From: Apostichopus japonicus
Lineage: Eukaryota; Echinodermata; Holothuroidea; Aspidochirotida; Stichopodidae
Length of the DNA: 64,000 bases
Direction of reading: 5' to 3'
Assembly: GCF_037975245.1 (NCBI RefSeq)
Contig: NC_092567.1
Span: 25,102,876 to 25,166,875, forward strand
In this document: positions 1-64,000 of the stretch, in pieces
How positions within the stretch are numbered: position 1 is the first letter of the stretch
How the letters are laid out: each line of letters starts with the position of its first letter
Translations under genes and position numbers: made by a program
The notes under the pieces: model-generated
Database searches by the model: none
What the model was told of the DNA's origin: nothing
Seen by the model: the letters and a program-made list of their open reading frames with translations, nothing else

Positions 1-2894
1 TAACCCTCACTGAGGGATTACAGTGAGCCTTGCAATGGAACAAGTTCAATTGTTCATTAAGTGATATCTAGTCTACAGTGAGATAACTCTAAGCATTTCA
101 ATTTAGGTAACTTTAAAACTGAAAGAGCAGAAAATTTGAAAAAGTTTAACAAGTTTAACAAGTAGCAGGTTGTAATATCTGTACGCTACCAGAGATGATG
201 GAAACAAAAAAACATTGGATCTAGTCTAAAGTGAGATAACTCCAAGCATTTCAATTAAGGTAACTTTGGAGACTGAAAGTGAAGAAAATTTGAAAAAGTT
301 TAACAAGTAGCAGGTTATAATACCTGTGCGATAGCAGAGATGATGGGAAACAAAAAAACATTGGATCTAGTCTAAAGTGAGATAACTCCAAGCATTTCAA
401 TTAAGGTAACTTTGAGACTGAAAGTGAAGAAAATTTGAAAAAGTAACAAGTTTAACAAGTAGCAGGTTGTAATATCTGTACGATACCAGAGATGATGGAA
501 ACAAAAAAACATTGGATCTAGTCTAAAAAGAGATAACTCTAAGCATTTCAACTAAGGTAACTTTGAGACTAAAAGTGAAGAAAATTTGAAAAAGTTTAAC
601 CAATAGCAGGTTGTAATATTATCTGTGCCATACCAGAGATGATGAGAAACAAAAAAACATTGGGATGAGCATAATACCTTTTCCTGATTGCAAGATTTTC
701 TTTAAACTATTGACCAGCTCAATTCGCCATGCTCATTACAACCCCACCCCCCCCCCCTATTCTTTTTCAGTTTGGACACTGCATGTCAGTTTGGACAGTG
801 TGAGTCAACATGGAGAGTGTTTGTCAATATGAACGGGCGGATACATAGATCTTTGGGGTCACAATGATATGAATGGAAGAATCAAATCCACACATAGAAT
901 TACACCACTCCATGTTGATTTGTTTGCTGAGGGAACTGGACACTGAATATGGACATCTCATACATGCTGACTTCATCCTGTTGCCATGACAACTACAAAA
1001 GGAAGCAATCAACTTTACTCTTCCCGTAACTAGAACCATTTGGTAAAATGGAATCTGACCCAGTTTTTGAGACCTAAAATTTGTGAAAGATATTGGCCAC
1101 TCTTGTTTCATTAACTGCGAGCATTATCGTTGTTCATGCAATCTTAGCTTCAAGCTATAAAGGTGAGTATTTGATCTGCACAGAGCTCCTGAAGTAATAG
1201 TATGTGAATTATTAATGGATACCTGGATTATGTACAGGCAACATCAATTTTGTAAGATTAATGAATGCAAGGTATAAAAGATTGTAGCAAATATGGGGAA
1301 AGTACCAGAATCTTGGTCACAATGTGACCCTTTCAAAGAAATGTGCCAAACAATAATGGAAAAAAAAAGTGTGTGGTAGGTTCAACTAAGGTGTTCATGT
1401 TTGCTTTAAAACAGTAACATATTTATTCCAACATGTTAAACATTAATTAAGCATTAGTTAATTAATGTTAGTTGTGACTATCAAGCAACAAACCTAAGTT
1501 TGAGTGTACCTGATGTGGACAAGTTTTCCCACCCAGTTGCTTTACCTCTTATAATGCCATTTAGAAGAAAGCTGTTTCCCTCTTCAGATCAAGGTTTTGA
1601 AACTATATTAGGCCTTAAGTACCGTAATATTATTTTTTCCTACCTTCTTGCGAATGTTAGGAGTAGGAATTGATAATTATACTATATTTATACTCTACAA
1701 ACAGGTCACATGGGAAAAGTGAGGGAACAGGGAAAGGGGAGGGAGATATCACTGCATGGCATTCTGCAACCATGCAAACCAACCTTGGTTTTATCAGCCA
1801 ATCAGGAGGTCCCCAGTAGTCACTACAATTTTTGAGAAATAAAATGCAAATGAGAGAAAATGTTTGAGATTTTTCAGCTGCTGACAGAGTAATTGATGCC
1901 CCACTATTTTACTTTTGGATAACTCACTGATTTTTTCGGAGATGGGGATTGAGGTAAATGCACTCGATTACAGTCACGGAAGGGGGTGGGGGGGGGGTTG
2001 GAGAGGATGAGTAGGGGATAGAGATGGGGAAGACTAGGGTATGAGGGTTGAAGTCTCATGTGGTTGAAAAGTTGGGGAAAAGGCTTTTTATCTGAAAATA
2101 CAGAATGTAGTAGAATTAGAACACCTTTAGAAGCAGGAAAACCTTCATATGGTGCTAGACAGCTTCATTTTATGCAAACACACTTCCTTATTTTCTTGTT
2201 CTAAGCATTCTGTTTTGTCTTAGAGGTTTTGAAGGAGTTTTGTAGCGGTTTCGTATATATTTCTGCAATTAAATCACAATGATGTACATTTGTTAATACA
2301 TAGTTAGAGCAATGAGGTAGCGGGACCAGAAGTAAGATAACTTATCGAGTCTGGTCCCTTTCAAAGTAAAACAATCTGACAATTATCATACCTAACTTTG
2401 ATACCATCTTTCCTGTGTCACAATACACGACCAGCACATCTTACTTATTTCTTGATGGCACGTGTCCATAGCAACAGAACTCTTCAGGCCACAAACAGAA
2501 GTCCTTTCTTTCCCTTCTTTACTTAGCTTTGTCTTCCTGTCACTTGGTTTTACTTTCAGTGGGAAGTGACAAGATGCAAACTGAAATCACAACTGGGTCA
2601 TGCCATAAATATGTCCAAAAATATGATATTTATTTGTAACCATGGTTACTTTGTGAGTGAGACACTGTTAGCAATTTTGGAACCTTTTCTTAAAATTAAA
2701 CATTTACAAATAACAGTTCACAGCATTTGGACAAAACAGACAATTAATGAATCATTGGGTCATTCCATGCTTGTTCTGTATCCAAACCAGAACACCATGA
2801 ACACACAAAAGTGGATTCTTCCTGTATGGAAGGACACAATTGCACAGTAAACTGATTAAATGTTGAGGTATTTTACCACAAAATGTTAACTGAC
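1..2894 (-). other. Partial last visible intron of TOP3B, no exon found
   Basis: The TOP3B frame at exon 12 ends after two bases of a codon at a GTCAGT donor, so at least one more exon must lie to the left. I searched the minus strand here for the Cys-rich zinc-ribbon coding pattern and did not find it. Besides the tandem repeat at 60-663 the stretch has a C-run near 750, G-rich DNA near 1985-2000 and otherwise unremarkable AT-rich sequence. Confidence 0.6.
60..663. repeat. Tandem repeat, about 150 bp unit, four copies
   Basis: A unit containing GATCTAGTCTAAAGTGAGAT, GCATTTCAATTAAGGTAAC, AGCAGGTTGTAATATCTGT and CAGAGATGATGGAAACAAA recurs at about 62, 218, 364 and 516 (spacings 146-156). Copies differ by small indels and substitutions. 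Intronic satellite-like array with no coding sense. Confidence 0.9.
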
Positions 2895-5800
2895 CTTGTA
2901 AGAGGTTTCCCAGATTCAGCTAATGGGGAGAATGAGACTTCAAATAACTCATCCATGCTCCGTATGTGCTCGACAAAATAGTCAAATTTCCGTTTGAAGA
3001 TGTCCAAGGCATGCTGAAGGACGGAGCTATGTTGCGCTTTACCGACGGCAATCAGGTTGAGTTGTTCTTCTACGGCAGCTCGCATGGTTGGCAGTGAAAG
3101 GTCTGGATCGATCTATGGGGAGCAACAATAGTTTTATCTGTGTTGTATTCTTAACTCATTTATCTTTTACAAATGTTCAATCTGAAAATAATGAATATTC
3201 ATATTCATTCATACCAATTTACCATACAGCATATAGGACATTTAACACCATGATATCTTGATCCTACCTGTTCATGAATATTCATTCATACCAATTTATC
3301 ATACAGCTTCTAGGACATTTAACACCATGATATCTTGATCCAACCTGTTCATGAATATTCATTCATACCAATTTATCATACAGCTTCTAGGACATTTAAC
3401 ACCATGATATCTTGATCCAACCTGTTCATGAATATTCATTCATACCAATTTAACATACAGCATATAGGACATATAACAATGATATCTTGATCCTACCTGT
3501 TCATGAATATTCATTCATACCAATTTATTAACAGCATATAGGACATATAACACAATGATATCTTGATCCTACTTGTTCATGGATATTCATTCATACCAAT
3601 TTACCAAACGGCATATAGGACATATAACACAATGATATCTTGATCCAACCTGTTCATATGGAACATATAATGTACATATGTGCAGATTATAGAAATATTG
3701 ATGGAAGAGTAATAAACGGAGCAATCCATGTCCAAAGAACAGAGGAAGGAAAGTGGTAGGGGGGCTGGAGGAGGGGTGAGAGGGGGAGCTGGAGGATGGG
3801 GAAAGAGAAGCGCTGGAGGAGGGGGTGAGAGAGGGGGCTTTAGGAGGGGTTAGAGAGGAAAACTCTGGATTACTTTCATTGGGTTACACATCACAACAGC
3901 TAACATAAAATAGAACATTGCAATTTTGATATGTGTTGGCAACAACTTCATTTTCTTTTTTTTATATTTAAAGCAATGAGACTTAGCAATCGGGAGGTTC
4001 CCGGTTCGATACCCGGCCGGGTCATAGTAAGGTGGGTTTTTTATCTTAGAAGCAATCTACAGTTTTCCCAATCGAAACGACTTTCTATATTGAAAAGATT
4101 CCAAATTTCAGTTAAAATGTTGAATTGGAAGCCACCCGACCTGTAAGTTGTAATCCATAAGCCCTCCCCTTATTCTCCCACATTTGTGGTCGCTCAAGTG
4201 TCGAAAAAAAAACATTTAATTATTATTATTATTATTGCATTGCAAAATTCGTAATTACTCAATTTCAGAAATGTTCCTAGCTGCGTGTAATATTATGTAA
4301 ACAACCGAGCCATCTGCTTCCCTTACCTTGTGGTAACCATGCACCAAGACAATGCCAAGTCTTGTAGGGACCAGCCGTCTCCCACCGCCAACCTTCACAT
4401 AATTTCTCTGACAGATATTTTCGATGTGAACTGGTATGCTTGCGTCTGTACCGATGCCATGTTTCTCCATCAGGGTGATCAGTTCTGCCTCTGTGAGATA
4501 ATCTGGAGGGCATGTCTGTTTCTCTATCAGCCTAGCCTGTGTAAGATTTTAATTGAACACAAATGGTCAACTTTTGTTTCGTGCAATTTTGACCATACAC
4601 ATTGATTAATAATAATAATAATATTCATGATAATAAATGAGATTTATAAAGCGCCAAATCAGTTAGACAAAAGTCACTGCTCAAGGCGCTTTACAGAGAA
4701 AGCAGATTAATTAACAAAAGAACAAGTGAAAAGATGAGTCTTAAGAAAACTTTTGAATGTATAAAGTTTATTATATATCTAGTCTCCATTTACTTATACT
4801 AACTTGGAGAAAAGTTTGTCTGTTTATCAATTGGTAATATAAATATCACTGACCTCATCTTTGGGATATGCCTGACCCTGTTTGAAATCTGGTAAACCCT
4901 CCTCTGACCCCATTTCTGTTAATCCTACATAGTCATTACACTGACCTCATGAAAGAGATCCTGTGACCCTACTTGGAGACTGGTAAAGCCCTCCCCCCCA
5001 CCCCCCACCAACCCAACCCTGTAGATTCTACAGATTTATAAAACTGACCTCATCGCTAGGGTATGCCTGACTATGCTTGAAGTCTGGTATGCCCTTCCCC
5101 ACCACCCCAATGCAGTAGATTCTACAGATTTATAACACTAACCTCATCGAAAGGGTAAGCCTGACCCTACTTGAAGTCTGGTATGCCCTTCCCCACCACC
5201 CCAACCCCTTCAGATTCTACAGATTTATGACACCGACCTCATCGATAGGGTAAGTCTGACTATGCTTGAAGTCTGGTATGCCCTTCCACACCACCCCAAC
5301 CCTGTAGATTCTACAGATTTATGACACTGACCTCATCGATAGGGTAAGCCTGACCCTTTGTAAAGTCTGGTACGCTCTCCTCCTGTGTAATGGCCTGCCA
5401 CGTCATGAGCGAGGTGAATCCAGGGCTGATGAGCTTCTTGCCAGTTATACTAAAATGCTCCCCGTTGATGATAAACTTCACGGTCGTCTGGAGATAGCGG
5501 CAATCATCGCTGATCTACAAATTAAAGAGAAGCAGACTCTGTGATTTTGCAGAAGTTATTATCCAAAGTTAAATGTTATGCTTTAATCAGTAGCGTTGTG
5601 CGGAAGTGAAAATTTCACACAAACGGTAGTGTTGCAACATGAATCCCGGTATCCTAACTAAAACCAGGATTGTCCTCAACTTTCATCTACCGTTCAAAGC
5701 ACTTAGTTACGAGACTGTTAATGTCATACATTCAATATGCATAGCCTAGGCTATGTACATACTCTTACACGCACGGTTATAAAAAAAAAACATACCAAAT

Positions 5801-8800
5801 TACAGGCTATATTAGGACCTTTGTTTTTTAACATACACTTTAAAAAAAAAAAGCACAAACCTTGGAAAAAAGTAACCCACACCATCCTTCATTCATTCTC
5901 GACGTACGATATTAAATTAACACGTTCCCACGTGGATAAAACTTGTAATCCATACACAAACAAAAATTGGGGGTTTCTATTCCATATAATAACGGATTGT
6001 TTTCCCCCTCCTGGTAGTATTTACACATTGCACTGTGATTGGGACTAGTCAATACCGGGATCGGGATACCGAGATTCACTTGACTACCGGGATCCCGCAC
6101 AATTCTATTAATCAGTCTGTGAAGAAATGTACTGAAGGGCTCATATAGATCCCTTCGTGTCACCTATCTGAATGTTATCTTGACATATCAAACTAAGATG
6201 TAACATGCATATATGTATAAGCTAATCATACAGATAATGAAACATGTGGTTGAAAGAAGGTGGTAGAGTCTGCATTCTGTGCCTACCCAAATTGCCACCC
6301 ATACGTACCATATGTGTGGTGTTATTCCGCATCACTATGTTAACACTGAAATGACATTTAACTACATTCATTCATTCCAGGAACCCCCATTGACCTCTAT
6401 CATCAATTGCTTCAACAGCTCATCAATTCCTTGGTCGATGCAACAGAACCAACAAATTTCAACCAGTTAACGGCTATTGAGCTGACTGTGAGGATGTCTG
6501 GTTCTGGTTGGAGATTCAGTCAGATTCAACAATGAACATTCATGTTACTTACTGTAGCTATAAAGTGTTTGGCGATATACTCGTAGATTCTCCAAGCTTC
6601 CCCCGTTAGTTCCCCTTCCCTGGCTGGTCTCATGGGTGTGATGGGAGGATGATCCCCTTCATCTGACCCTTTTCTGGGTTTATTGATCCCTTCACTGAGT
6701 AAATCTCTAACTATGGATGACCATGGGCAACCCAGTTGCTGTCTCAAGGCATTACTGATAGGACAAGAACAAAACAAAACGATCAAACACAAGAGTTCAT
6801 AGATTATCGTTCTTGGGTTGCAACCCTGCTATGAGGGTCATGCCACCCCAAACCCTGCTATGAGGGTCATGCTAACCCTAACCACAACCCTGCTAACAAA
6901 CATTGGAAACATTGTTTCCAAAAACCTGGCTTGGGACCTACTGTAATAGCTTGGTGACCCATTCTTGGTTGCGACCAATAGTATGGGAAGCCTAAGGTTA
7001 CAAAGAATGTAAGGCCCATTGTGGTAGTAGCTATTCCACTGGACATCATGTTGTTCACTTTCTAACAGTCTCAAAATTTCATCATATTGTATATAAAGCA
7101 TATTTCATAGACATGGTGCTAGATGTCTTGAGAAAAAGTGGGTAAGGAATGATAAAAATGATCTAGTTCAAATCTTAGCGGAAAATAGCAGTTTTTTTTA
7201 GAACTTTTTTTATTGACTTGTTTCATATGTCACTATTCATGTTGTATCTCCCATGTTTAATACATCTAACTTAACAAATGGCACTGAAACCAATTTATTA
7301 TATACAGAAGCCTTGAATCAAAGTCAGACCAGGGAATTATTTCTCTGGTATCGCATAATACTAAAACTGCTACACAAATGCAAATATATGTACCAGCTCT
7401 TGCAGACCAAAGCATACTGGTTCTGGAATTTTATGAGAAATAAAGTTCATAAATCTGAAGAAAAGTTGAAATTGGAACACTTAATTTTTCCCTGCATACA
7501 ACACAAAATCTACCCTATTAAAAATTAACTTTGACATATGAATTTTTCCAAACAGGGACTTACTTGAAGTCAAAATTTTGCGAGTAAGATGTTGTTTCTG
7601 TCCTGGGGTAGCTGATGTAACCCTGGGTGTACAACCGTTCAGCAATCTGCATAGCGTGGTGAGGACTCATTCCTAACGAAGCACTCGCAACTCGCATAAG
7701 CTCTACGGTATTTAATGCAATGGGGCGCTGTTTCTTTTTCTCCTCAGAAGAAACAGAAGTGACCCTGTGCATATAGATAAAAAAAAATACATATTTACCC
7801 ATAATTAATTATGCAAATGTGGCATTGTTTCAATTACACTGAGGGATATACTAGCAGCCTAGAAATGTGCCATAAATATGACAGACATGGTTGCCATGAA
7901 TTAATGCTCAAAAACGTGACAAACTATTTTATTACATATCCACTCTCATTAAATGTCATCTTTTCCAAGTTAAATATGGCAGCCATTTTGTCCACTCTTT
8001 GATAGTGACACCTTTGAAAAGCATTTTATGATTGTTTAAATATTTCGTATTTTCAGAAATGAAAGGAAACACTGAAATCGACAAAGTTAATGATAGAAAT
8101 ATTTCTGTAGTGGTTTTGCAAAATGCACAATTTTCATTGAAAAGAAAACAAAGTTATGAATACGACAAAGATCTGCAATAACTGCAACTTCAAAATATCA
8201 TGTCAGAAAGAAGCTTTCACAGATGGTGGTTTAAAAGTATGCAAGCTACACCAATATTATGATCATAACACCAACATTCTGTGGCAACCTTTTTCCTAAA
8301 GCAAATCAGTCTACATATCTTTTCGAAACACCTATATTCAGCCTGAAATTAACCAATAATATAGGGGAATTACATTGATCAAGCTCTCTTTTAATTGAAA
8401 AAAAAAACTTGTTTTGTGTATCCAAAATATATTCTACTAACACTGCTTCCTTCTGCCCTTTCACCAGATTCAGAAACAGCTGGGCCACATCTTTGTCAAA
8501 TATTCTTTGTCGTCCCCAGTCAAGCGTTACGGACTGACCACCGTTTAATACCTGAAAATAAAACACAAAAGAAATGGCTGGTCTCTCAAGCTGAGGGTAA
8601 CATAACTACAAGCGAAAGCTATAAACTTGAATTACTGTTAGAGAGCTTGTACCACTACCTGGTAAGATGGATAAAATGATTGAATTTAGCGCTCTCTTTT
8701 GAAGTTTTCTTTACAAATATTCTCTCCTATTCATTCCAATAAAGAGTCGGATATAAATTGATAACAATGACAGACTATAGATTTCATCTCTATCTCCCTT

Positions 8801-11800
8801 GTAATATATCCTTTTGCACATTTCCTCAGCAGCCCTCCCGATACGGAGTAAGAAATAAATTAATAACATTGCTAAACTGTTTGCTTTAAGTCTATCTCCC
8901 TCTCTTCTGTTATATTTGTTACATTAGAATTAACTTTTCCCTCTTCCAAGGATAAAAGTCAAATTGGTGACATTAATTTCATCTCGCTGTCTCTACATCT
9001 TTTATAATATTTGCATTTATAAGTATTTCTCTCCTCTGAACTTCCAATTATGATTCATAAATGAATTGATCGTACCTCAACATGATCGACCCAGTAAGCC
9101 TCTGGTCTGAATGTTTGAATTCGATCATGCCTCTTATTAATTAATTAATTATTAATTAATTGATCATACCTCAACATGAACGACCCAGTAAGCCTCTGGT
9201 TTGAATGTTTGAATCCGATCATGCCTCTCAACACAGAACCCCAGAGTAGGAGTCTGACAAGGTCCGTAGCTGATTAATGTACTGTCTAAATCTCCATATT
9301 TACCCTGGAATCAATAAGAGTCAGAAGATGTTTCATTCATTCATATGCTTTTCTTAACAATGGTAAGAAATGTTAAAAGTTACAACACATGTATCACAGA
9401 GAAGTCATTTTCAAATGTGCACAAAATTATCATTTTGTAGACTTCTTACCCAAATCCCAAAAACTGCATGATTGGTAACTTACCTCAAACTTCTGAAAGC
9501 ATGTTTTTCTTGTAAAATTTAAGATTTAGCACATCTTGTAATTGTATTAATGCTTTGCAAATGTCTTGATTGGAATCTCTGATGCGACAGAATATTGCAA
9601 AATTTAGTAGTTTAACACATCTTATCATGACAACCATCATGCACTCATCCAAATATATCAGAATCAAGATAATTACATAACAGCTAACAATCATAACATT
9701 TGCAAGGCAAGAGTGGCTTAAGAGGGCTCAGTCTAGAGGACAGGTGTAAGGGGGTAAAAATTTGAGGCCCAGTGAGACTCAGTGCATGGTATGTCAAGAC
9801 ATAATATTCAGTGCATTAATCTGATCATTACACTTAGTGCATAGTATGTCTAGAAATAACACTTAGTGTATGGTATGTCAACACATTGCACTTAGTGAAT
9901 GGTATGTCAAGACATTGCACTTAGTGTTTGGTATGTCTAGACATTACATTCAGTGCATTAATCTAAACATTACACTCAGTGCATAGTACGTCTAGAAATA
10001 TCATTCAGTGCATGGAATGTGTAGAAATTACATTCAGTGCATGGAATGTCAAGACATTGCACTTAGTGCCTGGTATGTCAAGACATTGCACTTAGTGCAT
10101 GGAATGTCAACACATTGCACTTAGTGCCTGGTATGTCTAGACATCACATTCAGTGCATGGTATATATCTAGACATTGCACTTAGTGCCTGGTATGTCAAG
10201 ACATTGCACTTAGTGCATGGAATGTCAAGACATTGCACTTAGTGCCTGGTATGTCTAGACATTACATTCAGTGCATGGTATATATCTAGACATTGCACTT
10301 AGTGCCTGGTATGTCAAGACATTGCACTTAGTGCATGGAATGTCAAGACATTGCACTTAGTGCCTGGTATGTCTAGACATTACATTCAGTGCATGGTTTA
10401 TATCTAGACATTACATTCAGTGCATAGTATGTCTAGAAATTACATTCAGTGCATGGAATGTCAAGACATTGCACTTAGTACATGGCATGTCTAGACATTA
10501 CATTCAGTGCATGGTATATATCTAGACATTACATTCAGTGCATAGTATGTTTAGAAATTACATTCAGTGCATAGTATGTTTAGACATTGCACTAAGTGCA
10601 TGGTATATCTATACATTGCACTTAGCACTTGGTATGTCTAGACATTACACTTATGTAAAGATTGCAAACCCTACAAGTTAACAATCACTATTATGCAGAT
10701 TATTAACATACAAACTGAACATCCTGGTAGATGAACCATGACCTCCACCAACCAGCAATAACAATGCAGAAATCAACACAAGTTACCTGAAAATATTTGG
10801 TCTGGTATCTTGTAAATGCGCAACCAATTCGAAGGTCCAATTCTTGTCGTGCGTCCACTGCTAAAGATTCATTCAAATTTGGTTCAACCAATTTATTCAT
10901 GGCTCCTCTGATATCGGTGTCTGTAATGGCGCTAAATTTTGCCCGGAATATGAACTGTGAACATAGAACCAATATGGTCAGTAATAACATTACTGTTTCC
11001 CACATGTTTGGCTTGAAGGGAGGTGTAGGAGAGAAATATGTTCACTGATAGCACTAAATCTTACTAACTCAAAATGATCATTCTCAGTGTAAACTGTTAT
11101 GTGATTAGGATACAACATACAACTTTGATAAAAAAAAAATAACATCTGTTTTTAGGTGTTGTTAGCTAATTAAAACATTTTTCCATCATTCTACTATCAA
11201 ATTGTTGGTCTCTCATGGTTGGTTGAGTTTTTACGAAGAGATTCATTTTCAGGTTACCTGTTCCCTTCCCCTCGGTCTGTTCATCACAGGCTCCACACAG
11301 TCAATTACCTCAAAACAAATGTTTTCACCTTCCTTGTCACAATCAAGCCAGAGTATCAGATAATCTGAGCCACGGCCCTGTCGAAAGAAGAGAATAGCTG
11401 TAGTAAACTGAAGATCACTAACGATGACAAATTTTATGTTGCAGTAGGGCAGCTATTCCTAGATGATTGCATAACTACTTCAGTGTTTGGCAAACATGAG
11501 AACGTACTGTACACATATCTCAAGTTTACCTCACAAAAATATATTTTTAAAGAATTTAACGAGGCCTGTTTCATGATTAACCTTGAAATTTGCATACCTA
11601 TCCAACTAATTACATAGTCTTCATAATAACTGTGCCAGTGGTTATGATGGTATTTTTATTGTACATCCTAAGAAAAGCTTCATTTTGTATCGTGAAACCA
11701 CTTGCTTGTATTTTTAACCTTTCCCTTACCATTGGAATGTTTCAGACAATAACACCAGTGTTGTAAGCCGGTGAGCCAAGTTTGACTTATAATTACGAGA

Positions 11801-13743
11801 CAAATTCTATTTTATCCTGTCTTACAATAATTTGGGAACAGGTTGACAATCGCATTACTGCTCTTGTTACAGTAGGAAAAATGAGCTTTTCTGCTTTTGC
11901 AAACAGCATGCTTCTTAAACGACTGCCCTTTGATGTTGCAGGTTATATAACTCATACTATAAACAGAATACTACTGGACTATTTATTGATTTTCCAAGGC
12001 TTTTGACACAGTATTCTACTTAGTACATTGTATCATTATGGTATTCCTCACCAGTGGATCTCAAGCTATTTGTCTAATCAAAAGCTATTAGTCTTACCTC
12101 CGTTGTCAAAAAATGTGGCATTTTCAGGTTTGGGTTTGCTTCCTTTTTTGCTGTTGGAGCTCCAAACAGTTCAGACTATTAAAAAAAAAGTAACATTGTA
12201 TATTCATTAAATTAAAATCAAGGCCACAGTATCCACTCTTACTACCTTTCAGATGTTGAATGTTTCATTGATCAAATAGATGATAGTCAAATGTTTGCAA
12301 AAGCTAAAAAATAAAAGTCTTACCCCATCTTTCCCCTCCCACCCACTGTACCAAAGTTGATCCACCTTCTTCCCATCCCACAGAGAAAAACATTTTGCAT
12401 GTGATAGTTTTTCAATCAAATAAAAGGCCACGTATTTTCTTTTCTGTTACTTTCAGAACACATTTGAAACACTGCTTTAAACCATCAAATAAGTTTTAGC
12501 CAAATGTCACAAAAAAGACCTGTTCTAGAATAGACCACATTCTGTGAGTGTTTAAGGATGACATTGTAGGCACTACCCATGGTGCAGACATCTCAATAAA
12601 GTTGGGTCTAAGATTAGCATTTTCTTTGACTATTGAAATTCAAGTTTGTAAACTGGTTGCACCATATTTAAGCAGATAAATTTGACTCATTTTCCACCAG
12701 AACATAATATATATTTCCTAAAGAAATATTTTCTTTCTGTGCTAGTTAAAAGTGTCAACTGTAGCAGACAAGGCTAGGCAACATTGTGTATGTGTAACAG
12801 ATGATTGTATGTGTGTGAATATGAAATAAAAAATAAGCATGCACATACAAGAGCTCTTCTTATAATTGAATAATGAATGTATGTACTAATTAATTTGTGA
12901 AACTTACTGGATCCACTTTGTCCCAACTATTGTACTTTGGGAGGAAATCCAAACCCATTACATGTCCACAAACTGATGTCATCTGAAAGAAATGAGAGAA
13001 AGATGTTATATTGACTTTGACAAGTTTTTGATTAGTAATACAATTAAGTGAAATTAAAAACAATAGTTTTAGTGCAGCTGATCTGATGTGGCAGGGACTA
13101 CAGTTGTGCAAAGCTACAGCCACGACCAGCCAATTTCCTCAAAGATCAAGTTCAATTATTTTCAGCAACATTTATATCTAATGGACATGTTTGTCACAGA
13201 ATCTGTCACAAGCTGAAACACTCATTTAAAAATCCCAATCCAAAATACATATCCAGATGCCTTAGCAAAACCTAGAAGGAAATGTAGTCAGCCTTGTAAA
13301 TTTAAAAACTATACCTGACCATTAAGCTATCTGACTTTAACATACTAGCTTAAATATTATATTTCCGAGAAGTATCGAATGTCGTAAACTTCTCATAATA
13401 GTCATTTTCTCATACTTGTCATATGCCTAACTTCAGCCTACACTAGTTAGGCCTACTGTATGCTTCACTGTTCTTGTTGCAATCATAATCATCCATGAGA
13501 CTAAAAGTTTCTCATCGATGGTTAAGATTATCACTGAAATTGTGAACTAAAAAGTTTAATTAGTAAACGGCTCACGATCCTTACCTTGAATTTCACGGGT
13601 TCTCCCTGAAATGTTCCATTGTACTCATGTATAGAACAAGCTCCGTTAAACCCTTTCCGCGAATGAAGGTTGCCTCCAGATAGAATTTTAGCCAGTGACT
13701 GAGCTAATTGTGGCTTTTCGGCCACCATAAAGGCAGTCTTCAT
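2895..13743 (-). CDS. TOP3B: DNA topoisomerase 3-beta, 5' twelve coding exons (3' end outside window)
   Basis: Type IA topoisomerase that cuts and rejoins single strands of DNA or RNA. Exons on the minus strand (high to low): 13743-13585, 12982-12908, 12175-12098, 11377-11258, 10954-10787, 9304-9170, 8551-8442, 7764-7564, 6754-6553, 5514-5332, 4536-4327, 3112-2895. Phases join cleanly into 619 codons plus two bases, collinear with the vertebrate protein (about 860 aa). The N-terminus [11 protein letters not shown] is the Toprim start; the acidic motif LDCDKEGEN falls near residues 115-123; the active-site motif [10 protein letters not shown] puts the catalytic tyrosine near residue 334; [13 protein letters not shown] is the conserved core motif in exon 11. 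The Met at 13743 was chosen because it matches the family start; an in-frame Met lies 7 codons upstream. The C-terminal zinc ribbons and RGG-type tail were not found in 1-2894 and should lie further left. The gene is head-to-head with CCDC59. Its introns carry several exon-derived repeats (see separate entries). Confidence 0.95.
3195..3660. repeat. Tandem repeat, about 77 bp unit, six copies
   Basis: The unit contains GATATCTTGATCC, CTGTTCATGAATATTCATTC and ACCAATTTA followed by an ACAGCATATAGGACAT-type end. Starts of GATATCTTGATCC fall near 3251, 3328, 3405, 3480, 3556 and 3635. It lies in the TOP3B intron between exons 11 and 12, about 85 bp beyond the exon 12 acceptor. Confidence 0.9.
3963..4240 (+). 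repeat. tRNA-derived SINE-like repeat, 5'-truncated
   Basis: A tRNA 3' half is visible: a B-box GGTTCGATACC at about 4004-4014 flanked by near-complementary T-stem bases (CCCGG / CCCGG). The 5' half with an A-box is not recognisable. Downstream the sequence runs into an A-rich segment and a (TTA)n tail near 4218-4236, as expected at a SINE 3' end. It is not a functional tRNA gene. Lies in the TOP3B intron between exons 11 and 12. Confidence 0.55.
4606..4740 (-). repeat. LINE 3'-end-like fragment with microsatellite
   Basis: A TAA microsatellite at 4606-4622 is followed by AAATGAGATTTATAAAGCGCC and CTCAAGGCGCTTTACAGAG, a hairpin-forming arrangement. The same layout (TAA run, then an AAAGTGCTTTT-like and GAAGCGCTG-like pair) is present at 33160-33235 at the 3' end of the coding LINE fragment in GCC1. 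I infer a 3'-terminal remnant of a related non-LTR element, minus strand. Confidence 0.45.
4852..5375. repeat. Exon-derived minisatellite at TOP3B exon 10 donor
   Basis: A unit of about 95 bp starts at ACCTCAT positions 4852, 4944, 5047, 5141 and 5236, then the true exon 10 edge at 5330. Spacings are 92, 103, 94, 95 and 94. Each unit contains a copy of the last ~45 nt of exon 10, its GT donor, and ~50 bp of adjacent intron. All five intronic copies keep the GAGGT donor core. In copies 3 and 5 the exon-like part is still open in the TOP3B frame; copy 4 has an in-frame TAG. Confidence 0.92.
9066..9228. repeat. Partial duplication of TOP3B exon 6 3' end with its donor
   Basis: Bases 9066-9134 repeat 9160-9228 at an offset of 94 with four mismatches in 69 bases. 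The copy at 9160-9228 is the functional exon 6 end (exon to 9170, donor GTATGATC below it). The other copy lies downstream in the intron and carries the same exon-like 59 bases and a GTACGATC donor. An AT-rich ATTAATTA block separates them. No acceptor is apparent for the extra copy. Confidence 0.9.
9735..10655. repeat. Minisatellite of ~29-30 bp in TOP3B intron 5
   Basis: About thirty copies of a unit like ACATTGCACTTAGTGCATGG plus TATGTCTAG fill the region. A higher-order pattern alternates CACTTAGTGCCTGG and CATTCAGTGCATGG types, with some TATATATCTAGA spacers. Wholly intronic, between exons 5 and 6. Confidence 0.93.
11940..12090 (+). pseudogene. Degenerate LINE reverse transcriptase fragment
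   Basis: The plus strand encodes LFIDF near 11977, then after a frameshift KAFDTV, and in another frame [18 protein letters not shown] at about 12031-12085. This order is the conserved RT palm region ([11 protein letters not shown] ... YGI ... WxxSYLSNR) of Jockey/CR1-type non-LTR elements. The fragment is frameshifted and cannot be active. It ends about 12 bp from the exon 3 donor of TOP3B, on the opposite strand. Confidence 0.75.
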
Positions 13744-14218
13744 ATTTCTAGTGTTTATAGTCACGTTGCTAACAATATAATGACTTCAATGCTCCCATTT
13801 CAGATGGTAAATGGAGTAAATTAACCTTCGTGAACGTGGATTACTGGCAAGAGAAAAATTCATGGAGGCAGCCATTGTAGGATCGTTCGAAGCAATTAAA
13901 ATATTTTAAATAGAATGCTCATTTATAAAGTATATATTTTAGTTCAAAGATGTATTTTAATGTAGAATATTATTTTTACACAGCGACAGTTTTTTGTGTG
14001 TTTATTTTTAAACAAGAAATAAATCTGAAATTTAGTGGGTAAATATTGTGTAACTACGTTCCGCACTAGGCCTCAGTCTAGATAAACGATTTGTGCAGTC
14101 CTACACATTCACAGTACACGAGTTTGACTTTCAACGATCCTGCGGTAGTTGCGGAGAAAATAAGTATTTTAACATATTCTTAACTTAAATTTATTGGCAA
14201 CACACTACAAAGTGAATC
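13744..14218. promoter_or_regulatory. Divergent promoter region between TOP3B and CCDC59
   Basis: The start codons of TOP3B (minus) and CCDC59 (plus) are 475 bp apart in head-to-head orientation. No other gene fits between them, so both core promoters and 5' UTRs must lie here unless further 5' non-coding exons exist. I see no clear TATA box or CpG-rich core; the stretch is AT-rich. Confidence 0.6.
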
Positions 14219-16410
14219 ATGAAAGAGCTTGGCAGACAACGAAAGAATTTGAAAGATGACTTGAGAAGATTAAAATACAAAAGGGTTTCTGGAAGTTTGC
14301 CTGAAGGTACTGTAGTGTGTAACACAATTCTGTTTTGCTATCGCATGTTTAAGTTGCAGCAAATCCAAGGGTATGCGGAACTTTGGATTGTTAAAAATAT
14401 TTGTTGACTGATATCTCAAGATTTAGAAAGCGTTGCAATAGTTTTCCATTTACATGTTATAATTGTGGATAATACCAGCTTACTGTATATCAATCCATCT
14501 ATTTTTCTTGAAAGGTATGCAAGGTATAATGATCCCATACCTTTCCTGCTCCCTGCACCTCTACTAGTTAATTTCGTCACTGGGAAGCAAGAGTTGCATG
14601 ATTAAGGATTTTGAATTGACAAGTCTTTTAGCCCAGAATTTGGAAACTCTCAGATTCGTCTTTTCCTTTTATCTTTGAAAGGACAAGGCTATGCTGACAA
14701 GAGGAAGAATGCGGCTGTTAACAGGTATCGAAATTTAAGACGGAAAGTTTCAAAGAGCAAACAGATTGACAAGACAGCTCAAAGTGGACTAGACCATAAT
14801 GAAGTGGAAAAGAAGGAATATTCATTTGGTAATAATCGTGTCAGTATTGAGCAAAGACAACAGGTGATATCTGAGGAAACAGACTTGCACCATGGCAAGA
14901 AGGAAGTGCCAAAACCATCACCAGCTCCTGAAAAAAAGACCGCACCGGCAGAAAGGTAAGTGTTATGATTAATTACAAGAAATGATTCAGTAATGGTGCA
15001 GAAACTGGCCAGGTTAATGTTATTTATCAAGAAGACACAACAGAAAACATCACCAAGAACAAGAAAGCCTGCAGCCCCAGAATCATTCCGTTAACAATGT
15101 TTTTTATCAGTTGTTTGGAACTGCTTTGAAAAGTTTGTCAGAAAGTTGTTGTAAAAAAATTGTAGCATCTTTTTTCATACTGATAATGTAAATTTTTTAG
15201 ACATTTTGAAGTAATTAAGTACACATTTCATTCCAATTTTCTAATTCTTCTCTTTTTTGTAAATTGAGAACAGAAGGAAAGAAGCTCACCGATATTCAAA
15301 TGCACAAAAGCTCTATCAGGAGAAAGAATTGAAGAAACATCAAAAGAAAATGGTAAGATGATAACTGTTTCTTTTACAAAGTTATCATTTCAGTACATTT
15401 TATGCTGCAGAGGTGATTGGTTTATTAGGGGATGGGGATTGGGGGGAAGGGTGGTGGGGTAGAGCTTACTTTCAGTGGATTGCTGATTTTTGTACCCTGT
15501 GTTTAAAGATTGAAAGAAATCAGAGCACAAGAACCTTTCCCTCATGTGGAGGTAGGGAATATCTCCAAACTTGCTTAAAATTGTTCAATTTTGGAAAAAT
15601 TTTACCACAGTTTTAAACATACAGTATTTGGTATTGTTGCTAATGTTTTTTTGTTTTTTTCCCTACTTACTGTACTTGCCTATTGGTGTTGAAGCATTGG
15701 ACTCTTGTGTGAAGCAGTGTTTTGTCAGTTTTCTGATGAATGTATGTATTTCATAGTGACTTGAAGGTGTTTCAAAAGGTCATTGTCAATTTGCAACATT
15801 TTGAAAACTTGTTTGGTTGGGTGTCAATATACCGATCAAATTCCAGAAGGGTTCTGCCTCTAAGAATATAAATGATGTTATGTTAATAGTCTGGACCAAT
15901 GAGAAAGCTAGCTTATGCTGGAAGACAACTGTTATTAGCATGTGACTAAGGACAATTTCAATTTTATATGAAATATTCAGGTAACAATGAAAGCTGGCAA
16001 AATGTTGTAGAAAATCACTTTGGTCATAAAGTCCTGGTTTTAATGATTTTTCATGCATGTACAGTAATGTGTTGCAATAGTCTACTAGTGTCTGGTTACA
16101 TAATCACTTAAGCACATGTGTATTAATGTGAGTTATTTATTTATTTATTTTCAGTAGTACAGTTATAAATAACTCACAAAAGGCAGCCAACTTTGTATGA
16201 ATCTCACTGAATGTTATTGTTGTTTTTTTTCTTCCGTATCACTAGGCAATGCAGGAGGAGAGAGAGAGTCGAGAGAGGGCTTTAGGGAATTACAAGAAGA
16301 AGAAATTGGAAAGGAATAAAAGATTCAACCAGAGGACAAAAAGAGGGCAGCCAATCATGAAACACCAAATTGATTTTTTGCTGGAGAAGATAAAGGCCCA
16401 AGGAGATTGA
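14219..16410 (+). CDS. CCDC59: CCDC59 / TTF1-associated protein 26 (TAP26) homologue
   Basis: Small, very basic nuclear protein; the family is known from vertebrates as a TTF-1 partner and has rRNA-processing relatives. Exons 14219-14306, 14682-14955, 15274-15352 and 16246-16410 join in phase to 201 aa (vertebrate proteins about 240). Recognised by the N-terminal PEGQGYADKRK block (vertebrate EGQGF...RRK) and the C-terminal YKKKKLERNKRFNQRTKRG followed by QPIMKHQIDFLLEKI, which matches the family's signature end. The middle is Lys/Glu/Gln-rich and predicted coiled coil. An in-frame TGA two codons before the ATG at 14219 fixes the start. Divergent from TOP3B. Confidence 0.88.
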
Positions 16411-17186
16411 ACAGTGAGTGACGGAAGAAAGGAAGATTATGGGCCACAGATTTGAACTTGGATTCCAGAATCCTGAATGGTGAAATGTTGAAGTGCACAT
16501 TGATTCATCAGGAGTGTTGCTTGTATTCATCGAGTCTTTGAGAGCAAGATGGAGCCAAGAACATTATGGGTGTTGTTTGTCCATTCAAGATAGAAAGCAC
16601 TATTATGATGCACACAGAAGTGGTCTACTAGTTAAGAAGGGGGCAAAGTCATAGGAGATGGATGGATGGAACTTAAAGGGCAAATCTTAAACACACACTC
16701 TGTTGGAGTTGTACGTGTTTGGGAGCAAAAACATGGTTACAAAGAAGTTGTGCAATTGATGTTAGTGCATGCAAGGATGTGGTAGCATTGGGTGTCACAA
16801 ATTGTGGTCTATGTGAATACGAAACAGAAAAAGTGTTTGATTCAAACAGAAGGAGTTAGAGCATCTGTTCTTACAAGAGGCACATGGGCATAAGAGCCAT
16901 ATCTTTAATGGTGAAATTTGTACCTTTCCAATGAACCAAATACAGGAGGGTTTTGCATTAATGCCAATTTTAAAAAAGTTTATAATGGCATAGGTGATGG
17001 GAGTAACCCTCCCCTCCACTGCCTTCCCCATCCCATTCCATTTGCTTTCCAAGCACCATTTGCTTTCTAAAAAAATTGCTATGGAAATTTCAAAATACCT
17101 ATAAGGATTCAAATTCTTACACAAAAGTTTGAAAAAAACATTTAAAGCAGTTTTGTTATTTCATGAGGATAAAACAGATCACCTTT

Positions 17187-17496
17187 AATAAATGACTAAA
17201 ACTCTTCAGAGCTCTGACAATTTATTTCCTGGTTGTAATTTTTTTTATGACCTTTCCTTGTCCTGAATCATGTTCATCATTTTTCAAATTCTGGATGTCT
17301 CTAATTTCTTGTTAAGTTACACCACAGTACAGTTATTGATGTTTAATCATATTTGTAAAGATATTTGTAGGGTATGTCTATCTTGAACGGACAGAAAAAA
17401 AAGAAAAGAATGAAATATTGGAAACCTGTATAGATGGTGTAATGAAATTTCACATAAGTTATTGTTACATGTTATTTTGATGTCACAATTAATAAA
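17187..17496 (+). terminator. Candidate polyadenylation signals of CCDC59
   Basis: AATAAA hexamers occur at 17187-17192 and 17491-17496, roughly 780 and 1080 bases after the stop codon. Either could end the transcript; nothing in the sequence decides between them. The rest of 16411-18503 shows no coding exon and is 3' UTR and intergenic DNA. Confidence 0.4.
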
Positions 17497-18503
17497 TTGA
17501 AAACTCAGAATTTTAACATAGAAATAATGTTGTCACGTTGTTTTTGGTATTGCATTGTTAGATTTTACCCCCACAGTCCTCATTCTTTACCCCAGGACCC
17601 CCTTCCCTCTCTAACAGGCATTAACATTTCCTTGCTTGTGTTGGTCCTTTCATTCTGGTCAGTTACTTCAATGACTGACTAAAAAAATAGAAACTAGGAA
17701 TTTGTAGCTGAAAGCATTTAGTTTGTACAATGCAACTAATAGGATATTAAATCAAACGACAAGATGGAAAGACACACACACTCGACAATTGCTAGGTGAT
17801 CATAAACTATAATTGTTTGGAGAGAACATACTGTATTTGCCAAATAATCATGATCTTTGAAATCATCGACTTCATGGCAAACACTTTTCAACCTTCCTTT
17901 CCTTCAAAAATAGTTTTATTATTATTATGGAACAGTTTTATTTAAATATTCACCCATGAATTTCAAAACATTTTAAATGTTCGTTTAGCGCTCCATCTGC
18001 TGTGAAGTAATGTTTTCCAAAAGTAAAATTGTGAGATAGATCGAAGGAAACGGACATTTCTATGTCGATGGCCACCAAGCGTTGAGCACTTCAAGATGTC
18101 ACAAACTAAAGTAATCTTCAGAGCTGTTTACCTAGATACTAGGGTCTTACTTCACTACATTTAAACATCTCAATGTGTTCACTGCAACGAAATTGCAGGA
18201 AGCTGCTATTTTGCCCTATTTAGTATTTACTAGCTCCATACTGCTTCAATGGGTGTTTCAAAGTCAGCGAGCTGTCAATCAAGCATGAAGTACTTAAAGT
18301 TTAAGCGCTGAAAACCGCCAGAAAGTACTGTCAAGTGACCATTTTTACGGTTAATATTTAGGCTATGTATGTTATGAAAACTATTCGAGAGAGTACCGAG
18401 CAAACGAACGAAGGCCCATGGAGAAACTAACATGATATGAGTTATTCATACCCTTGATTTATCCGTTAAAGATTTAGTGATCTTTTTTATATACGTGTGC
18501 ATC

Positions 18504-21500
18504 ATGACTGAGGCTAACAGACCCAGACGGTAAAACAAACCTTACATTTTGTCTTTGCCTACCCACATCCACAGTAGGCTAACCCTGCAGAGCCTACTTC
18601 ATATTGTCAGTAGGGTCTACAGTTAGGCATAGGCTATCCAGGGGATGAATAGTGAAGGTCGCACAATTCATTATTCTCCTTGGCTTCAAGGGAAATAAAC
18701 AATACTAAACATACCCATATCAATTCACTTATTTCTTACATATATCATACATAAAATCCCAAGAATTATTAGGCTACAGTTCTCCTAAGCCTAGATGTAG
18801 TAATATAGTAGTTAGGCTATAGTAATAATACTAGCTTTTATTGCCTCTCCAGATCAAAAAGGGAAGTTTCTTATACTACATTTGACGTCAATGATGACAG
18901 TGATGGTAAGAGACTCTTCTTATTTACTGTCATATACTGGAATTTTGACTTCTCAGTGGCTTTATAAGGCATCCATGAATGGTCAAGCTTTCTTGTAAGA
19001 CCTGTTAAAAAAAATTATATATGAGGTTATGGGTAGAGAAAATGACATTTGAAAATAATCTCAACCCTCACAAGGGGTAACTCTCAAACTTCTCCTGTTG
19101 GAAGGATATTATCAACATTTATACAATTCAGACCAAGCATCTGTTCACCTCTGTTCATTGATCATCAACTTTAGGTATTACAGCTAAATCAGGTTAGATT
19201 GGTCCATTGTCAGTCAATGTCCTTAAAAATGATGCTGCATGTTCTTGTACTGTACAAGTTGTTTATCAATGTTCAAGAAAATATGTGCTTTACATTTCTC
19301 CAATTTATCCTTCCTTACATTAACATTCATGATTTCATTCAGTTGCGGTCACACTAATTAGCGTCAACTCACGACAACTCACGACAACTCAAGACAACTC
19401 AAGACAACAGGTTTAAAATAACATCAAATACAATTGATGTTATCAGAGTATATCTGGAAACACGTTTGAAAGTGACTGGAACCAGCGTGCATACAGATCT
19501 TTCACGGGAAAAAATGTTTTTGTCGTAAAAATCGCCAACTTTTTCCTAACGTTGAATTAGACGACGTGATGCTATTGCGATTGCGCAATGCCATCGGACC
19601 GAACCATTATAATATGGGTGGGTTTGTGCTAGGTTTGGAAAGTACCTTGTGTACAGTGTCGGTAAGGTGGGTTGTCGTAGTAATAAAGCACCAAAGTATG
19701 GTGAATGAACTCCAAATCAAATTATTTAATGTTTTAAAATAATGAATACTTCTTATTATTTTTCCATTTTAATTTACATATGTTATTATTAATTTTACAG
19801 AGTCTTGCTTACTATCATCTTGCTCGGTTTTATTATTCTCTCCGTCAAATCATTGAATGTTTTTAAAATAATGAATACTTATTGTTTTTCCATTGTAATT
19901 TACATATGTTATTGAAAAATTACACTTACCTGTAGTGTAATGGTTCGGTCCAATGTCATTGCGCAAGCGCAATGGCATCACGTCGTCCAATTCAACGTTA
20001 GAAAAAAGTTGGCGATTTTTACGACAAAAACATTTTTTCCCGTGAAAGATCTGTATGCACGCTGGTTCCAGTCACTTTTAAACGTGTTTCCAGATATACT
20101 CTGATAACATCAATTGTATTTGATGGTATTTGATGGTATTTTAAACCTGTTGTCTTGAGTTGTCTTGAGTTGTCGTGAGTTGTCGTGAGTTGACGCTAAT
20201 TAGTGTGACCCTTCAGTTGCAGTCTAAAATAAATTATCATTGGCAGTATTGTTTGCATGATAATTGGCCTGTATTAAGAGAACTGCAGAGAACATGTTGT
20301 ATGTTGCCATAGAGCAGTATGACAGACAATGAAGGTTTTGAATGGAATGAAATGATTTGATAAATCATTTGTATGTTTTTGAATGTATCAAGAATCAGGG
20401 ATGACTGAAGGTCATTATTCTCATGTTGACAATCGTTGTTCCTCACATTTTACTTTTCTGTTTCAAATAAAGAGGATTTTGCCAGTTTCACACCCCCGGC
20501 TAGTAAGAAAACCAAGAAAGAAAAACGAGATGTGAAAAGTTCTAAACGGCAGCCAGATAAACAGAAATCCAAAGAAACAGGAAAGAAAACTCCAAAAGAA
20601 AGGTAAAGATGAAAGAATGCACTCAATCCTGATTTACCTGCCACAGATATTTAGCAAATAGCTCTATGTTCAGTGACATTTTAATGTTCTGAATTATAAT
20701 ACAAACAGTTCCCAGTGATCAGTCCTAAAATATATACTTTCACTGCTTTGCAAGTCTCATTAACACCCTGGATATTTGCTCCACAAATTGCTGTGTTTGA
20801 CTGTGATTGAAATTATTGTATGTTATATCATGTGTGTATGTATGCTTCTTGTGATTTTCCTAAGCGTGGCCCAGGCTGACATCATCTCATTTTCAAACAT
20901 TTAGGAAGGCTGTTGATGACAGGATATTTGACAAGGAATTAGAGTTGGCTTTGGAGATTTCGAAAGTGGAAACTGGTTCTCAAGAGCAGCAGGAATCGAA
21001 AGAAATACAGGCATCAAGAGTGACAGGGGATGTGAAAGAAGAATCAATACGATGTGAGAAGGTTGTTGCAGACATTCACATACCAGGTAGTTATCTATGT
21101 TAAAGACATTGAAGACTCGCCCCAAACCCCCTGAACCATCTGAAAAAGTTAATTTTCTGTTGCTTGCAAGTGACGTTTTGTTCGTGTCGCTACAAAATGC
21201 AGACAGTAATGAAACGTGATGCCTTGTTATCTTTAGCTGGACCTGAGATGTCCATCGCTGTATCGTTTGTACTACACTGTGCTGTGGGTATTGACCGCAG
21301 CTGTATGTACTTACTGTACACTAGTGTCTAATTACCGACGGTAGCAAGCTGTGTGTGAATATTTTCTGGGATCGATGGTGGTGTCTAACCCTTCTGTTAC
21401 ACCTCATTCGAAACTAGGTCAGATTACCAGCATTAGACGTTTCTTTTTGCGCGAGTCTTCACACCCTTTAAAGTAAGGAAATAGATATCTTAGAATTAAT

Positions 21501-24500
21501 AATCATATATCACAACTTTTATGTCATGATGGGGTTATGGAAGCAATTTGGAGCTTTGTTTTGCCCACAAGAATAGAAGAAAGAAAAAATAGAAAGAAGC
21601 TTTTCATGTTTTAATGAGAAGCTGACATTGGTTAAATTTAAATGCAGTATTATAGTACCCCTTATTATTTCTGTACTCCAAGTTCCACATGTAATATTAA
21701 CATTACTCACATGAATTAGGAATCCATTGTGTGGCAGTTGCAATGTCTCTATGATAATGATTTAGAAAGATTGTTACTTTGAAGTATAAAGATGTAGTAG
21801 GTTAGTTGCTTGTATTTTAAAGTAAAATGACAAACCATCACATGTATGCTAAGTTAATAACCTCTTTAACAGTTTTTTTTAGAATCAAATGATGTGCATG
21901 TTTCATGATACTGTCAGAATTTTAGTATTCTTACATTCAATTATTACTTCATTAGTTTTACTGACATTCTAACCCTTAAACAATTATTACTATGTTAAAG
22001 ACCTGTGAGTTGCAAAAAGCTGAAAATACTGATTATTTGTATCCTTCCAGTCATGCAGCTGCCTCAAAAGAAAGCAAAACATCTCTTTCATTTTAGGGAA
22101 CTAGTTGTGAACCTGCTTTTGTTCTTGTATTGTTTTGTTATTTAGAAGAGAGAGATGCTGTAGATGTAACAGAAGCCTTAGCAGACAGAAACACATGTGA
22201 AGTCTTACCTACAAAAAACAGCAAAGTAACAGATTCAGAAGATGAGATTAAGTTGATAGAAACAGTACCAGCAGGGTCTGAGATCAATCACAACAACGGA
22301 AGAAGCAAAAGAAGGGCTGCTACAACAGCTGCTAAAAAACAGAGGCAAGTCTTAGAGGACAGTGATGAAGATGGGGAATTTGAAGAGACTGCTCAGGGAG
22401 ACAGTGATGATGAATTTAAAGCAGGTATGTGGAGTCATAAACACAAAGTTGGGCAGCACTGGGGGGAAACCCCTCCCTGTTCTCCTTCATCAAGTTTATA
22501 TTTAAGTAAATGTTTTTCCAGTAGGTTGGACCATGAATCAAACCCTCAGTAAAACAATGAACCAACCTTGATAACCTCTTTATGTATGACTACACATTGA
22601 CAATTTTGTTTACATTATGGATTGTTTACCATTTGTGACTATCCACTATTGTGTGTGTTATTGATGAAGCAGTTGAGTTTTGGTGTAATGGTATATCAAG
22701 TTTGTAAGAATCAAAGAAGAGAAAAGAAGTTTAATTTGGATAAGAGAAAAAAAGGGGGGGAGGGGGGTTTAAAGGGTGGCATTAAGAGCAGTTGAAACCT
22801 ATTTCTTCCCATCATTCTAGATGATGCCAGTGATGGCAGCAATGATGACGACGCAGAGGATGAAGACTTCAGTTTTTCTCCAAAAAAGAAAAGGAGGAAA
22901 GGAAGTGAAGAAAAAGCACCAAAAAAGGTCAATAATCAGAAGAAGACAGTCGGGGGAAAACATTCAAAGACCCCAAGGAAAGAAAAGAAAGCAACAGGTG
23001 ACAAACAGTTAAAGACCTCCAAAACAGGTAATTTGTATGTGCACTTGAGAAAATAACTTTATGTATCTGAAATACAGTATGAATGATATGTTTGGTTTGG
23101 GTTTAAATTTAGCAAAGCATAACATTTGAGACGCAAAAGCTTCATAGAAATATTGTATTTAGAAAATGTCAGGGGCAAATATATAGTGGTCAGATTGTCT
23201 GTCATATGGTTAGGAGGTTGGGGGGAGGGGGATGAGTTTTACCTTTTCAGAGCAGTTGAAAGTTTATCTATTCCTATTTCCATAGTTTATAGCTAATTAG
23301 GTTTACTTTTTGTTGCTGTTTTGTTTATAGTAGTTATCATGCAGTACATGTAATAAGCAACATTGTTTAACAAATACAAGGAAAGTTGAAAAATTTAGAC
23401 ATGGGTTATAATAATGAATTAGCACTTGTGTTTGAAAGTCTGTGGTATTGCTTATAAATATGCTAGAAAGTAAAATAAATAATGCTAGCTCGTGTTTTTG
23501 CTGCCAAATTCAAAGCATTTTCCATTACTGAGAAATTCATCTGTCTGTTACTCGAACCCATGTCTGGGTAATTATCAGGTAAAGGAACAATTCAAAACTG
23601 AGGGCCTGGATTTCAGTCTTGGTTTTATGGGTTGGAATCCTGTTCTATCCAAACAATTTGTCACTCTCTTCAAATAGTTTCTAGGGTCAGGACCTCAAGC
23701 AAGTCAGTGTTGAAAATTTGTAGCAATGTTTAGCACAGTATCATATTTGGGAACTGGTTTCAGAGGATTGTGTTGGTGTGATAAAATCCTGGTATCATCA
23801 TCTGCCACTATTTTCCAGCCAGCTGGGAAGCATATGAACTTCCTGGTAAATGTGCAACCCTGTCAAAATGTCATCCAACTCACTTTAAAAACTTGATGTA
23901 TTTATTCCATCTACGTTTCTGACCGTCTATGTTGCATAATTTATCATATTTTAGCCAATGAAAACACAGCACCTACTACTCTAACCAGGAAGACTCCATT
24001 GATGATGAGGGGGAAAAGTAAAGGCTTCTCTTCTCCTTTAACGACAAATAATTCAACCTCAAAAAGTCCAAATCTGCCTGCAGTAAGACAAATTAAGAGG
24101 AAAGCAGTGGTTACATCGCCGCAAGGTAAATATTATTAACATTGATGATTAGGCTGTTGTTAATGTAATGCTGTGTAATAAGTTATACAGGTAGCATTGA
24201 CAGAGGCTGTTACACACTAAGAACTAAAACAATGCATGGTGTTTGAGTTATAATTTTGCGTCATTGCCATTAAAATTTCAATATTCATATATAATCTGTC
24301 ATGGATCTAACAAATCAAAATGGTTAAACCATAAACAGACTAATACATAAAGATTTGGTGTCCCACATATTTTAATGTTTCATTATATTATTATTTCACA
24401 GAGAAATTTTGTTGGGCATTATTGACACATTTTTCGATACCTTACCTTTTCTTTAAGGACTGAGGATCCAGCCACCACTTTGTGGAAAGTTTAAATCAAT

Positions 24501-24757
24501 AGGTTCAAAAGGGGCAGGGGTAAAAAAAAAAGAGAGAGAGAGAGAGGGCCAAAAGTTAATATCTCTGTCTAAACATGATAGTGCTTGTCTTCAGTTATAG
24601 TTCATGTTAATTTTTCCTGTTTGTCTTTGTTCTTTCTCCCCCAGATTCAAGTGGCAGTAATCCACTTGGTGGTGTTAGGTTAGTCTCACCTGGACAGCCG
24701 TTTCGTCTGGGATTATCCAGATTCGCAAGGGTAAAACCTCTCCATGATGCCACCTGA
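18504..24757 (+). CDS. RAD51AP1: RAD51-associated protein 1 homologue
   Basis: DNA-binding partner of RAD51 that stimulates D-loop formation during homologous recombination in the nucleus. Exons 18504-18529, 18853-18905, 20473-20602, 20905-21086, 22146-22424, 22821-23027, 23955-24125 and 24645-24757 join in phase to 386 aa (vertebrate about 335-350). The N-terminal block VSYTTFDVNDDSDEDFAS matches the family's (N)YSQFDxSDSDDDF start, and the C-terminal FRLGLSRFARVKPLH is almost identical to the vertebrate RAD51-binding end. Between them the chain is acidic/basic and low complexity, with an NLS-like SPKKKRRKG near residues 240-250 and several Ser-Asp acidic patches. Intron 2 carries a large foldback transposon. 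The short first exon (8 codons) is the least certain part of the model. Confidence 0.9.
19347..20210. mobile_element. Foldback / MULE-like DNA transposon with long terminal inverted repeats
   Basis: The arms (about 19347-19620 and 19940-20210) are inverted copies of roughly 270 bp. The ends read GGTCACACTAATTAGCG and its complement. Each arm has subterminal ~10-bp direct repeats (TCACGACAAC / TCAAGACAAC). The nine bases TTCAGTTGC at 19338-19346 recur at 20212-20220 as a target-site duplication, one base off the visible end. The centre holds a separate direct repeat of ~65 bp (around 19732-19795 and 19858-19920). There is no transposase frame, so it is non-autonomous. A 9-bp duplication suggests a Mutator-like origin. 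Confidence 0.9.
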
Positions 24758-25487
24758 AGCCACTCTGTTTACTTAATCGCATATATGAACTTGCAGGGCA
24801 CGTAAACAGAGGATAAACCATGAGAGAGTAGTGGTATCTGTAGGCTGCTACAAAACTCTTTTACAACAGTAAAATTCTGTTTCGGAAAGAAATTTGTAAG
24901 AAAATCTCTATTTACAATGAAGGAAAACACTGTTTCAACATAAGACTGCATTCCACGCACAGTGTATGTAGGGCTTGACGGATTGGAATGCATTAACATT
25001 CATAGTGACTACTTTACCACCGGCCTTGTCTGTTAATGGAAACATTTTATGACATAATGTACCTTGAAGAATCATGATGCTTGGAGGGCAAAAGATCGTT
25101 GCCATTCCGTTGGAATTAATGATATTGTTCTTTCTCATTCCCTGCTTCAATCCTGTTGTCTGCTTATTTATGTGGTTGTAATATTTTGTTTCCTCCAAAG
25201 GCTACAGTGACAGGAGAGAAAACTACTAATATCTTGTTGCCATTAGGTCACTGAATATAATTATATATTATGTCCCCATTGAAAATAGTTTTCAAACATG
25301 TTTCTACCAACTCAAGGATTGGAGGGGGAGGGGGCAGGAGTTGGCGGGGAAAATTGCCTTGGTAGGAGTTGCACTGGTCATAGTTTTAAACTCCACTTTC
25401 TTTGCGTAAGTTTGCAACATAGGAAAACAAAAGGAATTAAACATTAAATGTTTTTTATTGATGTAAAGCTGTAGTATAACATTTTGA

Positions 25488-25493
25488 AATAAA
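25488..25493 (+). terminator. Candidate polyadenylation signal of RAD51AP1
   Basis: AATAAA in a GAAATAAAGAAAG context about 730 bases after the RAD51AP1 stop. It is the best canonical signal in this stretch, but earlier non-canonical sites cannot be excluded. Confidence 0.4.
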
Positions 25494-25829
25494 GAAAGAA
25501 CAAAACTTATGTTGTACTCGCCTTTATTTCGTGATATCTTATTCGTTGATGCACCAGTTATGAAGAAATTCCCAAACAACATGGGTGACAGTCAAACTAT
25601 ATGATTGGACATTCAAATGACCTAACAGTTCATACATAAGACAACAGAGTCAAGCAAAAGTGACTCCATTACTGATAAAATAAGATACTATACTGAAAAT
25701 AATCATGAAAATGCTTTTCCACTAAAACCCTCAAATCCTTTTTACTTATTTAAATTGGCAGCTACAATTTGTACCCTTCCTTTTTCTATTTTGTTTTTTA
25801 AAGATTGAAAAAAAAAAAAATTAGAGCTT

Positions 25830-26218
25830 GCAAGATGCTACCTGACCAACAATGGCCATCATCACAAGTTAAAATTCTACCAAGAGAGAGTGAATTTCAT
25901 GGCATTTACCAACGATGGCCATCACAAGATAAAATTTTACCAAGAGTGAGTGAATTTCATGGCATCAACCACCGGTGGGTGGTGGCCATCATCACAAGTT
26001 AAAATTCTACCAAGAGCGAGTGAATTTCATGGCATTAACCAACGATGGCCATCACAAGATAAAATTTCACCAAGAGAGTGAATTTCATAGCATTAACCAA
26101 CGATGGGCATCACAAGATAAAATTTTACCAAGAGTGAGTGAATTTCTTGGCATTAACCACCGGTGGGTGGTGGCCAGCATCACAAGTTAAAATTCTACCA
26201 AGATTGAGTGAATCTGCA
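25830..26218. repeat. Tandem repeat, about 60 bp unit, six to seven copies
   Basis: Units carry ATCACAAGTTAAAATTCTACC or ATCACAAGATAAAATTTTACC, then AAGAG.GAGTGAATTTCATGG and CAT.AACCAACGATGGCC. Some copies end with the variant CACCGGTGGGTGGTGGCC, giving a higher-order alternation. Open frames on the plus strand across it are repeat artefacts. Confidence 0.9.
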
Positions 26219-28521
26219 TTAACCACCAACTTGTTTCGTTGTCACTTTCAAAAGTGCAAAAAGGATGAACACTACTCTGTGATAACGTACTAACATGTGA
26301 TAGGAAGAGTAGCAAAAATATTTGGTTCCATGTGAAAATATGAAGATGTAACATGCAGACAAAGACGAACATAAAATGTCACCCCAAACCTTTTGCTTTT
26401 CATAACTAAAATAAAATTTAATTGAATTTTTCACATAAAACAAAATCAAACTTCCCCAAAGATACAAGTCTAGATTATAGTTATAATGTCCACATACCAC
26501 TTGAGCCTATCACCTCTTTTAACTCAAAATAAAGATAAGAAGGCGTTGCCCATTATGGTTGTAATTTCTATAAATACACATAATTCATACAAGATACATT
26601 CATATCAGTATACATAATTGTTCAGTCTTTGGCAAGCACAAAATTTCATTACACCTAAAATAACAAATGTCTTTCAATGTACATTTTGGCGTTATAAATA
26701 TTTTGACGAATAAAGCAAAGCAATTCTCTGATCCTATGGACAATGCAAAATTTGACAATACCCCAATTATGATATGAGGTTCTTTCTGTAAGATTAACCA
26801 TGTCTCGGTCTCAGGCAGTTGCCACTATAGCTTTATAGGCAAAGAAGATGAGAGTTTAGCTTCTGGTGGTTAATAGCTTCCCTACCCCCTACCTCCCCCC
26901 CCAAAAAAAAACCCCACCTCTCCCCAACTGACATGTAAATGCCCTAGTATGAACTAGCCGTCTTAAAAATAAATGATGCGAAGGTTTGGACAACATGAAC
27001 GCAGGACTAACACAGACCAATTAAGCACAAAAATTGCAAGTTAATAAAAATGCAATTATTGATCCCTATCATGAAACAATGGATATTTATGATAACATTT
27101 TATTCAAATGAATTTATGATACTAGTACTGTTAGATATAACATGTTTATAAAGATTGTGATAAAATGTTTTCTGTATACAAAACCATTTTACGCAAAATT
27201 AATACCAATTTCTTTGGCGTATTACCATTAGCAAGTATTTAATAAAACTTTAAAGACTCAAGAAATTAGTTCTATAAAAAATCGCTAACATTTCATGGCC
27301 CTTTATAAAGTAATGTTAACCTTTTCTGGGGGTACCCAAACATTCAAAAATTAGATGAAATGATTAAAATAGACCAATTTAAAATTAAACCATCCAGCTG
27401 CTGGACATTTCAAGCAAACAATGAGTCATGTCCAGTTTTGTGTCCTTACATCTATTTTAGATCATATTTTAATATGTTGTACTTTTTTTGTCATCGACTG
27501 TATCTATAACAGCATGCACAACATCATTCACTCGGCTTTTTCAGATAATTTACTATCTTTATATGTATATATTTTTAAAGAAAAGTTCAGATTGTTGTTT
27601 GTTGGATTGGTTCATTAAAAATACATTCAAAGAAGAAAACATTCAATAAAGTACTCTTAGTTTCAAGAAATACAATATTAATGTCATATTTAGACTATCC
27701 AATTAAAAGAAAGGAATGTTAACCAGCAAAGACTGACCAGAGACATCTCCATTTAGAAACAGAGTCAAATTTGTGATGATCTTTCCCAACAGTGATTGAG
27801 GTCAGTGACTACTAAATTCTGGCAAGTTACTGGTAACGATTTCACTCGACCATAAACGTGAACATGTTTTATCTACTGGGCAGACATTATGTTGTATTTT
27901 GCGTTTGGCTATATTACTTGGCTGTATTACTCTGAGCACTGTAACGTTCATGCACAACCTTATCTTAGACTCATTCACACGATGTAACCCATTCAACTTA
28001 CACAATATAACTTACATAACTCATTCTCAACCTTAAAAAAACCATGTAACTTATGTAATGTAACTTATGTGACCCATTCACATGATGTAACTCATTTAAG
28101 TATAAGTGAAATTTTAAAGCTATAAGTATATATAAGGAAAAAAAATAACCATCTATTTACTATTCACCTCATTTTAGAAATTAAAAAAACACCATCAGCA
28201 ATTCTTTGGATCGAGGTCTGGACAAGACAGCATAGCTGTCACCTATTGTCTGAGGCAAAGACAGAAAGCTTCAAACCAATTAAATTTAAAATTAATTAAT
28301 TAATTAATTAAATTAATTTCAAATAATTCACTTAGGTAGTCATTCTTGGAATAGAACATTACCCTTAAAAGTTTAAATGAAGGTAGGCCAATTTAAGATA
28401 TAAAATGAAGACATCTCAAGGAAGCATGGTTGAGATTACTTGGCAACTTTTCATCCAGACTATCACCAAGAAAAAAATGTTTTTCCTTTCACATTCTATC
28501 GTAAATTTTAAGGAAGTTGCT
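26219..28521. other. Intergenic / 3' UTR stretch between convergent RAD51AP1 and GCC1
   Basis: No coding exon is recognised. The stretch is AT-rich and holds part of the GCC1 3' UTR on the minus strand. A short imprecise repeat of CATTCACATGATGTAACTCATT-like words lies at about 27965-28095, and an ATTAATTA run at 28290-28320. Confidence 0.6.
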
Positions 28522-31500
28522 TTACATCCCAGACCACCAAGCCGAGGAAGTCTTCTTCATCACATTTTCTTTCTGTAGAATTTGAAAAAAAACAAACAAT
28601 CTTACTGAAAAATGAAACAAACATGATATTATGCATCAAAGATCACTATGATATGTTCAAACTCATCCTGGTGCAAGGAAATTTAACTCATAAGCGTCAC
28701 AAGCTCAAATCTTAAAAAAGATCTAGAAGCATTCATTAGACTCAATTACTTCTACCAAACCTGATACTCAAATCTATTTAATGTTGTTAACATGAAAATG
28801 CAAGTTGTTTCAGTTTTTGCTCTGTTCGCCTCCAATGGAATTGAGAGCGAGATGAGACTCAAATACTGACAATAATTCAGCCCTTTATAAAGCCGTCATA
28901 TTATGAAAATGAGATTATAATATTCTTGATTCTGTATTTCCCCTAACTTGACCACCTTAGGCCTCAGGGACTACCTGCCCCCCCTCCCCACCCCCCGGCA
29001 CCCTCCCTCTTCTTATAAGTAGCTCACCTCTCGTGGACTGAAGTGAAGTATGGTGGAGATTGCATTAAACATCCTCTTCTTTCCAGATATACTGTCAGTA
29101 AGCAAGTAATTTAAAACAACATTCTTCAGATATTCCAAGTTAGTGCCTTCTCGAGATCTAAAATAATGGAGAAGAGAAAACAAAATTCATGATAAGAGTT
29201 TTATCACAGAACGACATGGCAGATCATGAATAGTACTAATTCCAACTGTCCCTAACAACAAACATATTATTCTGTAATTCTGCTTCCCTCAACAACTGGA
29301 GTTTTATATCTCACTACAGGATATTTGTTTTACTGATGTTGTGTCATTTACCGGGAATATTTTAATATATTTAATTCTACAGACCTGTTTCTCTTCCATC
29401 TCTCCACCTCCTCCTGTAGGGCTTCCATCTCCTCTGCATGTTTCTCAGTACTAGAGGAATGTTTGTCTTGTAGTTGTCTCAAGGCTGTCTCTAATTGCTG
29501 TTTCTGTCTCTTGATTGTCGTGAGTTGGACTTCTCTTCTAGCTTGTTCTTCTGCATAGTGAAGTAATGATGTGCCGCTATTGGCAACCTGATGGTAGGTA
29601 AGAACAAATTGAAATACTGTCGTGCTATCGTATCGAATATATCTAATTTTATCCTGAAAGCTCCTTAAAAGCCTTCATAGCCACTCTGGATTGTTTTAAG
29701 CATCCCAAGAAGATTTTACCTTCAGTTCTCAAGCTTGTGTTTAACGCAAAAGTTAACAAACTGTTTTTTATATACCCAACGGAGGTGTTCGACCTATACA
29801 GGCACACATGTAGGTGGAGCTAACTTGATTAATTCTTGGCCTCACATGTGACTGGCTCTTTGGAGCTATATGCTTGTAAAAGTGCACACGATCAATCACC
29901 CATAAACCGATGAAGAATCATTACTCACAGACTATATGGTTACAAGCTTCATTTAAACGTTCCCTAGTTTTCTTACCAATTGAGTAGCAGGGTTTAAGAT
30001 GAGTTGTGAGACCATCTGTTCCGTTTCCTTGGTAACCGGTGCCTCTGCTCCCAAAGTATCACTGCTGAAGACGGAGTCTGATGATAACTGTCGTGGAATC
30101 TGACCTTCATCACTACCCAAACAAAGAAACAGTCACATTTCAACATTGGTCTCCAATGTTAACATGCTAAACTTGCTTCAATTCTTCAGACATACTTTCC
30201 TTTAGGTTCTGACAGTCCAAATTATTCCAGGATATTTCATCACAAAAGAATTTCCAACATTCATTTGCTTTGCGACTATTCATTCATCACAGAGAGGGAC
30301 ATTCTGATGTTTCACTTCAAAACATTTAACATTTCTCCAGCAACTTTTCCTCCCTTGCAAAACATGTGCGAGTTCACCATCTACTTATTCTAAAACGCCC
30401 GAGTACAGTTCTATGAGTACAAATACAGGCAACTATATGCTAGAATACATATATGAGTAGGTACTAACTATAAGTATGTACCTTTCTATTCTGCTGACAT
30501 AAACACTAACACAAACAAGAAAAAAAGTTAATTTTTGTGGTTACAAACCAAATTTGATATTAGTTAAGAGATATGAAACCAGATTTTTCTGTATCACATA
30601 CCTGAGTACAAATACAGGCAACTAGATGCTAGAATACATCTATGAGTAAGGACTAACTATAACTCAGTGTGTGTGTTCTGCTGAGAGAAACACTAACACA
30701 TACAAGGAAAAGAGTTAATTTTTGTGGGTACAAACTAACTTTGATATTAGTTAATAAATATGAAACCAGATTTTCTGTATCACATACCCATAGGTCCTTC
30801 CTGTGTACTGGCTAACCTGCTGTTTTAAGTGGTCAACTTCTTTATCTTTGTCCACGAGTAAGGCCATCGTTCGATCCCTCTGTTTGCCCACTTGATGCTC
30901 TAAATCAGCAATTTTTTGCTGAAGGAAATGTAAATGGACATAAAATCCAGAGTGAGTTCACTTGCATTATTGTCACAACAGATTTCTAAAAGAATAAGAA
31001 ATGTCTGCCACTAAAACAGCCCATCCTTCATCCACCTATTCCTTGAGTGATTTCATAAGAGCCTCGCCTACCATACAGAAGGCACAGAGATGAAGAGGTA
31101 GATGGAAACAACACAAGGGCTGGGCACGTTCTAAATCTTACAAGCCATAGTAAAAAATTTATACCCAAACTGCAGGTCTCAATGCTTGAGGATGTTCCTA
31201 CTCCCATGACAAACTATAAAAATTACATTATATGGGAAAGGAAAGGAAATTTCTACACCTGTTTGTCTGTATAGTATAAAATACTGTATAGTATAAAATC
31301 TGTAAAAAGTCTGTATAAAGTCTGTATAGTATAAAGTTTGTAAAGTGTAAAGTATACATATTTCATGTTATTTGTTTCGGTCTTTCAGTGAAATTCATCA
31401 CCTCAGTTAATTTCTGGGTAGAGAAAAGGATTTCTCCCATGGGGGGATAAGGTTAAAGGGCCACGTTTTGAGGGTTATGCAGGCAGAAGAAACCTGAGTG

Positions 31501-34500
31501 CAGGCCACACTTTGTCCAGCTGTGGTTTATAGGGCTTTGTTGTGTGCAATAGTGCTCTGTGCTTGTGTATAGTGGATAGAGTAGGTACACAACAATAACT
31601 GAACTTTTAACAACGAAAATATAGCCATCACTCCACAATAACACAAAGGGGTCTGAACTACATAAAACAGTCACCCACCCACACAAAAAATACAACATTT
31701 TTTGCTAAAATTATCTTCATAAAGTCAAGAGAGATGTTTCAGAATATGGAGAAGGAAGTCCCTTCCTAATGAACTCAGTGATATGGTTGTCACACATAAT
31801 ATCAAAAGAATGTATTCAAAATATTTAAATATTCAGTGAGTGTGGTGAATATTCACGACAACTGATCTAAAGTTTGATTCAACCAAAGCATCATCTTTTC
31901 AAAATCAAACCAAGAGATAATGCTGATGTGTTTAAGTCTTTTTTTTTTTGGGGGGGGGGGTGGACTTTCAGAATACCTTAAATTCTCCTTCAGCCTGGCA
32001 CAGCTGTTGTTTATTAAGCTCCTTCTGTTTCATCAATTGGCCTTCCATAGCTTGTTTCTAAAGACAAAAGTAAAACAAAGGCAAAACCATGACAAAAACA
32101 GAAATTAGAAAATTAAAGCTACGACTGTAAAATGAATTCCTATGTGTAAAGTCTATCACCATGGTAAGTATTAATTCATTGCTGTCTCATTTAAGGAGAT
32201 ATTTACCGTTTCTCGATGATTCTGCTCTTCGTCGTCGAGTTGTTGTCTCAATATTCCCACTCGTTCCTTGTATTCATTCATTTGTGCTTGTAATTCTTCT
32301 TGTTCTTTATTGCTTGTTGTATCCTGTAAGATAAATCAAAACAATAGAAATGTTAAGTATTGTATTTTAGATCCTCCTGCAAGCAGGACTCGCGGAGAAG
32401 CCATCATTGGCTTATCAAAGCAGCAAGCTGACCAAAGCCAGTCTCTTAGATTCATATTTTAACCTCCATGATTATGAATTGTTTATTGTCAACAACTATG
32501 TAACTGGAGGAAATACATTAATTTTGGAGTGACTCAAACTCGGGACCTTGAAGTGAAATGATTTCTTCTACCTATTCTTACATCGTACAGTTTCCTTCGA
32601 GATAAAGTTGAAATTGAGAAAGACTTCTTGCATTTGTTCTTCCAAGGTAAACCTTTTTCAACCCAAATATCAAAACTTTCTATTTGCTAAAGGGGTATTG
32701 GAATGTTGGGAGATTGCATTTGTTTCAAGGTAAACCTTTCCAACCCAAATATCAACACTTTTATTTGTTGAAAGGGTACTGGAATTTGGGGAGATTGCTT
32801 TTGTTCCAAGGTCAACCTTTTCAACACAAATATCAACACTTTTATTTGACAGAGGGGTATTGGAATGTGGGGAGATGACGGAAGTGGGAGGGGTGAATTG
32901 TGTAATCTGAGCGAACAGATCACAACAAATTTGTTTTTGAGTTAGTAACTCCAATACTGAATTTTCTATTAAGGGATGGAAGGGGATGAAAGTAGAGGGG
33001 GGAGGGGAGGGGGATTAGGGATGAGGGGAGGGGGAGGAGGGAAGGGGGAGGAGGGGGAGGGGATCAGAGGGGAAGTGACAGAAGAATTACTTTAACACAA
33101 AATGTCAGATAATAAGCAGCAAGACATAAAGGAAACAAAATTAGCAAACCCTAGTTTGTAATAATAATAATAATATAATACAAGAATTTGTAAAGTGCTT
33201 TTATCCAGTTAAAAAAACTGCTCAGAAGCGCTGCAGGAGCAAAGTACCCAAAATGGACACAACAGTTATTAAACAAATGGATACGCATTCATGAATAAGA
33301 ATGTCTTGAGTTCTTTTTGGAAAGTTGACACATGCTGGATTGTTTTCAGATGTAAGGAGAGACTGTTCCAGCGCTGTGGAGCTGATCTAGCAAAGCAACG
33401 TTCCCCATAGGTGGAAGTGGGAACAGTAGGAACAGGTAGCATATGTTGTACGCTTGAACGAAGCACCCTGCTAGGTCTGTATTCTTGAAGAAGCTCTTGT
33501 AGGTAACTTGGGGCTAGACCATTCCTTGCTTTGAACACAAGGACAAGAATTTTATAATTGATTCTGTCCGCAATTCTTAGCCAGTGAAGATCTTTAAGAA
33601 CTGGTGTTATATGTTGGTGTTGTTTTACCTTGACATTCCTATTCCTGATGACAGTCTGCGCCCTCAATTTGTATCTTTCAAATTCATCCTTTAATTGTCT
33701 CAGCTCCTGTTGGCAGGCTTTGTGGTTAGGATTCTGCTCCCTGCTGGTCTCATCCTCCCAGCTGCCAATATCTGCAGCAGATGAAGAGAGTAAGACAATT
33801 TATGGACTTGTTTCAAAACACAACAAAGTAACTGGTGTCATGTTTCATAACTAACATTAAAATAACCACACTACACTAGTCACCAAAATCTCTCAATAGA
33901 CTACAATGTCATAAAGTATATTTGTTATGTTCAAAATGTTGGTAATTAATGTTCCTACTGATGAACATACTAACAATTAAGTTTCATAAGTAAAGATGGT
34001 TTTGCCTAAAAAACATCTAAAAAAAGGAGTACAAACAGGCTATAAGTCTGTTGAGAAGGAACATAGAATATCAAGGTTAGACATCTGTTGTGACACGAAT
34101 GCAACATATGAATAAAATAAAAATGAACAGGGTATTTGAGTCAATTTCTAGCCTTCTAGGAGTTGATAAGTTTTGCTATCATGGGGAGAGATGTAAGCTT
34201 GCAGGAAATTAACTTGTAGGACTCAGTTAAAGGACACAGAAACTCAACCATTGCTATTAGTCTATATGATAGAGATATCAACAACTTCCCTAAACTGCTA
34301 AGAATTGTTTTTTTTTTCATTTGAGAGAAATTTGTTTTAAACTTTTCTTCATGCACAAGGCTGAAGACTTGATTACATGTCAACATGACTTCTATCAGCC
34401 AAAAGGTTTTTTGTGTTTTTTTTTTATATATTTTACAATTTTTACATACTGTAATGAAGATTTAAAATATTTATGCTTCAACATGATCCCACAAATTGTA

Positions 34501-37500
34501 TCAATTTGTTTCATTGTCAACAGTTTTTAATATAGTACCTTGAAAATATGAAACAACTGGTTTCAGATCCTTAGATTCACATTCACATTCTATTACACAG
34601 GCTCTCTAGTGGATAAGCAGTTTGCTAACAGTTTTATTTCATTTTGGTTTCAGATCCTAGCGGAACAAAGACATTACAGACTTACAGCTCCTAGAAACGA
34701 CTTTTGAACAAGGATATCTCCCAAACGCAACTAGAGATTCAATAGCTATTTGGGAGAATTTAGGGGAGTCAGCAGTTCCCAATTTATTATACACATATTT
34801 ACAGACAACTCTGTTGTCCTTTGTTTTATTCTATTCATCAAGCAATTGTTAATAAATGCAAAACACAACATAAAACTAGTCTTGATGTTGCAGACCGTGC
34901 AATCAAAACACTCGCTAAGTGTTTCTCAAAGCCTGCAAGAATAACAGACATTTCTGTACTACAATGTAAGTAGGCATATATGTCTTGGTTTGGTATGCTT
35001 TGAACACAAGAATTTACAAGTGTGTGTAAGTAGATATGTTCTGGTTTGGTATGCTGTTAACATAATAAAGTTACAAAGTGCAAGAAAACTGGATCAACCT
35101 GCTAAGTAATGCTCAAACAACATAAACTTATGAATTCTGTTAAGCCAAATAAGTTAATTAATGAAATAAGTTCACATTCATTTCAAATTTCTTACTTATG
35201 AAATAATCATCAATAATGTTAATGCTCACCGTCAATATCCACCGGTTTTTCTGATTTTTCGATGGCTATTTTTAAAAGTCCTTTCAATTTTAGAATGCCT
35301 TCTTTTATTTCTGCAGGGTCAGTGGATTCTTCAACGTTGACAGTGTTGTTGCTGTTCGCTGCTCGAGCGAGGGCAGTGTTCTCCATATCAAGTTGAGTGA
35401 TACGTTCTTTCAATTTCCTGCAATAGGTACAAAATGCTAACATGGACTGTTGCTGCTTTCCATATGAATATGCATATATACATGATGAGGTAACTGATAG
35501 TAACTCCTCCCCTCTCCACCACCATTCAATACAACGACATACTATAGACTTATAGTTTGTATTATTACTTGGATAATTAATCAACAAAGTACCTTGCAAA
35601 ACTGACCACACTGTGACCATAAACTGTCTGTACCTCCTGCTGGTCAAGCCCCAAATAAAAGACTTAATAACTATTTGTAGGGCACGCCCTGTCTGGACCC
35701 CTCAGCCACACCCATTCATTCGCAAGCTCATCACATTCAGCCTTGATACATAACTGTAGCTGTTCTTTACCAGACTGACCACACCATCCTTACTGCATTA
35801 CCCCCTCACTTCACCCAAACTAATACAAAGCTCTTCTTTACCAAACCACACCATCCTTGCACCATCACTTACTGCATTGCACAAGCTCACCACACCCTTC
35901 CTCAGTACAAAGCCCATCCATACCAAACCACACCATCCTTGCACCATCCTTGCACCATCATTGACTGTATTGTATACTCACCCCACCCTGCCTTAATCCA
36001 AAGCTCTTCTTTACCAAACCACACCATCCTTGCACCATCACTTACTGCATTGCGCAAGCTCACCACACCCTTCCTCAGTACACAGCCCATCCATACCAAA
36101 CCACAACATCCTTACACCATCCTTGCACCATCGTTTACTCTATTGTATACTCACCCCACCCTGCCTTAATCCAAAGCTCTTTCATACCAGAACACACCAT
36201 CCTTGCACCATGACTTACTGTATTGCAAGCTGGTCTTGTTGTCGTACCCTGTCATTGCTACCCACGACTTCCGATAGTTCTGCTAATTTAGCCTCTAAAG
36301 CAGTCACTCTTTCTTCCTCCAAGGCTCTCGCCCTCTTCAATCTCTCATCCGCCTCTCTTGATTTCTGTTGCTCCATCTCAACTTGTATCCTGTGCTGAGC
36401 CTGTGGAGGCACCGATAGCACCGAGATCAATACCCAACACACTGCTCACCAGCCACCAAAATATCATTTAACTAAGGAAATACAAACTTGCTGTTAACAA
36501 TTAGTCCATTTTATAGTCAAGTTTTGTTGGTTGAAGGGATATTCCAATGTTAGACAATACAAAAGAGAGAATATACCACGCTGTTAATTGAAAACACCAA
36601 CACAAAAATTGAACTTGAGATATGGTGATTGAATGTAACCCATTTTGACTGGCTTAACCCGAATAACTCTTGCAGCAAAGTGAGTCACAGAATGTGATGT
36701 ACTGTGATGACAACATGACAGGTGTGCGTCAAAGTTTTACATTCTTATCATAAATGTTATTGTTAAATTATCCTTGAAATGTGACAAATTTAAAGTGTTT
36801 GGAATGTTTCTTGCTGTTAATGTTCTCGGCATGTTGAAATTTCATCCAATTATCATTTTTGTTGAAATATTATTTTTCTCATTGGATGAATGAAAACAGC
36901 CAAACATTTGCAATCCTTTGGTCATGATGACATCATTCACATTGCTGTTGTCAGATGAATTCCCAAAATATCACCAAAAAGTGAAAAAATCTCCAGGGTA
37001 CAAAATGCTATGAAGATGTGCTTTTGACCAATATCCCTTTAATGGGGTCATCTTTTCAACCCACCCCCCCATCCCCATCCCCTGATACCAAAGAGAGGTT
37101 AAGAGTAAGGTAACTAATGGCATTGAGGATGATAATCTTACCTTCATCTCAGCCATATCTTTCTGCAGTTGTAGGAGCAGAGGCGGTGGTTTGGCAGCTT
37201 CCTCTTGGGCAGCGATGAACTTTCTCTGAACTGATTCAAGTTCAACAGAAAGCTTCTTGATCTGTTGCTCATAAATGTGAGATCTGAAAGGATCATGATA
37301 AAGTTACTGAAATGATACCATGTTAAATAAAAATACCGAAGACTTGAATAATGAACAAATAAATTAAAAGCCAGATCAATTTGAGAAATTTACAGTCAGT
37401 AATAGGAGAATTGAAAGTCCCTAGGAATGAAACTGATCTCCAGTTCAACGCCATGTCACAAATATTGTACATGGATTGCTAAAACACTTCTGTATCAGTA

Positions 37501-40500
37501 AATATTGTACCATTGAACAGCCTGGATTGCTAAACATTCTGTACCAATAAATATTGTACCATCCAACAGCCTGGATTGCTAGAACACTTATGTACCAGTA
37601 AATATTAAATCAAACAAGAAGCCAATTTTATTTCAACAATACAGGAGACTAGGTTCCATTACAAACAATAAAAACTAATGATTATTTCATCAATAATTTG
37701 CCTTCTTACACCTGTGTATATTTGGCACTGAATTTGTGCGAAAAATATTACATAAAAGCTTGGGACTGTAATTCAAGCCTGCTCTGTTGTTTCTACACAG
37801 TTCATAAAATTAGTCACAATTTTGTAAAATAAAACCAAACAAAATGGGTTTCTGTTTGCAATGATTTCAACATTCTGCCACCTGGCCCTACCTCTTAAAA
37901 GATTTACAAAATGTACTTACTTGTCTGGTTCAGCTCTGACAAGGGCAAGAGTCTCTTCTAATTCTCCAATCTAGAATCAAAATTAAGATCAAAATTAAAC
38001 ACTTAATTTGCACTGTAGTAGTCATGTTTGTTTCTTCAAGTACATACAAATACAAATGTGACCTAATTCTTTCATGTACTGCTAACAGATTATTTAAGCA
38101 GTTTTTATTTCTTTCTGACTAAAATATTGAATATGTAGCTTAGTAAAATATTGGCATTGCGAGGTTGTTCTATGTTTAGACCTTGTTGTAGGGCAAAAAC
38201 TCATATCCACCCCATCCAAAACAACAACCTGATTTAATGCCATGTATTCCATCTGCCAGTTATTATCGATTGTGAATATTTTTCAAAGCAGAGCGAATCA
38301 TAGATTATACATGAAGAACCAAAAATGTCTTAAGGTAATCAGCGAGTTATTGCTGAAGTTAAAACAATCAGCCGCCAAATCATGTTTTTATTTTGTAGTG
38401 GTCTTTATGCTGAATGAAAAGAATATAAAGACTGTTTTAATACATCTGATACATGGGATAGATACCAACATTGGTTACTTCCAACTGAGCCTACTGACCT
38501 ATGACCTCAGTCCACCCCAACCCCTCCTAGATTTGACAAAAAGAACATTAACTTGCAAGTAATTAATGTTTCTGTTATATTCTAAAACTTTGTCACCCAC
38601 TTTTTCCATTAATACAGCAGTATAATTTTCTATTTGAGAATGAAACTGCAGTATTACCTGATCATCTAACCTGTCCTTCTCTGTGCGTTCCAGAGCCAGC
38701 AGGGTCTGCAGCTCCCTCAACATCAATGCGTGGTTAACGTGCTCTTGTTCACGTTCTTGTTGTTGACTGCGTAATCTATTCCTCGCCTAACAATTAATCA
38801 AGAAACTTAATTGTTTTTCAAGATATTGTGTAATAATATAGAATATAATTGTTGTCTCTGCTAACATCCTTACAACACCTTAGAGCCCTGGTATAAGAAA
38901 TGAATTAATTATATGTGCCTTATACTCATGTATGTAAATACTAGTCTAATCAACAGCTCACAATAAAAAGCAATTTCAGACACTGCAAAAGTGTCATACT
39001 CTGCAATTTCAACAGCTCCAAAAATAGAAGATGAATAAATACATAGCAGACTGCAATCTACAAAAGCTAGAAAGCTTTATGAATATGCAAATGTATGTAG
39101 ATTTTTAAGGCACCTTTGTATTTGCATGATTCAGTATTAACAAGCTTTCTGTAATAACTAGCTGTTTGTAATAAAACAAGCTTTACAAAATCACAAAAGT
39201 AACTAAAGAAAATGTGAACACTATATTAACCTCAGAACAATATGTTAGACAATGTCAAGGCTTTACAAGGAAATAAGAACACTCTTGAATTTGATTCTAT
39301 GACTTACATCTGTCAGCTGGCTTTCCATGTTTTTAACCATCTCCTCTAAGTTGCTTTTCTCCTCTGTAAACCTCTGCATTATCTCCTCTGTCTCTTGCTG
39401 TTGAAGAAGATAAAGAGAAAGATGATGGAATGGCAACTGATACATGCAGGCTGTAATGTTTTCTATATAGTTTGTCCATTCATCAGGGATGAGCCTGGGG
39501 TATAAAAAAAAACTTTGCAAAAATTGCGGTATAGGCTCCAGTTTGCATATGCTACAGTGTGTTAGGATAATAGTTTTTGTCCCCCTGCAGGATGGATATC
39601 CGTAGGTAATGAAAAACATGCGAATGACAGATCAAATGATACAATGCTGTTGTTAGAAATTCATGGAAATTGAGAGGTGTAAATACCAAAGGTAGAAAAG
39701 AAATCGCGGATATTCTGTCATCAGTGCATTTTACATATTGATCATAGAGTATCTATTAATAGGAATAAAAGCAGACTAGGTCTGGAGTTGGGTAGAGCAT
39801 ACACATATTTATTCTTAGGTTTACTTATTCTTGCAGTTTTTGTATAAGCTGGAAGTTGTTTAAATTATCAATTGGCCTCTGGTCTGTATCTTTCACCTTT
39901 ACACTAAACATCACTTTAACTTCACTTTTCCTCCAAACAATATTTTAGACAATTTCAAACATTTTAAGGCTTACTTGAAAACAAATCCATTTGTATTTAA
40001 CTCTATAACCTAAATCTGTGATCTCTTTTGTACAGCACCTTTGTGATGAATACAATTAGTTGATCCTCAAGTATTGAAAAATATATCTGAATCACATAGT
40101 AAAATGTAAAACAAAAACTGGGAAGATTGCTAAACAAATGCAAAAAGGGGCAGATTGCTATCAAACAAATGCACACATAATTTTGAGTATTTTATGCGAA
40201 ACAAAATTCATAAACCTGAAACCGCTACACATAATGTGAGCAGGAAATTATTCCTTATATACTGTAGGCTATTCCTCATTGGCCAGTTGGGGACAGTTTT
40301 CCAAAATATGCTAATAATCCTCTATACTGTCTCCTCAAATCTGCTTCAACGCACTTTTACTGACAGAATGAACTGTTCAAATGTCAATATGAAATGTTTG
40401 AAATGTGACATGGAAATACCTAACAGAAACCATTGTCCCAATCCTTACCCGAATTTTCTTCTTATCCGCTTGGAAACTAGCCTCCATCTTGGATTTTTCA

Positions 40501-42969
40501 GCTGTCAAGGTAGCCATAGATGAGGAAAGAGTAGCGATTTGTTGCTTCATCTCATTATCTCTCTCTGCATTGTCATCTTCTTCTTGCTCCTAAGATATAA
40601 ATAAATAAAAAATAAAAGAAACAAAACCTCACATGTTATATAACAAATGTACTGTTAACATTCCCAAGACTATTGCATTAAATGTCTACGGACACCTATG
40701 AATGACATTGCCCTAATCACTCTCATAGTCTGTCATAGCAACCATGAAAATAGCTGCATCTCCCATCAATATCCATCAAAGATTGACCATTTTACAAGTC
40801 TTTCTTAATTCTAGTTTTATTGATGAGTAAACATTAGCTAATAAGGAACACTGATGATGTAAAGGGAGTGACTGCCTAATTTTCTATCATGTTATTCACT
40901 TTGTTTTTACAACCTTTGTTTCGAGGACACTGAACACAGGCCGGCATTTGGAAATATTTATTGTCTCCTTTGAAAAGGGAAACATCACATGATTCAAATG
41001 GTATATGTGAGCTTGTACTTAAGGATTAACTTATTAAGGCCTAAAATAAGAAATTTGGATGAGCACAACTCTCCACATCATAGTTTGCACATATTTAATG
41101 AGTTTCCCAGATTTATGAAAACTTTCAAATGTGTATGATGTCTTGGAAATGAAATGAGCTCTACGAAAATTTTAGCAGACTTTGAATAAGAATATCACAC
41201 ACAACAAATGTACTGAATATGGGGCAAATTGGGGTAGGTGTCCGTAATACTTTAAGGAAGTATGAATAGTATTTTAAAAATATTTGTTGTTTTCTTGCTT
41301 TTGCTTGTTTAAGTATCATTTTTCACAAAATTGTAAACAAGATTGCCAACTTTTGTTTTGAATGGAAACGAAATCTCTACATTTAAAAAAAAATTCTTTC
41401 ACTTTTTCATGTCAATACTTAGATTAACTATGTCCTTGAGACAATGCTTTTCCTTATAAGCATTTCATTTAAGTGAAGAAACCTTGGCCTACAGTAGTTT
41501 GATCAATTGTAATCATTTCTTTTGCAATTGTTGGAACTTTGGTGAAACTGCCAGTAAATTGTGGCAATTTAAAATCATAAACTCTTACCTGTCCATCTTC
41601 TGCGCCTTCTTGTTCCTTTGCAAAGTCCTCCCTGGAAGCAGACTTTGAAATACTTTTCTCTGGGTTGGACTGAGATGCAGTACTCAAGACTTTAAAGCTA
41701 GCCTCTAGAGCCTCTTTCTCTTTCACTAGAGACTTGTAAGCATGCACAATATCTAAAAGAAATCAATCATAGATAAACATCACGGAAAGAAGTAGCTGAC
41801 AGTGAAATGGCTTTGATGATCATAACCCAAGATGTGAATCTACACTGAAGTACGTACACCAGTACAATAGTAAATAGACCTAACGCTTTTACTTTACTTC
41901 CTAAGCAGTAGTTGTTGCACACAGAGATTGATCAGTATCGGTTAACTTTGCATATGTCTTGCATAGAGTATGCCACTAAAATCAATTTATCACACCTGTC
42001 ATCTTCTGTTATGATATATGGATAAGATTTAGATTTTGATCTATGACCAATCTCATGCGAATTAACTATGTAAAATGGTTCGCTATCTGCACATGCATTA
42101 TGTACGGGAAGTTTTCATGAGCGGAGATTGTCACAAACTTCTTGAAGCATTTATAAATATACAGCATTGAACATAACTTAAAATCTAAAATAACATTATA
42201 TTACAAGGAACAGTTTCATCTTTTGAAGTACGTAATGTGTTTTATAGGCATTCATAAATATGTTGGGTTATGATATATGGATTAGATGAATACTAGTGAA
42301 AGAACAGTGCTGAGATATCTAGAATGAAACACCTCAAGCATTACAGATGTATTTAGTAAATAAGACAAGGAAGCTCTTGGACATCACACATTCAAACATG
42401 ATCTCTGAAAAGGCCATTGAATATGTAAATGTAATTTAAATTTAATAATGTAAAATTCTTAAAAAAGTCACATTGATATGAAGAATGTTTTATAAGCCAC
42501 CTGTAGATGACCTAATAAAAACTCATGAAAACATTTATTCGAAGGCTAATAAAGGTTTCAAGAAATATTCATGTGTAATATAACAAGACAAATTACATTT
42601 ACATACTGTAACAGTAAAACACTGGTAGAACAAGTGCCTTGCAAGCAACCCCAACAATTTGCTGACTGTTACTTAACAGAAGCCGGACTAACGTACAGTT
42701 GCAAAAGTATTATTCAGCTTCCTTCAACAAAGAACGTACAATTAATATGTACACTGCGGTTTTCTTCTTATAATTTGAAATAATTCTGTTACCTATTCAA
42801 CCGCAAGTGTAACATACTGTATCTGTTGTTGGTCTACGTTGCTCCTACTGTATTTGTTATGGGATCATGTAAAGTTATACGAACCTCTTAATCGTACTTC
42901 ATATCTGGTAATCTGCTCTTTCTGATTCTCAATCGTCTCCAATAATTCCTTGGTTTGACTCCGATGCAT
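28522..42969 (-). CDS. GCC1: GRIP and coiled-coil domain-containing protein 1 (golgin GCC88) homologue
   Basis: Peripheral trans-Golgi golgin that tethers endosome-derived vesicles; the GRIP domain binds ARL1. Exons (high to low): 42969-42885, 41752-41589, 40589-40449, 39397-39308, 38786-38658, 37970-37921, 37283-37142, 36400-36219, 35417-35230, 33771-33629, 32323-32207, 32057-31977, 30918-30788, 30112-29977, 29587-29385, 29157-29028, 28572-28522. They join in phase to exactly 720 aa (vertebrate about 775). Diagnostic matches: KELLETIENQKEQI and AYKSLVKEKEALEASFKVL at the N-terminus, HALMLRELQTLL, KLKERITQLDMEN, LKDEFERYKLRAQ in the coiled coil, and the GRIP domain from about residue 663 (REGTNLEYLKNVVLNYLL) to the end TSSAWWSGM. 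The NLEYLKN tyrosine is the ARL1-contact residue of GRIP domains. Nearly all of it is predicted coiled coil. The start Met matches the family's length; upstream codons stay open a short way, so a further 5' exon is possible. Confidence 0.94.
30415..30789. repeat. 189-bp tandem duplication bounded by the GCC1 exon 13 donor
   Basis: The segment 30604-30789 repeats 30415-30602 (GAGTACAAATACAGGCAACT ... CTGTATCACATACC). The last eight bases CACATACC of the exon-proximal copy contain the real exon 13 donor (GGTATGTG on the minus strand, exon edge 30788), and the distal copy ends with the same GGTATGTG decoy. Moderate divergence indicates it is not recent. Confidence 0.88.
32350..32515 (-). repeat. 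5'-truncated tRNA-derived SINE, same family as 59767-60003
   Basis: Read on the minus strand it matches the body of the SINE at 59840-59990: CCAGTTACA-AGTTGTTGACAA, TTCATAATCATGGA, ATATGAATCTAAGAGACTG, GCCAATGATGGCTTCT, GGATCTAAAATAC. The tRNA head is missing. Its 3' end is about 27 bp from the acceptor of GCC1 exon 11. Confidence 0.88.
32640..32960. repeat. Tandem repeat, about 82 bp unit, about four copies
   Basis: Units contain AACCTTTTCAACCCAAATATC, AACACTTTTATTTG and GGGGTATTGGAATGTGGGGAG. Reading frames on both strands across it are repeat artefacts. Lies in GCC1 intron 10. Confidence 0.88.
32985..33075 (+). repeat. G-rich low-complexity tract
   Basis: Repeated GGGGAGG and GGAGGGGGAGGAGGG words on the plus strand. 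Many closely spaced G-runs could form G-quadruplexes, and the complementary strand is the GCC1 sense (pyrimidine-rich) strand. Confidence 0.7.
33160..33627 (-). pseudogene. 5'-truncated LINE (CR1/L2-like) C-terminal fragment
   Basis: The minus strand encodes HITPVLKDLHWLRIADRINYK, then YKILVLVFKARNGLAPSYLQ, and SAPQRWNSLSLHLKTIQHVS, ending with a stop at 33269. This is the well-known C-terminal region after the RT of many invertebrate CR1/L2-type non-LTR ORF2 proteins (ITPVLKxLHWLPV ... ALNGLAPxYL ... WNxLP). A 3' UTR-like part with a terminal TAA microsatellite follows to about 33160. The RT itself is absent, so it is dead on arrival. Its 5' edge is within about ten bases of the GCC1 exon 10 donor, and it stays open in frame with that exon. 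Confidence 0.85.
35690..36235. repeat. Degenerate tandem repeat reaching the GCC1 exon 8 donor
   Basis: Words CACACCATCCTTGCACCATC, ACTTACTG.ATTG, CAAGCTCACCACACCC and AAAGCCCATCCATACC recur in a composite ~165-bp unit. The real exon 8 edge reads CACCATGACTTACTGTATTG followed by CAAGCTGG, so the donor (ACTTAC complement GTAAGT) and about 12 exonic bases are part of the repeated unit. Several internal copies keep the donor-like ACTTACTG. Confidence 0.8.
37440..37610. repeat. Tandem repeat, about 57 bp unit, three copies
   Basis: Copies of AAATATTGTACCAT, CAGCCTGGATTGCTA and ACACTTCTGTATCAGT recur three times in the GCC1 intron between exons 6 and 7. Confidence 0.8.
42101..42225 (+). repeat. 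Dispersed repeat, copy A
   Basis: TGTACGGGAAGTTTTCATGA followed by GCGGAGAT and an AACATAACTTA / TATATTACA..GGAAC segment is shared with 46075-46190. Probably a small transposon remnant; no terminal repeats were resolved. Lies in GCC1 intron 1. Confidence 0.75.
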
Positions 42970-44660
42970 GTTGACCGCCGTAAATGACCAACAGAGAAAA
43001 AACCTTATCTGATGGTTTGACTTTAAGTCATCTTATTTCACCATCTGGTAATAACAAAACAAATTCAAACTTAAAATTTCAAGATATTAATGATAAACAT
43101 AGGTTGGATAAAATCATGCCCCACACCAAGTTTTAGTTAGTATAGCTCTGGAGGTTCAGCCTATGATTTCCTCATTCATTGCAGAACAATTAAGTGTAAA
43201 ATGTAATGATGTGTTTGTTGTCCAAAACCGGCTCTGGAATAAAAATGTACAGAGTGCAAGACACATTAAAAGTCAAATCAATTGCTTAATGAATTCTTGC
43301 TACTTTTCATATTCATATGAAATGGGTTAAGTGCGCCGTTTTCTACCTAGGCCCCTAGACCTAACTAACGATAGGGGGTAAGTATGCTAGTGATGTTTGT
43401 TTGGATAGGCCAATATGGCGACGAATGACGACTCAATGAGTAACTGAACTAGCCTAGGCTAACTTGGCTAAGTTCAAGTTTAGCCTAGGCTCGTTTGCTT
43501 ACGATGCTGACTAAATAACGATTGGACTAGCCTTAGTATTATACCTACTAGAGTTTCTTGAAGGCATGTTCTAACAGCACTTGTTCGTTAATTAAGACCC
43601 ATATTTTTGTAGATCCATTGGTGAACTGTTTGGTCAAAGTATTTTTGCTCAGTTTTATCTGCGATGAGGACTATGATAATTTGTCGTCGTGTAACTCATC
43701 TGTAATGTTTGCATGAACAAGAGCAAAGGTCAAATATTGGGTGCATTGTTGTAAACAGACTACACACCGTTCAAAAAAGACGATGAATGAAGGGGCATAT
43801 GTGAAGTACTCATTACACCTGTCTAAATTATATGGTTTTTGTTCTGTATTTGCAGAAGAGATTACTAATTTATGCACTTGAAAACCGTGTGATCTTGAAA
43901 GGGGGAGAAATGAGGTCAGTATTGTAGCTTACATTATTGGCCTTTACTAAAATATAAAAGATTCGGTTATAGTGAGAATGGAACTGAATGGTGGGAGGGG
44001 GATGGTGGCTGGAGAGGGTCTGCCTGTTTAGAGTATATCACGCACACGCCATATCACTTACTTGTGCTCATGTTTTGTATATAGGTAATTGGTAGTAAAT
44101 GGCATCTCTTGGAGGGAGTCTGGAGATTCGACCAAGGCCTCCCCCCCCACATCTCCACCCACCCCTCTCTCTCACACCTAAAAGGAGGGTCTGGTGGCTG
44201 AAGTTGACTGCCTAGCAAAATTGCTGTGTTTTCCCCCTGATAATTAGACAAAAACCAGATCCTCGTGGCATTTTGTAGAGCGAAGTAATAACATTTGTGA
44301 TATTTTGTAAATGATGCATCTGGGATGATCTGGCAATTGCAGAATGGAGGATGTCATCAGAGCACTTCAGTGAAAATGTCTTTTTCCTTTATTTTTTTTC
44401 ATAAGTTGTTCACCAAGGAGGAGAATGTTTCTTCGAAACGATAAAATGTGATGAAATAGTCTTAGTACAGAGATGAGCTCTGACAGCTAAGCAACAATCT
44501 AAATTTATCAGGTTTCAATCATAAATCGACAAAAATATTACAATAGCCTAAGTCAAGCTTAGTGAAAAGCATTTTGCACAGTTGGCAACGCAGTCTTCCA
44601 ACTGTGATCCAACTTCCAGGAGTAGTTGAGATTAGCCAGTCATACTATGTTACAATCAAG

Positions 44661-45326
44661 GGGACAAACTAAAACGAATGACCGAATGACAATTGACTTT
44701 GTACAGGGTTAAATATCATTCGCGAATGACAACGAATGACAGCGAATGACAACGAATGACAACGAAGGACAGTGGTGAGAAGAGATAGAATGAATGGGTG
44801 GAGTAAATGCGGTTATTGGTTTTCTGCACAAAAATGATTTGAGGAAAATCGCATGTTACGTGGTTGCAGGGTTTTGGTGTAATTTACGGATAGAAACCAC
44901 AGGGAAATTTTTTTTTGTGAGAATGCGCTTGGGTGCTGTGCTTTTGACGTTTACCTCTGTAGATTTATATAGAAAGATAACTGAAGCCGTTTCAAGATGA
45001 TAGTATTGTTAGTTTCTAACAATTAATATCGGAAAAATGACGTTAAATTTACTTTTTAAAATCAGACTTACAATTTCGCTTACTATAAGGTGCGTTTGTA
45101 GGCTTGTCCGTACTTTACTAGATCTGTAAGCCACGCACTTCGCGTCCACTCGGTTTGCGTGACTTTAATATACCCACGAAGTCTGAACTGTGATATCCGG
45201 TTGAAGCAAATGTCTGTGCTGTCATTACTGTCATTCGTTTTAGTCAACGCATTTCAAGTTTTAGTGTGTACAACATATTGTCATTCGTTATGTGTAACGT
45301 AATTGTCATTCGTTTTAGTAACACCC
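44661..45326. mobile_element. Non-autonomous DNA transposon, copy 1 (666 bp)
   Basis: The ends read GGGACAAACTAAAACGAATG and, inverted, GGGTGTTACTAAAACGAATG. The eight bases CAATCAAG at 44653-44660 are repeated at 45327-45334 as a target-site duplication. The left end carries an array of short CGAATGACAA repeats, and the right end has spaced TTGTCATTCGTT copies. No transposase frame. A closely similar copy sits at 53073-53731. The 8-bp duplication points to a hAT- or P-like source. Confidence 0.9.
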
Positions 45327-46074
45327 CAATCAAGCAACCATATCTTGACTGTATAATGGGCAAGATATTGTGATGGGGTTGTCGACTATAGCATTGAAGA
45401 TATTTTCCTCTTCAACGTAAATTTTACATCGTTAATTGTTATAATCAGAAAATCTTGTTAATGCCTATATTATATAGGATAGTATATTTGCCTTCTGAGT
45501 CTGATCTGGCTGCTTATAGGCATGCTGTATTGGCCACAAATATGCTAGATATTCAAATATGGTCATCTTTCTTATTCTGTTTTTATTACAACTTTGAAGG
45601 AAATTTTCCTCACTGGGATATTCAGTCATCTTGTGTGTTCCTTAAAAATGTCTGAGAACAATGTGGAGCACAAAGACCCCCTTGAAAGTACTTTTTGAAA
45701 ACTTACAGCAATTACAGCGTGCTACTATTTTGGTGCCTATATACTGACTACCTTTAACAGTGTGGTCCCGACGATTGTTTGATTGCATGGGGCTAATGGA
45801 TGGGCGTATAGCCTATATGCCGAGGAACTAGGGCCACGTGGTTTCGATGATAATCGTAACCTATGTAACCATGCAGGCGCATGAGTGTGTGTATGTGTGT
45901 GTGACGCCTTGCTTGTAAACACAATATCTAGAGAAGGGAAGCTTGGACCAATCCCATATTCGTGTGTAGGAGTACCACATTGAGTAGAAGAAGCCTATTG
46001 TTTTAAGAGGAGGTCAAAGGTCGTTGGGGGTCACTAGCTCGGTGTCAATTTATGATTTTTTTTTATGAAATTTA

Positions 46075-46190
46075 TGTACGGGAAGTTTTCATGAGCGGAG
46101 ATAAACTTCACGGAGCATTTACATACAGCGTTAAACATAACTTAACATCTAACATAACAATATATTACAGGGAACGGTTTCAGCTTCAAT
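46075..46190 (+). repeat. Dispersed repeat, copy B
   Basis: Second copy of the sequence at 42101-42225, shorter by internal deletions (GCGGAGAT then AAACTTC, then GAGCATTTACATACAGCG). Same orientation as copy A. Confidence 0.75.
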
Positions 46191-46242
46191 ATCGATATTA
46201 CCACGGCTTGTTTATGTGCAGGCAACCCCGACACAGTAGAGT

Positions 46243-46270
46243 CAGGGAGTTGTTCCATAACAACTCCCTG
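46243..46270. repeat. Perfect 12-bp palindromic hairpin
   Basis: CAGGGAGTTGTT and AACAACTCCCTG are separated by four bases (CCAT). The stem is perfect. No U-tract or coding context; it could be a tiny transposon relic or a cruciform site. Confidence 0.7.
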
Positions 46271-46386
46271 GTAGAGCATAGTAGGCTACGGTAACCTACT
46301 AGCGGCACACGTGTAAACTACTAACAATTAACATTGTACATCCCCATCTGAAGTTTAGATATAAGAGTATTAAATTGCTATAGCCT

Positions 46387-47001
46387 CAAGGGCGGCGGAA
46401 ACACTTTTAATCTGGGGGGGCACCGACATCAAAGGGCACTTTGCAGAAATTCGATTGGACTGATGCAGCCTTATATTTAGTACCCTTTATTACTCTCATT
46501 GTATTATCTTATTTGCGCCCCCCCCCCCCCGCAAGGAAAATATGCATACTATAGCACTGCAATGTGCAAATTGGGAAACAAGAAACAATTAGTTTTTTTC
46601 TTGAGAAAATTAGGTGAAATCATGCTAGTTGCTAATGTATTAGAGTTTATTTCTCGTTAATATCTTAACAAATTTTTCCCATTCGAAATAGCTTTAATTT
46701 GACCCACAGAAGTTCATTTAAAGTCAGGGGCGTAGCCAGGATTTGCAAAGTTGTATGCACGACTATCTGAGCGGAGCGCCACCATCGGTTGGCGCGGAGC
46801 GTACAAGAAAATTTTTGGTTTTACAAACCCCTCAGATGGCCGGAAACGGCCCTTCTCGAGTGTTCATTCTGGTTCCCTTGCCTCTTGCTAACTTGAGACA
46901 CCTCAATTTTTATGTAGAAAAAGGGCACATTTTTAACCTGAGGAAAAGTGGGGGGGGGGGGGGCACGTGCCCCCTGTGCCCCCCCGGTTCCGCCGCCCTT
47001 G
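46387..47001. mobile_element. hAT-like non-autonomous element with 14-bp terminal inverted repeats
   Basis: The ends are CAAGGGCGGCGGAA and TTCCGCCGCCCTTG, perfect inverted repeats. TATAGCCT at 46379-46386 is repeated at 47002-47009 as an 8-bp target-site duplication. Internal GC-rich segments and two long C/G homopolymers (near 46507 and 46950) are present. A second GGGGCGTAGCCAGG motif near 46727 may mark another element inside. No transposase frame. Confidence 0.88.
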
Positions 47002-47694
47002 TATAGCCTAATAAACAAACTGTGACAAGTTGTAAACACTTTCTTCCGAGTTTCGAGATATTCATAACTTAATGACACAAGATCAATTTTGAGTTGAACT
47101 GCAGAAAACAAATCCACAATACATGATAGGCTGTCAGTTTGGTAAAACATTTTCGACGCCAACGCATGGAACTGTCGAGTTGCTTAGGCTTCAATGTGCC
47201 ATACATTGACAACGGTAGGGTAAAATTGACAGGGGTTCGTTAAATAACAAAAGCGAACGAAATAACTCTTTCAACCTTAGATTTTAATTGCGTAAAAGAT
47301 CGCTTTCATTTAGGCAGTGTAATGGAGTAATAACGATATTTTTCGCCTACCAATGAGCAGCTAAAAGACAAGTTAAATAATTGGGAAATGTACGAAGTCG
47401 CGCTAATCGAGTAGCGGTACCGCTTCAAATTAGCAGTGAGGCATTATATAGGCTTAGAGCACACCTAGCTATTGTATAGGAGACCTAATGTAACAGAAGC
47501 CAAGCTATCTTCGTAGGTATTTTCGCAGATGTTTTATTTTTAAATGTTTGAGACACTGCAGTAGGAATACCTGATTATTTATGATTCTGCGACATGTTTT
47601 ACTTTGTTCATCACTTACTTTTGGTGGAAAAAAAGTTTAAATTTCATACTGCATTGAAACATTCCTTTCCCGGATGTGCAATCACGATATGTTA

Positions 47695-48125
47695 AACTGA
47701 CCTGAGTACGACACCCGATTGTTATATCACACTATGTTAAACTGCATGATCATAAGTGCGACAACCTATTGTTATATTACGATATTTTATACCGACTAGA
47801 GAACGATACCGATTGTTATATCACACTATGTTAAACTGCATGATCATAAGTGCGACAACCTATTGTTATATTACGATATTTTATACCGACTAGAGAACGA
47901 CACCGATTGTTATCACAATATGTTAAACTGCATGATCATAAGTGCGACAACCTATTGTTATATTACGATATTTTATACTTACTAGAGAACGACGCCCGAT
48001 TGTTATATCACACTATGTTAAACTGCATGATCATAAGTGCGACAACCTATTGTTATATTACCTATATTTTATACTGACTAGAGAACGACACCCGATTGTT
48101 ATATTACGATATGTTAAACTGACTG
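47695..48125. repeat. Tandem repeat, about 94 bp unit, four to five copies
   Basis: CCGATTGTTATATCACACTA, ATGTTAAACTGCATGATCAT and CGACAACCTATTGTTATATT recur, with CCGATT at 47713, 47809, 47903, 47997 and 48091. Open frames across it repeat the unit and are not genes. Confidence 0.92.
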
Positions 48126-48518
48126 TAATCTTGATTCGATTTACTATATACAACTGTTGGATTGCTGCAGTAGGCCTATATGCCCAAATAGTGAAGGCAT
48201 CAGTTCTCGTTCGTCAAGTTATACTTGTTTTAGTTGGTTGCATGCATAAAAGCTTACGGTATATCATAAAAAAAATCATGGATCCAAACTTAATGGTGTG
48301 TTTCGGAACTTAAGGTAAAGACGATATTATTCTCCAGTCATATTCCAGGCTTGGAAATTTATCAAAACTAATTCGTTAAGATAGTTTCATCATGTGTAAT
48401 TCCGAAATCCACTCATGTTAAATATTGTATAAATGGCACATAGCAATCACATTCAACAACTTATCATTTGGGATAAGATTTCATATAGCCTAATGTACTA
48501 ATTTCTGTAGATCTAGGC

Positions 48519-49787
48519 CTAATTAAAGCTACGTGGATCATAGTCAAACAACTGAAAATCAAATTTATAACGCTGGTAAAGTGCCTCAATAGATTCTATG
48601 GGTAGATTGTTATAAAACTGTGTCAAGGCTGTCATAGATGAACTATTAGTTGCATGACCCTGATAGTTGGTCACATGATCCGAAAACCCGTTGCTAAGGA
48701 GAAAGTAAATGGTATCTTGTGGAAGAGTTTCAACTTTTGCAACGAAATCATACTCGATATCACATGGAAAACAGATTTCAAACACTTCCTTCCAATGTCG
48801 ATCATTCGCCTTCGCTTTTCTCTTATAGTTAGAAATATAATCTACGAATTCTCTGAAAGTTAAATCATACTTCGCAGGATTCTTCATCATCTTCTTAGCG
48901 ATTCTCTTCCCTCGGTACATTTCCAAAATGTTCGCACCAATGTTTTTCCGCCAATAGTACTTTTTAGTTACATCAGCATGAGTGGTCTCATAGCTTCCAT
49001 TTGGTTCAAGCTTATTACGGTAGGCCGACAAGATTCTCGTGAAAGGATGACGTACAATCAAAAATTTGGTATAATTTTTCATCACCGTTTCTCTCTCAAT
49101 AGGATCTAAATCCATCAGATGTATGAGGCTCGTCCTCTCTTGTGTATGGATATCCGCATCAGGTTCTTTTCCCCACCGTAATTGGAAGAAAAATCCTTTC
49201 CAAGTGGTGCACGCAGCTTTTGGTACAGGACAGTACATGATACGGTGCTTTCTGTCTACAATAATATGTTTATTTGCATTAGACTTTGCGTCAAGTTGAG
49301 GTATGTCGTTACGAATTCGATTACAGACTTGGCTTATTCTCGTTTTGCGATCGCTGTTCCACTTTTCTGCCATTGAAAAGGCTGCTTGTTCAATCTGAAA
49401 AGAAATAGGAATCAAGAAAGTATTAAATATAGAAAATGAAACGAAAGCTCATTGCAGAAACAGGACTAATAACGATATGTATGTTCTAGGTTGTTCTAGG
49501 TCTTATGGACAGTTCACCGGAAATTGAAAAACCGAAGTATGCCTCCCATGACCCCCCCCCCCCTTATTATATATTAGTTCTGGATTATACCGGAACGTTT
49601 CAACATTTGTGTCTTTAAATGCTCGTGATTGTTTTTTACTTACTTCTTCGATTCGTTCAGCAGACATCGCCATTCCATAACCTGCCATTGATCCGATGGA
49701 CGACCGCGAATAGTAAACCAGAACCAAGGAGATGCAAACACTTGAACATGTCAGGATAAAACAGTTGTTCCTGGTGAAGACGACCAT
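48519..49787 (-). CDS. Carbohydrate sulfotransferase of the CHST8-14 family (Sulfotransfer_2)
   Basis: Type II Golgi membrane enzyme that transfers sulfate from PAPS to glycan sugars. Exon 1 is 49787-49644 (48 codons) and exon 2 is 49394-48519 (291 aa plus stop), in phase, total 339 aa; family members run about 340-420. Exon 1 gives a short cytoplasmic end and a signal anchor around residues 8-26 (CFILTCSSVCISLVLVYY). The 5'-phosphosulfate binding motif is PKAACTTWK near residues 106-114, and the 3'-phosphate motif RHPFTRILSAYRNK near 163-176. The DFVAKVETL block and the C-terminal YKFDFQLFDYDP end are typical of the family. The exact subfamily (chondroitin, dermatan, HNK-1 or GalNAc 4-O-) cannot be told from this alone. 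The two-exon structure contrasts with the intron-rich neighbours. Confidence 0.92.
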
Positions 49788-52700
49788 TTTACCATTTTTA
49801 CATAAGAATGGTACCTGCTAGGTTATCATCTGTACAGAAAGGAAATAAGAACGTTTCTAGATTACTTATCTGTTATAGATACATTACAACGGCGGCTTTT
49901 TTTCTATAGCAACCTTGATATGCATATATGTATACTGTATATATATATATTATAAAGAAAATCCACGTTTACTCCAAAAGAAAATATTATTAGAGAAAAC
50001 CAGAGACAAAAAAGATATGGCTCATAATTGACAAATAATGAATAATGTTTTAGAAATTGGAATTTTCGGTCCCCCTGGGACAGTTCGACAGCAATACTCG
50101 GCAGTCGAATGCAATTAGTAAAAAAAGTACAAAATGTAACACAATGAAAGTATGACGCTAGATAAGTGTATGAAGCATAGGCCTAATCGTCGAGCACAGG
50201 ATTGCGCCCTACCCCCCCCCCCCCCCACCTTCTCGACAACTAAACCTTTAGCATGCCAGGGCTTCTGGGTCCAGAGAAACGGTCTATTTCTTGACCGACT
50301 GAACGGTTAAACTTCACCCGACTGAAAGTTTTTAACCGAACTCAACCAACTATTGACGACGCAGGTGCTAGCTTTGCTTATAGAAAAGCAGATTATCAAA
50401 ATCAATGCATTGGCATATAGCGCTTAACTGCGTATGGCGCTAAATTCCGCTAATTTCAATAGTCATATATATAGCTATACATACCTGTTAAACGCGGTTT
50501 GAAACGGGATCTTGGTTTACTTTGCCACACTTGCCCTTCGACCCGGTTCACCACTATACCCCTCCACACCAGCAAGCTTTGCTGCTACAGCCAGCGTGTA
50601 CTCCTGTGTCTCCTGGATAACCTTGAGTGGGAGTATAGAAGGCTTGCTGTACATTTTCCGTGTTAAAACTTTATGAGCTCACCATGAAAGGCTTCAGTGA
50701 TGCGGTATGGGAGATTTACGTATATGGTCAGCTCTCGTTAATGTCCGTTTCTGCTGTGATCGTCCTCAATTGCGTCAGTTCCCGATGGTGTACAAATCTA
50801 TGAGAAAGTTAATAGAAATCAGTGTATCAGCATAGTTTGACAAAACACTTCCTCCAAATCACCTTGAAAACGCTCAAACGGAGAGACTTGCCAACTCTTT
50901 GGAAGCAATATATGGAAGTCGTTGTATGCTCGAAAAGATCAACTCTGTTTATATCACTAAACGTATCAGATTGTTATTGTTTTACAATGAAAGGAAGTAT
51001 TACACAGAGGAAGACGGTCGGAACCAGGAATCCGGAGTTTGCTGCCACGCTAATTGATTGTATATATTCAGTCTGAGCTTACATGACTTCCTCTCTCAAC
51101 AACACTGCTATGAATCCAACGGAAGACTGAATTATAAAGCAGTACTCGCGGTTGCACAGTAGGCCAAGTGTTGAATGTTGTATAGAACTGAATGGACTTC
51201 TTACCGTAGGCCTATACTTCCCTCTATATGAGTGATAGGTCAGTTCAAAAATACAAACTCCCGAAAAAAATGGATGAAAAGGTTTTCAGGATCAGGTGAG
51301 AGTAAAAGACAAAGTCGGGAGGTAAGAGGAGAGGAAGGCGTGCTGGGGGGGGGGGGCGAAAAATGGATGGGCATTGGGACGTGTGACTTGATGTGAAAGT
51401 GGAAACCCAGAGAGACTCAAACGTTCCGGAAAATATGAATCCTCAATGTAGCCTACCCCGCACAACATATTTCTTTCAACGGTGCTTTGTAGTTAACCAA
51501 AAAACAAGAAAGAACACTTCAATGTTGCCAAAATTAGTACACAAAAAGGGGCCCTTCTTATTAATAAAAACAAGCACCATCGAGTTTTCACAAAAAACAT
51601 CTTTGCCACCACCCGAGTCCCCCACCCCCTGCTACCCCCTCCCGATCCGCCATCGTTGATATGGACACATGGAGATAATGAAGGGACTGCTATAACTCGA
51701 AGAAGAATCGTTCATTCTGACTGCAGACTGCAGGCTAATTACCGCTCAACATCTGCCACAGTGGCACATGGGGGGGGGGGGTGGGTAGCACAACTGATGT
51801 TCTCAGCTTCAACCATGAATATCGCCGAATGGAATCAGTTAGTCCATAACCGACAGAGACATGTCGAAGTATGGTAGTATGGTTTTAATATAAAGTAGTA
51901 CAGTGCAGGTATATATCTATCAAATAAGTTGTAGTCATTGCTCGAAAAGGCAAGATTGTGGTAATAAATCATAAATTCCAAATTTTCCCGACTGAATTAT
52001 AGGGGGGCCTGAACCTTATAATGAAAGGGCCAGAGGCGAATCAAAGAGTTTGTAAAGTAGGGGTGCTCCCGTGGGGGTAATTGAAACCGACTCCCATGTC
52101 GAGGGAAGTTAACTTAATGGATGCCAAATGGTGAATTCTGCGGCGAGGCCTACATAAGTGATCTCATTCTTTCCCGGCTGAATGCCAAAAATACCCCGAA
52201 TGAACCATGATTTGCCACCGACTAACGTTACCTTGGAAAGCTAAAAATGTCATAATACCCGTTTATACTGGTTTACACTGAAAGACAGTATGGAATCATG
52301 ATATCTGTTTTGTTGAAGCAACACTGACAGTAACCTATTACTGCTACTACAAGTTCCCACGGAAATTTACGTTTCCATGGTGATATCGCCTCCTTCCCAT
52401 CTTAATGGTTACAATTTGCTGATAGGAACAACGAATGCCATTTCGATTAGCTACTGAGCGACGTACTATAGACAAAGGACACAACACTTTAAATAAATCC
52501 ATGAGCCAAGTTTTGGGACACAACAGGTGAACAGTATGGTCACATGAGGTTAGTCTTGGCCAAGTCGTTTGTAATACTCTTTTTCTCGCGTGCAAACTGT
52601 ACATGCCTCAGAGTCCGTTTGTGCCTACCACGAATGTGCTTGCCCACTGTATGTTACGTGCCCGAGGATCTGTCCATACAACAATCGAAAGCGCTGCCGC

Positions 52701-52844
52701 GAGCGTTCTCTGAAGAAGCCTACAGCAAATAGATACGGGAAAATAGCTTAGCGAAAAAGAAAGGTACACTAGGCTGTACAAACTAGGGTGTTAACAAGAC
52801 TAACATGAGGTTTGAGGGCGCATCCCTGATTTTAAGGCTGTTTG
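49788..52844. other. Intergenic stretch, nothing recognised
   Basis: No exon chain, domain or clean transposon ends were found. Long C or G runs occur near 50212, 51346 and 51771, and an (AT)n run near 49936-49950. Short open frames are scattered and show no family resemblance. Confidence 0.5.
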
Positions 52845-52853
52845 GTTTCGATG

Positions 52854-53913
52854 CATAGGCGTATAGGAGCCTAATTTGATTTGGGGAAGGGGGAGGCGGG
52901 GGGGGGGGGGGCTGTAACGACTTGCCCGAAAAATATAACCAAAATTTTTCGCGTTCAACATCTTAATGTGCATATAATATAGGCATTCATCGTTTATTAC
53001 ATCACATGCCAAAAACATACAATCATTTTTCGTGTTATTACCCTTCCATATTGGTTATAATTATTGGGGAAGGAGACAAACTAAAACGAATGACAGCGAT
53101 TGACCGAATGACAATTGACTTTGTACAGGGTTAACTATCATTCGCGAAGGACAGCGAATGACAACGAATGACAAAGAATGACAACGAAGGACAGTGGTGA
53201 GAAGAGATAGAATGATTAACGGAGTGGAGTAAATGCGGTTATTGGTTTTCTGCGCAAAAATGATTTGAGGAAAATCGCATGTTATGTGATTGCAGGGAAA
53301 GTTTTTGTGCGAGAAAGTGCTTGAGCCTTGAGTGCTGTGCTTTTGACATTTACCTCTGTAGATTTCTATAGAAAGATAACTGAAGCCGTTTCAAGATTAT
53401 AGTATTGTTAGTTTCTAACAATTAATATCGGAAAAATGACGTTAAATTTCCTTTTTAAAATCAGACATACAATTTCGCTTACTATAAGGTGTGTTTGTAT
53501 CTTGTCCGTACTTTACTAGATCTGTATAAGCCACGCACTTCGCGTCCGCTCAATCGGTTTGCGTGGCTTTAATATACCCACATGAAGTCTGAACTGTGAT
53601 ATCCGGAAGAAGCAAATGTCTGGTGCTGTCATTACTGTCATTCGTTTTAGTCAACGCAATTTTTTAGTGTGTACAACATATTGTCATTCGTTATATGTGT
53701 AACGCAATTGTCATTCGTTTTAGTAACACCCTTGGGGAAGTTTTTACAATAATAATGATCATAATAATATCAGTTTAACCTTTGAAAAACACATTGCAAA
53801 TTATTTTTCTTTCAGTAGGTGCCCGAAAAATTCTCAGCATGTTGCCCGAATTTTCACCAAAATTTTTGGTTGGGGGGCTGCAGCCCCCCCCCCCCCCCGC
53901 CTCCTACGCATAT
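52854..53913. mobile_element. MITE-like element containing a nested transposon
   Basis: GTTTCGATG at 52845-52853 is repeated at 53914-53922 and brackets the element. The ends are related inverted sequences, CATAGGCGTATAGGAG on the left and CTCCTACGCATAT on the right, each next to a long G or C homopolymer. Inside are mirrored GCCCGAAAAAT...CCAAAATTTTT segments. The insertion at 53073-53731 splits it; without that it would be about 390 bp. The sequence GTTTCGATGATAATCGTAAC at 45842-45861 is a related unfilled site. Confidence 0.75.
53073..53731. mobile_element. Non-autonomous DNA transposon, copy 2 (659 bp), nested
   Basis: Same family as 44661-45326, with high similarity over the whole length (for example AATGCGGTTATTGGTTTTCT, TTCTAACAATTAATATCGG, CACGCACTTCGCGTCC). 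TTGGGGAAG at 53064-53072 is repeated at 53732-53740 as target-site duplication. It lies inside the element 52854-53913. Confidence 0.9.
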
Positions 53914-54539
53914 GTTTCGATGATAATCGTAACCTTTGAAATCATGCAGGCGGATGTCTTTGAAAATGTTGTGCCATCATATGACCATCATAAACGAACG
54001 TATGGGACATTATTCTTTCGTTTTCATGACATTTCAATACAGTCGAAGTTTCTCTTCAAGCCAGTAGGCAGGCGTATTTATGCGGCGCCCTCATCAATTC
54101 AAAAATATTACTATAATAAACAGCGACGATATCGAATCAATGACAAAGTGCTATACTAGACATCAAAAGACAATTAAAAGACAATGAAAATGAATTGTAT
54201 TGAAATGAAAGACAATAAAAATGAAAGTGTAATGAAATGAAAATGAAAGACAATGAATATCTAAATCGTGAAAATCATGAAAATACTAGAACTAGACATG
54301 GAAAAAGTACGCCTGAAAAGGGGATGACGGCTCCCGCGCCCTCCCGGCTCCCGCGCCCTCCCGGCTACCCCGCCCTCTCGGCCCCCGCCCTCAATACATG
54401 TTGCATTCTGGTTAAATCTCTATTAGGACCAGGCCACCTACACGTGGCAAACGCTGATCGCTTTTTGTTGACGGAAAAGAGGTAAAACCACCTCCTTTTC
54501 TCCACCCTAAAAAGATGTTAACTGTAGTTTGGTTTCCGG

Positions 54540-54611
54540 AAACTATTAGCTGATATGTGAATGCGTTCTTGCAGGCATGCCAGAACGCAGATGGATATCA
54601 GCTAATAGTTT
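54540..54611. ncRNA. 72-nt near-perfect hairpin, pre-miRNA-like or tiny palindromic element
   Basis: The left arm starts AAACTATTAGCTGATAT and the right arm ends ATATCAGCTAATAGTTT (17 bp). An inner TGCGTTCT / AGAACGCA stem (8 bp) follows across a five-by-five internal loop, closing on a 12-base loop. The size and shape resemble a pre-miRNA, but a palindromic MITE remnant fits as well. Strand is undetermined. Confidence 0.35.
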
Positions 54612-55439
54612 TGACGTTATGAATTATTAGTCCGCAGTAAGTACGTCAACAGTCAGGAAGACACAAAGTACAAATACAAGATGGTCGCAACTATACTTCC
54701 TTAAACGTCGCGAGAGAGTGAGAGGAATCTGGGCCGGTTTGATTTCATTTCAAGACCCCATCTATAAGCGAGGACAACATTAATGGCAGCATTTAACAAG
54801 AGTACATTCTGTATTCCAAAAAACTATATAACAGTAATTTTACGATTTACAAGAAAACCGCGGCCGAGACATTACTTTCAAGTAACCTTTACTTCCAATT
54901 TTGTAGCGCTTCTTAAAATTACCAGCGAGTTTTTCTGTAATTTCTCCATAAAATACATCTGATACAAAACTGCACGTTGGGTATAAGGAATAATGCAACC
55001 AGAAAACAAAAACGGCCATATTCGGGGGTTATTTCGTAATTCAAATCTTAATTTTAATTAAATGACTAGTGAGACCATATAGAAGAGATAGTTTCGTGAT
55101 AATCTATAACATTGTATTCAAACACGTACAAAATGTGCACAGAAATATTGATAGACTATTGGAAACATTCCTCGGCTGTTTATAGAATAATTACACCAGG
55201 TCACGCTGGTTCGAAAGTTGAATAAAGAAACCGCTCGTGTTTGCATCCAGGAAGTTGATGCAGTAGAATTCATGAAACCAGGGAGGGAATTTTTGAAACA
55301 GATACCTCTGCCCTCCAAGATCCCCCCTGACAAAATAGAAAATAAATTAGAAAGCATAATTTATGCCCATTCCGCCGTCGTTGGTAATATTAACCGTAAC
55401 TTTCTAGTCAATTAAAAACAGCAAATTTAGAGGGCTAAC

Positions 55440-56112
55440 CAGTGGCGGCGCCAGGAATTTTTAGTTGGGGAGGCTAAGGGGGGGGGGCTGAGCCATTTTT
55501 TGGGTGGCTTACAAGATTGAGTGATCGCCGTCCTGGGGAGGGGTATAAGGGGAGGGGGCCCCCTCCCCTTTTGAAATTTTTCCCAATCCTGGAAAGGCCT
55601 ACATGCAAAATGGTGGCAATTAGCGAGGCTTTTGTCACCTGAAAATTTCTCCAAAAATATGCATTTTTTTGTGAGTAACTTTAGTCAAATTAGAATGGAA
55701 GATACCAATTCACAGTTTTCGTATCACTAAAATATTACCTGCTGTGAAAGATCCAATTCCTTTGCTCAATTATTATATCGCGCTCTCTGACACAACTCCT
55801 GTTTTAGTCTGTATACACGCTGTTTGTGAAACGCACACGCGGATAAAGCTGGATTCTGAATTGTTTTTATCAGTCACCAAAACAAGGCTTCCTGCACCAC
55901 AACTGAGTCACTGACTATTATCATGTGAAAAATTCATCAAAATTTCCATTGACCATTGTAGCACTGCGTTATGGCTGACAAAATTTGGGTTGGCTATATT
56001 GTTTCAATGAGGTTTTTTTTGTTGTTGCCTATTTCAGTTGGGGGGGGGCTAATGGGGGGGGGGCTGACTACTTCAGTGGGGGGGCTAAAGCCCCCCCTTG
56101 GCGCCGCCACTG
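55440..56112. mobile_element. hAT-like non-autonomous element, CAGTGGCGGCGCC ends
   Basis: The ends CAGTGGCGGCGCC and GGCGCCGCCACTG are perfect inverted repeats of 13 bp. GGGCTAAC at 55432-55439 is repeated at 56113-56120, an 8-bp target-site duplication. The CAGTGGCG start and 8-bp duplication are typical of hAT elements. G-runs interrupted by GGCTAA or GGCTGA words lie near both ends. No transposase frame is present. Confidence 0.9.
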
Positions 56113-56120
56113 GGGCTAAC

Positions 56121-57326
56121 TATCCGCTCATATAGTCCACCCTTGTATGTGAGAAGACTATAGTGTAAGATTTAGAGTGTATAACATCCGTCACATTACT
56201 GCATCTGGTGGAAAATAGGCTAAACTGAATACTGAAACAAACCAGCATCTTTGTAGCACTTGTTCAGATGGTGTTTGGGTGGGGGGGGGGACGGTGTTGT
56301 TCAGTAGATTGACTAGTCATATACCATTTTAAATGATGAACTCAAAGTTCAGTCTTTTGGTATTTACCCATTTAAAGTTTATGTGGGATTTAATTTGTCT
56401 GAAAAGGGGCCTGGGTGACAAAATATGGAGAACTGAATCAAGTTATTAATTAGTTGTTAATTAACCATTATTTGGTGAAAGATCTTGGTGGGTGCTATGT
56501 AGTTTTACATATATATATTGCAATCTTATTTATTTGAGTTATACTGGGTACACTTTGTACAATTATCGACAAAACACAAAAAGGATGGCTTCGTTATAAA
56601 TATTCTTAAATATTACAAACAGTCTCACTTATTGCACATGAGTTCAAGGTGTCTTGTTTGGCTAGTTTGTAAAGAAATCCATCAAAAATATTTGACGAAT
56701 GGCAGCAGAAATGATAGTAAAAATCAAGGTATAATAAATAAACAGTGAACTATTTACCTTATTCAAATACTCGTTTAAGAAAAATGTGTAAATTTCTAGA
56801 TATGTTTACTCATTGGAAAATATTCAATATTCAAATATAAATAAACTTCAAACAACTGCCCATTAGAACATTTTCACCTTGTATGTTCCCTCTATAAGTA
56901 TCACAATGTGTACCTCTGGAATATTAATTAATTTTCCAATAATTAATTTGATCTGATGGGTGGTCATGGCACATCTTTTAATAAAAATGCCTCAGAGGTT
57001 TTTCATATTTATCGAAAAAATACACTGAACTATGCGGAAAAACACTTCACAAAAGCATTTAATTAAATGAATAAGATGTTAATAGTTAATGATATTTGGA
57101 AATAATTTTAACCCCCAAATTTTTCAAATGGTAAGACCATGGATGTGAAAGTGACTGATTCACAGCCTAGGCTCACTAGGCTGATAAAGGGGAACTTCTG
57201 GTTTCAAAGGTAGTTTTTTCTAGTACTGTAAATCAGATAAGTCTATGCATTGGCAAAGTTATATATTTTTTTTTGGGTTAAATATGATTAATATGAAAAC
57301 CTCTGGAATGTCAGTTTAACAGCATG
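56121..57326. other. Intergenic stretch, nothing recognised
   Basis: AT-rich sequence without exons or clean repeat ends; a G homopolymer is at about 56278-56290. The lower part next to 57327 probably includes the 3' UTR of the minus-strand gene that ends there. Confidence 0.5.
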
Positions 57327-60300
57327 TTACTGACCATCCCCTCCTCTCCTTGTGGTATTTTTGAGTTCTGCTTTAATAGATTCCAGCAGTGTGCTAGAGT
57401 ATGGCTTTTGCCCATATCTGAAATTAGCTGTAACATCAAGCTCATCATAAAAACCTGCAGATCTTTGTGTTCTTTCTGTTTCCAGCTCAGTCAAATAACT
57501 CAAATTGCCATATTTTTGGGAATATTTTTGGGAATTTTCATAATTTCTGGAACCACCTCTGTCACTTGTATCTTTCCCATCTTTGATTTGAACAAAATCA
57601 GCTGTATGATATCCCCTCGGTGAGTAAAGAGCGTTATTAGTATCCAAAGCTGAATATTCATGGCTCTGTGTTGAATGGTTTAATGGCGGTTGATGTCCCA
57701 GGAAAGATGCTGAATATTCAGCACCATCAGGGAAAGAAGGCCTGGATGCCGTTGCTGGTAGCTTGATTATTGATTCGTCTCTTAGCAGTGAGCTTCCAAT
57801 CCCCCCTGGTAAAGAGGCCTTAGGAACGATGTGAAACAATATAGATATAATATAAGTATCAGTGGTCAAAATGATATCAAATCTTACAACTTTACCCAAA
57901 AAATAGTTTGAAGGGGGACATTTCAGACACACCACAGCATAGAACTGTTACACTTACATGAAAGTGTTCTATGAGATATTAAAATGAAATTCTTACATAT
58001 ATTTCATTCTTCTAACAATCTTACATCTATTCAAAAGAATCACAAGCAATTTAGAGGAAATACCAACTCTCCAAAACAGGTAACTAAACTATGTCATTCA
58101 CAGGCTTTTCTTTTGAAGTAATTCCCCCACCCCATTCTTCTCCCTCCACACCCCCCCCCCCATTCATCTCCCTCCATACCCCCATTCTTCTCCTTCCATT
58201 CCCCAATTCTTCTCCCTCCATGCCCCCATTCTTCTCCATCCACACCCCCATTCCTCTCCCTCTACTCTCCTATTCTTCTCCCTCCACACCCCCATTCCTC
58301 TCCATCCACACCCCCATTCATCTCCCTCCACACCCCTATTCTTCTCCATCCACACCCCTGTTCATCTTCCTCCACACGTCCATTCCTCTCCCTCTACTCT
58401 CCTATTCTTCTCCCTCCACACCCCAATTCCTCTCCATCCACACCCCCATTCATCTCCCTCCACACCCCTATTCTTCTCCATCCACACCCCTGTTCATCTT
58501 CCTCCACACGTCCATTCCTCTCCCTCCACACCCGTATTCTTCTCCCTCCACACCCCCATTGTTCTCCCTCCACACCCCATTGCTCTCCCTCCACACCCCC
58601 ATTCCTCTCCCTCCACACCCCAATTCTTCTCCCTCCACACCCCAGTCTGCTCCCTCCACACCCCCATTCCTATCCCACCACACCCCCACTCCTCTCTCTC
58701 AACCGACACACACCTAGCAGGATAAAAAACCAGTGGACTCACCGGTTCTCTTGTAGGTGATATTCTCTGTAGTTCATCTCTTGCACTGTAGGGGCTCCAT
58801 ATGATGCTGGTTCCATCTGTGGGTGGCACATTCACAGGGACAATCAGAACCTGCCTCTGTTCTTCTGCTTGCATAGTTTGCATTCCAAATTCTTATGATA
58901 TAAAACAAGAGCAGATAATGAAACAAAGTTACCATTCTTACAGAGAGTGAGTAGGACTCCCTGTTCACAGATAACCACATTGATATACAATATTAGTCAA
59001 AAATCTTAAAACGCAAGAGAAAGAGAACAACATATACAACAACCAAAAATAAGAAAGAGATATTAATAATAACAAAATCACAAAGCAAACAATCAGTATG
59101 AAGGCTGTGAAAGTTGACATACTTAGATATGCTTTCTCCCCATATTTTGATTTCTGAGTTTTTTTTTTTTTTTCAAGATGGTGACTATAATGGGAAAACA
59201 TGGTTAAACTTTACTGAATTACTGATACAAATGGAAATTTTTACTTTCAAGGTTATGGCCGGATGGTACAGCTGAAGGTCTCTTTCAACCGGGGGAAGGG
59301 TGGGGCGAGGTGACTTGCTGGTCTGATGTTTCTCTTTGTTTACAGTTTGAAGGGAGGGGCAGAGGGGGGGGTGGTGGAATAGGGGTACATGAGTGGATGG
59401 GTAACAGCAATTACCTTTCTTCTTTCCTTTTAGCAAATCTGCAGCATGACGAGCTTCACTGATGGTCTTCTGCTCTTCATCTGTATCATCTTTCTCATCG
59501 TTCTGACTGTTTAAGTGAGTCACATTGGTGGTGGGTGGAGCTCTACTAAAGTTAACCAATGAGAAAGCCTCTTCTATCAGGGCATGAACTCGCTGTTTGG
59601 TTTCTGACATCGTTTCTGATGTATCATCGCTTGAAATCTGCAATCACAATAAAGGAAAAGTATTGAAATGCCGCATTAATGTCAAACTTGAGATGGCAAT
59701 TAAGTGCTGAAGGCAGAGACCTTTGAAAAAACTCAGCACACTGGAACCAAAAGCATAACTACTTGTGGAGTGTTAGCTCAGTGGTTTAACGCCGGTGCCT
59801 TTCAATCATAAGGTCCCCGGTTCGAGTCACTACAAGATTAGTGTATGTCGTCCAGTTACAGAGTTGTTGACAATTCATAATCATGGAATTTAAATATGAA
59901 TCTAAGAGACTGACTTCAGTCAGCTTGCGGCTTTGATATGCCAATGATGGCTTCTTCGCCGGTTCCAGCTTGCAGGTGGATCTAAAATACCTACATACAT
60001 ACTTGGTGGTGAGAGTTGCAGACAGATCTCACTTGTACAATACAATTGTAATTTAGTTGGATTTGCTTCAACTTTGAAACCATATATAGCCAAAGATTAC
60101 AGAAAAAGATAATAATCTGTTACTTCAATACTTGAAAATAGGATATGAAATGAAAACAAACAATTTGGAAATGAAAGAAAAAGTACATAAAAGATTAAGT
60201 TGAACATGTGGCAAACTAGAATTTATATAGGGGGTTAGGGTACATGTGGGACACAACTTTTAATATATTCATTAAACTAAATGGTGAACAAGTCATGAAT

Positions 60301-60616
60301 ATTCGTAGCAGTGTTATGGTTTTCTAATGTATCTACATAGATCGCACAGAATGAACTGTATTCGAGTTATGTGTGAATATTAAGAAGTTTGACCAGTGTT
60401 AGTTACAACCCAACACTAAAAGCACCAAGGAAACAAAACTGAATGTATGTACATAGGCTACAACACACGCACACATATATATGGCTGAAAGTTTTTTCAC
60501 TGTTCTTGATTTTCCATTTCATTACGATTTTCATTTATATATATTCATTTGCCTTTGTCGTTTACCTCCATTGCATTAACATAAAGTCTGTTCAAAGTAT
60601 CTCTTTCGAGATCCGG
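57327..60616 (-). CDS. 3' part of an unrecognised gene (three or four exons)
   Basis: Three exons join in phase on the minus strand: 59637-59415, 58891-58743 and 57818-57327 (stop TAA). A fourth, weaker exon at 60616-60566 (reads PDLERDTLNRLYVNAME, acceptor AAAG, donor GTAAAC) joins in phase upstream. The product, at least 287 aa, contains ETKQRVHALIEEAFSLV (likely helix), an acidic NDEKDDTDEEQ stretch, VLIVPVNVPPTDGTSIIW, and a Ser/Tyr-rich, probably disordered tail ending with RTQRSAGFYDELDV and TLLESIKAELKN. No transmembrane segment or catalytic motif is seen in this part. I do not recognise it with confidence; a C-terminal cytoplasmic tail of a KIAA1549-type (DUF3827) protein is a weak possibility. 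The start and any upstream exons were not found. Confidence 0.6.
58125..58700. repeat. Pyrimidine-rich minisatellite, about 23 bp unit
   Basis: About twenty-five copies of CTCCCTCCACACCCCCATTC-like units, with CTTC, CATC and CTCT variants and some higher-order duplication (58259-58400 resembles 58387-58530). It lies in the intron between the last two exons of the minus-strand gene, ending about 45 bp from the exon 58743 donor. The plus-strand Pro/Ser-rich frame across it is an artefact. Confidence 0.93.
59767..60003 (+). repeat. tRNA-derived SINE with intact head
   Basis: A tRNA-like head has A-box TTAGCTCAGTGG (59770s) and B-box GGTTCGAGTC (about 59818-59827). A body unique to the family follows, ending GCAGGTGGATCTAAAATACC and a CATACATAC-type tail. 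ACTTGTGG before and ACTTGGTGG after may be a target-site duplication. A truncated copy is at 32350-32515. Confidence 0.88.
60481..60550 (+). repeat. Truncated SINE tail, second family
   Basis: GGCTGAAAGTTTTTTCACTG through TTACGATTTTCATTTATATA is nearly identical to 60857-60920, the body of the headed copy. The tRNA head is missing. It ends in a (TA)n tract 15 bp from the candidate exon 60566. Confidence 0.8.
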
Positions 60617-60782
60617 CTTTAGGAATCACAAATGATTTCGAGTTGGTCAGCATCATGTTTGATCTCTAGAGTAAGGCAAAATATGTCACCAAAAACAGAA
60701 CTAGTATTGTTCGATACAGGTGACAAACGCCTACAGTGGAATTACGACCTTCCTTACCGGTTTCGAACCTCTGGACATACAA

Positions 60783-60940
60783 TTAGCGTCCATAGTCTAG
60801 TGGTTAGGGTGTCCGCGTACAGAGCGGAAGGCCCGTGGTTCGAATCCCGGTGGAGGCTGAAAGTTTTTTCACTGTTCTTCATTTTCCAACTCATTACGAT
60901 TTTCATTTGTATATATATATGTACATATAAATATATATAT
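60783..60940 (+). repeat. tRNA-derived SINE, second family, with head
   Basis: The head resembles a tRNA: seven-base acceptor pairs with one mismatch (GCGTCCA / TGGAGGC), A-box TAGTCTAGTGGTTAG, an anticodon stem TCCGC/GCGGA and B-box GGTTCGAATCC. The T-stem has two mismatches and the body continues into the GCTGAAAGTTTTTTCACTG segment and a (TA)n tail, so it is a SINE and not a tRNA gene. Confidence 0.82.
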
Positions 60941-63111
60941 ATGTTACGATGGCAATGGCCAGTGCAGACTTTGCGTAGAAGAAAAGCTCGCAATCTTACA
61001 GGACAGAATAAACCAAAAAACTGAGCTTGTCTCAAAGTGTCGCCATGGTAACATACCTGCACCCAGCTGTGCTAGGAAGAAATAAGGTCAAACGATCATT
61101 TTGCGTCCCGTTGTCGGAAGCTAAAGAGTTGGTACAGCTTAGTTATGAAGGAAGGAGGGATATTTAATCAATCTCTTGACCGTTTATTCTAAAATAAGGA
61201 GCAGTAGTTATTGTATATAGGATTTCACCAATGCATGGCAGTCTATGTGAAACTGATTAAATCAGGCTTTTCCCTTTCTTTTAGCTTCCCAGTCATTTTT
61301 CCGTTTTCTGTCACTATTATTTTAGTGGAAGTAGAAATGTTGTTTCATTTATATTCTTTGTTGAAATGTTAACAATGAGCTAACTGTTAAATGAGTAACA
61401 AGAGTTATTTTTAACTTTAACCTACCACTGAGAGCACTTACAGAACAGCTACAAAATTTGATAAATCAAAACTGCTTATTAGTGAATAAAAGGGAGTATG
61501 AACACGACGTGTCTTGCCAAACTTACCTAAAACATTGGTAATTTGAATAAATAAAGTTGTGCTGATCTAAGATAACTTTAGAGGGAGCTGCAATGTGAAC
61601 GTTTTCACCGTGACAAATACCATCCTACGTGATTATCAAGTTTTTCCAAGACGCGCATGCGCAATACAAGCAACCTTTTCACAACAATCAGTCCGAACCC
61701 ACTGATTATATACAGTACATAGGGAATTTAAATTTCTCTGTGTAAGCTAGGTACGGTATACATTACATAAAACATGCACACAAGTCAACATAACTTGAAC
61801 GAGGTCAAATCAATAAATCTGGTGCTTAACAGCGATAAGGTACGCTTCTTGTGTACAAGTTTAATCTGCTAACAGCAGCTGCCGTTCGTTGACTGTAACG
61901 TTTGGAAGGTACGTGTCGTAACTAATACTATAGTTACAGCGTTATTCTGCCAGAATTCTGTGCAAGTTTCTGTAAGTTTGTATAACTGCTCCTATTGACA
62001 TTCATGTTAATGTTATAACATAAGCTGACACACGCTACTTCCACCTCTTACTCAAGATTAACGTTTAGTTATGTTCAAGATCACGGCTAAATCTTCGATC
62101 GTCGCCCTTTTGGGCAGTGTTTATTTACGAATACAACGTAGGATAGGATGCATAGTTTAGGACCTGTTTCGCGAGAAGTTGTTCAGAAATGTTTTATGCA
62201 ATTGGTGCTGTACAGAGTGATTATGTACTAGCCTAGTTACTCCATATCAATCAGAACCTAACGGTTCAAACTTTTGAGTTGATACGGTATTGTAAACCAC
62301 ATATACATTAGTGAATTCTTTGTCACTATGAACCTCAACTTTCTACCTGTACTAGTCTAGTTCAAACTTGATGTCCCCCACCCCCATAGGTGCAAAACTG
62401 GAGATGTTACAAATGTTCTTGAAGTGAAATAATCTAACAACTCCATGTCAAACAGCTTCCTTTTTCTATCGGTGTAAGATATTTGTATATGAGATTTAGA
62501 GATCTCACACGAAGATGATACATGAGTCATGGATCAAGTCTCATGGTAAACCATTGAAAAGTTTGAGTACAGTATGCCGAACAGATGTTAACTTGAAAAC
62601 ACTGGTCGTAAGAGGGATAGTTATCCTGGTATAGTCCATCTCCCCCCGCCCCATTCCCCCTGTCTATGACCAACAACTTTTCACACAAGTGTTATTCAAT
62701 CATATCATTCTGTGTGGTGACCAGTGGAGTGTAAACAAAGCCACTTGCTTTCATTAATGGTTTTCTTTTAGCATGCCAATAATTTATAAAAAGTACTGCT
62801 AGCACAATCTCCCCTCCAAAAATGCCCAACTTTAAATGGGTTAAGTAGTTAGAACTCCTTCCTTTCTTGTTTAAATGTTATTTTAGGTTTAAATATCACA
62901 ATCTTGAGCTAAAATACTGTGGAATAGTTCATATAAAGTGTTGCAGTTGTTAAGAATAACTTAGCCTTAAGCCCTCACATTTTGTCATCTTCTTCTTTCA
63001 AATGGGTACGTACTTCAAGAATTGACCACATCTTTCCTGTAAGAATTGATTCTGTATATGGTGTCCCATTCAATGCAAATATCCAGCTTCTTCAGATTTT
63101 TTTTTTTTCAG
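60941..63111. other. Region between the minus-strand gene and the last plus-strand exon
   Basis: No further coding exon was recognised on either strand. It should hold the promoter and any 5' non-coding exons of the plus-strand gene at 63133, and possibly upstream exons of the minus-strand gene. The piece around 61650-61670 (GACGCGCATGCGCAATAC) contains a CGCATGCGC palindrome resembling an NRF1 site, a common feature of metazoan promoters; this is suggestive only. Confidence 0.4.
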
Positions 63112-63132
63112 GCTGATTTGAACAAATACACA

Positions 63133-63474
63133 ATGGATAGGTCTGCACCAAGCACTCAAAGGGCCACAGATTTTTATCGCCTCTTCCGAAGCGGAAACCA
63201 TCTGGAAATGATTTCAAATTTAATAACTCTAGCGAACAATGAAGATGTGGATAAACATGATCTGGCGTTTCTGATGGTCATCCTTCGAACAATCACAGAC
63301 TGTCATTTACGAAGGGTAGTCCTTCACGACCAGAGATGTTTAAACGCTCTGACACTTTTCCTTGATAATGTTCAACAGAACGAGGCATCCAGAGACTCAA
63401 AACCATTTCCGCAAGATGTGGCAGACATTGAAGAAATACTAAGAGCGCCACCTCTGAGCCCTGATATCCCATAA
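63133..63474 (+). CDS. Small unrecognised protein, 113 aa, single coding exon seen
   Basis: A strong pyrimidine-tract acceptor (T10 then CAG) precedes 63112; the first ATG is at 63133 and the frame ends at TAA 63474. The frame is also open from the acceptor to the ATG, so an upstream coding exon is possible. The product reads like a helical-repeat (ARM/HEAT-like) fragment: FYRLFRSGNHLEMISNLITL, LAFLMVILRTITDCHLRR, CLNALTLFLDNVQQ, and a Pro-rich tail ending PPLSPDIP. I do not recognise the family. AATAAA at 63743-63748 fits as its polyadenylation signal. Confidence 0.65.
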   Translation: MDRSAPSTQRATDFYRLFRSGNHLEMISNLITLANNEDVDKHDLAFLMVILRTITDCHLRRVVLHDQRCLNALTLFLDNVQQNEASRDSKPFPQDVADIEEILRAPPLSPDIP

Positions 63475-63742
63475 GTTTGGACGAGTCATGAAACTGGACT
63501 TCACTATTAGCGATTACTGGATGGGAAGGGGGGGGGGGAGGGCTGGATATTGGGAATTTAATTATACCAAGCTTAAAGCCAAAGTTTAATGTCACAAGTT
63601 TTGCCTTCAAAATGCTTAGTGCTTTTTGCTTTTGAACATGAAGCTTGTAAGGGCTATATTGACATGGACGAGACCAAATGGGTCTTTACTCCAAAGACAA
63701 ATGGACTAACTTTCCGGCTTATTGTTCTTCCTGATTTATGAC

Positions 63743-63748
63743 AATAAA
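63743..63748 (+). terminator. Candidate polyadenylation signal for the 63133 gene
   Basis: AATAAA in a GACAATAAAGCAAC context 269 bases after the stop codon, the only canonical hexamer close by. Confidence 0.5.
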
Positions 63749-64000
63749 GCAACTAAATCTGTCAAAGGCATTCAGTTTTGCATTCAGATTAAAGCTCTTA
63801 GCTAGAGTACAAGTACTTCTTAAAGTTCATCAGTATAATCAGTAGTCATAAAGATCATATCACCCATGTTCAAATTTCAATAATCATTTTAATGCCGCTT
63901 TAAAAGTTGTCATCTAGTGTAAGATATTTAAAAGTCTTTTTAAACACTTAAATGAGCTAGGACTACTTTGGAGGATCAGACCTTCTATGAAAGTACTGTT

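Follow-up and report, generated by a model that had tools for sequence, protein, structure and literature searches.

In human and mouse, mobile elements located less than 20 bp from exons are strongly biased toward donor sites, and elements are also depleted near exons overall, according to the available part of the paper by Zhang, Romanish and Mager 2011 (PMC3088655), which explains the bias by the length of the splicing signals, about 6 bp at donors versus 20-50 bp at acceptors. Tandem repeats at exon-intron boundaries were found in human duplicated genes, with 27 intron modifications recorded in the accessible portion of the report (PMC2812944), and intron gain via tandem genomic duplication is described in the accessible portions of PMC4974935 and PMC2891723. 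Among the matches listed by a literature search, there was no paper on the distance of minisatellites to donors versus acceptors, which is weak evidence of absence.

Here, we analyze a window of 64,000 nucleotides of Apostichopus japonicus DNA (the whole stretch under study), in which six exons of two genes, TOP3B and a GCC1-like gene, have repeats at their donors. As in human and mouse, the repeats nearest to exons are at donors and not at acceptors, with the shorter donor signal as the probable reason. Unlike that study, which in its available part deals with mobile elements genome-wide, our sample is two genes of another animal, four of the six repeats are tandem duplications, and the donor side is not depleted (6 donors covered versus 5.17 expected, and 4 with a nearby repeat edge versus 1.19 expected). 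The arrays resemble the boundary tandem arrays bearing splice sites in human duplicated genes; however, the variable minisatellites described in the accessible text of that report give rise to transcript-supported introns that are new or alternative, whereas the arrays presented here are known from genomic sequence and show no new intron. Similarly, extra splice sites arise from tandem duplication both here and in the accessible accounts of intron gain, but here the copies stay within existing modelled introns and no new intron is formed. The presence of repeats at donors, with none close to acceptors, is most likely the result of ordinary weeding-out by splicing needs, already published for mammalian mobile elements; this would extend a known mammalian placement rule, on thin data, to another animal and to minisatellites.

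Materials and Methods

Splice sites of both genes were placed by reading frame and GT-AG signals. For random placement, 14 arrays were compiled by manually merging overlapping TRF rows, leaving out rows outside both genes or beyond the last GCC1 exon; four dispersed features were then added, giving 18 features, and each set was run for 5000 trials. The counts exclude what are probably mobile-element tails near 3970-4030 and 4600-4715; the self-BLAST comparison covered alignments of at least 45 bp and rows that start outside 9777-10653 and 58100-58700. Features were placed either gene-wide or in introns only. In a separate single-unit model, each array was represented by one repeat unit, acceptor zones and whole exons were barred, and 20000 trials were run.

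Results

The joined TOP3B exons form a single open frame of 619 codons and match solved DNA topoisomerase 3-beta-1 chains (9cah_A, E 1.2e-249), the alignment being gap-free across the join of exons 10 and 11. The exons of the second gene join into a single frame from ATG to stop, with a Pfam match of the product to the GRIP domain (E 1.6e-14); we call this gene GCC1-like, a name that follows the initial annotation. The exon models yield 28 donors and 27 acceptors for the two genes together, reproducing the 28 donors and the exon numbering given previously. Coordinates are collected in Table 1.

Table 1. Genes, splice-site repeats and related features in the window. The distance is that from the donor to the nearest repeat edge.
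Feature	Coordinates	Strand	Donor	Distance	Details
TOP3B	2895..13743	-			12 coding exons inside the window; gene 3' end outside the window
GRIP-domain coiled-coil gene, GCC1-like	28522..42969	-			17 exons
GCC1 exon 1 donor	42884	-	42884		placed from reading frame
94-bp tandem array across TOP3B exon 10 donor	4843..5382	-	intron base 1 at 5331	51 bp	edge inside exon
94-bp tandem duplication across TOP3B exon 6 donor	9057..9228	-	9169	59 bp	edge inside exon; 92% identity over 78 bp
Tandem array across GCC1 exon 8 donor	35758..36231	-	36218	13 bp	periods 82, 91 and 173 bp
187-bp tandem duplication at GCC1 exon 13 donor	30414..30788	-	30787	1 bp	starts one base inside the exon
Decayed reverse-transcriptase-like fragment, antisense, at TOP3B exon 3 donor	11757..12090	+	12097	~7 bp (placed by eye, accuracy ~10 bp)	fragment ends near donor; by frames
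LINE-like fragment, sense, ATT-rich tail, at GCC1 exon 10 donor	33140..33624	-	33628	~4 bp (placed by eye, accuracy ~10 bp)	fragment starts near donor
SINE-like dispersed repeat, closest to an acceptor (GCC1 exon 11)	32351..32560	+			reverse copy 59810-59990

All six features that the initial annotation had named at these exons were found in the sequence. Four of them are tandem duplications that carried the donor along, so that additional donor copies now lie in the intron; the tandem unit crosses the splice junction at TOP3B exons 6 and 10 and at GCC1 exon 8, and at GCC1 exon 13 it does so by one base. Every copy in the TOP3B exon 10 array consists of the exon end, a GAG/GT donor and the intron start; five copies were aligned, and a sixth, near 4945, was left out of the donor scoring and of the conservation comparison. 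The GCC1 exon 8 array has two more half-unit copies with GT at the corresponding place, which were left out of scoring, and at GCC1 exon 13 the donor and its copy (30601) both read GTATGT. The TOP3B exon 10 copy most distant from the exon (4853-4912, minus strand) retains an open frame similar to the exon end, from which, judged by eye, it differs in part by changes that appear to be synonymous.

The other two repeats, at TOP3B exon 3 and GCC1 exon 10, are putative fragments of mobile elements, both presumably derived from LINEs. The TOP3B exon 3 fragment, read joined over frames, matches Pfam RVT_1 at no better than E 0.11, and its single-frame piece has no Pfam match; the GCC1 exon 10 fragment matches no relevant Pfam family. 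One LINE-like piece compared to solved-structure sequences gave two matches (E 0.34 and 2.4), neither of them a reverse transcriptase, and a literature search with four related peptide strings gave no paper. It should be noted that a single open reading frame of 176 codons (33272-33799, minus strand) runs through GCC1-like exon 10 and on into the adjacent LINE-like fragment, such that leaving this exon unspliced would add a tail derived from a mobile element.

Eight downstream donor copies were scored, with each authentic site left out of its own matrix and the copies kept in, which gives the copies a slight advantage. By these scores the copies make good donors. Two of these share all nine bases with the authentic TOP3B exon 10 donor, and two further copies beside them reach 5.68 and 9.21, against 9.70 for the authentic site. 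The copy of the TOP3B exon 6 donor scores 8.16 versus 8.23 for the authentic site, both GCC1 exon 8 copies score 8.52 versus 7.91, and for GCC1 exon 13 the values are 10.48 (copy) and 4.52 (authentic). Each of the eight, if used, would lead to an in-frame stop 1 to ~12 codons after the normal junction.

Selective upkeep of the copied donors was considered and rejected: the donor stretch is not clearly more conserved than the rest of the repeat unit. The windows conserved at least as well as the donor stretch numbered 9 of 87 at TOP3B exon 10 (five copies), 69 of 70 at TOP3B exon 6, 12 of 95 at GCC1 exon 13 and 36 of 74 at GCC1 exon 8 (three copies).

In this small, two-gene sample, a repeat covers the splice site or lies within 15 bp of it at 6 of 28 donors versus 0 of 27 acceptors. 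When only repeat edges within 15 bp are counted, the numbers are 4/28 and 0/27. The initial annotation had reported six donors with a repeat boundary within ~15 bp, which holds for TOP3B exon 3 and GCC1 exons 8, 10 and 13; at TOP3B exons 6 and 10, the donor is inside the repeat and the edge is 59 and 51 bp away, respectively. The lack of a comparable pattern at acceptors, also stated there, is borne out by the zero count. The single exception then mentioned, a SINE 27 bp from an acceptor, is at this distance with the hand-set end 32351, and at 39 bp with the BLAST edge 32362; this SINE-like repeat, so labelled for its tRNA-like boxes, is 84% identical to its reverse copy over 189 aligned bases.

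The difference between donors and acceptors fades as the limit is relaxed. With distances taken on either side of the splice site, so that part of the acceptor counts comes from the exon side, an edge is found at 6 donors versus 2 acceptors within 75 bp, 6 versus 5 within 100 bp, 9 versus 8 within 150 bp and 10 versus 10 within 200 bp; thus, past 100 bp the counts are similar. In four other genes of the window, the listed repeat closest to any of the 13 checked donors is 42 bp away, so that 0 of 13 fall under the 15 bp limit, a result of little weight because repeats are few in those introns. The end of a 22-bp C-rich minisatellite of ~25 copies (58124-58700) is 42 bp from donor 58742 of another minus-strand gene.

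We compared these counts to those expected under random placement; the features, the genes and the 15 bp limit were picked after looking at the data, and the P values ignore that choice. With gene-wide placement of all 18 features, 6 donors are covered or approached within 15 bp versus 5.17 expected (P 0.41), and 0 acceptors versus 5.12 expected (P 0.0004); for the 14 arrays, the corresponding values are 4 versus 4.00 (P 0.63) and 0 versus 4.01 (P 0.003). The difference between donors and acceptors in coverage has P 0.021 for the arrays and P 0.002 for all 18 features. Counting edges within 15 bp instead, there are 4 donors versus 1.19 expected (P 0.026) and 0 acceptors versus 1.15 (P 0.30) for the 18 features, and 2 donors versus 0.90 (P 0.23) and 0 acceptors versus 0.91 (P 0.39) for the arrays.

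Intron-only placement contains no arrays that cross junctions and therefore overstates the excess for those, while being fair for the two mobile-element fragments; under this null, donor coverage is 4 versus 0.41 expected for the arrays (P 0.0008) and 6 versus 0.52 for all features (0 of 5000 trials), and donor edges are 2 versus 0.41 (P 0.063) and 4 versus 0.52 (P 0.0024), respectively. In the single-unit model, 4 arrays are at donors versus 1.12 expected (P 0.018). When acceptor protection is lifted in this model, 0.98 donors are expected (P 0.011), along with 0.94 acceptors, and the probability of observing none is 0.37. Thus, the outcome hinges on the statistic: by coverage, acceptors are missing, whereas by edges and units, donors are somewhat over-used.

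Discussion

We assign a probability of roughly two thirds to the interpretation that ordinary tandem duplications and mobile-element insertions occurred across introns, after which selection removed the repeats that broke splicing. A donor would require only a few intron bases. After a duplication across it, the exon would keep its own donor, followed by the intron start, a copy of the exon end and a second donor; as long as the exon-side donor is used, the mRNA would be unchanged and the copied exon end would turn into intron. An acceptor, which depends on a branch point and a pyrimidine tract, would require a longer stretch. Duplication across an acceptor would leave a copy in front of the exon, with a tendency to be included in the mRNA, and insertions near an acceptor would strike the branch point and the pyrimidine tract. 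Under such constraints, surviving repeats would be possible at donors and not near acceptors.

We infer both the use of the exon-side donor and the selection itself. The interpretation is favored because no acceptor is covered or touched, compared to the 5.12 expected, while donors are covered as expected; because the difference between the two kinds of site fades with distance; because all eight downstream donor copies would give early in-frame stops; because the join of TOP3B exons 10 and 11 aligns gap-free to the solved protein; and because a like donor bias is reported for human and mouse in the available part of Zhang et al. 2011 (PMC3088655). Conversely, donor edges exceed chance (P 0.026) and the depletion of acceptor edges is not significant (P 0.30); in the single-unit model, donors are in excess (P 0.018) and the zero at acceptors is unremarkable without protection (P 0.37). 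The sample behind this reading is two genes with hand-merged repeats. The case illustrates how introns can tolerate, and lengthen by, tandem duplications across their donors.

It is doubtful that the asymmetry is due to chance alone, although the two genes are rich in repeats and the limit was picked post hoc. The sign test, uncorrected for how the limit and the genes were chosen, yields 0.031 for 6 versus 0 and 0.125 for 4 versus 0, and for the arrays alone the excess of donor edges is within chance (P 0.23). However, zero acceptors covered or touched, where about five are expected (P 0.0004), is hard to obtain by random placement, and a like asymmetry has been published for mammalian mobile elements.

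Another explanation, which we consider unlikely, is that donors are mutational hotspots, with R-loop edges or breaks linked to transcription giving rise to tandem duplications and insertion sites close to the ends of exons. The excess of donor edges and the single-unit result (4 versus 1.12) are consistent with this, as is the GCC1 exon 13 duplication, which begins one base from the donor. On the other hand, gene-wide placement alone yields the observed donor coverage (P 0.41), in two of the six repeats the edge lies within the exon, 51 and 59 bp from the donor, and the other four genes, where repeats are few, contribute 0 of 13 donors. Donor enrichment was not adopted as the leading reading because the coverage requires none, and was kept as a rival on the strength of the edge and unit P values; a weak donor excess is possible. 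The initial annotation had offered two alternatives, the first being duplication or insertion of DNA by a mechanism acting at donor sites and the second selection under which no other placements are tolerated. The second appears the likelier of the two, given the absence of covered acceptors and the fading with distance; the first is unneeded on coverage (6 versus 5.17), yet edges are above chance (4 versus 1.19). If donors were duplication hotspots, this would bear on intron growth and the evolution of splice sites; these data do not require it.

We regard as improbable a broader proposal, in which tandem duplications recurrently capture and multiply donors in this animal, introns lengthen from the 5' side, and the splicing machinery binds the resulting series of surplus 5' splice sites, of which TOP3B exon 10 has six copies, as backups or decoys. 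Insertion at donors of DNA copied from RNA intermediates, either spliced, as the initial annotation had suggested, or lariat, would place repeats where they are found but is highly implausible, being contradicted by the four tandem cases, whose head-to-tail genomic copies include unspliced intron adjoining an exon end or base. In the copies at GCC1 exon 8 and at both TOP3B exons 6 and 10, the exon end runs uninterrupted into the intron start, and the unit duplicated at GCC1 exon 13 consists of intron with a single base of the exon. The two LINE-like fragments offer no evidence either way on this point.

Some other repeats in the window are worth recording. Five tandem arrays (4843-5382, 9057-9228, 30414-30788, 25860-26213 and 47684-48121) have periods that fall close to either 94 bp or 187-189 bp, the longer being about twice the shorter. 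Two copies of an element of ~660 bp, 86% identical, are located at 44658-45326 and 53070-53731, and their ends are, by eye, inverted CGAATGACA-like repeats. A long inverted repeat in an intron (19347-20210), with 93% identity over 273 aligned bases, resembles a foldback element.
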